Source of the DNA: Planotetraspora mira
GTDB taxonomy: Bacteria > Actinomycetota > Actinomycetes > Streptosporangiales > Streptosporangiaceae
Direction of reading: 5' to 3'
Length of the DNA: 50,938 nt
NCBI RefSeq assembly: GCF_016863275.1
Contig: NZ_BOOO01000045.1
Span: 1 to 50,938 of the forward strand
Shown: positions 1 through 50,938 of the stretch, in pieces
Layout of the letters: every line of letters begins with the position of its first letter
Position numbering within the stretch: the stretch's first letter is position 1
Notes under the pieces: generated by a model
What the model was told of the DNA's origin: nothing
The model's input: the letters and a program-made list of their open reading frames with translations, nothing else
The model's database searches: none
Translations under genes and position numbers: made by a program

Positions 1-46
1 CGGGTGAACGGACCGCCGCCATGGTGCGGACGTCCTGACGCGTCAG

Positions 47-64
47 GTCGGCGGTGCCGCCGAC
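47..64 (-). terminator. hairpin downstream of the thaumatin-like gene
   Basis: Perfect 8-bp arms GTCGGCGG and CCGCCGAC separated by 2 nt lie 10 bp beyond the stop of the minus-strand gene. A second palindrome, CCTGACGCGTCAGG, follows at 34-47. There is no T-run, so this is a candidate terminator only. Confidence 0.45.
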
Positions 65-74
65 ACGGGGGGCC

Positions 75-1082
75 TCACGTGATCCCGAACGTCACCCGAT
101 AGTCGCAGCGGCCCTTGCACGGCATCGTCGCCGAGTCGTCGAAGGCGTACGAATACGCGTACGGCGCGGCCTTCTTGAACACCTGGGTGTAGTCCGTGGG
201 CCATTTCGACGGGATGCAGTTCTCCCGCCCGGCCCACTTGCCGCGGCAGCAGTAGGTGTCGCCGCCGAACGCGGTGCACGGGTTCTTGCAGGCCACCATC
301 TGGCCGCCGACCTTGAGTTGCATCTTGCCCGGGCAGCTGACCGCCTTGGTGCAGGTGCCCTTGTAACAGCCGGAGGGACTGACGGGATCCTTGGTGCCGC
401 CGCCCGAGATGTTGATGTACATCGGCAGGTTGTAGCCGTCGACCATGCTGACGTCGTAGAAGTCCATCCCGCCCCAGGCCGCGAGGGAGAACTCGCCGAG
501 CGTGGTCGCAGAGCCCGTGCTGCCGGCGCACTGGAAGACGCCCCCGCAGTCGCCGGTCTGGCAGTGCCCCCGGCCGGCCGAGTTGAAGGAGCAGCCGGTG
601 CGGCCCCAGAACCGGCCGCCCCACTTGTTCGGGACCTGCACCGAGACGGTCTGACCTGGGCGGAGCACCCACCCGGTCGCGGAGAGCGGATACTTGTCGC
701 TCTTGTTGGAGGCGAGCCAGACCGTCTGGCTCAGGTTGTTGACGAACGTGAACAGCCGCTTGCCGGCCGCCGCCTTCGCCGTGGCGGACGACCGGCTCCC
801 GCTCTGTTTCGCCGTCGCGGTGCGTGAGGCAGACGGCCGTGGCGAGCTGGTCGGCTTGTGGCTGGGGCGGGCGGTGCGCGACGGAGAGGCCGAGGGGTTC
901 GCGGCCTCGTCCGCGGGGGCGGTCACCGGGGCGGACGACAGGCCGGCCGCCGACGCGGTCGTGTCGCTCTCACGCGGGGAGGAGGGCCAGACCAGGGCCA
1001 CCACCGTCGCCACCACCACCGCCAGGACGAGGGCGTACGGCTGCCACGACCGTGCCATCCCCCTTCTGCTCCTCGTCGCCAT
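75..1082 (-). CDS. secreted thaumatin-like protein
   Basis: 335 aa from the ATG at 1082; an in-frame start at 1166 would only add a segment with no recognisable feature. Residues about 12-35 form a hydrophobic signal or anchor segment. A Ser/Thr/Pro/Ala/Lys-rich linker follows to about residue 110, then a thaumatin domain begins at KRLFTFVNN. The domain has 14 cysteines, including CKNPC and a YCC pair, and the acidic stretch DFYDVSMVDGYNLPM that matches the thaumatin signature region. Thaumatin-like proteins bind and sometimes hydrolyse beta-1,3-glucan, and some are antifungal. The protein should act outside the cell, either released or anchored by its N-terminus. It is divergent from the sigma-glycosidase fusion gene, whose GH128-like domain belongs to a beta-1,3-glucanase family, so the two may be functionally linked (inference). 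Confidence 0.88.
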   Translation of the reverse strand: MATRSRRGMARSWQPYALVLAVVVATVVALVWPSSPRESDTTASAAGLSSAPVTAPADEAANPSASPSRTARPSHKPTSSPRPSASRTATAKQSGSRSSATAKAAAGKRLFTFVNNLSQTVWLASNKSDKYPLSATGWVLRPGQTVSVQVPNKWGGRFWGRTGCSFNSAGRGHCQTGDCGGVFQCAGSTGSATTLGEFSLAAWGGMDFYDVSMVDGYNLPMYINISGGGTKDPVSPSGCYKGTCTKAVSCPGKMQLKVGGQMVACKNPCTAFGGDTYCCRGKWAGRENCIPSKWPTDYTQVFKKAAPYAYSYAFDDSATMPCKGRCDYRVTFGIT

Positions 1083-1315
1083 CGTCACGCGCCCTTCCCT
1101 GTCCTCCGATGAGACCGGGAGCACCAGGCCTCTGAACGGGAGACCGGGGGCCGCAGACCCTGACAACGGAAACCGGCGAAGAAGTCCGGCGAATTTGTGT
1201 TATCCGCCGTCCGTCCGCCGGTCTCCTGTATAGAGAGAATGTCCTGGCTGTAGAGGATTGTCCCGGCCCGACGCACACGGGCGGCGCGGGGACGATGGAC
1301 TGAGAGCGGAGTGCG

Positions 1316-3238
1316 ATGCCCGGAACCGGCAGGGGCGGACCCGACACGGCGATGGTGGAGGCCGCGCGCGGCGGAGACCAGCGGGCGCTCGACGCTCTGG
1401 TCGCCGACTCCCTTCCGCTCGTCTACAACATCGTCGGCCGGGCCCTCAACGGGCACAACGACGTCGACGACGTCGTGCAGGAGACGCTGTTGCGGGTCGT
1501 CCGCGGGCTGCCCACCCTGCGCGACCCGGAGGCGTTCCGGTCCTGGCTGGTGGCCATCGCCGTCCGGCAGGTGCGCGACCGCGAGCAGGACCGGTCGGCC
1601 ACCCAGAAGCGCCGTGCGGACCTCGACACCGCGGAGGAGATGCCCGATCCGGCCTCGGACTTCGCGGCCCTCACCATCCTCAGGCTCGGTCTCACCGACC
1701 AGCGCCGCGAAGTGGCCGAGGCGACGCGCTGGCTGGACCCCGACGACCGGGGCCTGCTCGCCCTGTGGTGGCTCGAGGAGACGGGAGAGCTCCGGCGTAC
1801 CGACCTCGCGGGCGCCCTCGGCCTGTCCGGCCGGCACGCGGCCGTACGCGTCCAGCGCATGAAGGAGCAGATGCAACTCGCCCGCACCATCGTGCGGGCG
1901 CTGGGCTCCGGTTCCGGGTGCGCCGAACTGCGCGCGATGACGTGGAACTGGGACGGCGTGCCCAGCCCGCTCTGGCGCAAGCGTTTCGCCCGGCACGTGC
2001 GCGACTGCGCGGACTGCGGGCGGAGCGGTCAGGGCATGCTGCCCATCGACCGGCTGCTCGCCGGGATGCCGCTGTTGCCCGTGCCCGCGGGCTTCGTCCT
2101 GCAGCACCTCCAGGCCATCCCCCCCGCCGCCTCTGAGGCGGCCGCGCACGCCGCTTCGCACCTTCCCCCCGGGCGGAGCGGCGTGCACCGGGCTTCCCGC
2201 GCCTTACAGCAGGAGCGCCCACGTGGCGTGTTGTCCGCCCTGTCGCACGGTCCCGTCGCCGGCACGGCCGCCGTCGGAGCCGCCGCGATCGTCGCGGTGG
2301 GCGTGCTGGTGGCCGCCAACCTCTCCCCGCAGAAGCCGGCCGCCCAGGGTGTGGCGCCCCAGGCGGCCTCGACGGCGCTCCCGCCGAAGCCGCCGTCGCC
2401 TTCGGCGTCCGTCAAGGCTTCGCGCAAGCCGTCTCCCAAGCCCAGCAAGAAGGCCTCGCCCAAGGCGACCAAGCCGGCTCCGCCTCCTGCGGTCGTCGTG
2501 GCGAAGTCCGCGAAGAAGGGCGTGGGCGTGTGGGGCATGCCCGGTGTCAGCGCCTCTCTCAAGAAATCGGGAGCGAGCTGGTACTACACCTGGTCCACGA
2601 CCCATGACGGGATCACGACCCCCGCGTCGGCGTCGTTCGTGCCGATGATCTGGGGGACCGACAGCGTCACCAGCCAGAACCTCGCCAAGGCCAAGGCCGC
2701 CGGGCCGTACCTGCTGGGGTTCAACGAGCCCGACATGGGCGGGCAGGCGAACATGACGCCCGAGAAGGCGCTGTCCCTCTGGCCGAAGCTCATGTCGGCG
2801 GGCAAGGTGCTCGGCAGCCCCGCCGTGGCGTACGGCGGGGACCGCGCGGGCGGCTGGCTCGACAAGTTCATGTCGGGGGCGAAGGCGAAGGGTTACCGCG
2901 TCGACTTCATCACGCTGCACTGGTACGGCGGCGACTTCAACACCGCGAACGCCACCAACCAGCTCAAGTCGTACATCCAGGCGGTGTACAAGCGCTACCA
3001 CAAGCCGATCTGGCTGACGGAGTTCGCGCTCATCGACTTCTCGAACGGCACCCGGTTCCCGACGGACTCACAGCAGGCGGCCTTCGTCACCTCGTCCACG
3101 AAGATGCTGGCAGGCCTGCCGTACGTCCAGCGTTACGCGTGGTTCGGCCTGCCGGCCGACAAGAAGCCCGGCACGGGGCTGTTCACGACCACAGGCGCGG
3201 CCACGCCGGCGGGCCGTGCCTTCCAGGCGGCCCGCTGA
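1316..3238 (+). CDS. ECF-type sigma factor fused through a zinc motif and one TM helix to a GH128-like glycosidase
   Basis: 640 aa, ATG start with a purine-rich site just upstream. Residues about 12-100 resemble sigma region 2 (HNDVDDVVQETLLRVV) and about 140-195 resemble region 4 (helix-turn-helix before AAVRVQRMKEQ). H227-x3-C231-x2-C234 is a ZAS-type zinc motif as found in anti-sigma factors. Residues about 312-335 are a single hydrophobic segment, followed by a Ser/Pro/Lys-rich linker to about 400. The last 240 residues match the Asl1-like/GH128 fold, with GFNEPD (E471) as likely acid/base and LTEFA (E569) as likely nucleophile. ECF proteins with large C-terminal extensions, including carbohydrate-active domains, are known in actinobacteria. 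The predicted layout puts the sigma part in the cytoplasm and the glycosidase outside. How the sigma part would be released or activated is not visible. Confidence 0.85.
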   Translation: MPGTGRGGPDTAMVEAARGGDQRALDALVADSLPLVYNIVGRALNGHNDVDDVVQETLLRVVRGLPTLRDPEAFRSWLVAIAVRQVRDREQDRSATQKRRADLDTAEEMPDPASDFAALTILRLGLTDQRREVAEATRWLDPDDRGLLALWWLEETGELRRTDLAGALGLSGRHAAVRVQRMKEQMQLARTIVRALGSGSGCAELRAMTWNWDGVPSPLWRKRFARHVRDCADCGRSGQGMLPIDRLLAGMPLLPVPAGFVLQHLQAIPPAASEAAAHAASHLPPGRSGVHRASRALQQERPRGVLSALSHGPVAGTAAVGAAAIVAVGVLVAANLSPQKPAAQGVAPQAASTALPPKPPSPSASVKASRKPSPKPSKKASPKATKPAPPPAVVVAKSAKKGVGVWGMPGVSASLKKSGASWYYTWSTTHDGITTPASASFVPMIWGTDSVTSQNLAKAKAAGPYLLGFNEPDMGGQANMTPEKALSLWPKLMSAGKVLGSPAVAYGGDRAGGWLDKFMSGAKAKGYRVDFITLHWYGGDFNTANATNQLKSYIQAVYKRYHKPIWLTEFALIDFSNGTRFPTDSQQAAFVTSSTKMLAGLPYVQRYAWFGLPADKKPGTGLFTTTGAATPAGRAFQAAR

Positions 3239-3258
3239 CGGTCGCCACCCAAAGGACA

Positions 3259-3298
3259 GGCGTGACCCGGATTCCGATCGAGGCTTCCGGGTCACGCC
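3259..3298. terminator. bidirectional terminator hairpin between convergent genes
   Basis: Perfect 13-bp arms (GGCGTGACCCGGA and its complement TCCGGGTCACGCC) with a 14-nt loop lie between the stops of the sigma-glycosidase gene and the convergent VOC gene. No T-run is present, which is common in actinomycetes. Confidence 0.75.
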
Positions 3299-3338
3299 GA
3301 GGGATCGGCACGGGTCGCCGGGGCCCGCTCCGGTGCGA

Positions 3339-3767
3339 TCAGGCGAAGTCCTCGGGGGCGAACGCCCTGGGCTCGACGAGGACCAGCCAGTTGCCCGTGT
3401 TGTCGCGCATGACCGCCTCGACGCCGTACGGCCTGTCGGACGGCTCCTGGAGGAACGTCACCCCCTTGGCGCTGAGCTCCTCGTAGGTCTTGCGGCAGTC
3501 GTCCACGGTCAGGCCGACGGCGTGCATCTGTCCCTTGCCGAGTTCTCCCCGGATGAAGTCGGCGGCCTCCGGGTCGAGGGGAGGGCCGGGGAGCATCAGC
3601 GTGATCTCGAGTTCGGGCTGATTGGGGTGCCCGATGGTGACCCAGCGGAAGCCCTCGCCCATGGTGATGTCGGTGCGGGCCTCGAAGCCGAGGTTGTCGA
3701 CGTAGAAGTCGCGCGTCTTGTCCTGGTCGAGGCAGTAGATGGTGATGAGTGAGATGTTCGTGACCAT
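3339..3767 (-). CDS. VOC (glyoxalase/bleomycin-resistance fold) family protein
   Basis: 142 aa, a single VOC domain. It has the usual opening ISLITIYCLDQDKTRDFYVDNLGFEARTD cut here as strand, helix and strand with the DFY-DNLGF core, then a metal-region strand ELEITLML and a second half VDDCRKTYEELSAKGVTF-EPYGVEAVMRDNTGNWLVLVEP. Length and layout are typical of small actinobacterial VOC proteins of unknown substrate. The gene lies 39 bp downstream of the AraC-type gene on the same strand and is probably co-transcribed. AraC and VOC pairs of this kind are common, and the regulator may control or sense the VOC protein's substrate. No enzyme activity can be assigned. Confidence 0.85.
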   Translation of the reverse strand: MVTNISLITIYCLDQDKTRDFYVDNLGFEARTDITMGEGFRWVTIGHPNQPELEITLMLPGPPLDPEAADFIRGELGKGQMHAVGLTVDDCRKTYEELSAKGVTFLQEPSDRPYGVEAVMRDNTGNWLVLVEPRAFAPEDFA

Positions 3768-3806
3768 GCGGCCAACGTAAGAGCCGCAGGTCGCCGGGGG
3801 CTTCTC

Positions 3807-4238
3807 TCAAATTGCGCGATCCGGACCGCCGCCGGGCGGTCCCGCTGTGCCGCGGGGATCCATCGGCCCGCGCATGAACAGGAAGCACCCGGGGATGTGC
3901 GGCCCGCCCCGGGCCGCCCATCGGTCGCGGTAGGCCGTGGGACTCTCGCCGACGAGTTGGCTGAAGCGGGAGGAGAAGGACCCGAGGCTGGCGAATCCCA
4001 CCATCATGCACACCTCGGTCACCGTCAGGTTGGCCGAGCGCAGCAGGTCCTGGGCCCGCTCGATGCGGCGGCGGGTGAGATAGCGGATCGGGGTCTCGCC
4101 GTAGGCGGCCTCGAAGCAGCGGACCAGGTGGAACTTCGAGATCCCGGCGACCCGGGCGAGTTCGCTGAGATCGAGCGGCGCCTGGTAGTGCCGGTCCATG
4201 TGATCGCGTGCCCGCCGAAGGTGCGGCAGCAGGTCCAT
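3807..4238 (-). CDS. AraC-family transcriptional regulator (DNA-binding domain only)
   Basis: 143 aa from the ATG at 4238 (MDLLPHLRRARDHMDRHY). The first 105 residues hold the two helix-turn-helix motifs of AraC proteins: LSELARVAGISKFHLVRCFEA and VTEVCMMVGFASLGSFSSRF, ending in the conserved P-x-x-YR (SPTAYRDRW). There is no N-terminal effector domain. The C-terminal tail is Gly/Pro-rich. A GTG at 4277 would add 13 residues; neither start has a strong ribosome-binding site. It sits upstream of and co-directional with the VOC gene, so it likely controls that small operon. Confidence 0.85.
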   Translation of the reverse strand: MDLLPHLRRARDHMDRHYQAPLDLSELARVAGISKFHLVRCFEAAYGETPIRYLTRRRIERAQDLLRSANLTVTEVCMMVGFASLGSFSSRFSQLVGESPTAYRDRWAARGGPHIPGCFLFMRGPMDPRGTAGPPGGGPDRAI

Positions 4239-4449
4239 TCCCGGCTTCCCGGCCTTGGGCCTGCTCACGCCTGTCACGTGGACGAGCGTATGCGACCGCC
4301 GGCGACGGCGTCCCGCCCGTCTCGCAGACGAGGGGCATGTCCCTTGCCCAGGTCGTTCGCCGCGGCCGGTGCGCCGGGGCGTCGGCCCCACCGCAGGTCA
4401 GCGGTCGTATCGTTGGAGTTCCAAGTGTCTCGGGAAGGGAGTGGCGGCC

Positions 4450-4770
4450 GTGGGAGAGTTCTCCGTCGCGCACTGGCTGATCGTCGCCCTCGTGTTCGTG
4501 ATGTTGTTCGGCGCCAAGAGGCTCCCCGACACCGCCCGGTCGCTGGGCCAGGCCCTCCGCCTGTTCAAGCAGGAGACCAGCCGGCTGGGGGACGACGACG
4601 ACCCGGAGGCCCCGGCCGATCGGCGTCAGGATCCGCCCCAGGACGTGCTGTCTCAGCAGGTGTCGCCCCAGGTCGCGGCTTCTCATGATCCGCGTGCGGG
4701 ATACGGCGTTGCGGGGCCGTCCTCCTCCGAAGTGCAGGAGGACCGGCTGCGGCCGGACGAGACCGTGTGA
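4450..4770 (+). CDS. tatA: TatA/TatE-type twin-arginine translocase subunit
   Basis: 106 aa from GTG 4450, chosen because GGGAAGGGAG ends about 9 nt upstream; the GTG at 4441 is too close to that site. The N-terminus VGEFSVAHWLIVALVFVML is the short membrane helix, followed by the FG hinge (LFGAKRLPDTARSLG) and an amphipathic helix ending RLFKQE, the classical TatA signature. The tail is acidic and Gln/Pro-rich with no further domain. TatA oligomers form the protein-conducting element of the Tat pathway in the cytoplasmic membrane. No tatB or tatC is nearby, so this is an isolated, possibly extra, tatA copy. Confidence 0.85.
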   Translation: MGEFSVAHWLIVALVFVMLFGAKRLPDTARSLGQALRLFKQETSRLGDDDDPEAPADRRQDPPQDVLSQQVSPQVAASHDPRAGYGVAGPSSSEVQEDRLRPDETV

Positions 4771-5042
4771 CGCCGGGCCTCCACGAGCGTCTGTAACGAG
4801 ATCCTCACCTGCGGGTTCCGGCCTGTGCGCCGGGGCCCGTACTCGCCTGCCCGGCGTCGGCGCAGGCCCGTGGCGACTGCTTCCGGGTCGTCGGCGATCC
4901 CCAACGAATCGGGCTGACTGACATAAGCAAACCCTGATATTTCAGGATCTGTCAGATTTCGCGACCTTCCGTCTGTCGAGCGGCTTCGTCCGAGACCAGG
5001 ACCCCCCTCCTGGCCGGGGCCGCAGGCAGAAAGGCCAGGCTC

Positions 5043-5675
5043 GTGAAACGAGTCTTCGCCGGCATCGCCGCCGTCCTGTCCCTCATCGTCCTCAGCGTCA
5101 CTCTCACCGCCGGGCCCGCGAGCGCCACCCCGCCCAACATCCCGTCCGCGAGCACGGCCGCCTCCCGGCTGGCCTCACTCACCGTCGCCGCCGAGTCCCA
5201 CCAGTCGACCTACAACCGGGACCTGTTCCCGCACTGGATCACCGTTTCCGGGGCCTGCAACACCCGCGAGCAGGTGCTCAAGCGCGACGGCTCCGGCGTC
5301 GTGACCAACTCGAGCTGCGCCGCCACCTCCGGCACGTGGTACAGCCCGTACGACGGGGCGACCTGGCACGCGGCGGCGGACGTGGACATCGACCACATGG
5401 TCCCGCTGGCGGAGGCGTGGCGGTCGGGCGCCTGGGCGTGGACCACCGCGCAGCGCCAGGCGTACGCCAACGACCTGGGCGGCCCCGAACTCTGGGCCGT
5501 CACCGACAACGTCAACCAGTCCAAGGGCGACCAGGACCCCACGACGTGGAAGCCGTCGCTGACCTCGTTCTGGTGCACCTACTCGCGCGCCTGGATCCAG
5601 GTGAAGTACTACTACGGCCTTAGCGTGCAGAGCAGTGAGAAGACCGCTCTGACCACCATGCTCGGCTACTGCTGA
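5043..5675 (+). CDS. secreted HNH-family (DUF1524/GmrSD-type) nuclease
   Basis: 210 aa, GTG start after an AAAGG site. Residues 1-29 form a signal peptide (MKRVF, hydrophobic core, cleavage likely after ASA). The mature part has four early cysteines (GACNT, SSCAA) and the core DIDHMVPLAEAW, the D-x-DH-x-VPL motif of DUF1524 nucleases, followed by the Asn-containing ELWAVTDNVNQSKGDQDP that supplies the HNH metal-site residues. It ends with CTYSRAWIQVKYYYGL. Members are common secreted proteins of actinomycetes and probably degrade external DNA. It stands alone, with its own terminator downstream and no immunity-like gene beside it. Confidence 0.87.
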   Translation: MKRVFAGIAAVLSLIVLSVTLTAGPASATPPNIPSASTAASRLASLTVAAESHQSTYNRDLFPHWITVSGACNTREQVLKRDGSGVVTNSSCAATSGTWYSPYDGATWHAAADVDIDHMVPLAEAWRSGAWAWTTAQRQAYANDLGGPELWAVTDNVNQSKGDQDPTTWKPSLTSFWCTYSRAWIQVKYYYGLSVQSSEKTALTTMLGYC

Positions 5676-5687
5676 TCTCTGGTCACG

Positions 5688-5723
5688 GCTCGTACGGCTT
5701 CCGCGACGCGGGGCCGTACGAGC
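5688..5723 (+). terminator. terminator of the secreted nuclease gene
   Basis: Perfect 11-bp arms GCTCGTACGGC and GCCGTACGAGC with a 14-nt loop start 13 bp after the stop codon. Confidence 0.7.
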
Positions 5724-5874
5724 TCCGTAAGGCCGCCGGCGCAGGAGGTTCGGAGCTCCCGCGCCGGAGGAAGGAAGCGGCCATATCGCGTGGCGACCGG
5801 TCTGACCGCGTTTGGACTGGTCCTTACCAATCTGCCGGTAGCGTAGCTGCTGTTGCGAGAAAGGGGGCCTCGCG

Positions 5875-6324
5875 ATGTCGGAGGCCTGTGACGTTGTGTA
5901 CCGCCTGGTCGCCGCCATAAATGATCATGATCTTGACGCGGTGTTGCGCTGTTACAGCCCCACGGCCGCCGCTGTGGGCCCGCAGGGTGTGGCGGACGGC
6001 CCCGAGGAGATCGGTTTCTACCATTCACACGTCTGGGAGGGGTTTCCGGATCTCCGTCTCACCGTGTGGGAGGTGGTCCAGTCCGGGGATCTCGTGGTGC
6101 TGGAATCGACGGTCACGGGCACGAATCTGGGGTTCTTCCTCCTGCCGGGTGGCGGGGTGGCCGATTCCACCGGCAAGGGGATCAGCGTACGGTACTGCTG
6201 GGTCTTCACCGTCGAATCCGCCGCGATCGTCGCCCAGCGGGTCTACTACGACCAATTGGAGATGTACGCCCAGCTCGGCGCGCGCCTCGTTCTCGACGAC
6301 CCGCCCCCGTACGACGCCGTGTGA
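5875..6324 (+). CDS. SnoaL-like / NTF2-fold protein
   Basis: 149 aa, ATG with the site AAAGGGGG about 7 nt upstream. The start ACDVVYRLVAAINDHDLDAVLRCYSPTA is the usual first helix and strand of SnoaL-like proteins, followed by the PDLRLTVWEVVQSGDLVVLESTVTGT strands and a RYCWVFTVESAAIVAQRVYYDQ end. The fold serves in polyketide cyclases, ester cyclases and many small proteins of unknown role, and no polyketide gene is nearby. It is a single-gene unit with a plausible promoter in the 150 bp upstream. Substrate unknown. Confidence 0.82.
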   Translation: MSEACDVVYRLVAAINDHDLDAVLRCYSPTAAAVGPQGVADGPEEIGFYHSHVWEGFPDLRLTVWEVVQSGDLVVLESTVTGTNLGFFLLPGGGVADSTGKGISVRYCWVFTVESAAIVAQRVYYDQLEMYAQLGARLVLDDPPPYDAV

Positions 6325-6462
6325 CGACCCCGCGCACGATCCCCGACCGACTTCCCCGTCCCCGGCGAACCCATGATCCACAGCCCCCCGTCCTTTGCGT
6401 GACTTATGTTCCCGCTGTGGTGTTAGCGGATGAAAGTGATGATGGGGTCGGGGATGCCGCAG

Positions 6463-6468
6463 TAACAT
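6463..6468 (+). promoter_or_regulatory. -10 element of a leaderless promoter (beta-helix gene)
   Basis: TAACAT ends 6 nt before the ATG at 6475 and no ribosome-binding site lies between, so transcription would start at or next to the A of the start codon. Confidence 0.5.
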
Positions 6469-6474
6469 CGGCCG

Positions 6475-7671
6475 ATGCGATTCAGGCAGGGCGCGGTCCT
6501 CCTCGTCACACTTCTCCTGGTGATCGGCGTATGGGGCTGGGTGGCACTGCGGCCGGGCTCGTCCGCGACCACGCAGGCGGTCGCGGCCGGGGCTCCGAGC
6601 GCAGGCCCGAGCGCGACCCCCACCCGCAAGGCCTACCTGGATCCGCGGCCGACCCTCACGCGGGTCAAGCCCCGTCAGCCGCCGCCGAAGGCGGGCAATC
6701 CCAGCGGACGGGCCGCCGTGCCGGCCGAGGCGAGAGCGGTCGACAGTTCGCATCCGACGCGGGTCATCGGGAACGGCACCCCGGCAAGCTGTACGTCGAA
6801 GGCCGTCGTCGCGGCGGTCGCCGCGGGCGGTGTGATCACCTTCTCCTGTGGGCCCGATCCCGTGACCATCACGATGAGCGCCACGGCGAAGGTCCGGAAC
6901 TCCAGCGCCCGGGTGGTCCTCGACGGGGGCGGCCTGGTGACGCTCAGCGGCGGCGGCAAGAGGCGGATCCTCTACATGAACACCTGCGACCAGGCGCAGC
7001 AGTGGACGACGTCGCACTGCGACGACCAGGAGCAGCCGCAGCTCACCGTCCAGAACCTGACGCTGGCCGACGGCAACGCCACGGGGCAGACGGTCGACGG
7101 GGGAGGAGGCGGGGCCCTGTTCGTGCGCGGCGGCCGGGTCAAGGTGGTGAACTCCCGGTTCGTCCGCAACCGGTGCGACGCCACGGGACCCGACCTCGGC
7201 GGGGCCGCCATCCGGGTGCTGGACCAGTCGCACGATCTGCCGGTCTACATCGTGGGCAGCACCTTCGGCGGGGCCTCGGGCCAGGGCGGGGTCTGCTCCA
7301 ACGGCGGCGCGCTGAGCAGCATCGGGGTGTCGTGGGTCGTGCTCAACAGCGTCATGACGTACAACAGGGCGATCGGCAACGGCGCCAACCCCGCGCGCGG
7401 AGGCACTCCCGGCGGCGGCAGCGGAGGAGCCGTCTACACCGACGGCAACCGTTTCACGGTGCGGATCGCGGGCTCGGTCGTGCAGCACAACCAGGCGAGG
7501 GAGGGAGGCGGAGCCGTCTTCTTCGTCAGCAACGACCGCACCGGCACGATGAGCATCGAGGGCTCGAGCCTGCGCGACAATCCCAGTGCGGGGTTCGAGA
7601 CCGCGGGTTTCCCCGGCATCTTCTTCCTGGGCGCGCGCAACCCGGCGGTGTCGTCCTCCACGCTCAGATGA
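6475..7671 (+). CDS. secreted right-handed beta-helix repeat protein
   Basis: 398 aa. Residues 1-27 form a signal peptide or anchor (MRFRQGAVLLVTLLLVIGVW), followed by a low-complexity Ala/Pro/Ser region to about 80. The rest contains repeated short strands typical of parallel beta-helix proteins: VVLDGGGLVTLSGGGKRRIL, LTVQNLTLADG, GALFVRGGRVKVVNSRFVRN, VYIVGSTF, WVVLNSVMTYN and VRIAGSVVQHNQAREGGGAVFF. Glycine-rich turns such as GGGGGALF and GGSGGAVY are characteristic of polymorphic-outer-membrane-protein or pectate-lyase-like helices. No catalytic motif is recognisable; carbohydrate binding or a structural surface role is possible. It is preceded by a leaderless-type promoter. Confidence 0.82.
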   Translation: MRFRQGAVLLVTLLLVIGVWGWVALRPGSSATTQAVAAGAPSAGPSATPTRKAYLDPRPTLTRVKPRQPPPKAGNPSGRAAVPAEARAVDSSHPTRVIGNGTPASCTSKAVVAAVAAGGVITFSCGPDPVTITMSATAKVRNSSARVVLDGGGLVTLSGGGKRRILYMNTCDQAQQWTTSHCDDQEQPQLTVQNLTLADGNATGQTVDGGGGGALFVRGGRVKVVNSRFVRNRCDATGPDLGGAAIRVLDQSHDLPVYIVGSTFGGASGQGGVCSNGGALSSIGVSWVVLNSVMTYNRAIGNGANPARGGTPGGGSGGAVYTDGNRFTVRIAGSVVQHNQAREGGGAVFFVSNDRTGTMSIEGSSLRDNPSAGFETAGFPGIFFLGARNPAVSSSTLR

Positions 7672-7837
7672 TTGGGCGACTGTATCCGTATATAGGCGTT
7701 TATCGGAAAAGCGGGATTTGTCGTTCTGGAGGTACTGATCCCCATGTTTGACGGGACATTGATCTCCGGAACGTGATGACCGCGACTGGTCACATCTAGC
7801 GTCGTCCTCGAACCGTCCATGACCTCGGGGGAGACAA

Positions 7838-9010
7838 ATGCCGATCTGTACCGCCGTCCTCACCGCCGCGCTCCTGGCCGGACCCGCGGCCTCGCCCGCT
7901 GACCCGGTGCCTGCGGCGCACAAGAGCATCGCGAACAAGACCGCCAAACAGTTGCAGACGCCCGACAAGAACTCGGGCAAAAACGTGGCCCGTCATCCGG
8001 AGCACGAGCCTGCGGCCCCGCCTACGCAGGTGGACGACGACCCGGTCCAGGAGTCGAGCGCGTCGTCCGACTCGGGCGACTCGGACTCCGGGAGCGACGA
8101 GGCGTCCTTCCAGAAGTCGGAGTCCTGGTCCAGTGATCCCCACGCCGGCGGGGACTCGCAGGTGAGGGAGACGAGGGAGACGAGGAAGACGCGGAAGTCC
8201 GGGCACGGCCACCACAGGAAGAACGGCAAGAGGTCGTCGAGGCCGGAGGCCGTCGAGGGCTCCGAACCGAAGAGCGCGGTGGATGCTCCGGTTGCGCCGG
8301 CCGCAGGACCCGCGCATGATCCGGTGATCAAGCCTGCCCTCGCCCCGGCCGCCAAGCCCGAGGTGAAGCAGGCTGCGGTGGTGAAGCACGCCCCCGCCGC
8401 CAAGCCCGCGGTGGTCCCCGCGGTCAAGCAGGCTCCGGTGGTGAAGCACGCGCCGGTGGAGAAGCACGCGCCGGTGGTCAAGAACGCGCCGGTGGTGAAG
8501 CAGGCTCCCGTGATCAAGCCTGCCCTCGCCCCGGCCGCCAAGCCCGAGGTGAAGCAGGCTGCGGTGGTGAAGCACGCCCCCGCCGCCAAGCCCGCGGTGG
8601 TCCCCGCGGTCAAGCAGGCTCCGGTGGTCAAGCATGCCCCGGAGCCGAGGCCGGCGGTCGCACCGGCGGTCGAGACGCCGAAGTCGGCCGAGGCGCTCAT
8701 GAAGAAGAAGATCGCCGGGCTGTCGAATGACACGGCCGAGCCCGAGGCGGGGCTGAGCCAGGACTCCAAGGAGGGCAAGGAGGTCCCTGCGGCCGACGCC
8801 GCCACGCTCGACATGCCGACGGCAGGCTCCAACCCGCGGGACGTCGTGATCAATCCCGCCGGGGTGCCCCTGCCCGTGAACCCATACGCCCTGCCGGCCA
8901 TGCCCGGTCTGCAGCGTGCGGTCGCCAGGTCGTTCGGGCAGCACGGGCACCAGGGCCGCCACGTCGGCCTGCGTCACCCGGACCACAAGCGGGGCCACGG
9001 AGACGCGTGA
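7838..9010 (+). CDS. secreted Lys/Ala/Pro-rich repeat protein of unknown function
   Basis: 390 aa, ATG preceded by GGGGGAGA. A short hydrophobic N-terminus (AVLTAALLAGPAASPA) looks like a signal peptide. Residues about 60-110 are acidic and Ser-rich, about 108-135 strongly basic (RKTRKSGHGHHRKNGKR). Residues about 150-270 consist of repeats such as VVKHAPAAKPAV and APVVKQAPV. The end is less repetitive and His/Gly-rich. The repeat region contains an exact 119-bp DNA duplication. I recognise no family. The composition recalls cell-wall-spanning or DNA/polyanion-binding tails, which is inference. A hairpin terminator follows. Confidence 0.75.
   Translation: MPICTAVLTAALLAGPAASPADPVPAAHKSIANKTAKQLQTPDKNSGKNVARHPEHEPAAPPTQVDDDPVQESSASSDSGDSDSGSDEASFQKSESWSSDPHAGGDSQVRETRETRKTRKSGHGHHRKNGKRSSRPEAVEGSEPKSAVDAPVAPAAGPAHDPVIKPALAPAAKPEVKQAAVVKHAPAAKPAVVPAVKQAPVVKHAPVEKHAPVVKNAPVVKQAPVIKPALAPAAKPEVKQAAVVKHAPAAKPAVVPAVKQAPVVKHAPEPRPAVAPAVETPKSAEALMKKKIAGLSNDTAEPEAGLSQDSKEGKEVPAADAATLDMPTAGSNPRDVVINPAGVPLPVNPYALPAMPGLQRAVARSFGQHGHQGRHVGLRHPDHKRGHGDA
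8324..8628 (+). repeat. 119-bp exact direct duplication inside the Lys/Ala/Pro repeat gene
   Basis: Positions 8324-8442 and 8510-8628 are identical by reading, offset 186 bp (62 codons), so the frame is kept. Shorter KHAP and KQAP codon repeats lie between them. Confidence 0.9.
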
Positions 9011-9023
9011 TCCTCGCTGTAGA

Positions 9024-9052
9024 GGGGGTGGGCCGGCTCCCGGCTCACCCCC
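9024..9052. terminator. terminator hairpin between convergent genes
   Basis: GGGGGTGGGCCGG pairs with CCGGCTCACCCCC with one mismatch and a 3-nt loop. It begins 13 bp after the repeat-protein stop and overlaps the stop of the convergent UTRA gene at 9045. Confidence 0.7.
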
Positions 9053-9662
9053 TTCGTGTGTCCCGGGCCGCCGGCCAGCGGTCCAGGCGCGTGGTGGAGA
9101 CCACCTCGGCGCGGTCGCCGGGGAGGACGACCTCCGCGACCTCGACCACGCGGCCCGTGGTGTCGATCGAGGTCTTGTGCACCACCAGCAGCGGCGTACC
9201 CGGCGTGAGGTCGAACAGGTGCGTCTCCGCCCGGCTTGGCCTCCGCACTGTCACCTCGTCGACCACGCGATCGATCTCCACGCCGATCGTGGACAGTTGG
9301 TGGTGCGTCCCTCCTGGCCAGGGCTCGTTCTCCGCGGACAGGAGGGCCGGATTGGCGGCGACGAGGTCGTACGGCAGCCAGGAGCGGACCAAGCTGAGCG
9401 GCGCGGCGTCCCCACGGCGCCCCGTCTTGTAGGTCCGCCGGAGCAGCCGCGTGCCCTCCGCGACGCCGAGGCGCGTCGCCAGGCCGGCCGTCGCGCGGGC
9501 GGTGTCGAACTCGATCTGGAACTCCAGATCATCCCTGGTCAGGCCGGTGTCACGCTCGGTCGCGCCGCTGCCGCGCCGCTCGCGCTCGGGCAGGAGGGCA
9601 CGATCCTTCTCCCACTGGTATCGGTCCGATACCCGCCGGAGTCGTTGATGAGATTCCCCCAT
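9045..9662 (-). CDS. UTRA-domain protein lacking the GntR helix-turn-helix
   Basis: 205 aa, ATG with AAGGTG 6 nt upstream. The N-terminus (RLRRVSDRYQWEKDRALLPERE) matches the linker that in GntR/HutC regulators joins the winged helix to the sensor domain. The rest is a complete UTRA domain: LATRLGVAEGTRLLRRTYKTGRRGDAAPLSLVRSWLPYDLV in outline, then GVEIDRVVDEVTVRRPSRAE, LTPGTPLLVVHKTSIDTTGRVVEVAEVVLPGDRAEV. The DNA-binding part is absent; the 176 bp upstream do not hold it in this frame. UTRA domains bind small effectors such as sugar phosphates. The gene is divergent from a debranching-type glycosidase gene, so an effector link to carbohydrate is possible. It might modulate a full-length GntR partner elsewhere. 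Confidence 0.82.
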   Translation of the reverse strand: MGESHQRLRRVSDRYQWEKDRALLPERERRGSGATERDTGLTRDDLEFQIEFDTARATAGLATRLGVAEGTRLLRRTYKTGRRGDAAPLSLVRSWLPYDLVAANPALLSAENEPWPGGTHHQLSTIGVEIDRVVDEVTVRRPSRAETHLFDLTPGTPLLVVHKTSIDTTGRVVEVAEVVLPGDRAEVVSTTRLDRWPAARDTRRG

Positions 9663-9692
9663 AAATCACCTTTTCCCCACATATCTCCGCGT

Positions 9693-9743
9693 ATGTACGG
9701 CCAGGCCGATCGTGCGCATGTACGGCCAGGCCGGATCGTGCGC
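9693..9743. repeat. two tandem 25/26-bp copies in a divergent intergenic region
   Basis: ATGTACGGCCAGGCCG is followed by ATCGTGCGC at 9693-9717 and by GATCGTGCGC at 9718-9743, one base apart in length. The copies lie between the divergent UTRA and debranching-enzyme genes and could be operator sites or a simple duplication. Confidence 0.7.
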
Positions 9744-9838
9744 TCTCCGCGAAGCCGGCCGGTCGGCCCTGCTGAACACCGCGATGGAGGGTAAAACCGA
9801 CAAAGAGGCCAAAAAGCGGCTTGTCGGGGGGCGGAGTC

Positions 9839-11998
9839 ATGGATGGATGGTCGTTCCATGGGCAGCCGACGGCGATCGGCTCCGGAGACATGACGCTGGT
9901 CGCCGGTGGCTCGTTCTCCGTGTCCACCCGGAACGGGGACATCGTCCCGGGCGGCGCGCAGGGCGTCTACTACGCCGACACCCGGCTGTTGTCCCGGTGG
10001 GAACTGCGCATCGACGACGCCCCGGTCGAGGAGTTGCGCGTCCTGCCGTCCGAGCCGCACCACGCGACGTTCGTCGGCCGGGCCAGGCCGCGCCCGGGGC
10101 AGACCGAGAGCACCCTCCTCGTCATCAGGGACCGCTATGTCGGCGGCGGCCTGTGCGAGGACATCGTCGTGCGGAACCTGTCCGAGGAGCCCGCGGGGTG
10201 CGTCGTCTCCCTCAATCTGCACTCCGACGTCTGCGACCTGTTCGAGGTCAAGACCGGCCGCGTCCGCTTTCCCGCCGACGTCGAGACCACACTCGGGGGG
10301 CGGGGCCTGCGCATCCTCTCGGTGAGCAAGGGGAGGGGCGTCCACGTTCAGGCCGTCGACGGTGACATCCCGGTCATCGCCGCCCCCGGAATGCTGATCT
10401 TCCGCGTGGTCGTTCCCGCCAGGGGTGAGACCCGCCTCACCGTGCAGGTGAGCCCGATCATCGACGGAGTGGAGTCCGAGCCCTGGTTCTCGGCCTCGTG
10501 CATACCGGAGCATGGGGAGGCGGCGCGGCTCCTGTCGGAGTACGAGGTGCACATCCCCGTCGTGCGATCCTCGAACGCGGCTCTCTCCGACATCCTCGAC
10601 CGATCGAGGATCGACCTGGGCTCGCTCCGGTTGTTCGAGGTGGAACACCCGGAGGAGCCGCCGAGCATCGCCGCGGGCGCGCCCTGGTTCATGACCCTGT
10701 TCGGGCGCGACTCCCTGCTCACGTCGTGGCTCGCCCTGCCGCTCGATCCCAACCTCGCGCTCGGGACGCTGCACCGCCTGGCCCGGCTCCAGGGCGTGAA
10801 GACCGACCCCCTCACTGAGGAGGAGCCCGGAAAGATCATGCATGAGCTGCGGTACGGCGTGCGCACCGCGGCGTCGGAATCGGGGGCGCAGGCCTATTAC
10901 GGCTCCGTGGACGCCACCCCGCTGTTCGTCGTCCTGCTCGGGGAACTGCGCCGCTGGGGCCTGCATCACGAGGCCGTGGAGAGGTTGATCCCGCACGCCG
11001 ACGCCGCGCTCGGCTGGATCGAGCGGCTCGGCATGCGCGACGGCCTCCTGTGGTACCAGCGCAAGACCGACCAGGGCCTGGTCAATCAGGGCTGGAAGGA
11101 CTCCTTCGACGGGATCAACTTCGCCGACGGGTCGCTCGCCCGGGCGCCCATCGCCCTGGCAGAGGTGCAGGGATACGTCTACGCCGCCTACGTCGCCCGT
11201 CATCACTTCGCCAGGGAGTCCGGCGACGACGAGACCGCGAACCGGTGCATGACCAGAGCCGTCGAGTTGCGTGAGGCGTTCAACCAGAGGTTCTGGCTGC
11301 CCGGCAAGGGCTACTTCGCCACGGGACTCGACCGGGACGGCAGGCTCATCGACGGGCTCGGTTCCAACATGGGGCACTGCCTCTGGTCGGGCATCGTGGA
11401 GGAGGACAAGGCCGTCTCCGTGGCCGCCCACCTGCTGTCGCCCCGGATGTTCACCGGCTTCGGCATCAGGACGCTCGCCTCCGACATGGGCGCCTACAAC
11501 CCGATGAGCTACCACAACGGCTCGGTGTGGCCCCACGACAACGCCCTCATGGTGGCCGGGCTCATGCGGTACGGCTTCGTCGAGGAGGCCCAGCGGGTGG
11601 CCACCGGCCTGCTCGACGCGGCCGGATCGTTCGGCGGACGACTGCCGGAGCTGTTCTGCGGGTTCGACCGGGCGGAGTTCCCCGTGCCCGTGCCGTACCC
11701 GACCTCGTGCTCGCCGCAGGCGTGGGCCTCGGCCACGCCGGTCCAGCTCGTGCGGGCCCTGCTGCGCCTGGATCCGCGCGCGCCGCACGGCAGACTCTGG
11801 CTCTCACCCGTCCTGCCCGAGGGCTTCGGGTGGTTGCGGATCTCCGGCATCTGGTTCGCGGGCGGCCGGATCACCGTGGAGGCGGCGGAGGGCAACACCA
11901 CGCCCATCGTGACCGGGCTGCCGGAGGGGACGGAGCTGATCGTGGGACCCCGTCCGCCTCTCGCGGCGTTCGTCGCCCCGGCGCGCCGGGGCGTCTGA
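9839..11998 (+). CDS. glycogen-debranching-type glycoside hydrolase (amylo-alpha-1,6-glucosidase-like)
   Basis: 719 aa from ATG 9839, which has GGGCGGAG 5-6 nt upstream. The first 200 residues are the beta-rich N-terminal domain of bacterial debranching-type enzymes (VAGGSFSVSTRNGDI, GVYYADTRLLSRWEL). The remainder is an (alpha/alpha)6 barrel with family landmarks FMTLFGRDSLLTSW, EEPGKIMHELRYG, YYGSVDATPLFVVLL, NQGWKDSFDGINFADG, ALAEVQGYVYAAY and YHNGSVWPHDNALMVAGL. Close relatives are annotated as amylo-alpha-1,6-glucosidases; the true substrate may be another alpha-glucan or oligosaccharide. No signal peptide is seen, so it is cytoplasmic. It may be controlled with the divergent UTRA gene through the tandem repeats at 9693-9743. 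Confidence 0.88.
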   Translation: MDGWSFHGQPTAIGSGDMTLVAGGSFSVSTRNGDIVPGGAQGVYYADTRLLSRWELRIDDAPVEELRVLPSEPHHATFVGRARPRPGQTESTLLVIRDRYVGGGLCEDIVVRNLSEEPAGCVVSLNLHSDVCDLFEVKTGRVRFPADVETTLGGRGLRILSVSKGRGVHVQAVDGDIPVIAAPGMLIFRVVVPARGETRLTVQVSPIIDGVESEPWFSASCIPEHGEAARLLSEYEVHIPVVRSSNAALSDILDRSRIDLGSLRLFEVEHPEEPPSIAAGAPWFMTLFGRDSLLTSWLALPLDPNLALGTLHRLARLQGVKTDPLTEEEPGKIMHELRYGVRTAASESGAQAYYGSVDATPLFVVLLGELRRWGLHHEAVERLIPHADAALGWIERLGMRDGLLWYQRKTDQGLVNQGWKDSFDGINFADGSLARAPIALAEVQGYVYAAYVARHHFARESGDDETANRCMTRAVELREAFNQRFWLPGKGYFATGLDRDGRLIDGLGSNMGHCLWSGIVEEDKAVSVAAHLLSPRMFTGFGIRTLASDMGAYNPMSYHNGSVWPHDNALMVAGLMRYGFVEEAQRVATGLLDAAGSFGGRLPELFCGFDRAEFPVPVPYPTSCSPQAWASATPVQLVRALLRLDPRAPHGRLWLSPVLPEGFGWLRISGIWFAGGRITVEAAEGNTTPIVTGLPEGTELIVGPRPPLAAFVAPARRGV

Positions 11999-12228
11999 CC
12001 GGCGTCCCGGCCCCGCCGTGCCCGCGCCGGGTCACGGACGCCTCCAGCGGGATCGACGGCTTGTTCAACCGCGTCCCAAGGATCCGGTGCGGGCCCTTCC
12101 GTGGGAAAGCGAGGGGATAGATGCTTATTGTGCCGTTTTGCGAACTTCGCGGAGCGGGTATGGCATTTTGCCTCATCGTGGAAGCGATATGGAGCCGTCC
12201 GGTCACCGTCTGATGCGAGGAGGGGTGG

Positions 12229-12894
12229 ATGACCGACGTCGAGGTGAGCATCACGATTCCGGCCGGGGGTGTCGTCCTGGAGGCGGATGTCGTCGTCCCC
12301 CGCTCCGCTCATGCCGTGGTGTTGTTCGCCCACGGCAGCGGCAGTAGCAGGCACAGTCCCCGCAACCGCCATGTGGCACGGGAACTGCAACGGGCGGGGC
12401 TCGCCACGGTCCTCGCCGACCTGCTCACCTCCGAAGAGGATCGGATCGACGCCGCGACCGGCCGCATGAGGTTCGACATCGGCCTGCTCTCCGAACGCGT
12501 GTCGGCGCTGGTCGAGTGGCTTGCGGAGGACGAACTGATCGGTGGTCTCGGTCTCGGCCTCTTCGGAGCGAGCACTGGCGCGGCGGCCGCCCTCGTCGCG
12601 GCTGCGGCGCGCCCGGACACCGTGAAGGCGGTCGTCTCCCGGGGCGGGCGGCCCGATCTCGCCGGTGACGCCCTCCGCCTGGTCCGCCAACCGGTCCTGC
12701 TGATCGTGGGGGAGCGGGACCCGATCGTCATCGAGCTCAACCGCGAGGCGATGGACGAGATCGTCGGCGAGACCCGCCTGGAGATCGTGCCGCGCGCATC
12801 GCATCTGTTCGAGGAGCCGGGAGCGCTGGAGGCCGTGGCCGAGACGGCCCGCGACTGGTTCCTGCGGCACCTGGCGGGCGCGCCGGCGGGCTGA
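12229..12894 (+). CDS. alpha/beta hydrolase (dienelactone-hydrolase-like)
   Basis: 221 aa, ATG with GAGGAGGGG 5 nt upstream. It shows the hydrolase order: oxyanion region VVLFAHGSGSSRHSPRN, then DLLTSEEDRIDAATGRMRFDIGLLSERV, then GLFGASTGAAAALVAAA, where the nucleophile Ser sits in G-x-S-x-G, then acid QPVLLIVGERDPIV and His in PRASHLFEEPGALEAV. Family members with this layout are often annotated dienelactone hydrolase or phosphoribosyltransferase-fused hydrolase; here no PRTase domain is attached. Natural substrate unknown, cytoplasmic. Confidence 0.85.
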   Translation: MTDVEVSITIPAGGVVLEADVVVPRSAHAVVLFAHGSGSSRHSPRNRHVARELQRAGLATVLADLLTSEEDRIDAATGRMRFDIGLLSERVSALVEWLAEDELIGGLGLGLFGASTGAAAALVAAAARPDTVKAVVSRGGRPDLAGDALRLVRQPVLLIVGERDPIVIELNREAMDEIVGETRLEIVPRASHLFEEPGALEAVAETARDWFLRHLAGAPAG

Positions 12895-12934
12895 GCCGCC
12901 GAGGGCCGCTGGACCCGTTCCTCCCGGGCACGAC

Positions 12935-12940
12935 TACGAT
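12935..12940 (+). promoter_or_regulatory. -10 element of a near-leaderless promoter (aldo/keto reductase)
   Basis: TACGAT lies 8 nt before the ATG at 12949. The stretch TACGATCGGACGCC closely matches the one before pgsA (TACGATCGGACGGCC). Confidence 0.5.
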
Positions 12941-12948
12941 CGGACGCC

Positions 12949-13926
12949 ATGGAACAGCGGTTAATGAGCAGGTTCGGCCGGCAGGTGGGCGTCGTCGGCT
13001 TGGGGGCATGGCAGCTCGGAGCCGACTGGGGCGACGTCAGCGAGGCTGACGCCCTCGAGACGCTGAACGCCGCGGTCGACGCCGGGGTGAACTTCGTCGA
13101 CACGGCCGACGTCTACGGCGACGGGCGCAGCGAGACCATCGTCAGCCGCCTGATCAAGGAACGGCCCGGCCTCACCGTGGCCACGAAGATGGGCCGCCGG
13201 GTGCCCCAGACGCCCGAGGCGTACACGCTGGAGAACTTCCGCGCCTGGAACGACCGGTCGCGGGCCAACCTGGGCGTTGACCGGATCGACCTGGTCCAGC
13301 TGCACTGCCCGCCCACCCCCGTCTACTCCGACGACCGGGTGTTCGACGCGCTCGACACCCTGGTGGCCGAGGGCCGGATCGGGGCGTACGGCGTCAGCGT
13401 CGAGACCGTCGGCGAGGCGCTCACGGCGATCGAGCGGCCCGGCGTGGCCAGCGTGCAGATCATCCTCAACGCCTTCCGGTTCAAGCCGGTGGACGAGGTC
13501 CTGCCCGCGGCCGAGAAGGCGGGTGTCGGGATCATCGCCCGCGTTCCGCTGGCCAGCGGCCTGCTGTCCGGCAAGTACGGCCCGGGCACCGTCTTCGCCG
13601 AGGACGACCACCGGAACTACAACCGGCAGGGTGAGGCCTTCGACGTCGGGGAGACCTTCTCCGGCGTCGAGTACGGCGTCGGTCTCCAGGCGGTGGACAG
13701 GCTCAGGGAACTGGTGCCGGACGGCGTCACCCTCGCCCAGTTCGCGCTGCGGTGGATCCTCGACCAGCCCGGTGTGAGCGTCGTCATCCCCGGCGCCCGC
13801 AACCCCGCGCAGGCCAGGGCGAACGCGGCGGCCGCGAGCCTGCCGCCCCTCTCCGCGGACGTGCACGCGGCCGTCCGGGAGGTCTACGACACCCTGATCC
13901 GGCCTCAGGTGCACCACCGCTGGTAG
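12949..13926 (+). CDS. aldo/keto reductase
   Basis: 325 aa. Signature motifs are in order: GLGAWQLGADWGDV near the start, VDTADVYGDGRSETIV carrying catalytic Asp and Tyr, TKMGRR with the catalytic Lys, DLVQLHCPP with the active-site His, and NADPH-binding VVIPGARNPAQARANAAAAS near the end. Full length for the family. Such enzymes reduce aldehydes or ketones with NADPH; the substrate cannot be predicted. A leaderless-type -10 element precedes it. Confidence 0.9.
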   Translation: MEQRLMSRFGRQVGVVGLGAWQLGADWGDVSEADALETLNAAVDAGVNFVDTADVYGDGRSETIVSRLIKERPGLTVATKMGRRVPQTPEAYTLENFRAWNDRSRANLGVDRIDLVQLHCPPTPVYSDDRVFDALDTLVAEGRIGAYGVSVETVGEALTAIERPGVASVQIILNAFRFKPVDEVLPAAEKAGVGIIARVPLASGLLSGKYGPGTVFAEDDHRNYNRQGEAFDVGETFSGVEYGVGLQAVDRLRELVPDGVTLAQFALRWILDQPGVSVVIPGARNPAQARANAAAASLPPLSADVHAAVREVYDTLIRPQVHHRW

Positions 13927-14105
13927 AAGCCCGCTGGTTGAACCGCCCCACGGGCGCCGCTCCGCGCGATTCGAACGCGCGGGCAGGCGCCCGTTCGCGT
14001 CGCGGGACCTCTCGACGGCCGCGGATGCATCTGATCGCGGGGGCCGGTCCGAATGACCTTGTGTGGCGGGCGCACAGCGGACGACGATGGGGCGAGTGCA
14101 CGCCT

Positions 14106-15068
14106 ATGAACGAGGGCGCTGCGATGGATGAGGGCACGCCGGAGGCCGGCCGGACGCCGATCTCCGGTGACGAACCGGGATACGGGATCGGAGCCGTCGC
14201 CCGGAGGCTGGGCGTGCCCGCGCCCACGCTCCGCACCTGGAACCTGCGATACGGCATCGGCCCCAGTCGCAGGAGCCCCGGCGGTCACCGGCGTTACGAC
14301 GCGGGAGACCTGCGGTGCCTTGAGGAGATGAACCGGCTCATCCATGCGGGAGTCGCGCCGGCCGACGCCGCCAGGCAGGCGCTGAAGGTGCGGCGTCCCG
14401 GCGGCGGGCCGACGGAGGCGGACTGCGACGAGCAGGTGCCCGGACCTCCCGTGAGAGAGGGGGAGATCCTCTCCCCGGCCATGCTCGCCCGGGCGGCGAT
14501 CGCCCTGGACGCGAGGACGGTCGGCGACGCGGTGGAAGCGGCTCTGGACCGGCACGGCGTCGTGCCGACGTGGGAGCGGCTGGTGTTGCCCACCTTCGCG
14601 GTGATCACCCGGAGGCAGGACGAAACGGGCCTCGGCATCGAGATCGAGCACATGTTCTCCGACCGCCTGCTGTTCGCGCTCAACTCGGTCGCCGGACGGC
14701 TGTCGCATCCGGTTCATCCACGGCCGGTCCTGGTGGCCTGCGCGGAGGAGGAGCAGCACAGCCTGCCGGCCCACGCGCTGGCTGCGGCGCTCGCCGAGCG
14801 CCGGGTGGAGACGCGGGTGCTCGGAGCGCGCACGCCCTACTCCGCGCTCGCCGAGGCGATGCGCAGGATCGGCCCGGCGGTGGTGTTCGTCTGGTCGCAG
14901 CAGGCGGAGACCGGTGACCCCGCCCCGCTGGGCAGGCTGCCGAGGCTCCGTCCCGCCAGCAGGATCCTCGTGGGCGGCCCGGGCTGGCAGGAGGGCCTCC
15001 CGCCGAGAGCGGCCCTGGTCACCTCGATGCCCGCCGCGATCTCGGCGGTCCTGTCCGCCCTGAGATGA
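14106..15068 (+). CDS. MerR-family regulator with cobalamin-binding-like domain (LitR/CarH-like)
   Basis: 320 aa from ATG 14106; ATG 14124 is an alternative with a better ribosome-binding site. Residues about 17-85 are a MerR winged helix (YGIGAVARRLGVPAPTLRTWNLRYGI, SPGGHRRYDAGDLRCLEEM). The C-terminal half looks like the four-helix bundle plus Rossmann-like cobalamin-binding region of CarH/LitR proteins: W156, EIEHMFSDRLLFAL with E181-H182, and EEEQHSLPAHALAAAL with H218 where CarH has the D-x-H-x-x-G lower ligand. The Gly of that motif is replaced by Pro, and the W-x9-EH capping motif is not conserved, so adenosylcobalamin binding is uncertain. It is followed by an ECF sigma gene, as in the Streptomyces litR-litS pair, which responds to light. 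Confidence 0.83.
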   Translation: MNEGAAMDEGTPEAGRTPISGDEPGYGIGAVARRLGVPAPTLRTWNLRYGIGPSRRSPGGHRRYDAGDLRCLEEMNRLIHAGVAPADAARQALKVRRPGGGPTEADCDEQVPGPPVREGEILSPAMLARAAIALDARTVGDAVEAALDRHGVVPTWERLVLPTFAVITRRQDETGLGIEIEHMFSDRLLFALNSVAGRLSHPVHPRPVLVACAEEEQHSLPAHALAAALAERRVETRVLGARTPYSALAEAMRRIGPAVVFVWSQQAETGDPAPLGRLPRLRPASRILVGGPGWQEGLPPRAALVTSMPAAISAVLSALR

Positions 15069-15078
15069 GCCTTTGTGA

Positions 15079-15099
15079 AACCTCGTCACTGACGAGGTT
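15079..15099 (+). promoter_or_regulatory. 21-bp palindrome upstream of the ECF sigma gene, candidate MerR operator
   Basis: Perfect 10-bp arms AACCTCGTCA and TGACGAGGTT flank a central C. The right arm touches a possible -35 (TTGCGT, 15098-15103), 18 bp from a possible -10 (TATGAA, 15122-15127). It starts 10 bp after the MerR stop, so a terminator role is the alternative. Confidence 0.55.
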
Positions 15100-15165
15100 G
15101 CGTCCCTTACGCACGAGCGGCTATGAATAGGTTTTGAAGAAGTTTCTCCGGGCAGGGGACAACTC

Positions 15166-15690
15166 ATGGACGACAGCCTCGAGTCCCGCCTCGCCGCCGG
15201 GGACGCCGGCGCGGTGGGGGAGTGCTACCGCGCGCATGCCCCCGCGGTCCGCTCGTTCCTGCGGCGGCTCGTCCCGCACGAGGACGTCGACGACGTGCTC
15301 CAGGTCGTGTTCACCGAGGTGTGGCGGTCACGGCACCGGTTCGACCCCACGAGGAGCCTGCCTGCCTGGCTCTTCGGGATCGCGCGCAAACGGGCGGTGG
15401 ACCATTTGCGGGCCCGCAGGCCGCAGACGTTGCCGCTGGACGCCGTGGCGGACCCGGCGGGCCCGGACGGGCGCGTGGAGGGGGAGGAACTGGCCGACCG
15501 CGACCGGATCCGCAGGGCGCTGGACGAGCTCCCGGCGGTCCAGCGCCAGGCAATCGAGCTCGCCTATTACGGCGATCTGACCCAGCGGGAGATCGCCGAC
15601 AGGCTGCGGGTGCCGCTCGGCACGGTCAAGGCCCGCACGGCACGCGGGCTCCACCGGCTCGCCGCGCTGCTCCCGCGCGCGGCCGCGTGA
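15166..15690 (+). CDS. ECF-type RNA polymerase sigma factor (LitS-like by position)
   Basis: 174 aa, ATG after GGGCAGGGGAC. Region 2 covers about residues 20-90, with VPHEDVDDVLQVVFTEVWRSRHRF and PAWLFGIARKRAVDHLRARR; region 4 covers about 115-170, with LDELPAVQRQAIELAYYGDLTQREIADRL and PLGTVKARTARGLHRLAALL. No extra domain and no adjacent zinc-type anti-sigma gene are present. The position after a MerR regulator with a cobalamin-domain-like sensor and before a RudS-type gene suggests that the MerR protein controls its expression, and that it drives a light or redox response (inference). Confidence 0.88.
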   Translation: MDDSLESRLAAGDAGAVGECYRAHAPAVRSFLRRLVPHEDVDDVLQVVFTEVWRSRHRFDPTRSLPAWLFGIARKRAVDHLRARRPQTLPLDAVADPAGPDGRVEGEELADRDRIRRALDELPAVQRQAIELAYYGDLTQREIADRLRVPLGTVKARTARGLHRLAALLPRAAA

Positions 15691-15738
15691 CCGGACCCGC
15701 CCACGGCGGTCCGGTCCGGAGACAGGGGAGGTGCGATC

Positions 15739-16719
15739 ATGGGCGACGTCAGGCCGCGTCTCGCGGTCTCCAGCTGTCTGCTGGGCGAGCCGGTCCGGTT
15801 CAACGGGGGCCACAGCCGCGACAGGTTCCTCACCGGCACCCTGTCCGAACACGTGGATCGGGTGCCCGTCTGCCCGGAGATGGAGATCGGCCTCGGCGCC
15901 CCGCGCGAGACGCTCCGCCTCGAGCACTCCGCACGCGGACCGCGCCTGATGACCCGTTCGTCCCGGCTCGACCTCACCGACCGCATGACGGCCCACGCCG
16001 AGTCCCGCGCGGCGGGTCTCGACGTGGACGGCTACGTGTTCAAGACCAAGAGCCCCAGTTGCGGGCTCCATGGCATCCCGATCCACGCGGGCGGAGCCGG
16101 CACTCCGGGCGCGGGGGGCGCGAGAGTGGACGCCGACCGGCGCAACCGCGGCCTGTTCGCGGGCATCGTCGTCGGCGTCCACCCGTTGCTCGCGGTCGAG
16201 GACGAGGGCCGGCTGCACGACGCCGTGCTCCGTGAGGCGTTCGTCGAGCGGATCTTCGCCGTCGCGCGGCTCCGCGAGTTCCTGGCCGGCGACTGGCGGC
16301 CGCGCGACCTGGTGGCCTTCCACGCCGCCCACAAGATGCAACTCCTCGCGCACGCCCCCGCGCTCTACCGCGAGCTCGGCCGGCTGGTCGCCGAGGCGGG
16401 CTCGCGGCCGCGCGACGACCTGGCGGCCGCATACGGCCACGCGTTCCGCACGGCCTTGGCGACCAGGACGTCCGTCGGCCGCAACGCCAACGTCCTGGAG
16501 CACTGCCTCGGGATGGTCGGCGACCGCCTCGGGCGGGTCCGCCGGGCCGACGTGCTCGATGTGATCGGCTCCTACCGGGCCCGGCGGGTCGCGCTGAACG
16601 TGCCCGTGACCCTGCTCCGCCACCACGCGAGGGGCGAAGGGGTCACCTACGTCTCCGACCAGACCTACTTCCGGCCCTACCCGGACGACCTCGGGCTGCG
16701 CAACCACATCGCCGCATGA
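15739..16719 (+). CDS. rudS: DUF523-DUF1722 protein, RudS-type tRNA 4-thiouridine desulfidase
   Basis: 326 aa, ATG after GGGGAGG. The N-terminal half is a DUF523 (TudS-like) domain with three cysteines in family position: C13 (SSCLLG), C45 (VCPEME) and C108 (SPSCGL), expected to hold a [4Fe-4S] cluster. The C-terminal half from about residue 170 is DUF1722 (YbgA): LREFLAGDWRPRDLVAFHAAHKMQLLAHAP and a C-terminal ending NVPVTLLRHHARG-YFRPYPDDLGL. Fused proteins of this kind were shown to remove sulfur from 4-thiouridine in tRNA; E. coli ybgA is next to the photolyase gene. s4U8 in tRNA is a near-UV sensor, which fits the putative light-response neighbours 48 bp upstream. Function here is by family. 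Confidence 0.85.
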   Translation: MGDVRPRLAVSSCLLGEPVRFNGGHSRDRFLTGTLSEHVDRVPVCPEMEIGLGAPRETLRLEHSARGPRLMTRSSRLDLTDRMTAHAESRAAGLDVDGYVFKTKSPSCGLHGIPIHAGGAGTPGAGGARVDADRRNRGLFAGIVVGVHPLLAVEDEGRLHDAVLREAFVERIFAVARLREFLAGDWRPRDLVAFHAAHKMQLLAHAPALYRELGRLVAEAGSRPRDDLAAAYGHAFRTALATRTSVGRNANVLEHCLGMVGDRLGRVRRADVLDVIGSYRARRVALNVPVTLLRHHARGEGVTYVSDQTYFRPYPDDLGLRNHIAA

Positions 16720-16733
16720 CCCGGCCGCCGTGG

Positions 16734-17354
16734 TCAGGCGGACTGCGCGGCGTCTCCGGAAGGGCTCGCCCCCGATGGCGCGCGGCCGGCCCGTCCACCG
16801 TGGCCCGGTTCCGCCGCGGACTCGGCGGGCCTGCGGGATTCCCCGGGTTCCCCGCTCTCTCCGGGCTGCCCGCTCTCCTCGGGTTCCTCGGGTTCCTCGA
16901 CCGACTCGAGACCGGCGAGGATGGTGGCCAGGATGTCGTGGAACTGCCGTATCTGGTCGCGTGAGAGCGGGTCGAACACCCGGCGCCGCACCTCGTCGAC
17001 GTGGCCGGGAGCGGCCTTCTCGAGTGCGGCGAAGCCCTCGGCGGTCAGCTTCGCCATGGTGGTGCGGCGATCCTCGTCGTGCTTGATCCGCCGCACCCAG
17101 CCTTTCTCCTCCAGGCGTGCCATGGCATGCGAGAGCCTGCTGGCGGAGAACTGGGTCACCGAGGCGAGCTGAGTCATGGTCATCGTGCGGTCGGGCGACT
17201 CCGACAGGCAGACGAGCATGATGTAGTACGCGTGGGGGATGCCCGAGTCCTGCTGCAGTTGCCGTTCGAGGGCTTCCCAGAGCAAGTGGTTGGTCCAGAT
17301 GTAGGCGCGCCAGGCCCCCTGCTCCTCCTCGTCGAGCCAACGCGTCTCCGACAT
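16734..17354 (-). CDS. MarR-family transcriptional regulator with acidic tail
   Basis: 206 aa, ATG start. The MarR winged helix is intact: MTMTQLASVTQFSASRLSHAMARLEEKGWVRR in outline, with the wing HDEDRRTTMAKLTAEGFAALEKA. Residues after about 150 form an unusual Glu/Pro/Gly/Ser-rich tail (repeats like EEPEEPEES and GESGEPGES) with no fold prediction. It converges with rudS (14 bp between stops) and diverges from the phosphoketolase gene. A palindrome 20 bp upstream of its start is a likely autoregulatory operator. Confidence 0.87.
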   Translation of the reverse strand: MSETRWLDEEEQGAWRAYIWTNHLLWEALERQLQQDSGIPHAYYIMLVCLSESPDRTMTMTQLASVTQFSASRLSHAMARLEEKGWVRRIKHDEDRRTTMAKLTAEGFAALEKAAPGHVDEVRRRVFDPLSRDQIRQFHDILATILAGLESVEEPEEPEESGQPGESGEPGESRRPAESAAEPGHGGRAGRAPSGASPSGDAAQSA

Positions 17355-17374
17355 GGGCTCAAGCGTACCGATGA

Positions 17375-17390
17375 GGTTGAGATTTCAACC
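17375..17390. promoter_or_regulatory. candidate MarR operator between marR and phosphoketolase genes
   Basis: GGTTGA, GATT, TCAACC forms a 16-bp palindrome with the TTGA-TCAA core common in MarR-family operators. It lies 21 bp before the marR start and 106 bp before the phosphoketolase start. Confidence 0.5.
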
Positions 17391-17495
17391 GCCTTCCGGC
17401 CATCCGGTTCACCCGCTTCCGCCGCCCGGCCCGGCCGTACGAGGCGGGAGGGCGGCCGCGCGGTTTGAATCCCTCACGCGAGGAACTGTCGAAGC

Positions 17496-19796
17496 ATGGA
17501 CGCACTCGCGAAAGTCGACGCCTACTGGCGAGCCGCCAACTACCTGTCCGTCGGTCAGATCTACCTCATGGACAACCCGCTGCTCGCCGAGCCGCTCCGG
17601 CCCGAGCACGTCAAGCCCCGGCTCCTCGGCCATTGGGGGACCACCCCGGGCCTGAACTTCTGCTTCGCGCACCTCAACCGGGTCATCCGGGAGCGCGACC
17701 AGAACATGATCTACATCTGCGGGCCGGGACACGGCGGCCCGGCCGCGGTCGCGCACGCCTGGCTGGAGGGCTCCTACAGCGAGCGGTATCCCGACGTCTC
17801 CCAGGACGCGGAGGGCATGCGACGGCTGTTCCGGCAGTTCTCCTTCCCCGGCGGCATCCCCAGTCATGTCGCCCCTGAGACGCCCGGGTCGATCCACGAG
17901 GGCGGCGAGCTGGGCTACTCGCTCGCCCACGCGTACGGCGCCGCCTTCGACAATCCCGATCTCGTCGTCGCGTGCGTCATCGGCGACGGGGAGGCGGAGA
18001 CCGGTCCCTTGGCCGCCAGCTGGCACTCCAACAAGTTCCTCGATCGAGATAGGGACGGCGTCGTCCTGCCGATCCTGCACCTCAACGGATACAAGATCGC
18101 CAACCCGGCCGTGCTCGCCAGGATCCCCGAGGAGGACCTGGTCAAGCTCATGGAGGGCTACGGCTACCGCCCCCACATCGTGTCGGGGGACGACCCGGGG
18201 GCCGTTCACGAGGAGATGGCCGAGACGCTGGAGTCCGTCTTCGACGAACTGGCCGACGGCGGACGGCTCCCCATGATCGTCCTTCGTACGCCGAAGGGCT
18301 GGACCGGCCCTCGCGAGGTCGACGGGCTGCCAGTCGAGGGCACCTGGCGGGCCCACCAGGTGCCGCTGGAGCAGGTCAGGGAGCGGCCGGAGCGCCTCGC
18401 GACGCTGGAGGAGTGGATGCGCTCCTACCGGCCGCAGGAGCTGTTCGACGCTCGCGGCGGGCCGGTCGAGGAGATTCTCCGTACGGTGCCGGACGGTCCG
18501 CGCAGGATGAGCGCCAACCCGCACGCCAACGGCGGGGAACTGCTGCGCCCGCTGGTGCTTCCCGACTTCCGCGACTACGCGGTCGAGGTGAAGTCGCACG
18601 CGTCCTCGCCCACCGAGCCGACCCGGGTGCTCGGCGGCTTCCTGCGGGACGTGTTCGCCGGGAACCCCGGGAACTTCCGGCTGATGGGCCCGGACGAGAC
18701 GGCGTCCAACCGGCTGTCGGCGGTGTTCGAGGCCACCCCCAAGGCGTGGGACGCCGAGATCCTCCCCACCGACGAGCACCTGGCTCCGGACGGCCGGGTG
18801 ATGGAGGTGCTGAGCGAGCACCTGTGCCAGGGGTGGCTGGAGGGATACCTGCTGACCGGCAGGCATGGCCTTTTCAACTGCTACGAGGCGTTCATCCACA
18901 TCGTCGACGCGATGTTCAACCAGCACGCCAAATGGCTGGAGTCGACCCGGAGGATCGGGTGGCGGCGTCCGGTGGCCTCGCTGAACTACCTGCTGTCCTC
19001 GCACGTCTGGCGGCAGGACCACAACGGCTTCAGCCACCAGGACCCCGGATTCCTCGACGTCGTGATGAACAAGAAATCCTCCGTCGTCCGGGTATACCTG
19101 CCGCCGGACGCCAACACCCTGCTGTCGGTCGCCGACCACTGCCTGCGCTCACGGGACTACGTCAACGTGGTCGTGGCCGGGAAGCACCCCGTGCTCGATC
19201 TCATGACCATGGACGAGGCCGTCAGTCACTGCACCCGCGGAGTGGGCGTCCTCGACTGGGCGAGCAACGACGACGGCGTCGAGCCCGACGTCGTGCTGGC
19301 CTGCGCCGGTGACGTGCCCACCATGGAGACACTCGCCGCGGCGGCCCTGCTCCGCGCCCACCTGCCCGAGCTCAAGATCAGGGTCGTCAACGTGGTCGAC
19401 CTCATGCGCCTCCAGCCGCCGTCCGAGCATCCGCACGGCATGAGCGACGCCGAGTTCGACACGGTCTTCACCGCGGACAAACCCGTCATCTTCAACTTCC
19501 ACGGGTATCCGTGGCTGATCCACCGGCTCACCTACCGGCGCAACGGCCACGACAACCTCCACGTCCGGGGTTACCGGGAGGAGGGCACGACGACGACGCC
19601 GTTCGACATGGCGATGATGAACGACATCGACCGCTACCACCTGGTGATGGACGTCATCGACCGGGTGCCCGCGCTCGGCGGCAGGCAGGCGCACCTGCGG
19701 CAGCACATGGCGGACACCCGCCTCCGCTGCAAGCTCTACACGCGGGAGCACGGTGAGGATCCCGTCGAGATCCGCGAATGGGTGTGGCCCTACTGA
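17496..19796 (+). CDS. xfp: xylulose-5-phosphate/fructose-6-phosphate phosphoketolase
   Basis: 766 aa, full family length. The TPP-dependent enzyme cleaves xylulose-5-P (and often fructose-6-P) with phosphate to acetyl-phosphate plus glyceraldehyde-3-P (or erythrose-4-P) in the cytoplasm. Visible landmarks: [45 protein letters not shown]-binding [32 protein letters not shown], then [11 protein letters not shown], and [15 protein letters not shown] in the pyrimidine domain. No acetate kinase or phosphotransacetylase gene is next to it. The divergent marR gene with its palindrome may control it. Confidence 0.95.
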
Positions 19797-19854
19797 CCGC
19801 GCGTTCTCGGGCGTCGTTTCCGGGAAAGGACTCGCAGGCCGATCACCGCGTCAT

Positions 19855-19860
19855 TAGGGT
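19855..19860 (+). promoter_or_regulatory. -10 element of a leaderless promoter (GH25-like gene)
   Basis: TAGGGT ends 6 nt before the GTG at 19867, leaving no room for a ribosome-binding site. Confidence 0.5.
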
Positions 19861-19866
19861 CATACG

Positions 19867-20424
19867 GTGATCGAGGGCATCGATGTGTCCGATTGGCTGC
19901 CGTCCGTGGAGTGGGACGGCGCCGTGTTCGGCTTCGCCCGGGCCACCGAGGGCGACCGGGGGGTCGACTCGGCCTACGCGGGCCACCGGGACGCCATGGA
20001 CGCGGCGGGCGTGCTGGCGGGGGCATACCACGTGGCCAGGCCGGGAGGCGATCCGATCGCCCAGGCCGCGCACTTCCTCGGCCACGCGGACGCCGGCCTG
20101 CTCGCCGTCGATCTCCGCGTCTCCGACGGGCTCGCGCCCGCCGAGGTGGCCGCCTTCGCCCGGCGGTGGTGCGACGAGGTGCGCCGCCTCGCGGGAGTGC
20201 GGCCCATCGTCCGGACGATGCGCCACTTCGCCGCCGAGGGGAACTGCGCCGGGCTGGCGGACCTCCCACTGTGGATCGCCGCCCCCGACCGGCCCAGGGG
20301 GCAGCCCTCGGTTCCGCCGCCCTGGACGTCCTGGACGCTGCACCAGTACGCCAGCAGCCCGGTGAACCGCGACACCTTCGCCGGATCACTGGAGGAACTC
20401 TCGACCCTCGCCACGCGGGAGTAA
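19867..20424 (+). CDS. GH25 muramidase-like protein without the usual catalytic Glu
   Basis: 185 aa, GTG start. The fold markers of GH25 are present: [15 protein letters not shown] at the N-terminus, [37 protein letters not shown] in outline, and [16 protein letters not shown] at the end. In active GH25 enzymes the motif D-x-E supplies the acid; here it reads D82-L83-R84, so the Glu is Arg. There is no signal peptide. The protein is therefore probably cytoplasmic and either inactive as a lysozyme or repurposed. It lies just before thrS on the same strand. Confidence 0.75.
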
Positions 20425-20451
20425 CCAAGCGAAATAGGGGTGGTGGCACCG

Positions 20452-20457
20452 GTAGCA
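20452..20457 (+). promoter_or_regulatory. -10 element upstream of thrS
   Basis: TAGCAT about 100 bp before the thrS start. No convincing -35 and no T-box features (specifier stem, UGGN bulge) were seen in the short leader. Confidence 0.35.
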
Positions 20458-20555
20458 TCGGATGCGGGAGGAACCCGCCCGGCCGTCGAGGCATGGTCCG
20501 ACGCGCGGGGCCCCCGTCAGATCAGTCCCGCAGCATCCGTACGCAAGGAGTCACC

Positions 20556-22532
20556 GTGTCTGCCGTCCTCGAAATACGCATCACCCTCGCCGGAGCCGAG
20601 CGTGTGGTCGCGGCGGGGACGACGGCGGGGGAGGCCCTGGGCGCCGACGGCAGAACGGTCATCGCGGCGAAGATCAACGGCGACCTGCGCGACCTGGCCG
20701 CCGAGGTGTCCGAAGGCGACGTCGTCGAGCCGGTCGCGATCGACAGCGCCGACGGGCGGGCGATCCTGCGCCACTCGACCGCGCACGTCATGGCCCAGGC
20801 CGTCCAGGAGATCTTCCCGGAGGCCCGGCTCGGCATCGGCCCGCCCGTGGAGAACGGCTTCTACTACGACTTCGACGTCAAGGACCCGTTCACCCCCGAC
20901 GACCTCAAGCGCATCGAGAAGCGCATGCGCGAGATCGTCAAGCAGGGGCAGACCTTCCACAGGCGGCGGGTCTCCGACGACGACGCACGCGAGGAACTCG
21001 CGGCCGAGCCGTACAAGCTGGAGCTCATCGGGCTCAAGGGCGGCGCGGCAGGCTCCGACGACGGCGCGGACGTCGAGGTGGGCGGCGCGGAGCTGACCAT
21101 CTACGACAACCTCGACCCCAAGTCGGGCGAGTTGTGCTGGAAGGACCTGTGCCGCGGGCCGCACCTGCCCACCACCCGGGTCATCCCGGCCTTCAAGCTG
21201 ATGCGGTCCGGCGGCGCCTACTGGCGGGGCAGCGAGAAGAACCCGCAGCTCCAGCGCATCTACGGCACCGCGTGGGAGTCCAGGGACAAGCAGGACGAAT
21301 ACCTCCGCCTGCTGGAGGAGGCCGAGAAGCGCGACCACCGCAAGCTGGGCGCCGAGCTGGACCTGTTCTCCTTCCCCGACGAGCTCGGTTCGGGGCTGCC
21401 GGTGTTCCACCCCAAGGGGGGTGTGATCCGCCGCGTCATGGAGGACTACTCGCGCCGCAGGCACGAGGAGGCGGGCTACTCCTTCGTGAACACCCCGCAC
21501 ATCACCAAGGAGCACCTCTACAAGGTCTCCGGCCACCTCGACTGGTACGCCGACGGCATGTTCCCGCCCATGGAGCTCGAGGGCGCGCGGTACTACCTGA
21601 AGCCGATGAACTGCCCCATGCACAACCTGATCTTCAGGGCGCGCGGGCGGTCCTATCGCGAGTTGCCGCTGCGGTTGTTCGAGTTCGGCACCGTGTACCG
21701 GTACGAGAAGTCAGGCGTGATCCACGGGCTGACCCGGGTCCGCGGCCTCACCCAGGACGACGCGCACATCTATTGCACCCGTGACCAGATGCGCGACGAG
21801 CTGAAGTCGCTGCTGCGGTTCGTGCTCGACCTGCTCCGCGACTACGGCCTCGAAGACTTCTACCTGGAGCTGTCCACCAAGGACCCGGTGAAGTACGTCG
21901 GCTCGGACGACGCGTGGGAGGAGGCCACCGAGACCCTGCGCGAGGTGGCCGAGTCGGAGAACCTCGATCTGGTGCTCGACCCGGGTGGCGCGGCCTTCTA
22001 CGGCCCCAAGATCTCCGTACAGGTGCGGGACGCCATCGGCCGGTCATGGCAGATGTCGACCATCCAGCTCGACTTCAACCTGCCGGAGCTCTTCGAGCTG
22101 GAATACCAGTCGGGTGACGGATCGCGGCAGCAGCCGGTGATGATCCACCGGGCGCTGTTCGGGTCGATCGAGCGGTTCTTCGGCGTGCTGGTCGAGCACT
22201 ACGCGGGCGCCTTCCCGCCCTGGCTCGCCCCGGTGCAGGTCGTCGGCATCCCGATCGCCGACGCCCACGCCCCTTACCTGCTGGACGTCGCCAAACGGCT
22301 GCGGGAGCACGGCATCAGGGTCGAGGTCGACGTGGCCGACGACCGGATGCAGAAGAAGATCCGCAACGCGCAGAAGGCCAAGGTGCCGTTCATGCTGCTC
22401 GCCGGCGACGAGGACGTCGCCGCCGGCGCGGTGTCGTTCCGGTACCGGAACGGCGAGCAGAAGAACGGGGTGCCGATCGAGGAGGCGATCGCCGAGATCG
22501 TCGACGCCGTCGAGCGGCGCGTCCAGGTCTGA
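20556..22532 (+). CDS. thrS: threonyl-tRNA synthetase
   Basis: 658 aa from GTG 20556, fixed by AAGGAG 5 nt upstream. Domains in order: TGS (about 1-62), editing/second additional domain with [11 protein letters not shown] (H-x3-H), class II catalytic core with motif 1 region [18 protein letters not shown] in outline, MNCPMHN (zinc Cys), motif 2 [17 protein letters not shown] (zinc His), motif 3 [15 protein letters not shown], and the anticodon-binding domain [13 protein letters not shown] onward. It charges tRNA-Thr in the cytoplasm. The downstream HIT, pgsA and pim order is the conserved actinobacterial one. A strong terminator follows. Confidence 0.97.
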
Positions 22533-22552
22533 TCGAACGGTCTGATCGAAAC

Positions 22553-22594
22553 GGCTACGGCCTGCGTCCCGCTACCGGGGCGCAGGCCGTAGCC
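22553..22594 (+). terminator. thrS terminator
   Basis: Perfect 14-bp arms GGCTACGGCCTGCG and CGCAGGCCGTAGCC, with further pairing in the loop, start 20 bp after the thrS stop. It also lies just beyond the stop of the convergent Asp23 gene. Confidence 0.85.
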
Positions 22595-22620
22595 GCGTCA
22601 GAAGGCCCTCAGGAGGCCTC

Positions 22621-23178
22621 CTAGAAGTTCTCGTCCTCCGGCTCGGCGGGCTTGTCGCCCTCGCCGGGGAGGCGCACGTCGTCCACCGTCACGTTGACCT
22701 CGGTGACCCGCATGCCGAGCATGTGGCTGACCGAGCGTGCCACGTTGGCCCTGACGTCGGTGGCCACCTCCATCACCACGTAGCCGTACTCGATCACGAT
22801 GGTGATGTCGACGGTCACCTGCTGGTTCAGGATCGAGGCCCGGACGCCCTGGTTGGCCCGCTTGGCGCCCAGCCCGATGCGGTCACGCACGCTCTCGAAT
22901 GCGCGCTCGAGGTCGCCGCCGAGGTCCGCCACACCGGCGATCTCCAGGGCGGCGAGCGCCGCCACCTTCTCGACGACCTCGTCCGCCACCTTGATCCTGC
23001 CCCTGACCGCCACGGCGAAGCCGTCGGTCATCGCGGACGCGGTCCCCGGCTCCGGCAGGGTGAAACCGCCCTGAGCCGGCGCCTCAGTGGACGTCTGCTC
23101 CGTCGCCTCCTCGCCCTCGTACTCGTCATGCTGATCTTCAGCGTGCTCCTGGCCCTGCTCGACTGCGACGTCGGTCAT
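22621..23178 (-). CDS. Asp23/Gls24-family envelope stress protein
   Basis: 185 aa, ATG with AGGAG about 6 nt upstream. A charged Glu/Gln-rich N-terminus (about 45 residues) precedes the Asp23 domain: GRIKVADEVVEKVAALAALEIAGVADLGG, then VDITIVIEYGYVVMEVATDVRANVARSVSHMLGMRVTEVNVTVDDV in outline. The family includes membrane-associated alkaline-shock proteins of Gram-positives; actinobacterial members often occur in groups, but here it is single. It lies between the convergent thrS and the divergent HIT gene. Exact role unknown. Confidence 0.88.
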   Translation of the reverse strand: MTDVAVEQGQEHAEDQHDEYEGEEATEQTSTEAPAQGGFTLPEPGTASAMTDGFAVAVRGRIKVADEVVEKVAALAALEIAGVADLGGDLERAFESVRDRIGLGAKRANQGVRASILNQQVTVDITIVIEYGYVVMEVATDVRANVARSVSHMLGMRVTEVNVTVDDVRLPGEGDKPAEPEDENF

Positions 23179-23348
23179 TGTCCAACTCCTCGGCGATTAC
23201 GGCCCCGCGTGCTCCGCGCAGCAGGAGAATTCTGCCCGAAGATCGAATGGTTTGTCCCGAACAATGCCCAGCACGCGTAGGAGAGATCCGCGAGTCATAT
23301 GCTGCTTCACATGCGGCAGGCACGTCGGAACGAGGGGAGAGGGCGGCT

Positions 23349-23897
23349 GTGAGTTCAGAGCCCATCGAGCAGGCCGGCGCGGGGACGCCGGACAACTTCC
23401 AGCGCCTCTGGACCCCGCATCGCATGGCGTACATCAAGGGCGAGAACAAGCCGAGCGGGACGGGGGAGGGCGACGGATGCCCGTTCTGCGAGATCCCCAA
23501 GATGCCTGATGAGGACGGCCTGATCGTCGCCCGCGGCTCCGTCGTCTACGCCGTCCTGAACCTGTACCCGTACAACTCCGGCCACCTGATGGTCGTGCCG
23601 TACCGGCACGTGGCCGACTACGCGGACCTGGACGAAGCGGAGACCGCCGAACTGGCCGAGTTCACCAAGCGCTCGACGCTCGCCCTCAGGAAGGCCAGCG
23701 GCGCCCAGGGCTTCAACATCGGCATGAACCTCGGCGGGGTCGCGGGCGCGGGCATCGCCGCCCACCTGCACCAGCACGTGGTCCCCCGGTGGGGCGGCGA
23801 CACCAACTTCATGCCCGTGGTCGGGCACACCAAGGTCCTGCCGCAGCTTCTGCGAGACACCCGTACGCTGCTCGCGGGCGCCTGGCCCGCGTCCTAG
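23349..23897 (+). CDS. HIT-family hydrolase/phosphorylase
   Basis: 182 aa from GTG 23349, which has GGGGAGAG about 7 nt upstream. It has the CPFCEIP zinc-type motif near residue 41, YPYNSGHLMVVPYRHVADYADL, and the histidine triad H139-x-H141-x-H143 in AAHLHQHVVPRWGGDTNF. The family acts on dinucleoside polyphosphates such as Ap4A; the actinobacterial member next to pgsA corresponds to M. tuberculosis Rv2613c, an Ap4A phosphorylase. Its stop codon lies inside the first unit of a 22-23-bp tandem repeat. Confidence 0.9.
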   Translation: MSSEPIEQAGAGTPDNFQRLWTPHRMAYIKGENKPSGTGEGDGCPFCEIPKMPDEDGLIVARGSVVYAVLNLYPYNSGHLMVVPYRHVADYADLDEAETAELAEFTKRSTLALRKASGAQGFNIGMNLGGVAGAGIAAHLHQHVVPRWGGDTNFMPVVGHTKVLPQLLRDTRTLLAGAWPAS

Positions 23898-23984
23898 GCG
23901 GGTTTGCTCCGCGGGGCTGGGCGGGCTCTGCTCCGCAGGATAGGCGGGTTGCTGCGCGGGGCTAGGCGGGCTGCTCCGCAGGGC
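23895..23984. repeat. four tandem GC-rich 22-23-bp units between two convergent stops
   Basis: Units at 23895-23917, 23918-23940, 23941-23962 and 23963-23984 follow the pattern TRGGCGGG, variable bases, GCTCCGC, RGGG. The HIT stop is in unit 1, and the stop of the large membrane-protein gene is at the start of unit 4. Confidence 0.75.
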
Positions 23985-26109
23985 TGGGCTCGAGCGACGG
24001 GACGGTGCCCGGCGCCTGCTCGCCGAGTTCCAGCGCGCGGATGCCCGCGCTGAGCACGAGCGGGACGGCGAGAGCGAGGGCCATCGACAGGACGGCGGCC
24101 CCCGAGTCGTTGACCAGCATGCCCACCACGCCGCTGACGAGCGCACCGAGCAGGCCCGCCTTGAGCGTCGGCGCCCGTTCGAACGCGAGCGGCAACACGC
24201 CCGCGCTCGCCTTGCCGGGGCGGAGCAGCGCGAAGACGAGGAACGCGAAGGCGGCGATCACCACGGGCATCAGGTTGGGGCTGATCAGCGTGTGCAACAT
24301 CGCGCCGAGCTTGCGCGAGATCACGGGAAGGAAGGTGCCGTCGAAGACCTGCCCGACGAACCGCCCCAGATGTGTCTGGTCGGCGGCCGGGCGGAGGTAG
24401 TCGAGGTAGGCGATGCCCATGACGAGCACGCCGCCCGCCACGCAGAAGGCGCCGAGCTTGATGATCGACACCCGCTTGCCCGCCACGATCAGCGCCGCCA
24501 CGGCGATGCCCGGAACGAAGGCGATGACGCCGCCGAAGTCGCTGCCGACGCCCGGCCAGCCGTCCAGCAACATCGCGAAGCCGCCCAGACCGGCCACCAG
24601 GCCCACGGCGAGCGTCCTGCGGCCGGAGCGGACCAACCTGTCGGCGATCGCCGTCGTGACGAGCAGGACGGCCGTCGCGAGAAGGGCGAACGGGATGTTG
24701 CCGAGGCCGTAGTAACGGGCGCCGACCACTCCCGTGTAGCCCATCATGCTGTTGAGCTGGAGCGGCGTCCCCGTCAGCAGGTCGGCGAGCAGCACGACCG
24801 CCGTCACCCCCGCGACCACGGTCGGCGGCCCGAGCAGGCTGCGGCGCCACGGTCCGAGGAGGGCGACCGCGCTCAGCAGGACGGCCGTCACCAGGATCGC
24901 GCCGAAGAGAGTGACCGTCGGCAGCGGCGAACGGGCCCAGGGGAGGAGATTGACGAGGTAGGTCGAGGCGGGGATCGAGGCGAGCGTGATGGCCGAGACC
25001 CGGACGCCGCGCAGGCCGCTGCGGCGGCGCATCAGCAGGAACGCCGTGATGTAGAAGGCCACCTGCAGCACGGCCACAGTGGTGAAGAACACCCCGGTCC
25101 AGTCGCGGATCGTCTGCCCGGCCACGTCGGCCACCTTCAGGGAGTCGACCTGCTCGCCGACGTTCCGTCCGGTCGTGTGGCTCTCCATCGTCGTTCCCAC
25201 GACGGTCGCCGGAGGCGTGACGGCCAGACCGGCGAGGATCGTGGACGTGAAGTCCGGAAGGATCACCATGTCGTCCCGATGGGTCGACCGGCTGCCGAGC
25301 GTGAGTGGCTGCGCGGAGCCGGCCGGGCCGGGCGTGTACTGCATGGCCGCCCGCAGGTGGGGGACCGTCCCGTGGTCGGAGAGCCCGGCGACGAGGACCG
25401 TGCTGGTCCCGAGGTGGAGGAGCGCCGGTCCCAGCGTCGCGTCCGCCGCCTTGACCGCCGCGCGGCGGGCCTCGGGGGTCAGCTTCTCGACGGTCGTGGT
25501 GACCTTGTCGTTCTCGATGTACGGCGTGATCAGGTCGCCGGCGTCGACCGCGACGACCTTGCAGCGGGTCCAGTCGGTCACCTGCGCCGGGGTGTCGGCG
25601 TAGACGTCGACCTTGCCCTGCCGGTCGGCCAGGGCGAGCGCGGCCCCGGGGCCGACCGCCATCGTGCACTGCCGCGCGTCGTGGACGGCCTGGCCGAGCG
25701 TGCCCGCGTACTGCTGGTCGCGGACGTCCCAGAGCCAGTTGAACTCCGGCACGACGGCGCCCTCGCCCTGCTTCTCCGGGGTGGGCGGCATGCCGCATTT
25801 GGCCCCCACGGCCGACCTGACTCCGGCCGAGACCGTGAGCCAGCCGTCATAGGGGCAGGTGATGTTGCCGACGGTCCGTACGGACAGGGAGCCGAGGGCA
25901 CTCGACCCGGCCAGCTTCCAGAGGTTCGGGGTGTCGGTCTGGTTGATGTCGCTCCACATCAGACCGGGCACTCCGATGAGGACCACCTGTTGGCCTTGAG
26001 CGGCGTCGGTGGTCGCCTGTGGGGCCTGGACTTGGGCCATGGCCGCACCTGCGGGGGCGAGCACGCAGAACAGCGCCCCCACCACTAGCGCGATCAGCCG
26101 ACGCCTCAC
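23962..26109 (-). CDS. large membrane protein with alkaline-phosphatase-like extracytoplasmic domain
   Basis: 715 aa, GTG with AGGAGG 6 nt upstream. Residues 1-25 form a signal peptide. Residues about 38-330 look like an alkaline-phosphatase/sulfatase superfamily domain, with VVLIGVPGLMWSDINQTDTPNLWKLA (metal-Asp/Thr region) and LVAGLSDHG (Asp-His metal region). From about residue 345 to 680 there are about ten hydrophobic segments. It ends in a cytoplasmic tail EPSPAEQPA. The substrate is unknown; a role in envelope lipid or glycan head-group transfer or removal is plausible from the fold and the nearby phosphoinositide genes, but is inference. The start region abuts repeat array A. Confidence 0.8.
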   Translation of the reverse strand: MRRRLIALVVGALFCVLAPAGAAMAQVQAPQATTDAAQGQQVVLIGVPGLMWSDINQTDTPNLWKLAGSSALGSLSVRTVGNITCPYDGWLTVSAGVRSAVGAKCGMPPTPEKQGEGAVVPEFNWLWDVRDQQYAGTLGQAVHDARQCTMAVGPGAALALADRQGKVDVYADTPAQVTDWTRCKVVAVDAGDLITPYIENDKVTTTVEKLTPEARRAAVKAADATLGPALLHLGTSTVLVAGLSDHGTVPHLRAAMQYTPGPAGSAQPLTLGSRSTHRDDMVILPDFTSTILAGLAVTPPATVVGTTMESHTTGRNVGEQVDSLKVADVAGQTIRDWTGVFFTTVAVLQVAFYITAFLLMRRRSGLRGVRVSAITLASIPASTYLVNLLPWARSPLPTVTLFGAILVTAVLLSAVALLGPWRRSLLGPPTVVAGVTAVVLLADLLTGTPLQLNSMMGYTGVVGARYYGLGNIPFALLATAVLLVTTAIADRLVRSGRRTLAVGLVAGLGGFAMLLDGWPGVGSDFGGVIAFVPGIAVAALIVAGKRVSIIKLGAFCVAGGVLVMGIAYLDYLRPAADQTHLGRFVGQVFDGTFLPVISRKLGAMLHTLISPNLMPVVIAAFAFLVFALLRPGKASAGVLPLAFERAPTLKAGLLGALVSGVVGMLVNDSGAAVLSMALALAVPLVLSAGIRALELGEQAPGTVPSLEPSPAEQPA

Positions 26110-26119
26110 GGTTGACCTC

Positions 26120-26343
26120 CTGGATCATGCACAAGTTCGCGCCCACGCTATCGGACCAGCCCACCCCTTGTGCGTGATCATGCTCAAGTTCGGCAGAAGG
26201 CCCCCTGACCTGCCCCAACACCGCGCGTGATCATGCACAGGTTCGGGTGGAGCCCTCGCGACCTGCCCGAACTCCAAGCGTGATCATGCACAGATTCGTG
26301 AAGTGCCCCCGCGATCTGCGAAGACATCGACCGTGATCATGCT
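26120..26343 (+). repeat. 53-bp-period intergenic repeat array A (five units, last partial)
   Basis: The core GATCATGC begins at 26123, 26176, 26229, 26282 and 26335, exactly 53 bp apart each time. The 20-bp motif is CGTGATCATGCACAGGTTCG with small changes; the fifth copy is degenerate after CGTGATCATGC. The 33-bp intervening segments differ but share ACCTGCCC at the same phase. The first unit directly adjoins the ribosome-binding site of the minus-strand membrane-protein gene. The stretch 26344-26568 holds no gene I can support. Confidence 0.93.
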
Positions 26344-26568
26344 GTGCCTGGTATCGACAGGGGTTTCCGCCTAGTGTCCTCTGCTTCGGAGCGATCCGGA
26401 GGAGTGCCGTTCTCTCTGGTCGGGGTCCGTTTCTAGGTTCGGAACCATGGAGGCCGGTAGGGCCTCATTAGGCCACTTCTGTGGGGATTGTGTGGGGAGT
26501 GCAGAGGGCGACATACGGCCGTTCCCGCCTGTAGCTTGGCAAGACGCGCGTTCCCTCAGAGGTGACCG

Positions 26569-26772
26569 ATGATCGCAGACGCACTGCTGACCCCGGAGCA
26601 GCTAGCCGAGTACCTGAAGGTGTCACCAGAGTGGGTCGACAAGAACATCTATGACCTGCCGTTCGTGAGGATTGGCAAGTCGTACCGGTTCCCGAAGGGG
26701 GACATTGACCAATGGCTGAGATGGTCTGAGTACTGCGGCCTGCCTCCGAAGTTTTTCGGCAAGCAGGTCTAG
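26569..26772 (+). CDS. excisionase-type helix-turn-helix protein
   Basis: 67 aa, ATG with GAGGTG 5 nt upstream. LLTPEQLAEYLKVSPEWVDKN, then LPFVRIGKSYRFPKGDIDQWL is the HTH_17/excisionase pattern: a MerR-like helix-turn-helix, a wing with G-K-x-Y-R-F and the D-I-D-x-W-L end. Such proteins serve as recombination directionality factors or small regulators in integrative elements. No integrase, replication or transfer gene is nearby, and base composition here is lower in GC than the flanks. It lies between the inverted arrays A and B. Confidence 0.82.
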   Translation: MIADALLTPEQLAEYLKVSPEWVDKNIYDLPFVRIGKSYRFPKGDIDQWLRWSEYCGLPPKFFGKQV

Positions 26773-26816
26773 GCAAGTACCTAGAACATCCATGCTCGGG
26801 CCGATCAGCCCAGGCT

Positions 26817-27032
26817 CTACTCCTTCTTGCGGTGCTTGGAGACTGCGCAGGCCACCGCGCCAAGCATTGCGATCATGGCGATCCGGAGGAGAACATCGCC
26901 CACGCGTTCGGTGCCAAGGTTGAGGGAGAAGAGGCCTCCAAGGATGAGTGTCCCCGTGCCAACGGCAAGGAAGACGTTACGTCCGGTTAGTCCGAAGAGC
27001 TCAAGCATGCGGGCGATGCTATGGCCCGCCAC
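26817..27032 (-). CDS. small membrane protein of unknown function
   Basis: 71 aa from GTG 27032, or 63 aa from ATG 27008. Two hydrophobic segments, about residues 19-37 and 46-62, are joined by NLGTERVGD, and the C-terminus is basic (SKHRKKE). No ribosome-binding site is obvious for either start. I recognise no family. It converges with the excisionase-type gene within the islet between arrays A and B. Confidence 0.45.
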   Translation of the reverse strand: MAGHSIARMLELFGLTGRNVFLAVGTGTLILGGLFSLNLGTERVGDVLLRIAMIAMLGAVACAVSKHRKKE

Positions 27033-27549
27033 TCAGTCCGCACCAGGATGATCGCTTAGGCGATCGCGCTCACTCGGGCGGCTCAGGCGTTCCACGATTG
27101 GCACCCTCACGACCCGCCCGCCATGCGCAACCAGGTGCTCCGCCGCGGGTTAATGCGACGGTGATCGCGTGCATACCCTGACCCCCATGCCGGGTGGTGG
27201 CCAGTGTGCTTACTGAAAAGTAGACGGACATCTGGCCGGAGATCGCCGCGCCTGCCCAGAGCCAAGCTTTAGAGCTTTTCATTGATCGTTCTCACTTCTA
27301 ATCGTCAGTGATCACTCGGGGGCTGATCCACGATCGGCAACGGGTGGAGCACCCCGCTGGATGAACGACATGGACCGCTGTCCATGGTCTGCTTGGCTTG
27401 TCCCAGGGCGATGGCGAGCGGGGTGATCAGGCCCTTACCTCAGCCATCTACGGCCGGCGACGACGAGCGGGCCCTTGACGATCACCTCGGAGCCGGAGCG
27501 CCCCTGCTGGGGGCAATTTCTGCATTCGTGTTGGCGGTAGCTTTTGCTC
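27033..27549. other. gene-free stretch inside the islet
   Basis: About 500 bp of lower-GC DNA. On the minus strand around 27310-27440 a short open stretch reads GLITPLAIALGQAKQTMD before a stop, with no start or family that I recognise, and may be a gene remnant. No tRNA or inverted terminal repeat was found here. Confidence 0.4.
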
Positions 27550-28017
27550 GTGCAGACGACATATCACCCCCGTTGGCCTCTGGTTCTCCTATCGAGCCTG
27601 GCTTTCCCCGTGCTTTTCGGAGTTGTCTTCGCAGCCGTGTCGCGTTCGGTCTTCGGCGCGGTGGTCGGAGCGCTTCTCGCCTTCGTGCTGGTGACTTTTA
27701 GAGTGAGACGTCGATCTCTGACGGTTCACGAGGATGGGATGACTGCACAACGGGATGCTTACAGGGTCTCCGTCAAATGGGCCGATCTGGTCGAGGTGCG
27801 GCGGGACAAGCTCGGGGGTCTGGTTCCCCTCGATGTGATGGTCTTCAGCCGCAGCGAGCTCGAACCGGTCGATGCGCGCGGCAAGGTGCGGCGTTCTGTC
27901 CCGCCGAAGGTCACAGAAGTCGGCGCTGATCGGCGAATCCAGGTCGGGGTCTACCTGCGCGACTGGCGTGAAAGCCCGATCGGACGGGCGGTTGCGGCTA
28001 CGGGCTTCCAAGCTTGA
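27550..28017 (+). CDS. membrane protein with PH-like cytoplasmic domain
   Basis: 155 aa from GTG 27550; a TTG at 27544 is possible. Two hydrophobic segments (PLVLLSSLAFPVLFGVVFAA and VFGAVVGALLAFVLVTF) form a hairpin, followed by a domain LTVHEDGMTAQRDAYRVSVKWADLVEV that resembles the start of bacterial PH-like domains. The rest (LGGLVPLDVMVFSRSEL, QVGVYLRDWRESPIG) fits the same type. No partner is recognised. The codon use is less GC-rich than that of surrounding housekeeping genes, consistent with acquired DNA. Confidence 0.65.
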   Translation: MQTTYHPRWPLVLLSSLAFPVLFGVVFAAVSRSVFGAVVGALLAFVLVTFRVRRRSLTVHEDGMTAQRDAYRVSVKWADLVEVRRDKLGGLVPLDVMVFSRSELEPVDARGKVRRSVPPKVTEVGADRRIQVGVYLRDWRESPIGRAVAATGFQA

Positions 28018-28047
28018 GTGACGTTCGCTCGCGCGGCCCGAGCGCCT

Positions 28048-28075
28048 GGCGGCCGGGACCGGCCCTCAGGCCGCC
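28048..28075. terminator. GC-rich hairpin after the PH-like gene
   Basis: Arms GGCGGCC and GGCCGCC, with nested pairing GGGACC/GGCCC inside the loop, lie 31 bp after the stop codon. Confidence 0.35.
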
Positions 28076-28116
28076 TGCCCGGCCGGCGAGCAGGCTAGGG
28101 TCGCGAGGCCTTCGCC

Positions 28117-28348
28117 CGAACCCGTGCATGATCACGAATGATGTTGGGCCTGGTCAGGCGGCCACTTTACGAATCTGTGCATGATCACGCTTGGAGTTCG
28201 GGCAGGTCGCGAGGCATCCGCCCGAACCTGTGCATGATCACGCCCGGTGTCGGGGCAGGTCAGGGCACCTTCTTACGAACTTGTGCATGATCACGCCCGG
28301 TGTCGGGGCAGGTCAGGGCACCTTCTTACGAACTTGTGCATGATCACG
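28117..28348 (-). repeat. 53-bp-period intergenic repeat array B (five units, inverted relative to A)
   Basis: Minus-orientation copies of the 20-bp motif begin at 28117, 28170, 28223, 28276 and 28329, all exactly 53 bp apart. The units beginning at 28276 and 28329 are preceded by identical spacers. Read on the minus strand, unit order and spacers match array A: the spacer 28190-28222 agrees with that at 26246-26278 in 30 of 33 positions, and 28243-28275 agrees with 26193-26225 in 27 of 33. Confidence 0.93.
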
Positions 28349-28362
28349 CCCGAGAGAGAGGG

Positions 28363-30030
28363 TCAGCGGATGGCTAGGCGGGTGGGGAGGCTTTCGTTGC
28401 CGAGGCGGTCGAGGGTGGTCACGTAGTACGTGCCGGCGACCTTGCCCGCATAGCTGGGAGCGTGCGTGGCCGGGACGACGGCGATGAGGTTCCGGCCGTC
28501 GGCTGTGGCGCACGTGCCTGCACTGTCGACCCGGTAGATCCCATAGGAGCGGGCGCCGGACTGGGCGGCCCATGCCAGCGTCCGGCCGTTGTGCTTCAGC
28601 CCGCTCGGGGCGGCGGGAGCCTTGGTGCTCATCCCCTTGATCAGGGGGAGGAGCGCGGGCCTGGTGTAGTACTCCTTCACGAGCCGGTCCATGACCGAGA
28701 GCGGGTTCGTTCGGAGCTGGGAGGCGTTGAAGAACACGTCGCCCTTGACCTCGGGGTACTTCTGGTTGACCGCCAGGTGCGAGGGCAGCTCATCGGGCTT
28801 GGCCCAGGCCGGGATCGTCTTGGTGCCCACCTGGTAGAGCGCCTGGCCGATGTAGAGGTCGACGCCGGTGCCCTTGACCGCGTTCGCCCACCAGGGGACC
28901 AGGACGTTGTAGTCGGCGATCGCGTATCCCCGCGGCCAGTAGATCTGGGGGATCAGGTAATCCACCGAACGCGCCTTGATCCACGCCTTCGCATCCGCAT
29001 AAATCGAGCTATATGCGGACATGCCCTTTGTATTCGAACCCGATGAAACTTCGGATTTGTTTCGCCAGATGCCGAACGGGCTGACGCCGAACTTCACGTA
29101 CGGCTTCTCCGTGTGAACGGCCTTTGAGACCTGGGCGATCAGCTTGTTGACATTGTCCCGCCGCCAGTCGGCCAGCTTCATGCCCTTGCCGTACGTCTTG
29201 AAGGCGGCCGAGTCGGCGAACTGCGTCCCCTGCCCCGGATAGGGATAGAAGTAGTCGTCGAAGTGGATGCCGTCCACGTCGTAGCGCCGGGTCACGTCCT
29301 TCACGACCTTGGTGACCCAGTCGCGGACCTGCGGGAGCCCGGGGTTGTAGTAGAGCTTGCCCTCGTGCTTCACGACCCAGTTGGGGTGAAGGCGGGCGGG
29401 GTGGTTCGCGGGCAGTTTCGACAGGTCCGTGGTGTCACCGGCGCGGTAGGGGTTGAACCACGCGTGGAACTCCATGCCGCGCTTGTGCGCCTCCTGGATG
29501 AGGAAGGGCAGCGGATCCCAGCCGGGGTTCTTGCCCGCCGTGCCGGTCAGGTACTGCGACCAGGGCTCGAGCGAGGAACTGTAAAGAGCGTCCGAGGCCG
29601 GCCGTACCTGCAGGAACACCGCGTTGAACCGGCGCTTGGCCGCGAGGTCGAGGAGTTTGACGTACTCGGCCCGCTGCTGGGCGGGCGTCAGGCCGGCGCG
29701 GGAGGGCCAGTCCAGGTTGTGCACCGTGGCGATCCAGATGCCGCGCAGTTGCCGTTTGGCGTAACGGGCGCTGGTCGTGCACGACGCCGTGCTCGCGGGC
29801 TCGGCCATCGTCGCTCCAGATCCCGCCGCGGGGGAGCGGGGGGTCGCGGGGCGTGCCACGGCACGCGCGTCACCCGCCCGTGCCGACAGTTGCGTCCGCG
29901 CGGCGGCGGCGGCCTGCTCGACCTGCTCGGCCCGGGCACCCGGTCCGTAGGCGTACGCGACTCCCATGGCGGCGGCCGCGGCCAGGATGCCGGCGAGCAG
30001 CGGCCGGCTCACCCGTCTCCGCTCAGTCAC
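28363..30030 (-). CDS. secreted glycosyl-hydrolase-like family 10 protein (GHL10/DUF187)
   Basis: 555 aa from GTG 30030, which has GGGGAGG 8 nt upstream; an in-frame start at 30066 lacks one. Residues about 10-35 form the signal peptide. The GHL10 domain begins at KRQLRGIWIATVHNLDWPS (about residue 110) with the hallmarks FNAVFLQVRPASDALY, GMEFHAWFNPYRA, HPNWVV, YDVDGIHFDDYFYPYP and KFGVSPFGIWRN, then VDYLIPQIYWPRGY. A C-terminal fibronectin-like domain (about 465-555) ends the protein. The family is thought to cleave bacterial or environmental polysaccharide outside the cell. It converges on array B. Confidence 0.9.
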   Translation of the reverse strand: MTERRRVSRPLLAGILAAAAAMGVAYAYGPGARAEQVEQAAAAARTQLSARAGDARAVARPATPRSPAAGSGATMAEPASTASCTTSARYAKRQLRGIWIATVHNLDWPSRAGLTPAQQRAEYVKLLDLAAKRRFNAVFLQVRPASDALYSSSLEPWSQYLTGTAGKNPGWDPLPFLIQEAHKRGMEFHAWFNPYRAGDTTDLSKLPANHPARLHPNWVVKHEGKLYYNPGLPQVRDWVTKVVKDVTRRYDVDGIHFDDYFYPYPGQGTQFADSAAFKTYGKGMKLADWRRDNVNKLIAQVSKAVHTEKPYVKFGVSPFGIWRNKSEVSSGSNTKGMSAYSSIYADAKAWIKARSVDYLIPQIYWPRGYAIADYNVLVPWWANAVKGTGVDLYIGQALYQVGTKTIPAWAKPDELPSHLAVNQKYPEVKGDVFFNASQLRTNPLSVMDRLVKEYYTRPALLPLIKGMSTKAPAAPSGLKHNGRTLAWAAQSGARSYGIYRVDSAGTCATADGRNLIAVVPATHAPSYAGKVAGTYYVTTLDRLGNESLPTRLAIR

Positions 30031-30160
30031 GTGATGACCTCCCCGATTCCCGATGCATACCGCCATCAGTCTTGCACCGGCAAATCGATGGTTTCCCCGA
30101 AGAAAAGAAAGTCATCTCATGTTGCTGATGTGATAAAGCGAGACGCACGTCATGGAGTTC

Positions 30161-30196
30161 CCCGGGCGCCGGCCGTACGAAACTCCGGCGCCCGGG
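30161..30196 (-). terminator. terminator of the EF-G-like gene
   Basis: Perfect 12-bp arms CCCGGGCGCCGG and CCGGCGCCCGGG with a 12-nt loop lie 17 bp beyond the minus-strand stop at 30213. Confidence 0.7.
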
Positions 30197-30212
30197 AAAC
30201 ACCTGATGATCG

Positions 30213-32342
30213 CTAGGCGGAGTCCGAGGCGAGCTTGTCCGCGAGGTGCGAGGGGAGCGGCTCGTACCGCAGGAAGACGCGGTGGAACGTCCCCGTGCCG
30301 TGGGACATCGACCGCAGATCGATGGCGTACCGGGTGATCTCCAGTTCCGGCACCTCCGCCTTGACCAGCGTGCGCCCGGTGCCCACGGGTTCGGTGCCGA
30401 GGACCCTGCCGCGCCGCGAGGACAGGTCCGACATGACGGCCCCGACGAACTCGTCGGCCACCAGGATGGACACCTGGTCGACCGGCTCGAGCAGCAACGT
30501 CGGCACCTTCGCCGCGGCCTCCTTCAGCGCCAGTTGGCCCGCGATCTGGAAGGCCATGTCGGAGGAGTCGACCGAGTGCGCCTTGCCGTCGTAGAGGGTG
30601 ACGCGGATGTCGACCATCGGATATCCGGCGACGACCCCGCGCTCCATCTGCGCCCGCACTCCCTTCTCCACCGACGGGATGAACTGGCGTGGCACCACGC
30701 CGCCGACGATCTTGTCGACGAACTCCAGCCCGCCGCCCGACGGCAGCGGCTCGATCTCGAGATGGCAGACGGCGTACTGCCCGTGGCCCCCGGTCTGCTT
30801 GACGTTGCGCCCGGTGCCCTGGACCTTCCCGCCGAACGTCTCCCGCAGCGGCACCCGCAGCTCGACCTTCTCCACCTCCACGCCGTGCCGCTTGGACAGC
30901 CGGTCGAGGAGCACGTCGGCATGGGCCTCGCCCATGCACCAGAGCACGAGCTGGCGCGTTTCGGCGTTGTTCTCCAGCCGCAACGTCGGATCCTCGGCGA
31001 CGAGACGGGCGAGCGCCTGACTCAGCTTGTCCTCGTCGGCCTTCGACTTGGCCTGGATCGCGACGGGCAGCAGCGGATCGGGCATGTCCCACGCCCTCAT
31101 GAGCAGCGGGTTGTCCTTGTCCGACAGCGTGTCGCCGGTCTCCGCGCGCGTCAGCTTCGCGATCGCGCAGATGTCGCCGGCCACGCACTTGCCGAACGGC
31201 CGCTGGGTCTTGCCCAGGGGCGAGGACAGGCTGCCGACGCGTTCGTCCACGTCATGGTCCTCGTGTCCCCGGTCGGCCATCCCGTGCCCGGAGACGTGGA
31301 CGACCATGTCGGGGTGGAGGGTCCCGGAGAAGACCCGCACCAGACTGATCCGCCCGACGTACGGATCGCTCGTCGTCTTGACGACCTCGGCCACCAAAGG
31401 TCCGGACGGATCGGCGGTGATGTTGGTCACCGGCTTCCCGTCGGTCGTCGTGATCTCGGGAAGCGGGTGCTCGATCGGCGAGGGGAAACCCTGGGTGACG
31501 ATCTCCAGGATCTCCAGCATGCCGACGCCGGGCGCCGCGGCCAGGACCGGGTGGAAGGTGCCCCGCGCGACGGCCTTCTCCAGGTCGTCGATGAGGACCT
31601 TGGTTTCGATCTCCTCACCGGAGAGGTAACGGTCCATGAGGGACTCGTCCTCGCTCTCCTGGATGATCCCCTCGATCAGGTCGCCCCGGTACTGCTCGAT
31701 CAGCTCGAGCTGGCCGGAGTCCGGTTCCCGTTCCGTACGGCCGCCGGCCCCGTACTCGAAGAACCTCTGGGACAGCAGGCCGAGCAGCCCGATGCCGTCC
31801 ACGGGAAGATAGAGGGGGGCGACGCCGTCTCCGAAGGCCTCCTGGCAACTCGCGAGGACCTCGTCGAAGTTGGCGCGCGGATGGTCGATCTTCGTGATGA
31901 TCACCGCGCGGGGCATGCCGACCAGCCCGCACTCTTCCCAGAGCATCCGGGTCAGGCCGTCGACGCCCTCGGCGGCCGAGACGACGAACAGCGCCGCGTC
32001 GGCCGCGCGCAACCCCGCGCGCAGGTCGCCGACGAAGTCCGCGTAACCGGGGGTGTCGAGAAAATTGATCTTGATTCCGTTGTGCACGACAGGGGCGACG
32101 CAGAGGTTGACGGAGCGTTGCTGGCGAACCTCCACCTCGTCGAAGTCGCACACCGTGGTGCCGTCCTCGACCCTGCCCGTGCGCGGTACGGTGCCCGTCG
32201 CCACGAGCAACGCCTCGATCAGGGTGGTCTTGCCGGCTCCAGAATGGCCGACCAGCACGACATTGCGCACCATGTCCGGCCGATCGGCCGCGGGTGCTCT
32301 GCCCGCGGCTCCTGTTGTAGCGCCGGTAGATCTTTCGGCCAC
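30213..32342 (-). CDS. elongation factor G-like GTPase (EF-G2/FusA2 type)
   Basis: 709 aa, GTG with GGGAGG 4 nt upstream. The G domain has G1 GHSGAGKTT, G3 DTPGYADF and G4 TKID; the effector loop reads QQRSVNLCVAP and not the RGITI of true EF-G, a hallmark of the EF-G-like paralogues. Domains II-V follow to the end, including the domain IV/V stretch GGVVPRQFIPSVEKG and LEPVDQVSILVADEFVGAVMSDLSSRRGRVLG in outline. Paralogues of this type (such as mycobacterial FusA2) are GTPases that do not replace EF-G in elongation, and their job is not settled. It is divergent from pgsA. Confidence 0.92.
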   Translation of the reverse strand: MAERSTGATTGAAGRAPAADRPDMVRNVVLVGHSGAGKTTLIEALLVATGTVPRTGRVEDGTTVCDFDEVEVRQQRSVNLCVAPVVHNGIKINFLDTPGYADFVGDLRAGLRAADAALFVVSAAEGVDGLTRMLWEECGLVGMPRAVIITKIDHPRANFDEVLASCQEAFGDGVAPLYLPVDGIGLLGLLSQRFFEYGAGGRTEREPDSGQLELIEQYRGDLIEGIIQESEDESLMDRYLSGEEIETKVLIDDLEKAVARGTFHPVLAAAPGVGMLEILEIVTQGFPSPIEHPLPEITTTDGKPVTNITADPSGPLVAEVVKTTSDPYVGRISLVRVFSGTLHPDMVVHVSGHGMADRGHEDHDVDERVGSLSSPLGKTQRPFGKCVAGDICAIAKLTRAETGDTLSDKDNPLLMRAWDMPDPLLPVAIQAKSKADEDKLSQALARLVAEDPTLRLENNAETRQLVLWCMGEAHADVLLDRLSKRHGVEVEKVELRVPLRETFGGKVQGTGRNVKQTGGHGQYAVCHLEIEPLPSGGGLEFVDKIVGGVVPRQFIPSVEKGVRAQMERGVVAGYPMVDIRVTLYDGKAHSVDSSDMAFQIAGQLALKEAAAKVPTLLLEPVDQVSILVADEFVGAVMSDLSSRRGRVLGTEPVGTGRTLVKAEVPELEITRYAIDLRSMSHGTGTFHRVFLRYEPLPSHLADKLASDSA

Positions 32343-32594
32343 GTCGCCTCCCGCGTCTCAGAGCGGTCGGGATGGGCACGTCGCACGCTCCCCGCGCCGG
32401 CCGCTCGTGCCGTCGCTGTCCGCGCCCATGGCCCCGCCCTCGCGGAGCGCGCGTGGGAGTCAACGTGGCGTTTCACTGCACGTCACCTCCACGCGGCCTG
32501 TCAGGCGCGTGTTCTTCACCCTTTACCCATGTGGCGAGGATCACAAGACTTTTCGACGGAATGTCCTTGCGAGCTCGCCGTGCTGTTCATGGCC

Positions 32595-32600
32595 TACGAT
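32595..32600 (+). promoter_or_regulatory. -10 element of a near-leaderless pgsA promoter
   Basis: TACGAT lies 9 nt before the ATG at 32610 with no ribosome-binding site between. The surrounding sequence matches that before the aldo/keto reductase gene. Confidence 0.5.
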
Positions 32601-32609
32601 CGGACGGCC

Positions 32610-33215
32610 ATGTTGAGCATCCTGCGCCCTGCCGTCACCCGAATCATGACGCCGCTGGGCAGAACCCTCGCCCGGCTGGGCATATCGCCCGACGCCATCA
32701 CCCTGGTCGGAACGCTCGGCGTGGTGGCCTCGGCGCTCTTCTTCTTTCCCCGCGGACAACTGTTCCTCGGAACCGTCGTGATCACCGTCTTCGTGTTCGC
32801 GGACGCGCTGGACGGCGTGCTCGCCAGGATGACGGGGAAGGGCAGCGTGTGGGGAGCCTTCCTGGACTCCACGCTGGACCGTCTGGCGGACGCCTCGGTC
32901 TTCTCAGGTCTCATCCTTTACTTCGTCCTCAAGGACGACCCGGAGATCGTCCTCGCGGGTGTCGCATTGTTCTGCCTCGTCGCGGGAGCATTGGTGTCCT
33001 ACGCCAAGGCCAGGGCAGAAGGCCTGGGGATGACCGCGAACGTGGGCATCGCCGAGCGGACGGAGCGACTCGTGGTCGCGCTGGTCGCGGCCGGGTTGTC
33101 CGGGCTTGGCGTGCCGTACATCCTGGCGATCGGGCTCTGGCTGCTCGCGGCGGCGAGCGCCTTCACGGTCGTCCAGCGCATGGTCCACGTGTACAGACAG
33201 GCGGTGGTCAGATGA
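32610..33215 (+). CDS. pgsA: CDP-alcohol phosphatidyltransferase, phosphatidylinositol-phosphate synthase type
   Basis: 201 aa from ATG 32610; ATG 32589 lies before the -10 element and is less likely. The catalytic signature is complete: D65-x2-D68-G69-x2-A-R-x8-G-x3-D-x3-D (DALDGVLARM, WGAFLDSTLDR). Five to six membrane helices follow. In actinobacteria the gene in this position makes phosphatidylinositol-3-phosphate from CDP-diacylglycerol and inositol phosphate, the base of PIM lipids. Its stop overlaps the next start (ATGA), and acyltransferase and PimA follow, the standard phosphoinositide mannoside operon. Confidence 0.93.
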   Translation: MLSILRPAVTRIMTPLGRTLARLGISPDAITLVGTLGVVASALFFFPRGQLFLGTVVITVFVFADALDGVLARMTGKGSVWGAFLDSTLDRLADASVFSGLILYFVLKDDPEIVLAGVALFCLVAGALVSYAKARAEGLGMTANVGIAERTERLVVALVAAGLSGLGVPYILAIGLWLLAAASAFTVVQRMVHVYRQAVVR

Positions 33216-34168
33216 AGCGCGCGGCCGGCACCCCACCCGTCCGGGTGCCGCTGGGGGACCGTCTCGTGGCGGCGGCCTACTCGGTGGGCTGGGTCGTGGT
33301 CCGCCGGGTGCCCGAGAGGCTCGCCGCGTGGTTCTTCCGCTTCCTGGCCGACTGTCTGTGGCGCAAGCAGGGCACGTCGGTACGCCGCCTGGAGTCCAAC
33401 CTGGCGCGGGTCGTGGGCGGCGACCCCGCCGACCCGGCCATCCGCGAACTGAGCCGAGCAGGGATGCGGTCGTACTTCCGGTACTGGATGGAGGCGTTCC
33501 GCCTCCCCTCGATGGACCGGGACCGGATCCTGTCCAAGACCCGCGCCGTCGACGGGGAGTTCATCTTCGACAACATCGACAAGGGCCGCGGGGCGGTGAT
33601 GGCCCTGCCTCACATGGGGAACTGGGACCTCGCCGGGGCGTGGCTGGCCCACAAGGGGTATCCCTTCACCACGGTCATGGAGCGACTGCGGCCCGAGTCG
33701 CTGTACGAACGGTTCCTGGCCTACCGCCAGAGCCTCGGCATGGAGGTCCTGCCTCTCACCAGCAAGGGCGGCGGCAGCGCGATGGCCTTCGGCACGCTGG
33801 CCAAGCGGCTGCGCGAGGGCCGTCCGGTGTGCCTGCCCGCCGAACGGGACCTGACCGCCTCGGGCGTGGAGGTCGACTTCTTCGGCGCCAAGACCCGCAT
33901 GGTCGCCGGGCCCGCGCTGCTCGCGATCCAGACGGGGGCCGCGCTGCTGCCCGCCGTGTTGTGGTTCGAGGGCGACGGCTGGGGCATCCGCATCTGTGAG
34001 GAGATCCCGGTGCCGGTGGAGGGGACCAGGCAGGAGAAGGTCGCCGCGATGACGCAGACCCTCGCCTCCGTCTTCGAGAAGGGCATCGCCGAGCATCCGG
34101 AGGACTGGCACATGCTCCAGCGCCTGTGGCTCGACGACCTGGAGCCCCGGCCTGTGGGAGCGCCGTGA
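33212..34168 (+). CDS. phosphatidylinositol mannoside acyltransferase (PatA-like)
   Basis: 318 aa; ATG overlaps the pgsA stop by 4 bp. The LPLAT acyltransferase motif H134-M-G-N-W-D139 sits in VMALPHMGNWDLAGAW; the second motif reads VCLPAERDLTASGVEVDFFG, where many relatives have an Asp in place of the Glu before RD. The family transfers an acyl chain to the mannose of PIM1 or PIM2 on the inner face of the membrane. It overlaps pimA by 4 bp downstream, so the three genes are very likely translated together. Confidence 0.92.
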   Translation: MKRAAGTPPVRVPLGDRLVAAAYSVGWVVVRRVPERLAAWFFRFLADCLWRKQGTSVRRLESNLARVVGGDPADPAIRELSRAGMRSYFRYWMEAFRLPSMDRDRILSKTRAVDGEFIFDNIDKGRGAVMALPHMGNWDLAGAWLAHKGYPFTTVMERLRPESLYERFLAYRQSLGMEVLPLTSKGGGSAMAFGTLAKRLREGRPVCLPAERDLTASGVEVDFFGAKTRMVAGPALLAIQTGAALLPAVLWFEGDGWGIRICEEIPVPVEGTRQEKVAAMTQTLASVFEKGIAEHPEDWHMLQRLWLDDLEPRPVGAP

Positions 34169-35295
34169 AGATCGGCATCGTCTGCCCGTACACCTGGGAC
34201 GTCCCGGGGGGCGTTCAGGCGCACATCCGGGATCTCGCCGAGGCGCTCATCGCCGACGGGCACGACGTGTCCGTCATCACTCCGGCCGCCGAGGACGCCC
34301 CGCTGCCGTCCTACGTCACCTCCGCCGGCCGCGCCGTGCCCGTGCCGTACAACGGGTCGGTGGCGCGTCTGGCCTTCGGCTTCCTGTCGGCCAACCGGGT
34401 GCGCAAGTGGATCAGGGAGGGCCGGTTCGACGTGCTGCACGTGCACGAGCCCGCCGTGCCGTCCCTCGGAGTGCTGGCCTGCTGGGTGGCGCGCGGCCCG
34501 ATCGTGGCCACGTTCCACGCCTCCTACGAACGCTCGCGGGCCATGTCGGTGGCCGCGCCGATGTTGCAGAGCGCGCTGGAGAAGATCAACGCAAGGATCG
34601 CCGTCTCCGACGCTGCCCGCAGGACCCTCGTCGAGCACCTGGGCGGCGACGCGGTGCTGATCCCCAACGGGGTCACCGTCAGCAGATACGCCGAGGCCAC
34701 ACCCCTTCCCGGGTGGGGGCCCGACGGCGGCGTGATCGGGTTCCTCGGCCGGATGGACGAGCCGCGCAAGGGACTGCCCGTCCTGCTGGAGGCGTTCTCG
34801 CTGCTCGCCCCCGAGAGGCCGGGCCTGCGTCTCCTGATCGCCGGGCCCGGTGATCACGACGACGTGCTCGACCGGGTCCCCAAGCAGTACCGGGACCGCG
34901 TCGGGCTGCTGGGCATGGTGAGTGAGGCCGACAAGGTCCGCGCCTATCACTCGGTCGACGTGTTCTGCGCTCCCAACCTGGGCGGCGAGAGCTTCGGCAT
35001 CGTCTTGACCGAGGCCATGTCCGCCGGGGCGCCGATCCTGGCCAGCGACATCCCCGCGTTCCGCCGGGTGCTCGGCGGAGGGCAGGCGGGGGCGCTGTTC
35101 GCGACCGGCGACGCCGCGGCGCTCGCCGAGGAGGCCGCACGTCTCCTCGACGACCCGGGCCGCCGGGCCAAGCTCTCCGACGAGGCCCGCCACGCCGTGC
35201 GCAAGTACGACTGGTCGACCGTCGCCCGTGACGTCCTACGCGTCTACGAGACCGCTGCCGCCGCGGACGCGGGGGTCGTGGAGGAGGTCGCGTGA
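34165..35295 (+). CDS. pimA: phosphatidylinositol alpha-mannosyltransferase (PimA type, GT4)
   Basis: 376 aa; GTG overlaps the acyltransferase stop (GTGA). Start VKIGIVCPYTWDVPGGVQAHIRDLAEAL is the classical PimA N-terminus with the acceptor-site loop PGGVQ. The C-terminal GT-B half has GGVIGFLGRMDEPRKGLPVLLEAF in outline, and the donor motif LGGESFGIVLTEAMSAG. It uses GDP-mannose to put the first mannose on phosphatidylinositol on the cytoplasmic face of the membrane. Confidence 0.95.
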   Translation: MKIGIVCPYTWDVPGGVQAHIRDLAEALIADGHDVSVITPAAEDAPLPSYVTSAGRAVPVPYNGSVARLAFGFLSANRVRKWIREGRFDVLHVHEPAVPSLGVLACWVARGPIVATFHASYERSRAMSVAAPMLQSALEKINARIAVSDAARRTLVEHLGGDAVLIPNGVTVSRYAEATPLPGWGPDGGVIGFLGRMDEPRKGLPVLLEAFSLLAPERPGLRLLIAGPGDHDDVLDRVPKQYRDRVGLLGMVSEADKVRAYHSVDVFCAPNLGGESFGIVLTEAMSAGAPILASDIPAFRRVLGGGQAGALFATGDAAALAEEAARLLDDPGRRAKLSDEARHAVRKYDWSTVARDVLRVYETAAAADAGVVEEVA

Positions 35296-35831
35296 CGACC
35301 ACCCTGATCCTCGTCATCGGCGTGCTCGTGGTGCTCGCCAGCGTCTACGTCTCCTGGCGGGCGGGCCGGCTCGACCGCCTGCACATCAGGCTGGAGGCCG
35401 CGCAGGCCGCCCTCGACGCCGCCCTGCTGCGCCGCGCCGCCGTCAGCCTGGAACTCGCCGGATCGCGCATCCTCGACCCGGCGACGTCGCTCGTCCTCGC
35501 CGCCGCAGCCCATGAGGCCCGTACGTCGGGCCCCGAGGAGCGGGAACACGCCGAGAGCGACCTGTCCAAGACCCTGCGGGCGGTCGTCGACCAGGAACGG
35601 TTCGACGAGAAGCTCACCGAGCATCTCGCGGGCCCGGCGTTGATGAAGGAACTCGACACGGCGGTGGCCAAGGTCGTCTACTCCCGCCGCTTCTTCAACA
35701 ACGCCGTCGCGGTCACGCGTAGGGCGCAGCGGCGCTGGCTGGCGCGCACGCTCAGGCTCGCGGGGCACACGGACTACCCCCAGTTCTTCGAGATCGATGA
35801 CGCCCCGCCGGAGTCTCTTGCCGCGGAGTAG
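35292..35831 (+). CDS. LemA-like conserved membrane-anchored protein
   Basis: 179 aa, GTG overlapping the pimA stop by 4 bp. One N-terminal membrane helix (LILVIGVLVVLASVYVSW) is followed by an all-helical domain with RLHIRLEAAQAALDAALLRRAAV and VYSRRFFNNAVAVTRRAQ, resembling LemA proteins. The conserved position behind pimA in actinobacteria suggests a role in the PIM/envelope operon, but the function is unknown. Confidence 0.75.
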   Translation: MTTTLILVIGVLVVLASVYVSWRAGRLDRLHIRLEAAQAALDAALLRRAAVSLELAGSRILDPATSLVLAAAAHEARTSGPEEREHAESDLSKTLRAVVDQERFDEKLTEHLAGPALMKELDTAVAKVVYSRRFFNNAVAVTRRAQRRWLARTLRLAGHTDYPQFFEIDDAPPESLAAE

Positions 35832-35961
35832 TCCGATTTGACCGAATGTATGCGGACATCGTGCCGCCCGCCGGTAAGCTCATGCCGTTTCATGGCATGA
35901 GGACCACGTCTGATGGGCATGTTGTGCCTGCTCAGGGGGTCCCCACGGGAGGTGCTGAACA

Positions 35962-36969
35962 ATGCGGGCAGTGACGGGCTTCACCCTTGCCCTAGGGGTC
36001 GTGCTGGCGGGAGCGGGGTGCTCGTCGGACGAGGAGCCCGCCAAACAACCACTGGCGGCCACGGCGTCGCCTTCGCCCTCCCCGTCGCCGACGGCGCCGC
36101 CCGAGCATCCGTTCACGGGGCGTGAGACCGCCGACCGCAAGCCCGTGCTGCTCGTGAAGATCGAGAACACTCATGCGGGCAAGCCCCAGATGGGCCTGCG
36201 CAGCGCCGACATCGTCTACGTCGAGCAGGTGGAGGGCGGCCTGACCCGGCTGATGGCCGTGTTCTCGTCGAAGCTGCCCGCCCAGGTGGGGCCGGTCCGC
36301 AGCGCCCGCATCTCCGACCTGCACATCCTGCCGCTCTTCGGCAAGCCGGCCCTCGGCTACTCCGGGGTCCAGCCGAAGATGATCCCCTATGTCCAGAAGG
36401 CGCCGCTCTTCGACGTCTCCGACAGCGCCGCGCCCTCGGCGTACAGTCGCGTGCCCGGGCGGGTCGCGCCGTACAACCTGTTCGCGAGCCCGAAGAAACT
36501 GCTGGCCAAGGCTCCGGACGCGAGCAAGGCGCAGGACATCGGCTTCGTCTTCTCCGACGAGGCGCCCGCGGGGGGAACCGCCAAGAAGTCGTACAGCGTG
36601 AAATATCCCGCGGCCAGGTTCTCCTTCGCCTGGTCGGCGCCGCAGAAGCGGTGGCTGGTGACCCAGGACGGGGCCAAGGACATGGCGGCGGAGGGCGGCC
36701 AGCAGGGTGCGCCCACGGTCGTGATCCAGTGGGTCAAGACCGACCGTTCGCAGTTCCACGACGTCAACGGCAGCTACACGCCCCTCATCCACAGCGTGGG
36801 TGAGGGCAAGGGCATCGTGCTGCGGGACGGCAAGGCGTACAACGTGTCGTGGTCGCGGCCCTCGGAGAAGGAGGGCACCACCTACACGATGGCCGACGGG
36901 AAGCCGATGCCGTTCTCCCGGGGCCAGGTGTGGGTCGTGCTGGCTTCGAAGAAGCCGGTCTCCCCGTGA
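35962..36969 (+). CDS. DUF3048 lipoprotein
   Basis: 335 aa, ATG after GGGAGG. Lipobox LAGAGC near residue 20 predicts a lipid-anchored protein. A Ser/Pro/Ala linker leads to the DUF3048 (YerB-like) domain: VLLVKIENTHAGKPQMGLRSADIVYVEQVEGGLTRLMAVF in outline, VGPVRSARISDLHI, and GKAYNVSWSRPSEKEGTTYTMADGKPM. No enzymatic activity is known for the family. It probably has its own promoter in the 130 bp after the LemA-like gene. Confidence 0.88.
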   Translation: MRAVTGFTLALGVVLAGAGCSSDEEPAKQPLAATASPSPSPSPTAPPEHPFTGRETADRKPVLLVKIENTHAGKPQMGLRSADIVYVEQVEGGLTRLMAVFSSKLPAQVGPVRSARISDLHILPLFGKPALGYSGVQPKMIPYVQKAPLFDVSDSAAPSAYSRVPGRVAPYNLFASPKKLLAKAPDASKAQDIGFVFSDEAPAGGTAKKSYSVKYPAARFSFAWSAPQKRWLVTQDGAKDMAAEGGQQGAPTVVIQWVKTDRSQFHDVNGSYTPLIHSVGEGKGIVLRDGKAYNVSWSRPSEKEGTTYTMADGKPMPFSRGQVWVVLASKKPVSP

Positions 36970-37036
36970 TGCAAACGGTACAAAGTTAGCGATCAACCCT
37001 GACAGAGTGGAACGTAAGGGGATGGACCGGCCAGGA

Positions 37037-37062
37037 CCTACGATGGAGGTGACAATCGTAGG
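37037..37062 (+). promoter_or_regulatory. inverted repeat in the pdxS leader
   Basis: CCTACGAT and ATCGTAGG are perfect 8-bp arms, 10 nt apart, 22 bp before the pdxS start; the left arm contains a possible -10 TACGAT. It may be an operator or a leader hairpin. Confidence 0.4.
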
Positions 37063-37084
37063 CCCGCCGACGTGAGGTAACACC

Positions 37085-37996
37085 GTGTCCAGCAGCACCC
37101 CCGAAATCAACGAGTCCGCCGTCGGCACCGCCCGCGTGAAGCGTGGAATGGCGGAGATGCTCAAGGGCGGGGTCATCATGGATGTCGTCACCCCTGAGCA
37201 GGCCAAGATCGCCGAGGACGCCGGCGCGGTGGCGGTCATGGCTCTGGAGCGCGTGCCCGCCGACATCCGCGCCCAGGGCGGCGTGTCGCGGATGAGCGAC
37301 CCCGACATGATCGAGGGCATCATCGGCGCGGTGTCGATCCCGGTGATGGCCAAGGCGAGGATCGGCCACTTCGTCGAGGCTCAGGTGCTGCAGGCGCTCG
37401 GAGTCGACTACGTCGACGAGTCCGAGGTGCTGACGCCCGCCGACTACGCCAACCACATCGACAAGTGGCAGTTCACGGTGCCCTTCGTGTGTGGCGCGAC
37501 CAACCTTGGGGAGGCGCTGCGCCGCATCACCGAGGGCGCCGCGATGATCCGCTCCAAGGGTGAGGCGGGCACCGGCGACGTCTCCAACGCGACCACCCAC
37601 ATGCGGCAGATCCGCGGCGAGCTGAAGCGGCTGACCTCCCTGCCCGAGGACGAGCTCTACGTCGCGGCCAAGGAACTGCAGGCGCCGTACGAACTGGTCG
37701 CCGAGGTGGCCAAGGCCGGCAAGTTGCCGGTGGTGCTGTTCACGGCCGGCGGCATCGCGACACCGGCGGACGCGGCGATGATGATGCAGCTCGGCGCGGA
37801 GGGCGTGTTCGTCGGCTCCGGCATCTTCAAGTCGGGTGACCCGGCCAAGCGTGCGGCGGCGATCGTGAAGGCCACCACGTTCTTCGACGACCCCGATGTC
37901 ATCGCCAAGGTCTCGCGCGGCCTGGGCGAGGCCATGGTCGGCATCAACGTGGACGACGTCCCCGTCTCACACCGCCTGGCCGAACGCGGCTGGTAA
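37085..37996 (+). CDS. pdxS: pyridoxal 5'-phosphate synthase, PdxS subunit
   Basis: 303 aa, GTG with GTGAGG upstream. The barrel enzyme is almost invariant: [75 protein letters not shown] and GEAGTGDV are all present, with the catalytic Lys after [12 protein letters not shown] regions. It condenses ribose-5-P, glyceraldehyde-3-P and ammonia (from PdxT) to PLP. The partner pdxT lies 0.94 kb downstream, separated by array C and a marR gene. Confidence 0.97.
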
Positions 37997-38030
37997 CCCC
38001 ACCCACCCCGGCCTCGGGCTCAGACTCGGG

Positions 38031-38397
38031 CGTGATCATGCTCAGGTTCGTAGAAGGATGTGCTGAGCTGCGCCCTCTCGCGCCGTGATCATGCACACGT
38101 TCGGGGATGCACCGTCTGAGCTGGGCCTTTCTTGTTCGTGATCATGCGCAGGTTCGGGAATTGACGGTCTGAGCTGCTCGTTCGTTGTTCGTGATCATGC
38201 ACGTGTATTCGGGGATTCCGTGGATGTGCATGATCACGGATGGTGTTCAGGCATGTCGGAGGCATGATCACCGAACCTGCGCATGATCACGCGGAAGGTT
38301 CGCGCAGGTGGGACGGCCTGAATGCGAATCTGTGCATGATCACGCCCGGAGATGGGGCTGGTCGGACGGCACATCTCCGAACCCGTGCATGATCACG
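38031..38397. repeat. 53-bp-period intergenic repeat array C (four forward plus four inverted units)
   Basis: Forward copies have GATC at 38034, 38087, 38140 and 38193. Inverted copies of the 20-bp motif begin at 38219, 38272, 38325 and 38378. Both halves keep the exact 53-bp step; the symmetry centre is about 38214. The fourth forward copy has 2 extra bases. Forward spacers share CTGAGCTG. The array fills the gap between pdxS and the marR gene and lies just upstream of that gene's promoter. Confidence 0.93.
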
Positions 38398-38418
38398 CCG
38401 GAGGCGGGGGTGGGGGGT

Positions 38419-38424
38419 TAGGGT
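38419..38424 (+). promoter_or_regulatory. -10 element of a leaderless promoter (marR)
   Basis: TAGGGT ends 7 nt before the GTG at 38432, 22 bp after the last unit of array C. Confidence 0.5.
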
Positions 38425-38431
38425 CTGGGGT

Positions 38432-38857
38432 GTGACGACGGACGACACGGGACGGCTGGCGGGGAGTCTGTCGCGGGAGCTCCGCGACCTCGTCATGCTG
38501 CTTCGCCGTACGACCGCGGGACAGCCGGTGACCGCCCAGCAGTACTCCGTTCTCGGCTCCCTCGAAGGCGCCCCGCGCCGTATGTCCGAGTTGGCCGAAG
38601 AGCACGGCGTGCAGTTGCCCACCATGACCGTCCAGATCAACCGGCTCGAGGACGCGGGCCTGGTCGCCCGGGGCACGGACGCCTCCGACGCCCGCGTCCG
38701 CACGGTCGAGCTGACCAGCGAGGGCCGGTCCCGGCTCCATGCCGTACGGCAGGCGAGGATCTCCTACCTCACCCGGCAGTTGGACAGGCTCACCGCTGAA
38801 GAACGGCGCGCCATCAGTGCGGCCCTGCCCGCACTGGCCAAGCTCGGCCGCGGCTGA
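38432..38857 (+). CDS. MarR-family transcriptional regulator
   Basis: 141 aa, GTG start, apparently leaderless. The winged-helix fold is standard: [59 protein letters not shown] in outline, and wing [18 protein letters not shown]. The ligand and targets are unknown. It sits between pdxS with array C and pdxT, an unusual place, since pdxS and pdxT are normally close. Confidence 0.9.
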
Positions 38858-38936
38858 CCCACCGCGCCCGCCGCCGGTTTGGGGCGTCGCCCCGCATGGT
38901 CATACGCTGAATCGGCCACCAGATGAAGGGACTGCC

Positions 38937-39548
38937 GTGACCTCTGCGCCGAAGATCGGTGTGCTCGCCCTCCAGGGCGACGTGCGCGAGCACGTCCGCG
39001 CCCTGGAATCGTCGGGCGCAGGCGCGATGCCCGTTCGCCGCCAGGAAGAGCTCGACGCGGTGGACGCGCTGGTCATCCCGGGTGGAGAGTCGACCACGAT
39101 GTGGAAGCTCGCGACCGCGTTCGAGCTTCTCGAACCGCTCCGGCTGCGGATCAAGGAGGGCATGCCCGCCTACGGCTCCTGCGCCGGCATGATCATGCTG
39201 GCCGACCGCATCGAGGGCGGGATCGAGGGACAGCAGACTCTCGGCGGCATCGACATGGTCGTCCGCCGCAACGCGTTCGGCCGTCAGATCGACTCCTTCG
39301 AGGCCGATCTCGACTTCGCCTCGCGGGGCCTGATGAGGGCCGTGTTCATCCGCGCGCCCTGGGTCGAGTCCGTCGGCCCGGAGGTCGACGTGCTGGGTCG
39401 CGCTCGACGAGAGGATGCGGTGAGCGATCCTGGGGATAGGATCGTCGCGGTCCGGCAGGGACCGCTGCTCGCGACATCCTTCCATCCGGAGCTGACCGGA
39501 GATGCGCGGGTTCATTCGTATTTTGTCGAAATGGTGAGGGAGTTCTAG
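38937..39548 (+). CDS. pdxT: pyridoxal 5'-phosphate synthase, PdxT glutaminase subunit
   Basis: 203 aa from GTG 38937 with GAAGGG about 6 nt upstream. Class-I glutamine amidotransferase of the PdxT type: [26 protein letters not shown], nucleophile Cys in [34 protein letters not shown] in outline, and His/Glu in SFHPELTGD. It hydrolyses glutamine and passes ammonia to PdxS. yebC follows after 3 bp. Confidence 0.96.
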
Positions 39549-39551
39549 GCG

Positions 39552-40307
39552 ATGTCCGGCCACTCCAAATGGGCGACGACGAAGCACAAGAAGGCGGCGC
39601 TCGACTCCAAGCGCGGCAAGCTTTTCGCCAAGCTCATCAAGAACATCGAGGTCGCGGCCAGGACCGGCGGTCCCGATCCGGACGGCAACCCGACCCTGTA
39701 CGACGCGATCACCAAGGCGCGGAAGAACTCCGTCCCCATCGACAACATCGAGCGCGCCCGTAAGCGCGGCGGCGGTCTCGAGGCGGGCGGCGCCGACTGG
39801 CAGACCATCATGTATGAGGGCTACGCCCCCGGCGGCGTCGCCATCCTGATCGAGTGCCTGACCGACAACCGCAACCGCGCGGCGTCGGAGGTCAGGGTCG
39901 CTCTGACCCGCAACGGCGGCTCTCTCGCCGACCCCGGCTCGGTCTCGTACATGTTCAACCGCAAGGGCGTCGTGATCGTCCCGCGAGCCTCGCTGACCGA
40001 GGACGACGTGCTCATGGCCGTCCTGGACGCGGGGGCGGAGGAGGTCAACGACCTCGGCGAGAACTTCGAGGTCGTCTCCGAGGCGACCGACCTCATCCCG
40101 GTCCGCAAGGCCCTGCAGGACGCCGGGATCGACTACGAGTCGGCAGAGGCGAGCTTCATGGCCACGATGAACGTCCCGCTCGACGAGGAGGGCGCCCGCA
40201 AGGTCTTCCGCCTCATCGACGCGCTCGAGGACAGCGACGACGTCCAGAACGTCTGGGGCAACTTCGACGTCAGCGACGAGGTCATGGAGAAGCTCGAAGA
40301 GGACTAG
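39552..40307 (+). CDS. yebC: YebC/PmpR-family protein
   Basis: 251 aa, starting 3 bp after pdxT. The family is very conserved: [72 protein letters not shown] and [15 protein letters not shown] are all seen. Family members act as DNA-binding regulators in some bacteria; recent work links YebC proteins to translation of proline stretches. Position before ruvC is conserved in actinobacteria. Confidence 0.95.
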
Positions 40308-40348
40308 CGCCGGGCGAAAAGAGGTCGCGTCTGCGGCTGCGGGCGGCT

Positions 40349-40354
40349 TAGCTT
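40349..40354 (+). promoter_or_regulatory. -10 element of a leaderless promoter (Eis-like gene)
   Basis: TAGCTT ends 8 nt before the GTG at 40363. Confidence 0.4.
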
Positions 40355-40362
40355 TGTCGTTT

Positions 40363-41529
40363 GTGGACATTCGCGACCTGACGGCCGATGATCTCGACGC
40401 CGTGCTCGACAACCGCAAGCGCGCCTTCGGCCCGCTCTCCCCGGGCGACGTGGAGACGTGGCGTAAACGCTTCGAGCTCCTGCCCGAGGGGTCCTACCTG
40501 GGCTCCTTCGAAGGCTCCCGGCTGACCGGCACGGCACGGATCAACCGCTTCACCCAGTGGTGGCACGGGCGGGCGCTGTCCATGGGGGGCATCGCCGGCG
40601 TGACCGTCGCGCCGGAGGACCGGGGACGCGGCGTGGGCCGCACGCTCATGTCCGCCGTGATCGACCGGTGCGGCGAACTCGGGCACGTCACGTCCGCGCT
40701 CTATCCGGCCACCACGCCGCTCTACCGGAGCCTGGGCTGGGAGCACGCGGGGGCGCAGTTGACGGCCGTCCTGCCCACTGAGGCGCTGCGGGGCATGGGC
40801 GACGGCGCCTCAAGGGCCGTGAAGCTGCGCCGCATGGGCCCGGACGACGCGCCGGAGCTCATGGCGGTGCTGGAGCGGGTCTACGCCTCCACCCGTGCCA
40901 GCGGGCCGCTCGGCTGGGACGAGCCCACGTGGCGCCTGTGGCTCGACGACGATGACGACTTCTGCTACCTGGCCGACGACGGTTATGTGATCTACCGCTG
41001 GGACTCCGGCGACATCGAGGTCGACAACCTCGTCGCCGGCTCCGAGGCCACGGCGCGCGCCCTGTGGTCGCTCGTCGGCACCGCCTCGTCGATCGCGACG
41101 TCGGTCAAGGCCTCCGTCGAGCCCCACGACCCGGTTCTGTGGATGCTCCGCGAGCGGCAGTCGGACGAGGTCAGGCAGACGCGCTGGATGTACCGCCTGA
41201 TCGATCTGCCCACCGCCATCGAACGGCGCGGCTTCCCCGCCGGGGTCTCCCTCGACGTGGCGATCGAGGTCGACGACCCGCAGCGGGCCGCCAACTCGGG
41301 CACCTGGCGCCTGGAGGTCGCGTCGGGATCCGGTACGGCTTCCGCCGCGGCGGGCACCGAGCCGGGGCGGGCGCCCAGATTCACGATCGGCGGCCTGTCG
41401 GCACTGTTCGCCGGAGTCCCCACGTCCACTCTCCGGCGTACGGGACGGCTCGCCGGCGGATCTCCCGAGGCCGACGACCTGCTGGACGCCGCCTTCAACT
41501 GCGCCGCGTACATGATCGATTACTTCTGA
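40363..41529 (+). CDS. Eis-like GNAT N-acetyltransferase
   Basis: 388 aa from GTG 40363 ([14 protein letters not shown]). The N-terminal GNAT domain has the acetyl-CoA loop [19 protein letters not shown] and [18 protein letters not shown]; a second GNAT-like domain and an SCP2-like C-terminal domain ([13 protein letters not shown] type, here [13 protein letters not shown]) follow. The length and three-part layout are those of Eis, which acetylates several amine positions of aminoglycosides and protein lysines in mycobacteria. The C-terminal carboxylate used in catalysis is at the end (AAYMIDYF). It lies between yebC and ruvC. Confidence 0.88.
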
Positions 41530-41629
41530 CGCGAGCGAAGACGAGCCGATCACGGTAGAGTTCGGGGCCGAACAGATGTTCGGCGGTTCGCGGATGCCGC
41601 TGGGCGAGCGGACCAGGGGAGGCCTGCCG

Positions 41630-42235
41630 GTGCGGATGCCCGAGTTGCGAGTGCTGGGGGTCGACCCCGGGCTGACGCGATGCGGCATCGGCGCGGTCGA
41701 GGGCCGTCCTGGGGCGCCTCTCAATCTCGTCGCGGTGGGGGTCGTGCGCACTCCGCCCGAGGACGACATCGGCTCCCGCCTCGTGGTGATCGAGGCCGAG
41801 ATCGAGCGGTGGCTCGACGAGGTCAAGCCCGACGCGGTGGCCGTCGAGAGGGTGTTCGCCCAGCACAACGTCCGCACCGTCATGGGCACCGCTCAGGCCT
41901 CCGCCGTCGCCATCGTGTGCGCCGCCCGCAGGGGGCTGCCGGTCGCTCTGCACACCCCCAGCGAGGTCAAGGCCTCCATCACGGGGAACGGCAACGCCGA
42001 CAAGAAACAGGTGGGCACGATGGTGACCCGGCTTCTGCGGCTCGACGCGATGCCGAAGCCCGCCGACGCCGCCGACGCCCTCGCGCTGGCCATCTGCCAC
42101 GTGTGGCGGGGAGGCGTCCAGAACCGGCTGGCCGAGGCCCTCGCCCGGTCGCGTGGCGGCGCCTCGGCCGCGATGGCCGCGGGGTACCGGCATTCGCCCG
42201 CGGCCGGCCGTACGGACGACCGGACGGGCCGGTGA
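41630..42235 (+). CDS. ruvC: Holliday junction resolvase RuvC
   Basis: 201 aa from GTG 41630, which has AGGGGAGG 7 nt upstream. Catalytic acidic residues are in place: [11 protein letters not shown] (Asp), [10 protein letters not shown] (Glu), and the C-terminal [17 protein letters not shown] pair (Asp, Asp). It cuts four-way junctions during recombination repair together with RuvAB, encoded downstream. An inverted repeat GTTCGG/CCGAAC at about 41560-41573 lies upstream. Confidence 0.95.
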
Positions 42236-42431
42236 CCGTCCGATCCGCGATGGGGGCGGCACTCTGTCTGCGGGCTCTGGTAGGACTGGGGTCGGCACGC
42301 CGGCGCGGGCTGCCGAGGGTCCCGCGACGGAGATCGTGGCAGGGTCTCGAGACCGGCCATGACGTTCACGCCGGCGGGCCCGCGGGACGGCGTCACGGCC
42401 GTTCCGCCCGGGGTGGGAAAGGGACGGGCCG

Positions 42432-43052
42432 ATGATCGCATCCGTGGCCGGTGAGGTGACCGCCATCGCGCCGGACGCCGCCGTGATCGAGGTCGGCGGG
42501 GTGGGCATCCTGGTGCACTGCACGCCCGGCACGCTCGCCTCGTTGCGCGTGGGCGAGGCCGCCCGGCTCGCGACCGCGCTCGTCGTGCGGGAGGAGTCGC
42601 TCACGCTGTACGGCTTCGCCGCGGAGGACGAGCGGGTCGTGTTCGAACTGCTGCAGACGGCCAGTGGGGTGGGGCCGCGCATCGCCCTTGCGATGCTGGC
42701 GGTCCACACGCCGAACGCGCTGCGTGTCGCCGTGGCCGGCGCCGACCTCAAGGCGCTCACGATGGTCCCCGGCATCGGGCAGAAGGGCGCCCAGCGCATC
42801 GTGCTCGAGTTGAAGGACAAGCTCGGCACCCCCGACGAGGCCGTCAACGCCGCCCTGAACGGCAAGGCCAAGCCTCCTGCCTGGCGCGAGCAGGTCCACT
42901 CCGGCCTGGTCGGGCTCGGCTACTCCGCCAAGGACGCCGACGAGGCGGTCGCCGTCGTCGGCGCGGAAGCGGACGCGGAGGTCGCGGCGGGCCGCGCGCC
43001 CCAGGTCGCGGCCCTGCTCAAGGCGGCACTCCGTGCGCTGAGCGTTCGATGA
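42432..43052 (+). CDS. ruvA: Holliday junction branch migration protein RuvA
   Basis: 206 aa, ATG after GGGAAAGGGACGGG. It begins [29 protein letters not shown] (OB fold), continues with two helix-hairpin-helix motifs ([17 protein letters not shown] and [19 protein letters not shown]) and ends in domain III that contacts RuvB ([23 protein letters not shown] in outline). The 196 bp between ruvC and ruvA hold no further gene that I can support. Confidence 0.96.
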
Positions 43053-43086
43053 GGCCCACCATGCGGCACACGGACCGGGAGCGAGC

Positions 43087-44136
43087 ATGAGCCTCGAACG
43101 TGATCTCGTGTCTCCCGAGCCGGAGAACGACGAGCAGACCATAGAGGCCGCGCTGCGGCCGAAACGTCTCGACGAGTTCATCGGCCAGGCGCGGGTCCGC
43201 GAGCAGTTGTCACTCGTGCTGGAAAGCGCCCTTCGCCGGAACCGGCCGCCCGACCACGTGCTGATGAGCGGCGGCCCCGGCCTCGGGAAGACCACGCTCG
43301 CGATGATCATCGCGGCGGAGCTCGGCGCGCCGCTCCGGGTGACCTCCGGTCCCGCGCTCGAGAGGGCGGGCGATCTCGCCGCGATCCTCTCGACCCTGTC
43401 GGAGGGCGAGGTGCTGTTCATCGACGAGATCCACCGGATGGCCCGGCCCGCGGAGGAGATGCTCTACCTCGCCATGGAGGACTTCCGGGTCGACATCATC
43501 GTCGGCAAGGGTCCGGGGGCGACGTCGATCCCGCTGGACATCGCGCCGTTCACGCTTGTGGGGGCGACGACCCGCGCGGGCCTGTTGCCCGCACCGCTGC
43601 GCGACAGGTTCGGGTTCACCGCGCACATGGACTTCTACCACGCGAGCGAGTTGGAGCAGGTCCTGAACCGCTCCGCACGCCTGCTCTCCGTCGACCTCCC
43701 GGACGAGGGCGCCCATGAGATCGCCCGGCGGTCTCGCGGCACGCCTCGAATCGCCAACCGGCTGCTCAGGAGGGTCAGAGACTTCTCGGAGGTCCGCGCC
43801 GAGGGTGTGATCACCAGAGAGATCGCCTCGGCCGCACTGAATCTTTACGAGGTCGATGCCGAAGGGCTGGACCGGCTCGACCGGGCGGTTCTCGGCGTCC
43901 TGCTCCGGAAGTTCGGGGGCGGCCCGGTGGGCCTGTCCACCCTCGCCGTGGCGGTGGGGGAGGAACCTGAGACCGTGGAGGTCGTGGCCGAGCCCTTCCT
44001 GGTACGGCAGGGTCTCATCGCCCGCACTCCGCGCGGCCGGGTCGCGACGGCGTCGGCCTGGGCTCATCTCGGTCTGACTCCGCCTCCTGACGCATTCGGC
44101 GCGTCCGTCCTGCCAGGTCTGTTCGACGAGGCCTAG
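43087..44136 (+). CDS. ruvB: Holliday junction helicase RuvB
   Basis: 349 aa. AAA+ motor with Walker [12 protein letters not shown], Walker [10 protein letters not shown], sensor 1 LVGATTRAG, arginine-finger region LRDRFGF, and the C-terminal winged helix ([25 protein letters not shown] in outline). It pumps DNA through the RuvA tetramer. It starts 34 bp after ruvA and belongs to the same operon. Confidence 0.97.
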
Positions 44137-44299
44137 ACGAGCATGTGGACGGGGTGACGCGTGCCGTACAGGGGAGGAAATGAAAGGGAAAAGTCCCAGG
44201 AAAAGTCGTGCACCTGTGATGTATGGGCCTTGTGGGATCACAAATCGGTTTCGAAGGCTATGAAACAGGAACTTTCCCGCGAGCCAGAACGTGTGCTCG

Positions 44300-44329
44300 T
44301 TGCCGGGTCAAGAACGGCTCGCATACACT
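44300..44329 (+). promoter_or_regulatory. candidate yajC promoter
   Basis: TTGCCG and TACACT are spaced by 18 bp, in the 307-bp gap between ruvB and yajC. A second possibility, TTGACT at 44337 with TAGCGT at 44364, has a 21-bp spacer. Nothing else was recognised in this gap. Confidence 0.4.
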
Positions 44330-44443
44330 GCGTGGCTTGACTGGCCGCTTACGCCGACCCGTGTAGCGTCGCGGCGGCCACGTGGCAATGCGCATCAAAC
44401 CTCCGGCGTCAGCCGGGTTAATCACGTAAGGAAGGGTGGCCCC

Positions 44444-44803
44444 GTGGGTAGCAACCCGCTTGGGACGTTCCTGCCGCTGATCTTGCTGGTAGTGGTCTTC
44501 TACTTCCTCTTGATCCGTCCGCAGCGAAAGCGGCAGCAGGAGCAGGTACAGATGCAGAACAACCTGGCTCCCGGCGCCCGAGTCATGACGACGACCGGGC
44601 TGTTCGGCACCGTGTCGGCGATCGACGACGACGACGTCATCCTGGAGGTCGCCCCCGGAATCGAGACCCGGTGGGTCAAGGCGGCGATCGGCCGTGTGGT
44701 CACGCCCGCGGAGGGAACCTCTGATGAGGAGGCCGACTCGACCGTCGTCGACACCCCCGACACGACGACGGACGGCGATGACTCGAGTAGCAAGCAGTCC
44801 TGA
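44444..44803 (+). CDS. yajC: Sec translocase auxiliary subunit YajC
   Basis: 119 aa from GTG 44444, with AAGGAAGG 8 nt upstream. One membrane helix (FLPLILLVVVFYFLLI) is followed by RPQRKRQQE and the conserved GARVMTTTGLFGTVSAIDDDDVILEVAPGI, then an acidic/Thr-rich tail. YajC binds SecDF in the cytoplasmic membrane; both genes follow. Confidence 0.94.
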   Translation: MGSNPLGTFLPLILLVVVFYFLLIRPQRKRQQEQVQMQNNLAPGARVMTTTGLFGTVSAIDDDDVILEVAPGIETRWVKAAIGRVVTPAEGTSDEEADSTVVDTPDTTTDGDDSSSKQS

Positions 44804-44845
44804 GTAGGCTGATCGCACACCCTTTGACGAAAGAACTGACCACCA

Positions 44846-46603
44846 GTGGCCCCACCGACCAGTAGCCAGATCAAGCCGGGACGCACGCTCCTGGTACTTC
44901 TGGCGATCATTCTCGCCATGGGCGCGACGATCGCCCTACAGAAGGCGTTCGTCCCCAAATTCGGCCTCGACCTGGCCGGTGGGACCACGGTGACGCTTTC
45001 GCCGGCCACACTCGACGGGAAACCGCCGTCGGACGAGAGCCTCGACCGTGCCGTCACCATCATCCGGGCGCGTGTCAACGGCAACGGCATCACGGACGCC
45101 GAGGTCGCCAAGGCGAACTCCAACATCGTGATCTCGCTCCCCGGAGTGGGGCAGCGTGAGGCGGTGGCGCGAGTCGCCACCACCGCCGAGCTGCGGATGC
45201 GCCAGGTGCTCGCGGTGGCCGCCGCGACGAACCAGCCGGTTCAGATGCCGACGGCGGCTCCGACACCCAGCGGCTCGGGCGCTCCGAGCGCCACGCCGAC
45301 CGGCGGATCGACGCCCACTCCCAGCGTGAGCGGGACGCCTGCGGGCAGGGCACTGTCCTCGGCCCTCGCCGCGCCCTCGCCGTCCGCAACCGCGGACGCC
45401 AAGGGCGGAGCGAAGAGCGACGACAAGGCGAAGGGCGACGCGAAGGGGAAGGCCGAAGCCACCCCGACGCCGCCCGTTCCCCCTCCGGGGGCCACCGAGG
45501 ACCCGCTCGCCGGCGCGGACACCAGCGGCATCGACCCTGCGTTGCTGGACAAGTTCCGCGACATCGACTGCACCGCCAAGGACCGCGGTCAGGGCACCGC
45601 GGACGATCCGAACAAGCAGATCGTGGCATGCAGCCAGGACGGCACGGCGCGGTACATCCTCGACAAGGCGGCCGTGCAGGGCACCGAGATCAGCGGAGCC
45701 TCCGCCGGCACCGACCCGACGACGGGTGAGTGGATCGTCCAGGTCACCTTCAAGTCCAAGGGCGCGACGGAGTTCGCCGACATCACCCGGCGGATCACCA
45801 CGCTCACGGCGCCGCGCAACCAGCTGGCGAACGTGCTCGACGGCGTCGTCGTCGTGGCCCCGACGATCGAAGAGGCGATCCCCGGCGGAAGTGCCCGGAT
45901 CTCCGGCAACTTCACCCAGCTGACCGCCAACGATCTCGCGGACCAGCTCAAGTACGGCGCGCTGCCGCTGAAGTTCAAGCAGAGCGAGGTCGTGTCGGTC
46001 TCCTCGACGCTCGGCCAGGACCAGCTCCGTGGCGGCCTCATCTCGGGCGCCATCGGCCTGCTGATCGTCATTCTCTACTTGTTGCTCTACTACCGGGGCC
46101 TCGGCCTGATCGGTGTGGCGAGCCTCGGCGTGGCCACGGTGATCACCTACTCCACGGTGGTGCTGCTGAGCCATAACGCGGGCTTCCGGCTCTCGCTGCC
46201 CCACATCATCGGCCTCGTGGTCTCGATCGGCATCACGGCGGACTCGTTCATCGTCTACTTCGAACGCATCCGTGACGAGATCAAGGAGGGCCACCGCACG
46301 TTGCGCTCGGCCGTCGAGGTCGCCTGGCGCCGCGCGAGACGGACGATCCTCGTGGCCGACGCGGTCATGTTCATCGCCGCGATCGTGCTGTACTTCCTCG
46401 CGGTCGGCGGCGTGGCGGGCTTCGCGTTCGCGATGGGCCTGACCACACTGATCGACATCGTGGTCGTCTTCCTCTTCACCAAGCCGCTCATGTCGCTGGT
46501 GGCGCGGATGAGGTTCTTCGCCAAGGGCCACAAGCTGTCCGGACTCGACGCGGAGCGCATGGGCCGTACGAGCCCCGCCGAGCAGACCCTGCAGGAGGCG
46601 TGA
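44846..46603 (+). CDS. secD: protein translocase subunit SecD
   Basis: 585 aa, GTG start. First helix LLVLLAIILAMGATIALQ, then FGLDLAGGTTVTL (the D-x-x-GG motif of SecD), a periplasmic-type P1 domain, and five C-terminal helices with LGVATVITYSTVVLL, GLVVSIGITADSFIVYFERIRDEI and the VFLFTKPL end. The P1 region carries a Ser/Pro/Thr/Ala- and Lys-rich insertion (about residues 130-225), common in actinobacteria. SecD and SecF use the proton gradient to help pull proteins out of SecYEG. The secF start overlaps its stop. Confidence 0.95.
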   Translation: MAPPTSSQIKPGRTLLVLLAIILAMGATIALQKAFVPKFGLDLAGGTTVTLSPATLDGKPPSDESLDRAVTIIRARVNGNGITDAEVAKANSNIVISLPGVGQREAVARVATTAELRMRQVLAVAAATNQPVQMPTAAPTPSGSGAPSATPTGGSTPTPSVSGTPAGRALSSALAAPSPSATADAKGGAKSDDKAKGDAKGKAEATPTPPVPPPGATEDPLAGADTSGIDPALLDKFRDIDCTAKDRGQGTADDPNKQIVACSQDGTARYILDKAAVQGTEISGASAGTDPTTGEWIVQVTFKSKGATEFADITRRITTLTAPRNQLANVLDGVVVVAPTIEEAIPGGSARISGNFTQLTANDLADQLKYGALPLKFKQSEVVSVSSTLGQDQLRGGLISGAIGLLIVILYLLLYYRGLGLIGVASLGVATVITYSTVVLLSHNAGFRLSLPHIIGLVVSIGITADSFIVYFERIRDEIKEGHRTLRSAVEVAWRRARRTILVADAVMFIAAIVLYFLAVGGVAGFAFAMGLTTLIDIVVVFLFTKPLMSLVARMRFFAKGHKLSGLDAERMGRTSPAEQTLQEA

Positions 46604-47694
46604 TGCCGGGTGTTATCAGTCGCCTCTACCGCGGCGACATCAACATCGACTTCGTCGGCAAGCGCAAGATCTGGTACGGCCTGTCGGCCTTCCTGCTGAT
46701 CATCTCGATACTCGGCCTCGTCCTTCACGGACTGAACCTCGGTGTCGAGTTCAGGGGCGGCTCGGTCTTCGACTTCGCCCGGACGCCCGGGTCGAGCGTG
46801 GAGCAGGTCCGGTCGACCGTCGAGGGCGCGGGCCCGCACCAGGTGATCGTCCAGCAGGCGGGCTCGAAGAACTGGCGGGTCACCACGGAGAGCCTGGACG
46901 TCGATGGGGTGTCCAAGGTCCAGAAGGCGGTCGCCGAGGAGTACAAGATTCCCGAGGCGCAGGTCAGCTCTCAGGTGATCGGGGCCACGTGGGGCGGTGA
47001 GGTCTCACAGAAGGCCTGGCTCGGCCTCGTGGTCTTCATGCTCGCGATCATGCTGTACCTCTCGGTGGCCTTCGAGTGGCGGATGGCGCTCGCCGCCGTC
47101 GTCGCCCTCGTGCACGACCTCGTGATCACGGCGGGCATCTACGCGTGGTCCGGCTTCGAGGTCACTCCGGCGACCATGCTGGGCTTCCTGACGATCCTCG
47201 GCTACTCGCTGTACGACGCGGTCGTGGTCTTCGACATGATCAAGGAGGTGACGGGCAAGCTCGGGACGTCGGCCAAGATGACCTACACCCAGGCGGCGAA
47301 CAACGCCCTCAGTCACACCCTGATCCGGTCGCTGAACACCTCGCTCGTCGCGATCCTGCCTGTGGCGGCGATCCTGTTCATCGGGACCACGCTGCTCGGC
47401 GCAGGCACGCTGAAGGACCTGTCGCTGGCCCTGTTCGTCGGAATGCTCGTCGGCACCTACTCCTCGCTGTGCGTCGCCACGCCGATCCTGGTGACGCTCA
47501 AGGAGCGGGAGCCGCAGTGGCAGGCGCTGGCCAGGCGGGTCGCGGCCCGGCAGGTCTCCGCCGCCAAGGCCGCCGCGGCGACCGCGGGCGGGAGCCGTAC
47601 CGGCAAGGAGCCCGTCGCGGCGGGTTCCCAGAACGGCGCCGCGGGATCCCAGAACGGCACCGTGCCCGGTGGGAAGCAGCGCAAGAAGCGTTAG
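46603..47694 (+). CDS. secF: protein translocase subunit SecF
   Basis: 363 aa from ATG 46603, overlapping the secD stop (TGATG) with AGGAGG 4 nt upstream. FVGKRKIWYGLSAFLLIISI is the first helix, followed by GLNLGVEFRGGSVFDF, LVVFMLAIMLYLSVAFEWRMALAAVVALVHDL in outline, and GFLTILGYSLYDAVVVFDMIKE. The tail is Ala/Gly/Gln-rich and basic. Partner of SecD in the membrane. A terminator follows. Confidence 0.95.
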   Translation: MPGVISRLYRGDINIDFVGKRKIWYGLSAFLLIISILGLVLHGLNLGVEFRGGSVFDFARTPGSSVEQVRSTVEGAGPHQVIVQQAGSKNWRVTTESLDVDGVSKVQKAVAEEYKIPEAQVSSQVIGATWGGEVSQKAWLGLVVFMLAIMLYLSVAFEWRMALAAVVALVHDLVITAGIYAWSGFEVTPATMLGFLTILGYSLYDAVVVFDMIKEVTGKLGTSAKMTYTQAANNALSHTLIRSLNTSLVAILPVAAILFIGTTLLGAGTLKDLSLALFVGMLVGTYSSLCVATPILVTLKEREPQWQALARRVAARQVSAAKAAAATAGGSRTGKEPVAAGSQNGAAGSQNGTVPGGKQRKKR

Positions 47695-47718
47695 CCGTCC
47701 GGACACTCGGACACTCGA

Positions 47719-47762
47719 GCGCCCCCGCCGCCCGCAACGGGCAGCGGGGGCGCCGCTGTTTT
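47719..47762 (+). terminator. secDF operon terminator
   Basis: Sixteen-bp arms (47719-47734 and 47738-47753) with one mismatch and a CAA loop are followed by CGCTGTTTT, a short T-run. It lies 24 bp after the secF stop. Confidence 0.85.
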
Positions 47763-47867
47763 CGGGCGGCGTCCGCAGCGGTCCTTGGTTGAGGGGGCGG
47801 TGGGTCTGCCGGGTTTGACCGAGCAGCAGGCGGCCTGCCGTACGGGGAGGGCCCGCCGGATGTGCTC

Positions 47868-47873
47868 TAGGGT
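47868..47873 (+). promoter_or_regulatory. -10 element of a leaderless promoter (apt)
   Basis: TAGGGT ends 7 nt before the GTG at 47881; this supports that start over the ATG at 47860. Confidence 0.5.
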
Positions 47874-47880
47874 GGGCGTC

Positions 47881-48387
47881 GTGACTGACTGGAGCGCCCT
47901 GATTAGGGACATTCCTGACTACCCGAAGCCGGGGATCCTGTTCAAGGACATCACCCCGCTCCTGGCCGACCACGCGGCGTTCACGCAGGTCGTGGATGAG
48001 CTGGCCGACGGCCTCGTCTTCGACAAGGTGGTCGGCATCGAGGCGCGGGGGTTCATTCTGGCCGCGCCGGTGGCGTACCGGAGCGGCGCCGGGTTCGTCC
48101 CTGTCCGGAAGGCGGGCAAACTGCCGGCTGCGACGCTTGAGGCCTCCTACGACCTCGAGTACGGCTCGGCGACCATCGAGGTGCACGCGGACGCCTTCGC
48201 GCCCGGCGAGCGGGTTTTGATCGTCGACGACGTGCTGGCCACGGGCGGGACGGCCGAGGCGACCGTGGAACTGGTCAGGAGGGCGGGCGCGGAGGTGACC
48301 GCCGTGTCGTTCCTGATGGAGCTGTCGTTCCTGTCCGGACGGGACCGGCTGCCCGGTCTGGAGGTCCGCGCGCTGCTGAGCGTGTGA
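47881..48387 (+). CDS. apt: adenine phosphoribosyltransferase
   Basis: 168 aa from GTG 47881. Family markers: LIRDIPDYPKPGILFKDITPLL, VVGIEARGFILAAPVA, GFVPVRKAGKLPA and the PRPP-binding VLIVDDVLATGGTAEA. It converts adenine and PRPP to AMP in the cytoplasm. Position between secF and relA is the conserved one in actinobacteria. Confidence 0.95.
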   Translation: MTDWSALIRDIPDYPKPGILFKDITPLLADHAAFTQVVDELADGLVFDKVVGIEARGFILAAPVAYRSGAGFVPVRKAGKLPAATLEASYDLEYGSATIEVHADAFAPGERVLIVDDVLATGGTAEATVELVRRAGAEVTAVSFLMELSFLSGRDRLPGLEVRALLSV

Positions 48388-48453
48388 GCCCGATCGCGGG
48401 GCCGCCCGATCATGGGCGCGAACAGTCGGCGGAGAGTGCTGTGGCGGCACGGA

Positions 48454-48459
48454 TACACT
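48454..48459 (+). promoter_or_regulatory. candidate -10 of relA
   Basis: TACACT 31 bp before the relA start, followed by the AGGAG site at 48481. No clear -35. Confidence 0.35.
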
Positions 48460-48490
48460 GAGGGATCTGGACTCGACGTGAGGAGTCTGT

Positions 48491-50854
48491 GTGCCCCGTG
48501 ATGTGGTCGTGCCTGACAGCACGCGGGCTGGACGCGGGACCGACCCGCGCGAGGCCCCCGAGCCGGCCGATGTGCCCGCTGACGCGGTGCCCGACGCATC
48601 GGGGGGCGCGGAAGAGAGACCGGCGCCGGCCGCGCGACGACGGCTGACCCGGTTCGGGGGGCAATGGGGTGCTATGAATCCGGTGCTGGAGCCGCTGTTC
48701 AAGACGGTCCGGGCGACCCATCCCAAGTCCGACATGCGCCTGATCGAGCGCGCCTACGACATGGCCGCCTACCATCACCGCGACCAGAAGCGGAAGAGCG
48801 GCGACCCGTACATCACCCATCCGCTGGCCGTGGCGAGCATCCTGGCCGAGCTGGGGACCGACGACGAGACCCTGTGCGCCGCCCTGCTGCATGACACCGT
48901 CGAGGACACCGCCTACAGCCTCGACGAGTTACGGGGCGACTTCGGCGACAACATCGCCCTGCTCGTCGACGGCGTGACCAAGCTGGACAAGGTCAAGTTC
49001 GGCGACGCCGCGCAGGCCGAGACCGTCAGGAAGATGGTCGTCGCGATGTCCCGCGACATCCGGGTCCTGGTCATCAAGCTCGCCGACCGGCTCCACAACA
49101 TGCGCACGATGCGCTACATGCCCGAGCACAAGCGGCAGCAGAAGTCCCGGGAGACGCTCGAGATCTTCGCGCCCCTGGCCCACCGGCTCGGCATGAACAC
49201 CATCAAGTGGGAGCTGGAGGACCTCGCGTTCGCCATGCTCTATCCGAAGCGGTACGACGAGATCGCCCGGATGGTGTCGGAGCGGGCGCCCAGACGTGAC
49301 CTGTTCCTGCAGGAGGTCATCGAGAAGGTCTCCGCCGAGCTGCGCGAGGCCAAGATCAAGGCCACGGTGCGCGGGCGGCCGAAGCACTACTACTCGATCT
49401 ACCAGAAGATGATCGCCAAGGACGTGGCCTTCGACGACATCTACGACCTGGTGGGCATCAGGGTGCTCGTCGACACGGTCCGCGACTGTTACGCGGCGCT
49501 CGGGACGATCCACGCACAGTGGAGGCCGGTACCCGGGCGGTTCAAGGACTACATCGCCATGCCCAAGTTCAACATGTACCAGTCGCTGCACACGACGGTC
49601 ATGGGACCCGAGGGCAAGACGATCGAACTGCAGATCCGCACGCGGGCGATGCACAACCGCGCGGAGTACGGCGTGGCCGCCCACTGGAAGTACAAGGAGG
49701 AGACGAACGGCTCGGGGCCTGCCAAGGCCAAGCAGGTCAACGACATGGCCTGGTTGCGGCAGTTGCTCGACTGGCAGAAGGAGACCTCCGACCCGGGCGA
49801 GTTCCTGGAGTCGCTGCGTTTCGACCTGTCGGTGTCCGAGGTGTTCGTCTTCACGCCGCGGGGGCAGGTGATCGCCCTTCCCGAGGGTGCGACGCCCGTG
49901 GACTTCGCGTACGCCGTGCACACGGAGGTGGGACACCGCTGCATCGGCGCCCGCGTGAACGGGCGACTGGTGCCGCTGGAGTCCCGGCTCGGCAACGGGG
50001 ACACGGTCGAAATCTTCACCTCGAAGTCGCCGGACGCCGGACCGTCGCGTGACTGGCTGAAGTTCGTCAAGAGCGGCCGAGCCCGGAACAAGATCCGTCA
50101 GTGGTTCTCCAAGGAGCGCAGGGAGACCGCGATCGAGGCCGGCAAGGAGGCCATCGGGCGGGCGATGCGCAAGCAGGGCCTCCCGCTCCAGCGCCTCATG
50201 TCCGGCGAAGCGCTTCTGGCACTGGCGCGCGACCTGCGCTATCCGGACGTGTCCGCGCTGTACGCGGCGGTGGGGGAGGGCCATGTCGCGGCCCAGTCCG
50301 TCGTTCAGAAGCTCGTACAGGCGCTGGGAGGGGTCGACGGGGCTGAGGAGGACCTGGCGGAGGCCGCGGTCCCTACGAGGCTCAAGGGGCGCTCCAGGGC
50401 CAATTCGAACGCCGGCGTCATGGTGGCGGGCGATCCGGACGTGTGGGTGCGGCTGTCCCGATGTTGTATGCCGGTACCCGGCGACGACATCGTCGGATTT
50501 GTCACGCGAGGTCACGGAGTTTCCGTACATCGGACGAGTTGTCCGAACGTAGAGCAGTTGAGTGCGCAGGCGGACCGCCTGGTTCAGGTGTCATGGTCGC
50601 CGCAGGACGATTCGCTCTTCCTGGTAGCGATCCAGGTCGAGGCCCTGGACAGGCCTCGCCTGTTGTCCGACGTCACGCGGACGTTGTCGGACCACCACGT
50701 GAACATCCTGTCGGCATCGGTGGCGACCTCACGGGATCGGGTGGCCGTCAGCAAGTTCACCTTCGAGATGGGTGATCCCAAGCATCTCGGCCACGTCCTC
50801 AAGGCCGTCAGGACCATCCAGGGCGTCTATGACGTTTACCGCGTCACCAACTAA
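48491..50854 (+). CDS. relA: bifunctional (p)ppGpp synthetase/hydrolase
   Basis: 787 aa, GTG with AGGAG 5 nt upstream. After a variable acidic N-terminus of about 55 residues the RelA/SpoT order is complete: HD hydrolase domain ([20 protein letters not shown] in outline, LLHDTVEDT), synthetase domain ([41 protein letters not shown]), TGS domain ([22 protein letters not shown] in outline), a helical region, zinc-finger-type [25 protein letters not shown] in outline with CC and C residues, and a C-terminal ACT domain. With an intact HD motif it should both make and degrade the alarmone, as usual for the single actinobacterial Rel. A repeat unit lies 32 bp after its stop. Confidence 0.96.
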
Positions 50855-50886
50855 CCCAGATCCGGCCCCTTTCTTTCCCCCTTGGG

Positions 50887-50938
50887 CGTGATCATGCACA
50901 AGTTCGGAAGAAGGTGCAGTGGCCTGCCTGGACTCAAG
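50887..50938 (+). repeat. start of a further 53-bp-type repeat unit (D), cut by the window end
   Basis: One copy of the 20-bp motif (50887-50906) is followed by a segment like those of array A and B, beginning GAAGAAGGTGC. Whether more units follow cannot be seen. Confidence 0.8.

What the first reader, a model, noticed from the sequence alone, without database searches (positions are those of the whole stretch)
26120..50938. Unnamed family of intergenic arrays: 20-bp motif with an exact 53-bp period
Four sites (26.1, 28.1, 38.0-38.4 and 50.9 kb) carry about 19 copies of CGTGATCATGCACAGGTTCG. Within every same-orientation run the step is exactly 53 bp, with 33-bp segments that vary but share a second motif, about YGACCTGCCC, at constant phase. 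All copies are outside genes. 53 bp is five turns of B-DNA, so copies would face the same side of the helix, suggesting a dedicated binding protein or chromosome-organising role (inference). The conserved second motif argues against unrelated spacers.
Basis: partly seen in the sequence, partly recalled or inferred. Interest (0 to 1): 0.78.

Follow-up and report, generated by a model that had tools for sequence, protein, structure and literature searches.

The report
Phased two-armed intergenic repeat arrays
Soil bacteria of one actinobacterial family carry, between their genes, mirrored rows of a short DNA word set almost always exactly 53 letters apart, which look like ordered docking rows for an unknown protein; different lineages have their own version of the word but keep the same ruler.

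Summary
The motif occurs 313 times in the host genome; the genus is Planotetraspora. In 21 sampled stretches, 144 of 152 steps between neighbouring same-strand cores are exactly 53 bp. Copies form mirrored elements: an arm of about 2-6 units, a centre (13 bp between facing cores is the commonest gap), and an inverted arm. They lie between genes; in three named species they favour convergent pairs and avoid divergent ones. The 26.1 and 28.1 kb sites are one element, split by about 1.8 kb. A second motif, YGACCTG, sits at constant phase. The same 53-bp plan recurs in three other genera with other first motifs; one Planotetraspora species has its own variant. Orthologous arrays gain and lose units; spacers diverge quickly while the core and, more weakly, YGACCTG are conserved. 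Whole elements are occasionally copied to new sites. No Rfam family matched in the window, RAYT-type Y1 transposases are missing from 7 of 12 array-bearing genomes tested, and my literature searches found no description. Most likely these are phased binding arrays for an unidentified DNA-binding protein, acting as BIME-like boundaries at gene ends. The protein is not identified; a transposon-end reading remains open.

The parts
26120..26343 (+). Left arm of element 1: four 20-bp copies at 26120, 26173, 26226, 26279 (53-bp steps) and a truncated core at 26332. Its outer end lies 10 bp from the start of the minus-strand gene 23962-26109
26344..28116 (.). Sequence that splits element 1 in this genome, not in the five others compared (approximate limits). 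It holds a 67-aa HTH_17 excisionase-like ORF (26569-26772) and a 157-aa ORF (27544-28017). The whole intergenic stretch is 206-742 bp in the five other genomes
28117..28348 (-). Right arm of element 1: five inverted copies, 53-bp steps; the two outermost units are identical. Lies 14 bp from the 3' end of the minus-strand gene 28363-30012
38031..38189 (+). Left arm of element 2: three copies (38031, 38084, 38137), starting 34 bp after the end of pdxS
38190..38238 (.). Centre of element 2: facing cores CGTGATCATGCA and TGCATGATCACG with 25 bp between them
38219..38397 (-). Right arm of element 2: inverted copies at 38219 (4 mismatches), 38272, 38325, 38378; ends 34 bp before the MarR gene (38432)
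50887..50938 (+). First copy of a third array, 32 bp after the end of the relA/spoT gene; cut by the end of the window

Best explanation
These are members of a family of intergenic elements found in several genera. Each is built from two mirrored rows of protein-binding units. A unit is a 12-bp core (CGTGATCATGCA in Planotetraspora) with a lineage-specific arm, followed by YGACCTG about 31 bp on. The next core follows about 22 bp later, 53 bp in all, so every contact would lie on one face of the helix (3 + 2 turns; inference). I infer that an unidentified sequence-specific protein fills an arm cooperatively and that the two arms face each other across a short centre. The resulting nucleoprotein block would sit at gene ends and act like a BIME-type boundary: stopping read-through or holding supercoiling between neighbouring transcription units. 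Shown by sequence: anatomy, spacing, lower divergence of core and second motif, bias to convergent and away from divergent gene pairs, local gain and loss of units, rare whole-element copying, lineage-specific motif. Inferred: the protein, cooperative binding, boundary function.
For: Spacing: 144 of 152 steps (13-75 bp) between neighbouring same-strand cores in 21 G000 stretches are exactly 53 (52: 2, 54: 0), and 326 of 353 in 80 loci of three named species, although spacers of units in one arm are nearly unrelated (mean identity 0.41, against 0.37 between elements; 149 units). Orthologous arrays, G000 against P. silvatica (7 elements) and P. kaengkrachanensis (8): core divergence 0.049 and 0.067; spacer 0.198 and 0.408; tail 0.167 and 0.434; second motif 0.135 and 0.221 (Fisher for the second motif 0.063 and 4e-10, for the core 7e-14 and 3e-52). 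A 13-bp gap is the commonest between facing cores (11 of 41 named, 3 of 17 G000), with unrelated centre sequences by eye. The same 53-bp plan and YGACCTG with other first motifs occur in g24, g30 and g51. In G004, 40 of 54 units with TTCG at columns 17-20 read GAAG before it, against 56 of 144 reading CAGG in G000; at one orthologous array unit spacers match (25 of 33; background of 1001 comparisons at most 24) while the arm differs. In three named species 29 of 72 array-bearing intergenic regions are convergent against 40 of 328 others (p 2e-7), 7 of 72 divergent against 102 of 328 (p 1e-4).
Against: No binding protein is identified and I found no experiment. In the G000 set the convergent and divergent biases are not significant (p 0.11, 0.25), and many arms lie beside a gene's 5' end: 16 of 45 in G000 and 37 of 119 in the named loci. 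Spacing is looser in G062 (24 of 37 at 53), and 30-bp steps occur in G001. The core test is biased because units were chosen by likeness in G000; the second motif, not used for choosing, is clear against one species only. Indels: 11 of 16 (G003) and 20 of 31 (G001) lie outside units, but of the 5 and 11 inside units only 1 and 3 are 53-54 bp long. At the two window loci no unit homology between G000 and G004 above background survives, so the in-place arm switch rests on one locus. G002 has far fewer arrays (180 against 676-778 loose-pattern matches) and at least one locus with none, so an individual array is dispensable.
Confidence: 0.5

Rival explanations
1. Non-autonomous mobile element: the arms are multi-site transposon ends (as in Tn7- or Mu-like elements, recalled) bound by a transposase encoded elsewhere; the 53-bp phasing serves transpososome assembly.
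For: Whole-element paralogues at other sites: the G001 gain is 74% identical over about 340 bp, centre included, to an array 14.5 kb away; P. silvatica pairs 75% over 415 bp and 74% over 391 bp. In these pairs the local match starts within 23 bp of an outer core of one partner or both, not in the flanks. Gains in single species: G001 8 cores where G000, G002 and G003 have none; G004 9 cores where the five others have none. A site without array in G002. Two inverted arms per element.
Against: No recurring gene lies between separated arms: 11 of 12 such intervals were displayed and hold ordinary host genes or a one-off insertion. No target-site duplication was seen by eye at the one array-free site studied. 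Core and second motif stay less diverged at orthologous copies. Unit number changes locally and arms occur alone. Y1 transposases are missing from 7 of 12 array-bearing genomes; other transposase types were not tested.
Confidence: 0.28
2. RNA-level element: the arrays are transcribed 3' ends that act as terminators (hairpin centre, C-rich lead-in) or as RNA-protein binding sites.
For: Bias to convergent pairs in the named species. C-rich stretch before many first units (by eye). At the pdxS locus G062 has no array but, by eye, a hairpin followed by T-rich sequence, and G001 has only a single palindrome plus a stray half. Perfect stems running inward at the centre are slightly longer than shuffled (mean 0.88 against 0.39 bp).
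Against: In tandem gene pairs one arm is antisense, yet both arms have the same anatomy. No covariation between arm and second motif in G000 units, MI at most 0.05 bits. No Rfam match in the window. No terminator-like site found at 37900-38520, the only stretch scanned. Exact 53-bp spacing has no obvious RNA meaning.
Confidence: 0.12
3. Neutral minisatellite: tandem duplication of a 53-bp unit with no function; spacing is inherited from duplication.
For: Unit duplicates exist: the units at 28276 and 28329 are identical; unit pairs with at least 0.8 spacer identity are 4 of 186 within an arm and 7 of 192 between arms of one element.
Against: Spacers are almost unrelated but 52/54-bp steps are rare (2 of 152 in G000), and core and second motif diverge less than the rest of the same unit. 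A neutral array would be expected to lose register.
Confidence: 0.05
4. REP/BIME family proper, mobilised by a RAYT (Y1 HUH) transposase.
For: High copy number, intergenic, inverted pairs, convergent and unidirectional bias, species-specific sequence, as described for REPs (abstracts of PMC3733652 and PMC2817692).
Against: No Y1_Tnp match in G000, G001, G002, G003, G062, G074 or G079; no GTAG or CGTC tag in the consensus; 53-bp units in one orientation per arm rather than 20-40 bp palindromes.
Confidence: 0.03
5. CRISPR-like array (20-bp repeat, 33-bp spacer).
For: Direct repeats separated by dissimilar segments of constant length.
Against: The segments share YGACCTG at fixed phase, arms are mirrored, short elements are scattered over many contigs, and orthologous segments align with substitutions. 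cas genes were not searched for.
Confidence: 0.01

Closest known systems
BIMEs / REP sequences
   Same: High copy number, intergenic, inverted pairs, mostly convergent or unidirectional gene pairs, lineage-specific sequence (compared with the abstracts of PMC3733652 and PMC2817692)
   Different: Unit is 53 bp with two separate motifs at constant phase, repeated in one orientation per arm; no GTAG/CGTC tag; no Y1 transposase match in 7 of 12 array-bearing genomes
Iterated partition or operator arrays such as sopC of the F plasmid, 43-bp direct repeats (recalled)
   Same: Tandem sites spaced by a near-integer number of helical turns, conserved site and variable remainder
   Different: Many short arrays over the chromosome, mirrored, between genes; no Par protein shown
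Multi-site transposon ends of Tn7- or Mu-like elements (recalled)
   Same: Several spaced binding sites in inverted orientation at both ends of a unit that can appear at new places
   Different: No cargo or transposase found between the arms, no target duplication seen, unit number variable
Mycobacterial interspersed repetitive units (MIRU), some about 53 bp (recalled)
   Same: Short intergenic tandem arrays of variable copy number in actinobacteria
   Different: As recalled, MIRUs are near-identical whole units; here most of the unit diverges while motifs and length hold

Membership tests
REP/BIME (RAYT type) | Short palindrome (20-40 bp) with an unpaired GTAG or CGTC tag | tested here: not met
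   Consensus CGTGATCATGCACAGGTTCG + YGACCTG has no such tag; definition from the abstract of PMC3733652
REP/BIME (RAYT type) | RAYT (Y1_Tnp) gene present in the genome | tested here: not met
   0 matches to PF01797 in G000 and in 7 of 12 array-bearing genomes; 5 of 12 do have one
REP/BIME (RAYT type) | Predominantly between convergent or unidirectional genes | tested here: met
   65 of 72 array-bearing intergenic regions in three named species are tandem or convergent, against 226 of 328 others; in G000 24 of 28 against 172 of 233, not significant
CRISPR array | Unrelated spacers | tested here: not met
   Constant-phase YGACCTG in the 33-bp segments
CRISPR array | cas genes and spacers matching mobile DNA | tested here: inconclusive
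   No phage or plasmid match to one array; cas genes not searched
Transposon / MITE | Target-site duplication at an empty/filled site pair | tested here: inconclusive
   One array-free site (L009 10839 against G002) shows no obvious duplication by eye; flanks are C-rich on one side, G-rich on the other
Transposon / MITE | Related whole copies at unrelated sites | tested here: met
   Whole-element paralogue pairs, e.g. 74% over 342 bp (G001) and 75% over 415 bp (P. silvatica), scoring 188 and 260 bits against a 99th percentile of 129 and 134 bits for pairs in those species
Protein-binding array (partition- or operator-like) | A protein binds each repeat | not testable with these tools
   No binding data; only conservation and spacing
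Structured RNA family | Match to a known family or covariation | tested here: not met
   No Rfam match in the window; no arm/second-motif covariation in 149 G000 units

The most novel reading that the evidence does not exclude
A previously undescribed class of bacterial chromosomal boundary: mirrored, helix-phased arrays between genes, each lineage using its own recognition word on a shared 53-bp ruler. The word can be rewritten across hundreds of sites when the unknown binding protein changes specificity.
Probability: 0.35. Interest if true: 0.88.

Novelty: new variant of a known kind. Interest (0 to 1): 0.73.

Why it matters
If the arrays are a protein scaffold, they offer a natural series for asking how a bacterium marks gene ends or loops its chromosome: same ruler, different words in related species, array-rich and array-poor relatives, and orthologous loci with 0 to 9 cores. 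The G004 difference is a candidate case of genome-wide rewriting of a binding site in place, seen so far at one orthologous locus. If they are instead transposon ends, they are an unusual cargo-free, multi-site kind. Either way a family with up to about 320 full motif copies per genome (4 to 319 in the five genomes of the genus) seems not to have been described in the papers I could search.

Tried and rejected
Rfam on the window, phage and plasmid records (one array queried) and viral contigs gave nothing related; the four viral stretches are unrelated repeats by eye. CRISPR, RAYT-REP and RNA-hairpin readings were tested and put low. A search for a gene carried between arms found only ordinary host genes or a one-off insertion in the intervals displayed (11 of the 12 pairs separated by 350-7000 bp; the L043 interval was not displayed). 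The idea that new arrays arise only locally was dropped when whole-element paralogues appeared. An in-place arm switch was looked for at three loci and seen at one. The wider-order search added only 4 genomes, all zero; no genome search went beyond the order. Literature: the searches (listings only, listing 20 of 28 and listing 8 of 12) gave no description of these arrays; of papers, only the abstracts and outlines of PMC3733652 and PMC2817692 were read.

Limits: gene positions come from a home-made codon-usage caller, not a curated annotation. The 20 G000 stretches were picked from the first 100 listed places. Loose-pattern counts include some matches read across copies on the opposite strand and are not numbers of units; the stricter pattern gives 683 in G004 and 401 in G062. 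Comments marked by eye come from reading printed sequence.
Full report
CHECK OF THE OBSERVATION. The 20-mer occurs 16 times in the window with up to 3 mismatches, at the stated places, against a mean of 0.01 (maximum 1) in 100 shuffles. Steps within runs are all 53 bp. In the whole genome (9.03 Mb, 100 contigs) the pattern CGTGATCATGCNCRNGTTCG occurs 313 times (149 forward, 164 reverse); the reversed control has 0. In the 21 G000 stretches examined (the window and 20 others), 144 of 152 steps of 13-75 bp between neighbouring same-strand cores are exactly 53, 2 are 52 and none 54.

ANATOMY. Copies form elements: a forward arm, a centre and an inverted arm. Of 91 neighbouring + then - arm pairs in the loci searched, 75 have an end-to-end distance between -50 and 150 bp, 2 overlap more, none lies between 150 and 400 bp, 13 lie between 400 bp and 20 kb and 1 falls outside the histogram. 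Some arms stand alone. A unit is CGTGATCATGCA + arm (CAGGTTCG) + variable stretch + YGACCTG(C/G) + variable tail. The commonest gap between facing cores is 13 bp (11 of 41 in the named loci, 3 of 17 in G000); among 58 distinct centres 11 have 13 bp and 5 have 66 = 13 + 53, with unrelated sequence by eye. Core centre to second motif is about 31 bp and on to the next core about 22 bp, close to 3 and 2 helical turns (inference).

PLACE IN THE GENOME. 2 of 161 copies in the G000 stretches and 6 of 383 in the named loci lie inside called genes. Arrays lie close to gene boundaries. The outer neighbour of an arm is a gene 3' end in 29 of 45 (G000) and 82 of 119 (named), a 5' end in the rest. For arms whose outer neighbour is a gene 3' end within 150 bp, the TGA of CGTGATCATG is itself the stop codon in 6 of 28 (G000) and 24 of 85 (named). 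In three named species 29 of 72 array-bearing intergenic regions are convergent against 40 of 328 without arrays (p 1.6e-7), and 7 of 72 are divergent against 102 of 328 (p 1.2e-4); the smaller G000 set (28 against 233 regions) has the same direction without significance (p 0.11 and 0.25). Flanking genes in the window include pdxS (SOR_SNZ), a MarR regulator, RelA/SpoT and a GHL10 glycosyl hydrolase-like protein.

THE 26.1 AND 28.1 KB SITES ARE ONE ELEMENT. In P. silvatica (G003) the same gene pair is separated by a continuous 669-bp stretch with both arms; the other four genomes compared also have arrays there, in stretches of 206-742 bp. In the window's genome the element is split by roughly 1.8 kb holding a 67-aa HTH_17 excisionase-like ORF and a 157-aa ORF with a DUF4131 hit below the curated cut-off.

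DISTRIBUTION. Of 341 family genomes, 32 have a match to an 18-base form of the motif, but it is abundant only in the genus (5 genomes: 347, 248, 86, 365 and 5 matches) and in one genome of another genus, G062 (278); the rest have 1 or 2. A looser core pattern with a 52-54 bp step gives 771, 676, 180, 765 and 778 in the five Planotetraspora genomes and 647 in G062; reversed controls are zero, but some of these matches are read across opposite-strand copies. A still looser first motif with exactly 53 bp, in 79 genomes from 65 genera, finds 5 genera: G004 683, G062 401, genus g30 (G079 152, G074 46, G070 45, G076 31, G080 3; three other g30 genomes 0), g51 (G211 41) and G090 with 2; G212 of g51 has 205. 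First motifs: CGTGATCATGCACAGGTTCG (four Planotetraspora genomes), CGTGATCATGCAGAAGTTCG (G004), CGTGATCATGCACAGGTTCC (G062), CGTGATCTTGTAGTTTGTCGCA (g30), CGTGATCTTGC.....CTCGCA (g51). YGACCTG at the same phase shows in the profiles of G000, G004, G062 and g30 and, by eye, in g51. Single palindromes TGATCATGC...GCATGATCA without such arrays occur in some other genera.

CONSTRAINT. In orthologous arrays, G000 against P. silvatica (7 elements) and P. kaengkrachanensis (8 elements), divergence is 0.049 and 0.067 in the core, 0.167 and 0.213 in the arm, 0.198 and 0.408 in the first spacer, 0.135 and 0.221 in the second motif, 0.167 and 0.434 in the tail. Core against spacer and tail: p 7e-14 and 3e-52; second motif against them: p 0.063 and 4e-10. 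Units were chosen by likeness to the motif in G000, which can bias the core comparison by up to about twofold (my estimate) but not the second motif. Of the indels in these alignments 11 of 16 and 20 of 31 lie outside units; of those inside, 1 of 5 and 3 of 11 are 53-54 bp long, so length change is not purely by whole units, at least as aligned.

DYNAMICS. The number of units at one locus varies. At pdxS-marR the cores count 8, 8, 7, 1, 2 and 0 in G000, G003, G004, G002, G001 and G062; G062 has no array there but, by eye, a hairpin followed by T-rich sequence. At L013 the intergenic region of G002 is 53 bp shorter, with one unit fewer, and at L009:10839 G002 has a 16-bp intergenic region with no array. 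Apparent gains in one species: G001 at window 11999-12228, G004 at 17355-17495, G062 at 19797 and 22533. Unit pairs with at least 80% spacer identity are 4 of 186 within an arm, 7 of 192 between arms of one element, and 1 of 10648 between elements; that one joins the two halves of the split element. Whole elements are nevertheless sometimes copied: the G001 gain is 74% identical over about 340 bp, centre included, to the array 14.5 kb away, and similar pairs exist in P. silvatica (75% over 415 bp, 74% over 391 bp).

A POSSIBLE SPECIFICITY SWITCH. Among units with TTCG at columns 17-20, 40 of 54 in G004 read GAAG before it; in G000 56 of 144 read CAGG, the rest being scattered. At one locus shared by both, a unit keeps 25 of 33 spacer letters (background of 1001 comparisons: mean 13.5, maximum 24) and another 24 of 33, equal to the background maximum, while the arm differs. 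At the two window loci no unit homology to G004 above background is left. So in-place rewriting is supported at one locus only.

WHAT IT IS NOT, AS FAR AS TESTED. No Rfam family in the window. No hairpin covariation between arm and second motif; the strongest dependencies are between neighbouring or nearly neighbouring bases. No Y1 transposase match in G000, G001, G002, G003, G062, G074 or G079, 7 of the 12 array-bearing genomes tested, while 13 of the 16 other genomes have one. No phage or plasmid match to the array queried. Intervals between separated arms hold ordinary genes or, in the window, an insertion.

HOW IT PROBABLY WORKS. The best fit is a row of sites for a sequence-specific protein that needs both motifs and a fixed helical register, with two rows facing each other between genes. 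That would make a boundary of the BIME kind (REPs and BIMEs are reported as protein-binding sites suggested to act in chromosome organisation and termination; abstract of PMC2817692). The rival with most support is that the arms are ends of a cargo-free mobile element. The two can be combined: a mobile repeat recruited as a boundary. The protein is the missing piece.

NOVELTY. The searches (listings) showed no paper on these arrays. The kind (abundant intergenic inverted repeats, mostly at gene 3' ends) is known; the two-motif 53-bp ruler with lineage-specific words is not a feature I know of any named family (recalled).

Noticed in passing
window 26344-28116: Sequence present only in this genome among the six compared; it carries a 67-aa HTH_17 excisionase-like ORF and a 157-aa ORF with a weak DUF4131 hit. 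Possibly a remnant of an integrated element.
   Followed up: partly
G001:C1:28554-28633: Three copies of the motif with 30-bp rather than 53-bp steps, followed by 53-bp steps.
   Followed up: no
G002 (P. phitsanulokensis), loci L041-L048: Few arrays: 180 loose-pattern matches against 676-778 in the other four Planotetraspora genomes, often a single facing pair or none at loci with full arrays in G000. A natural candidate for loss of the binding factor.
   Followed up: partly
L151, L152, L153, L154 (genera g5, g52, g40, g34): Palindromes TGATCATGC...GCATGATCA, or close variants, in genera without 53-bp arrays like these; they may be the simplest relatives of the element centre.
   Followed up: no
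window 8422-8671: Tandem repeats of 18 to 60 bp inside a called gene (7838-9010), probably a low-complexity protein stretch.
   Followed up: no
L029-L035 (G062): Spacing is looser than elsewhere: 24 of 37 steps at 53, 9 at 52, 3 at 54, so the ruler is less strict in that genome.
   Followed up: partly
L142, L147, L149 (g30) and L106 (P. silvatica): Arrays at the same gene pair in two genera but with different unit sequence, so the position may be older than the present motifs (L149 placed by its match to L142).
   Followed up: partly
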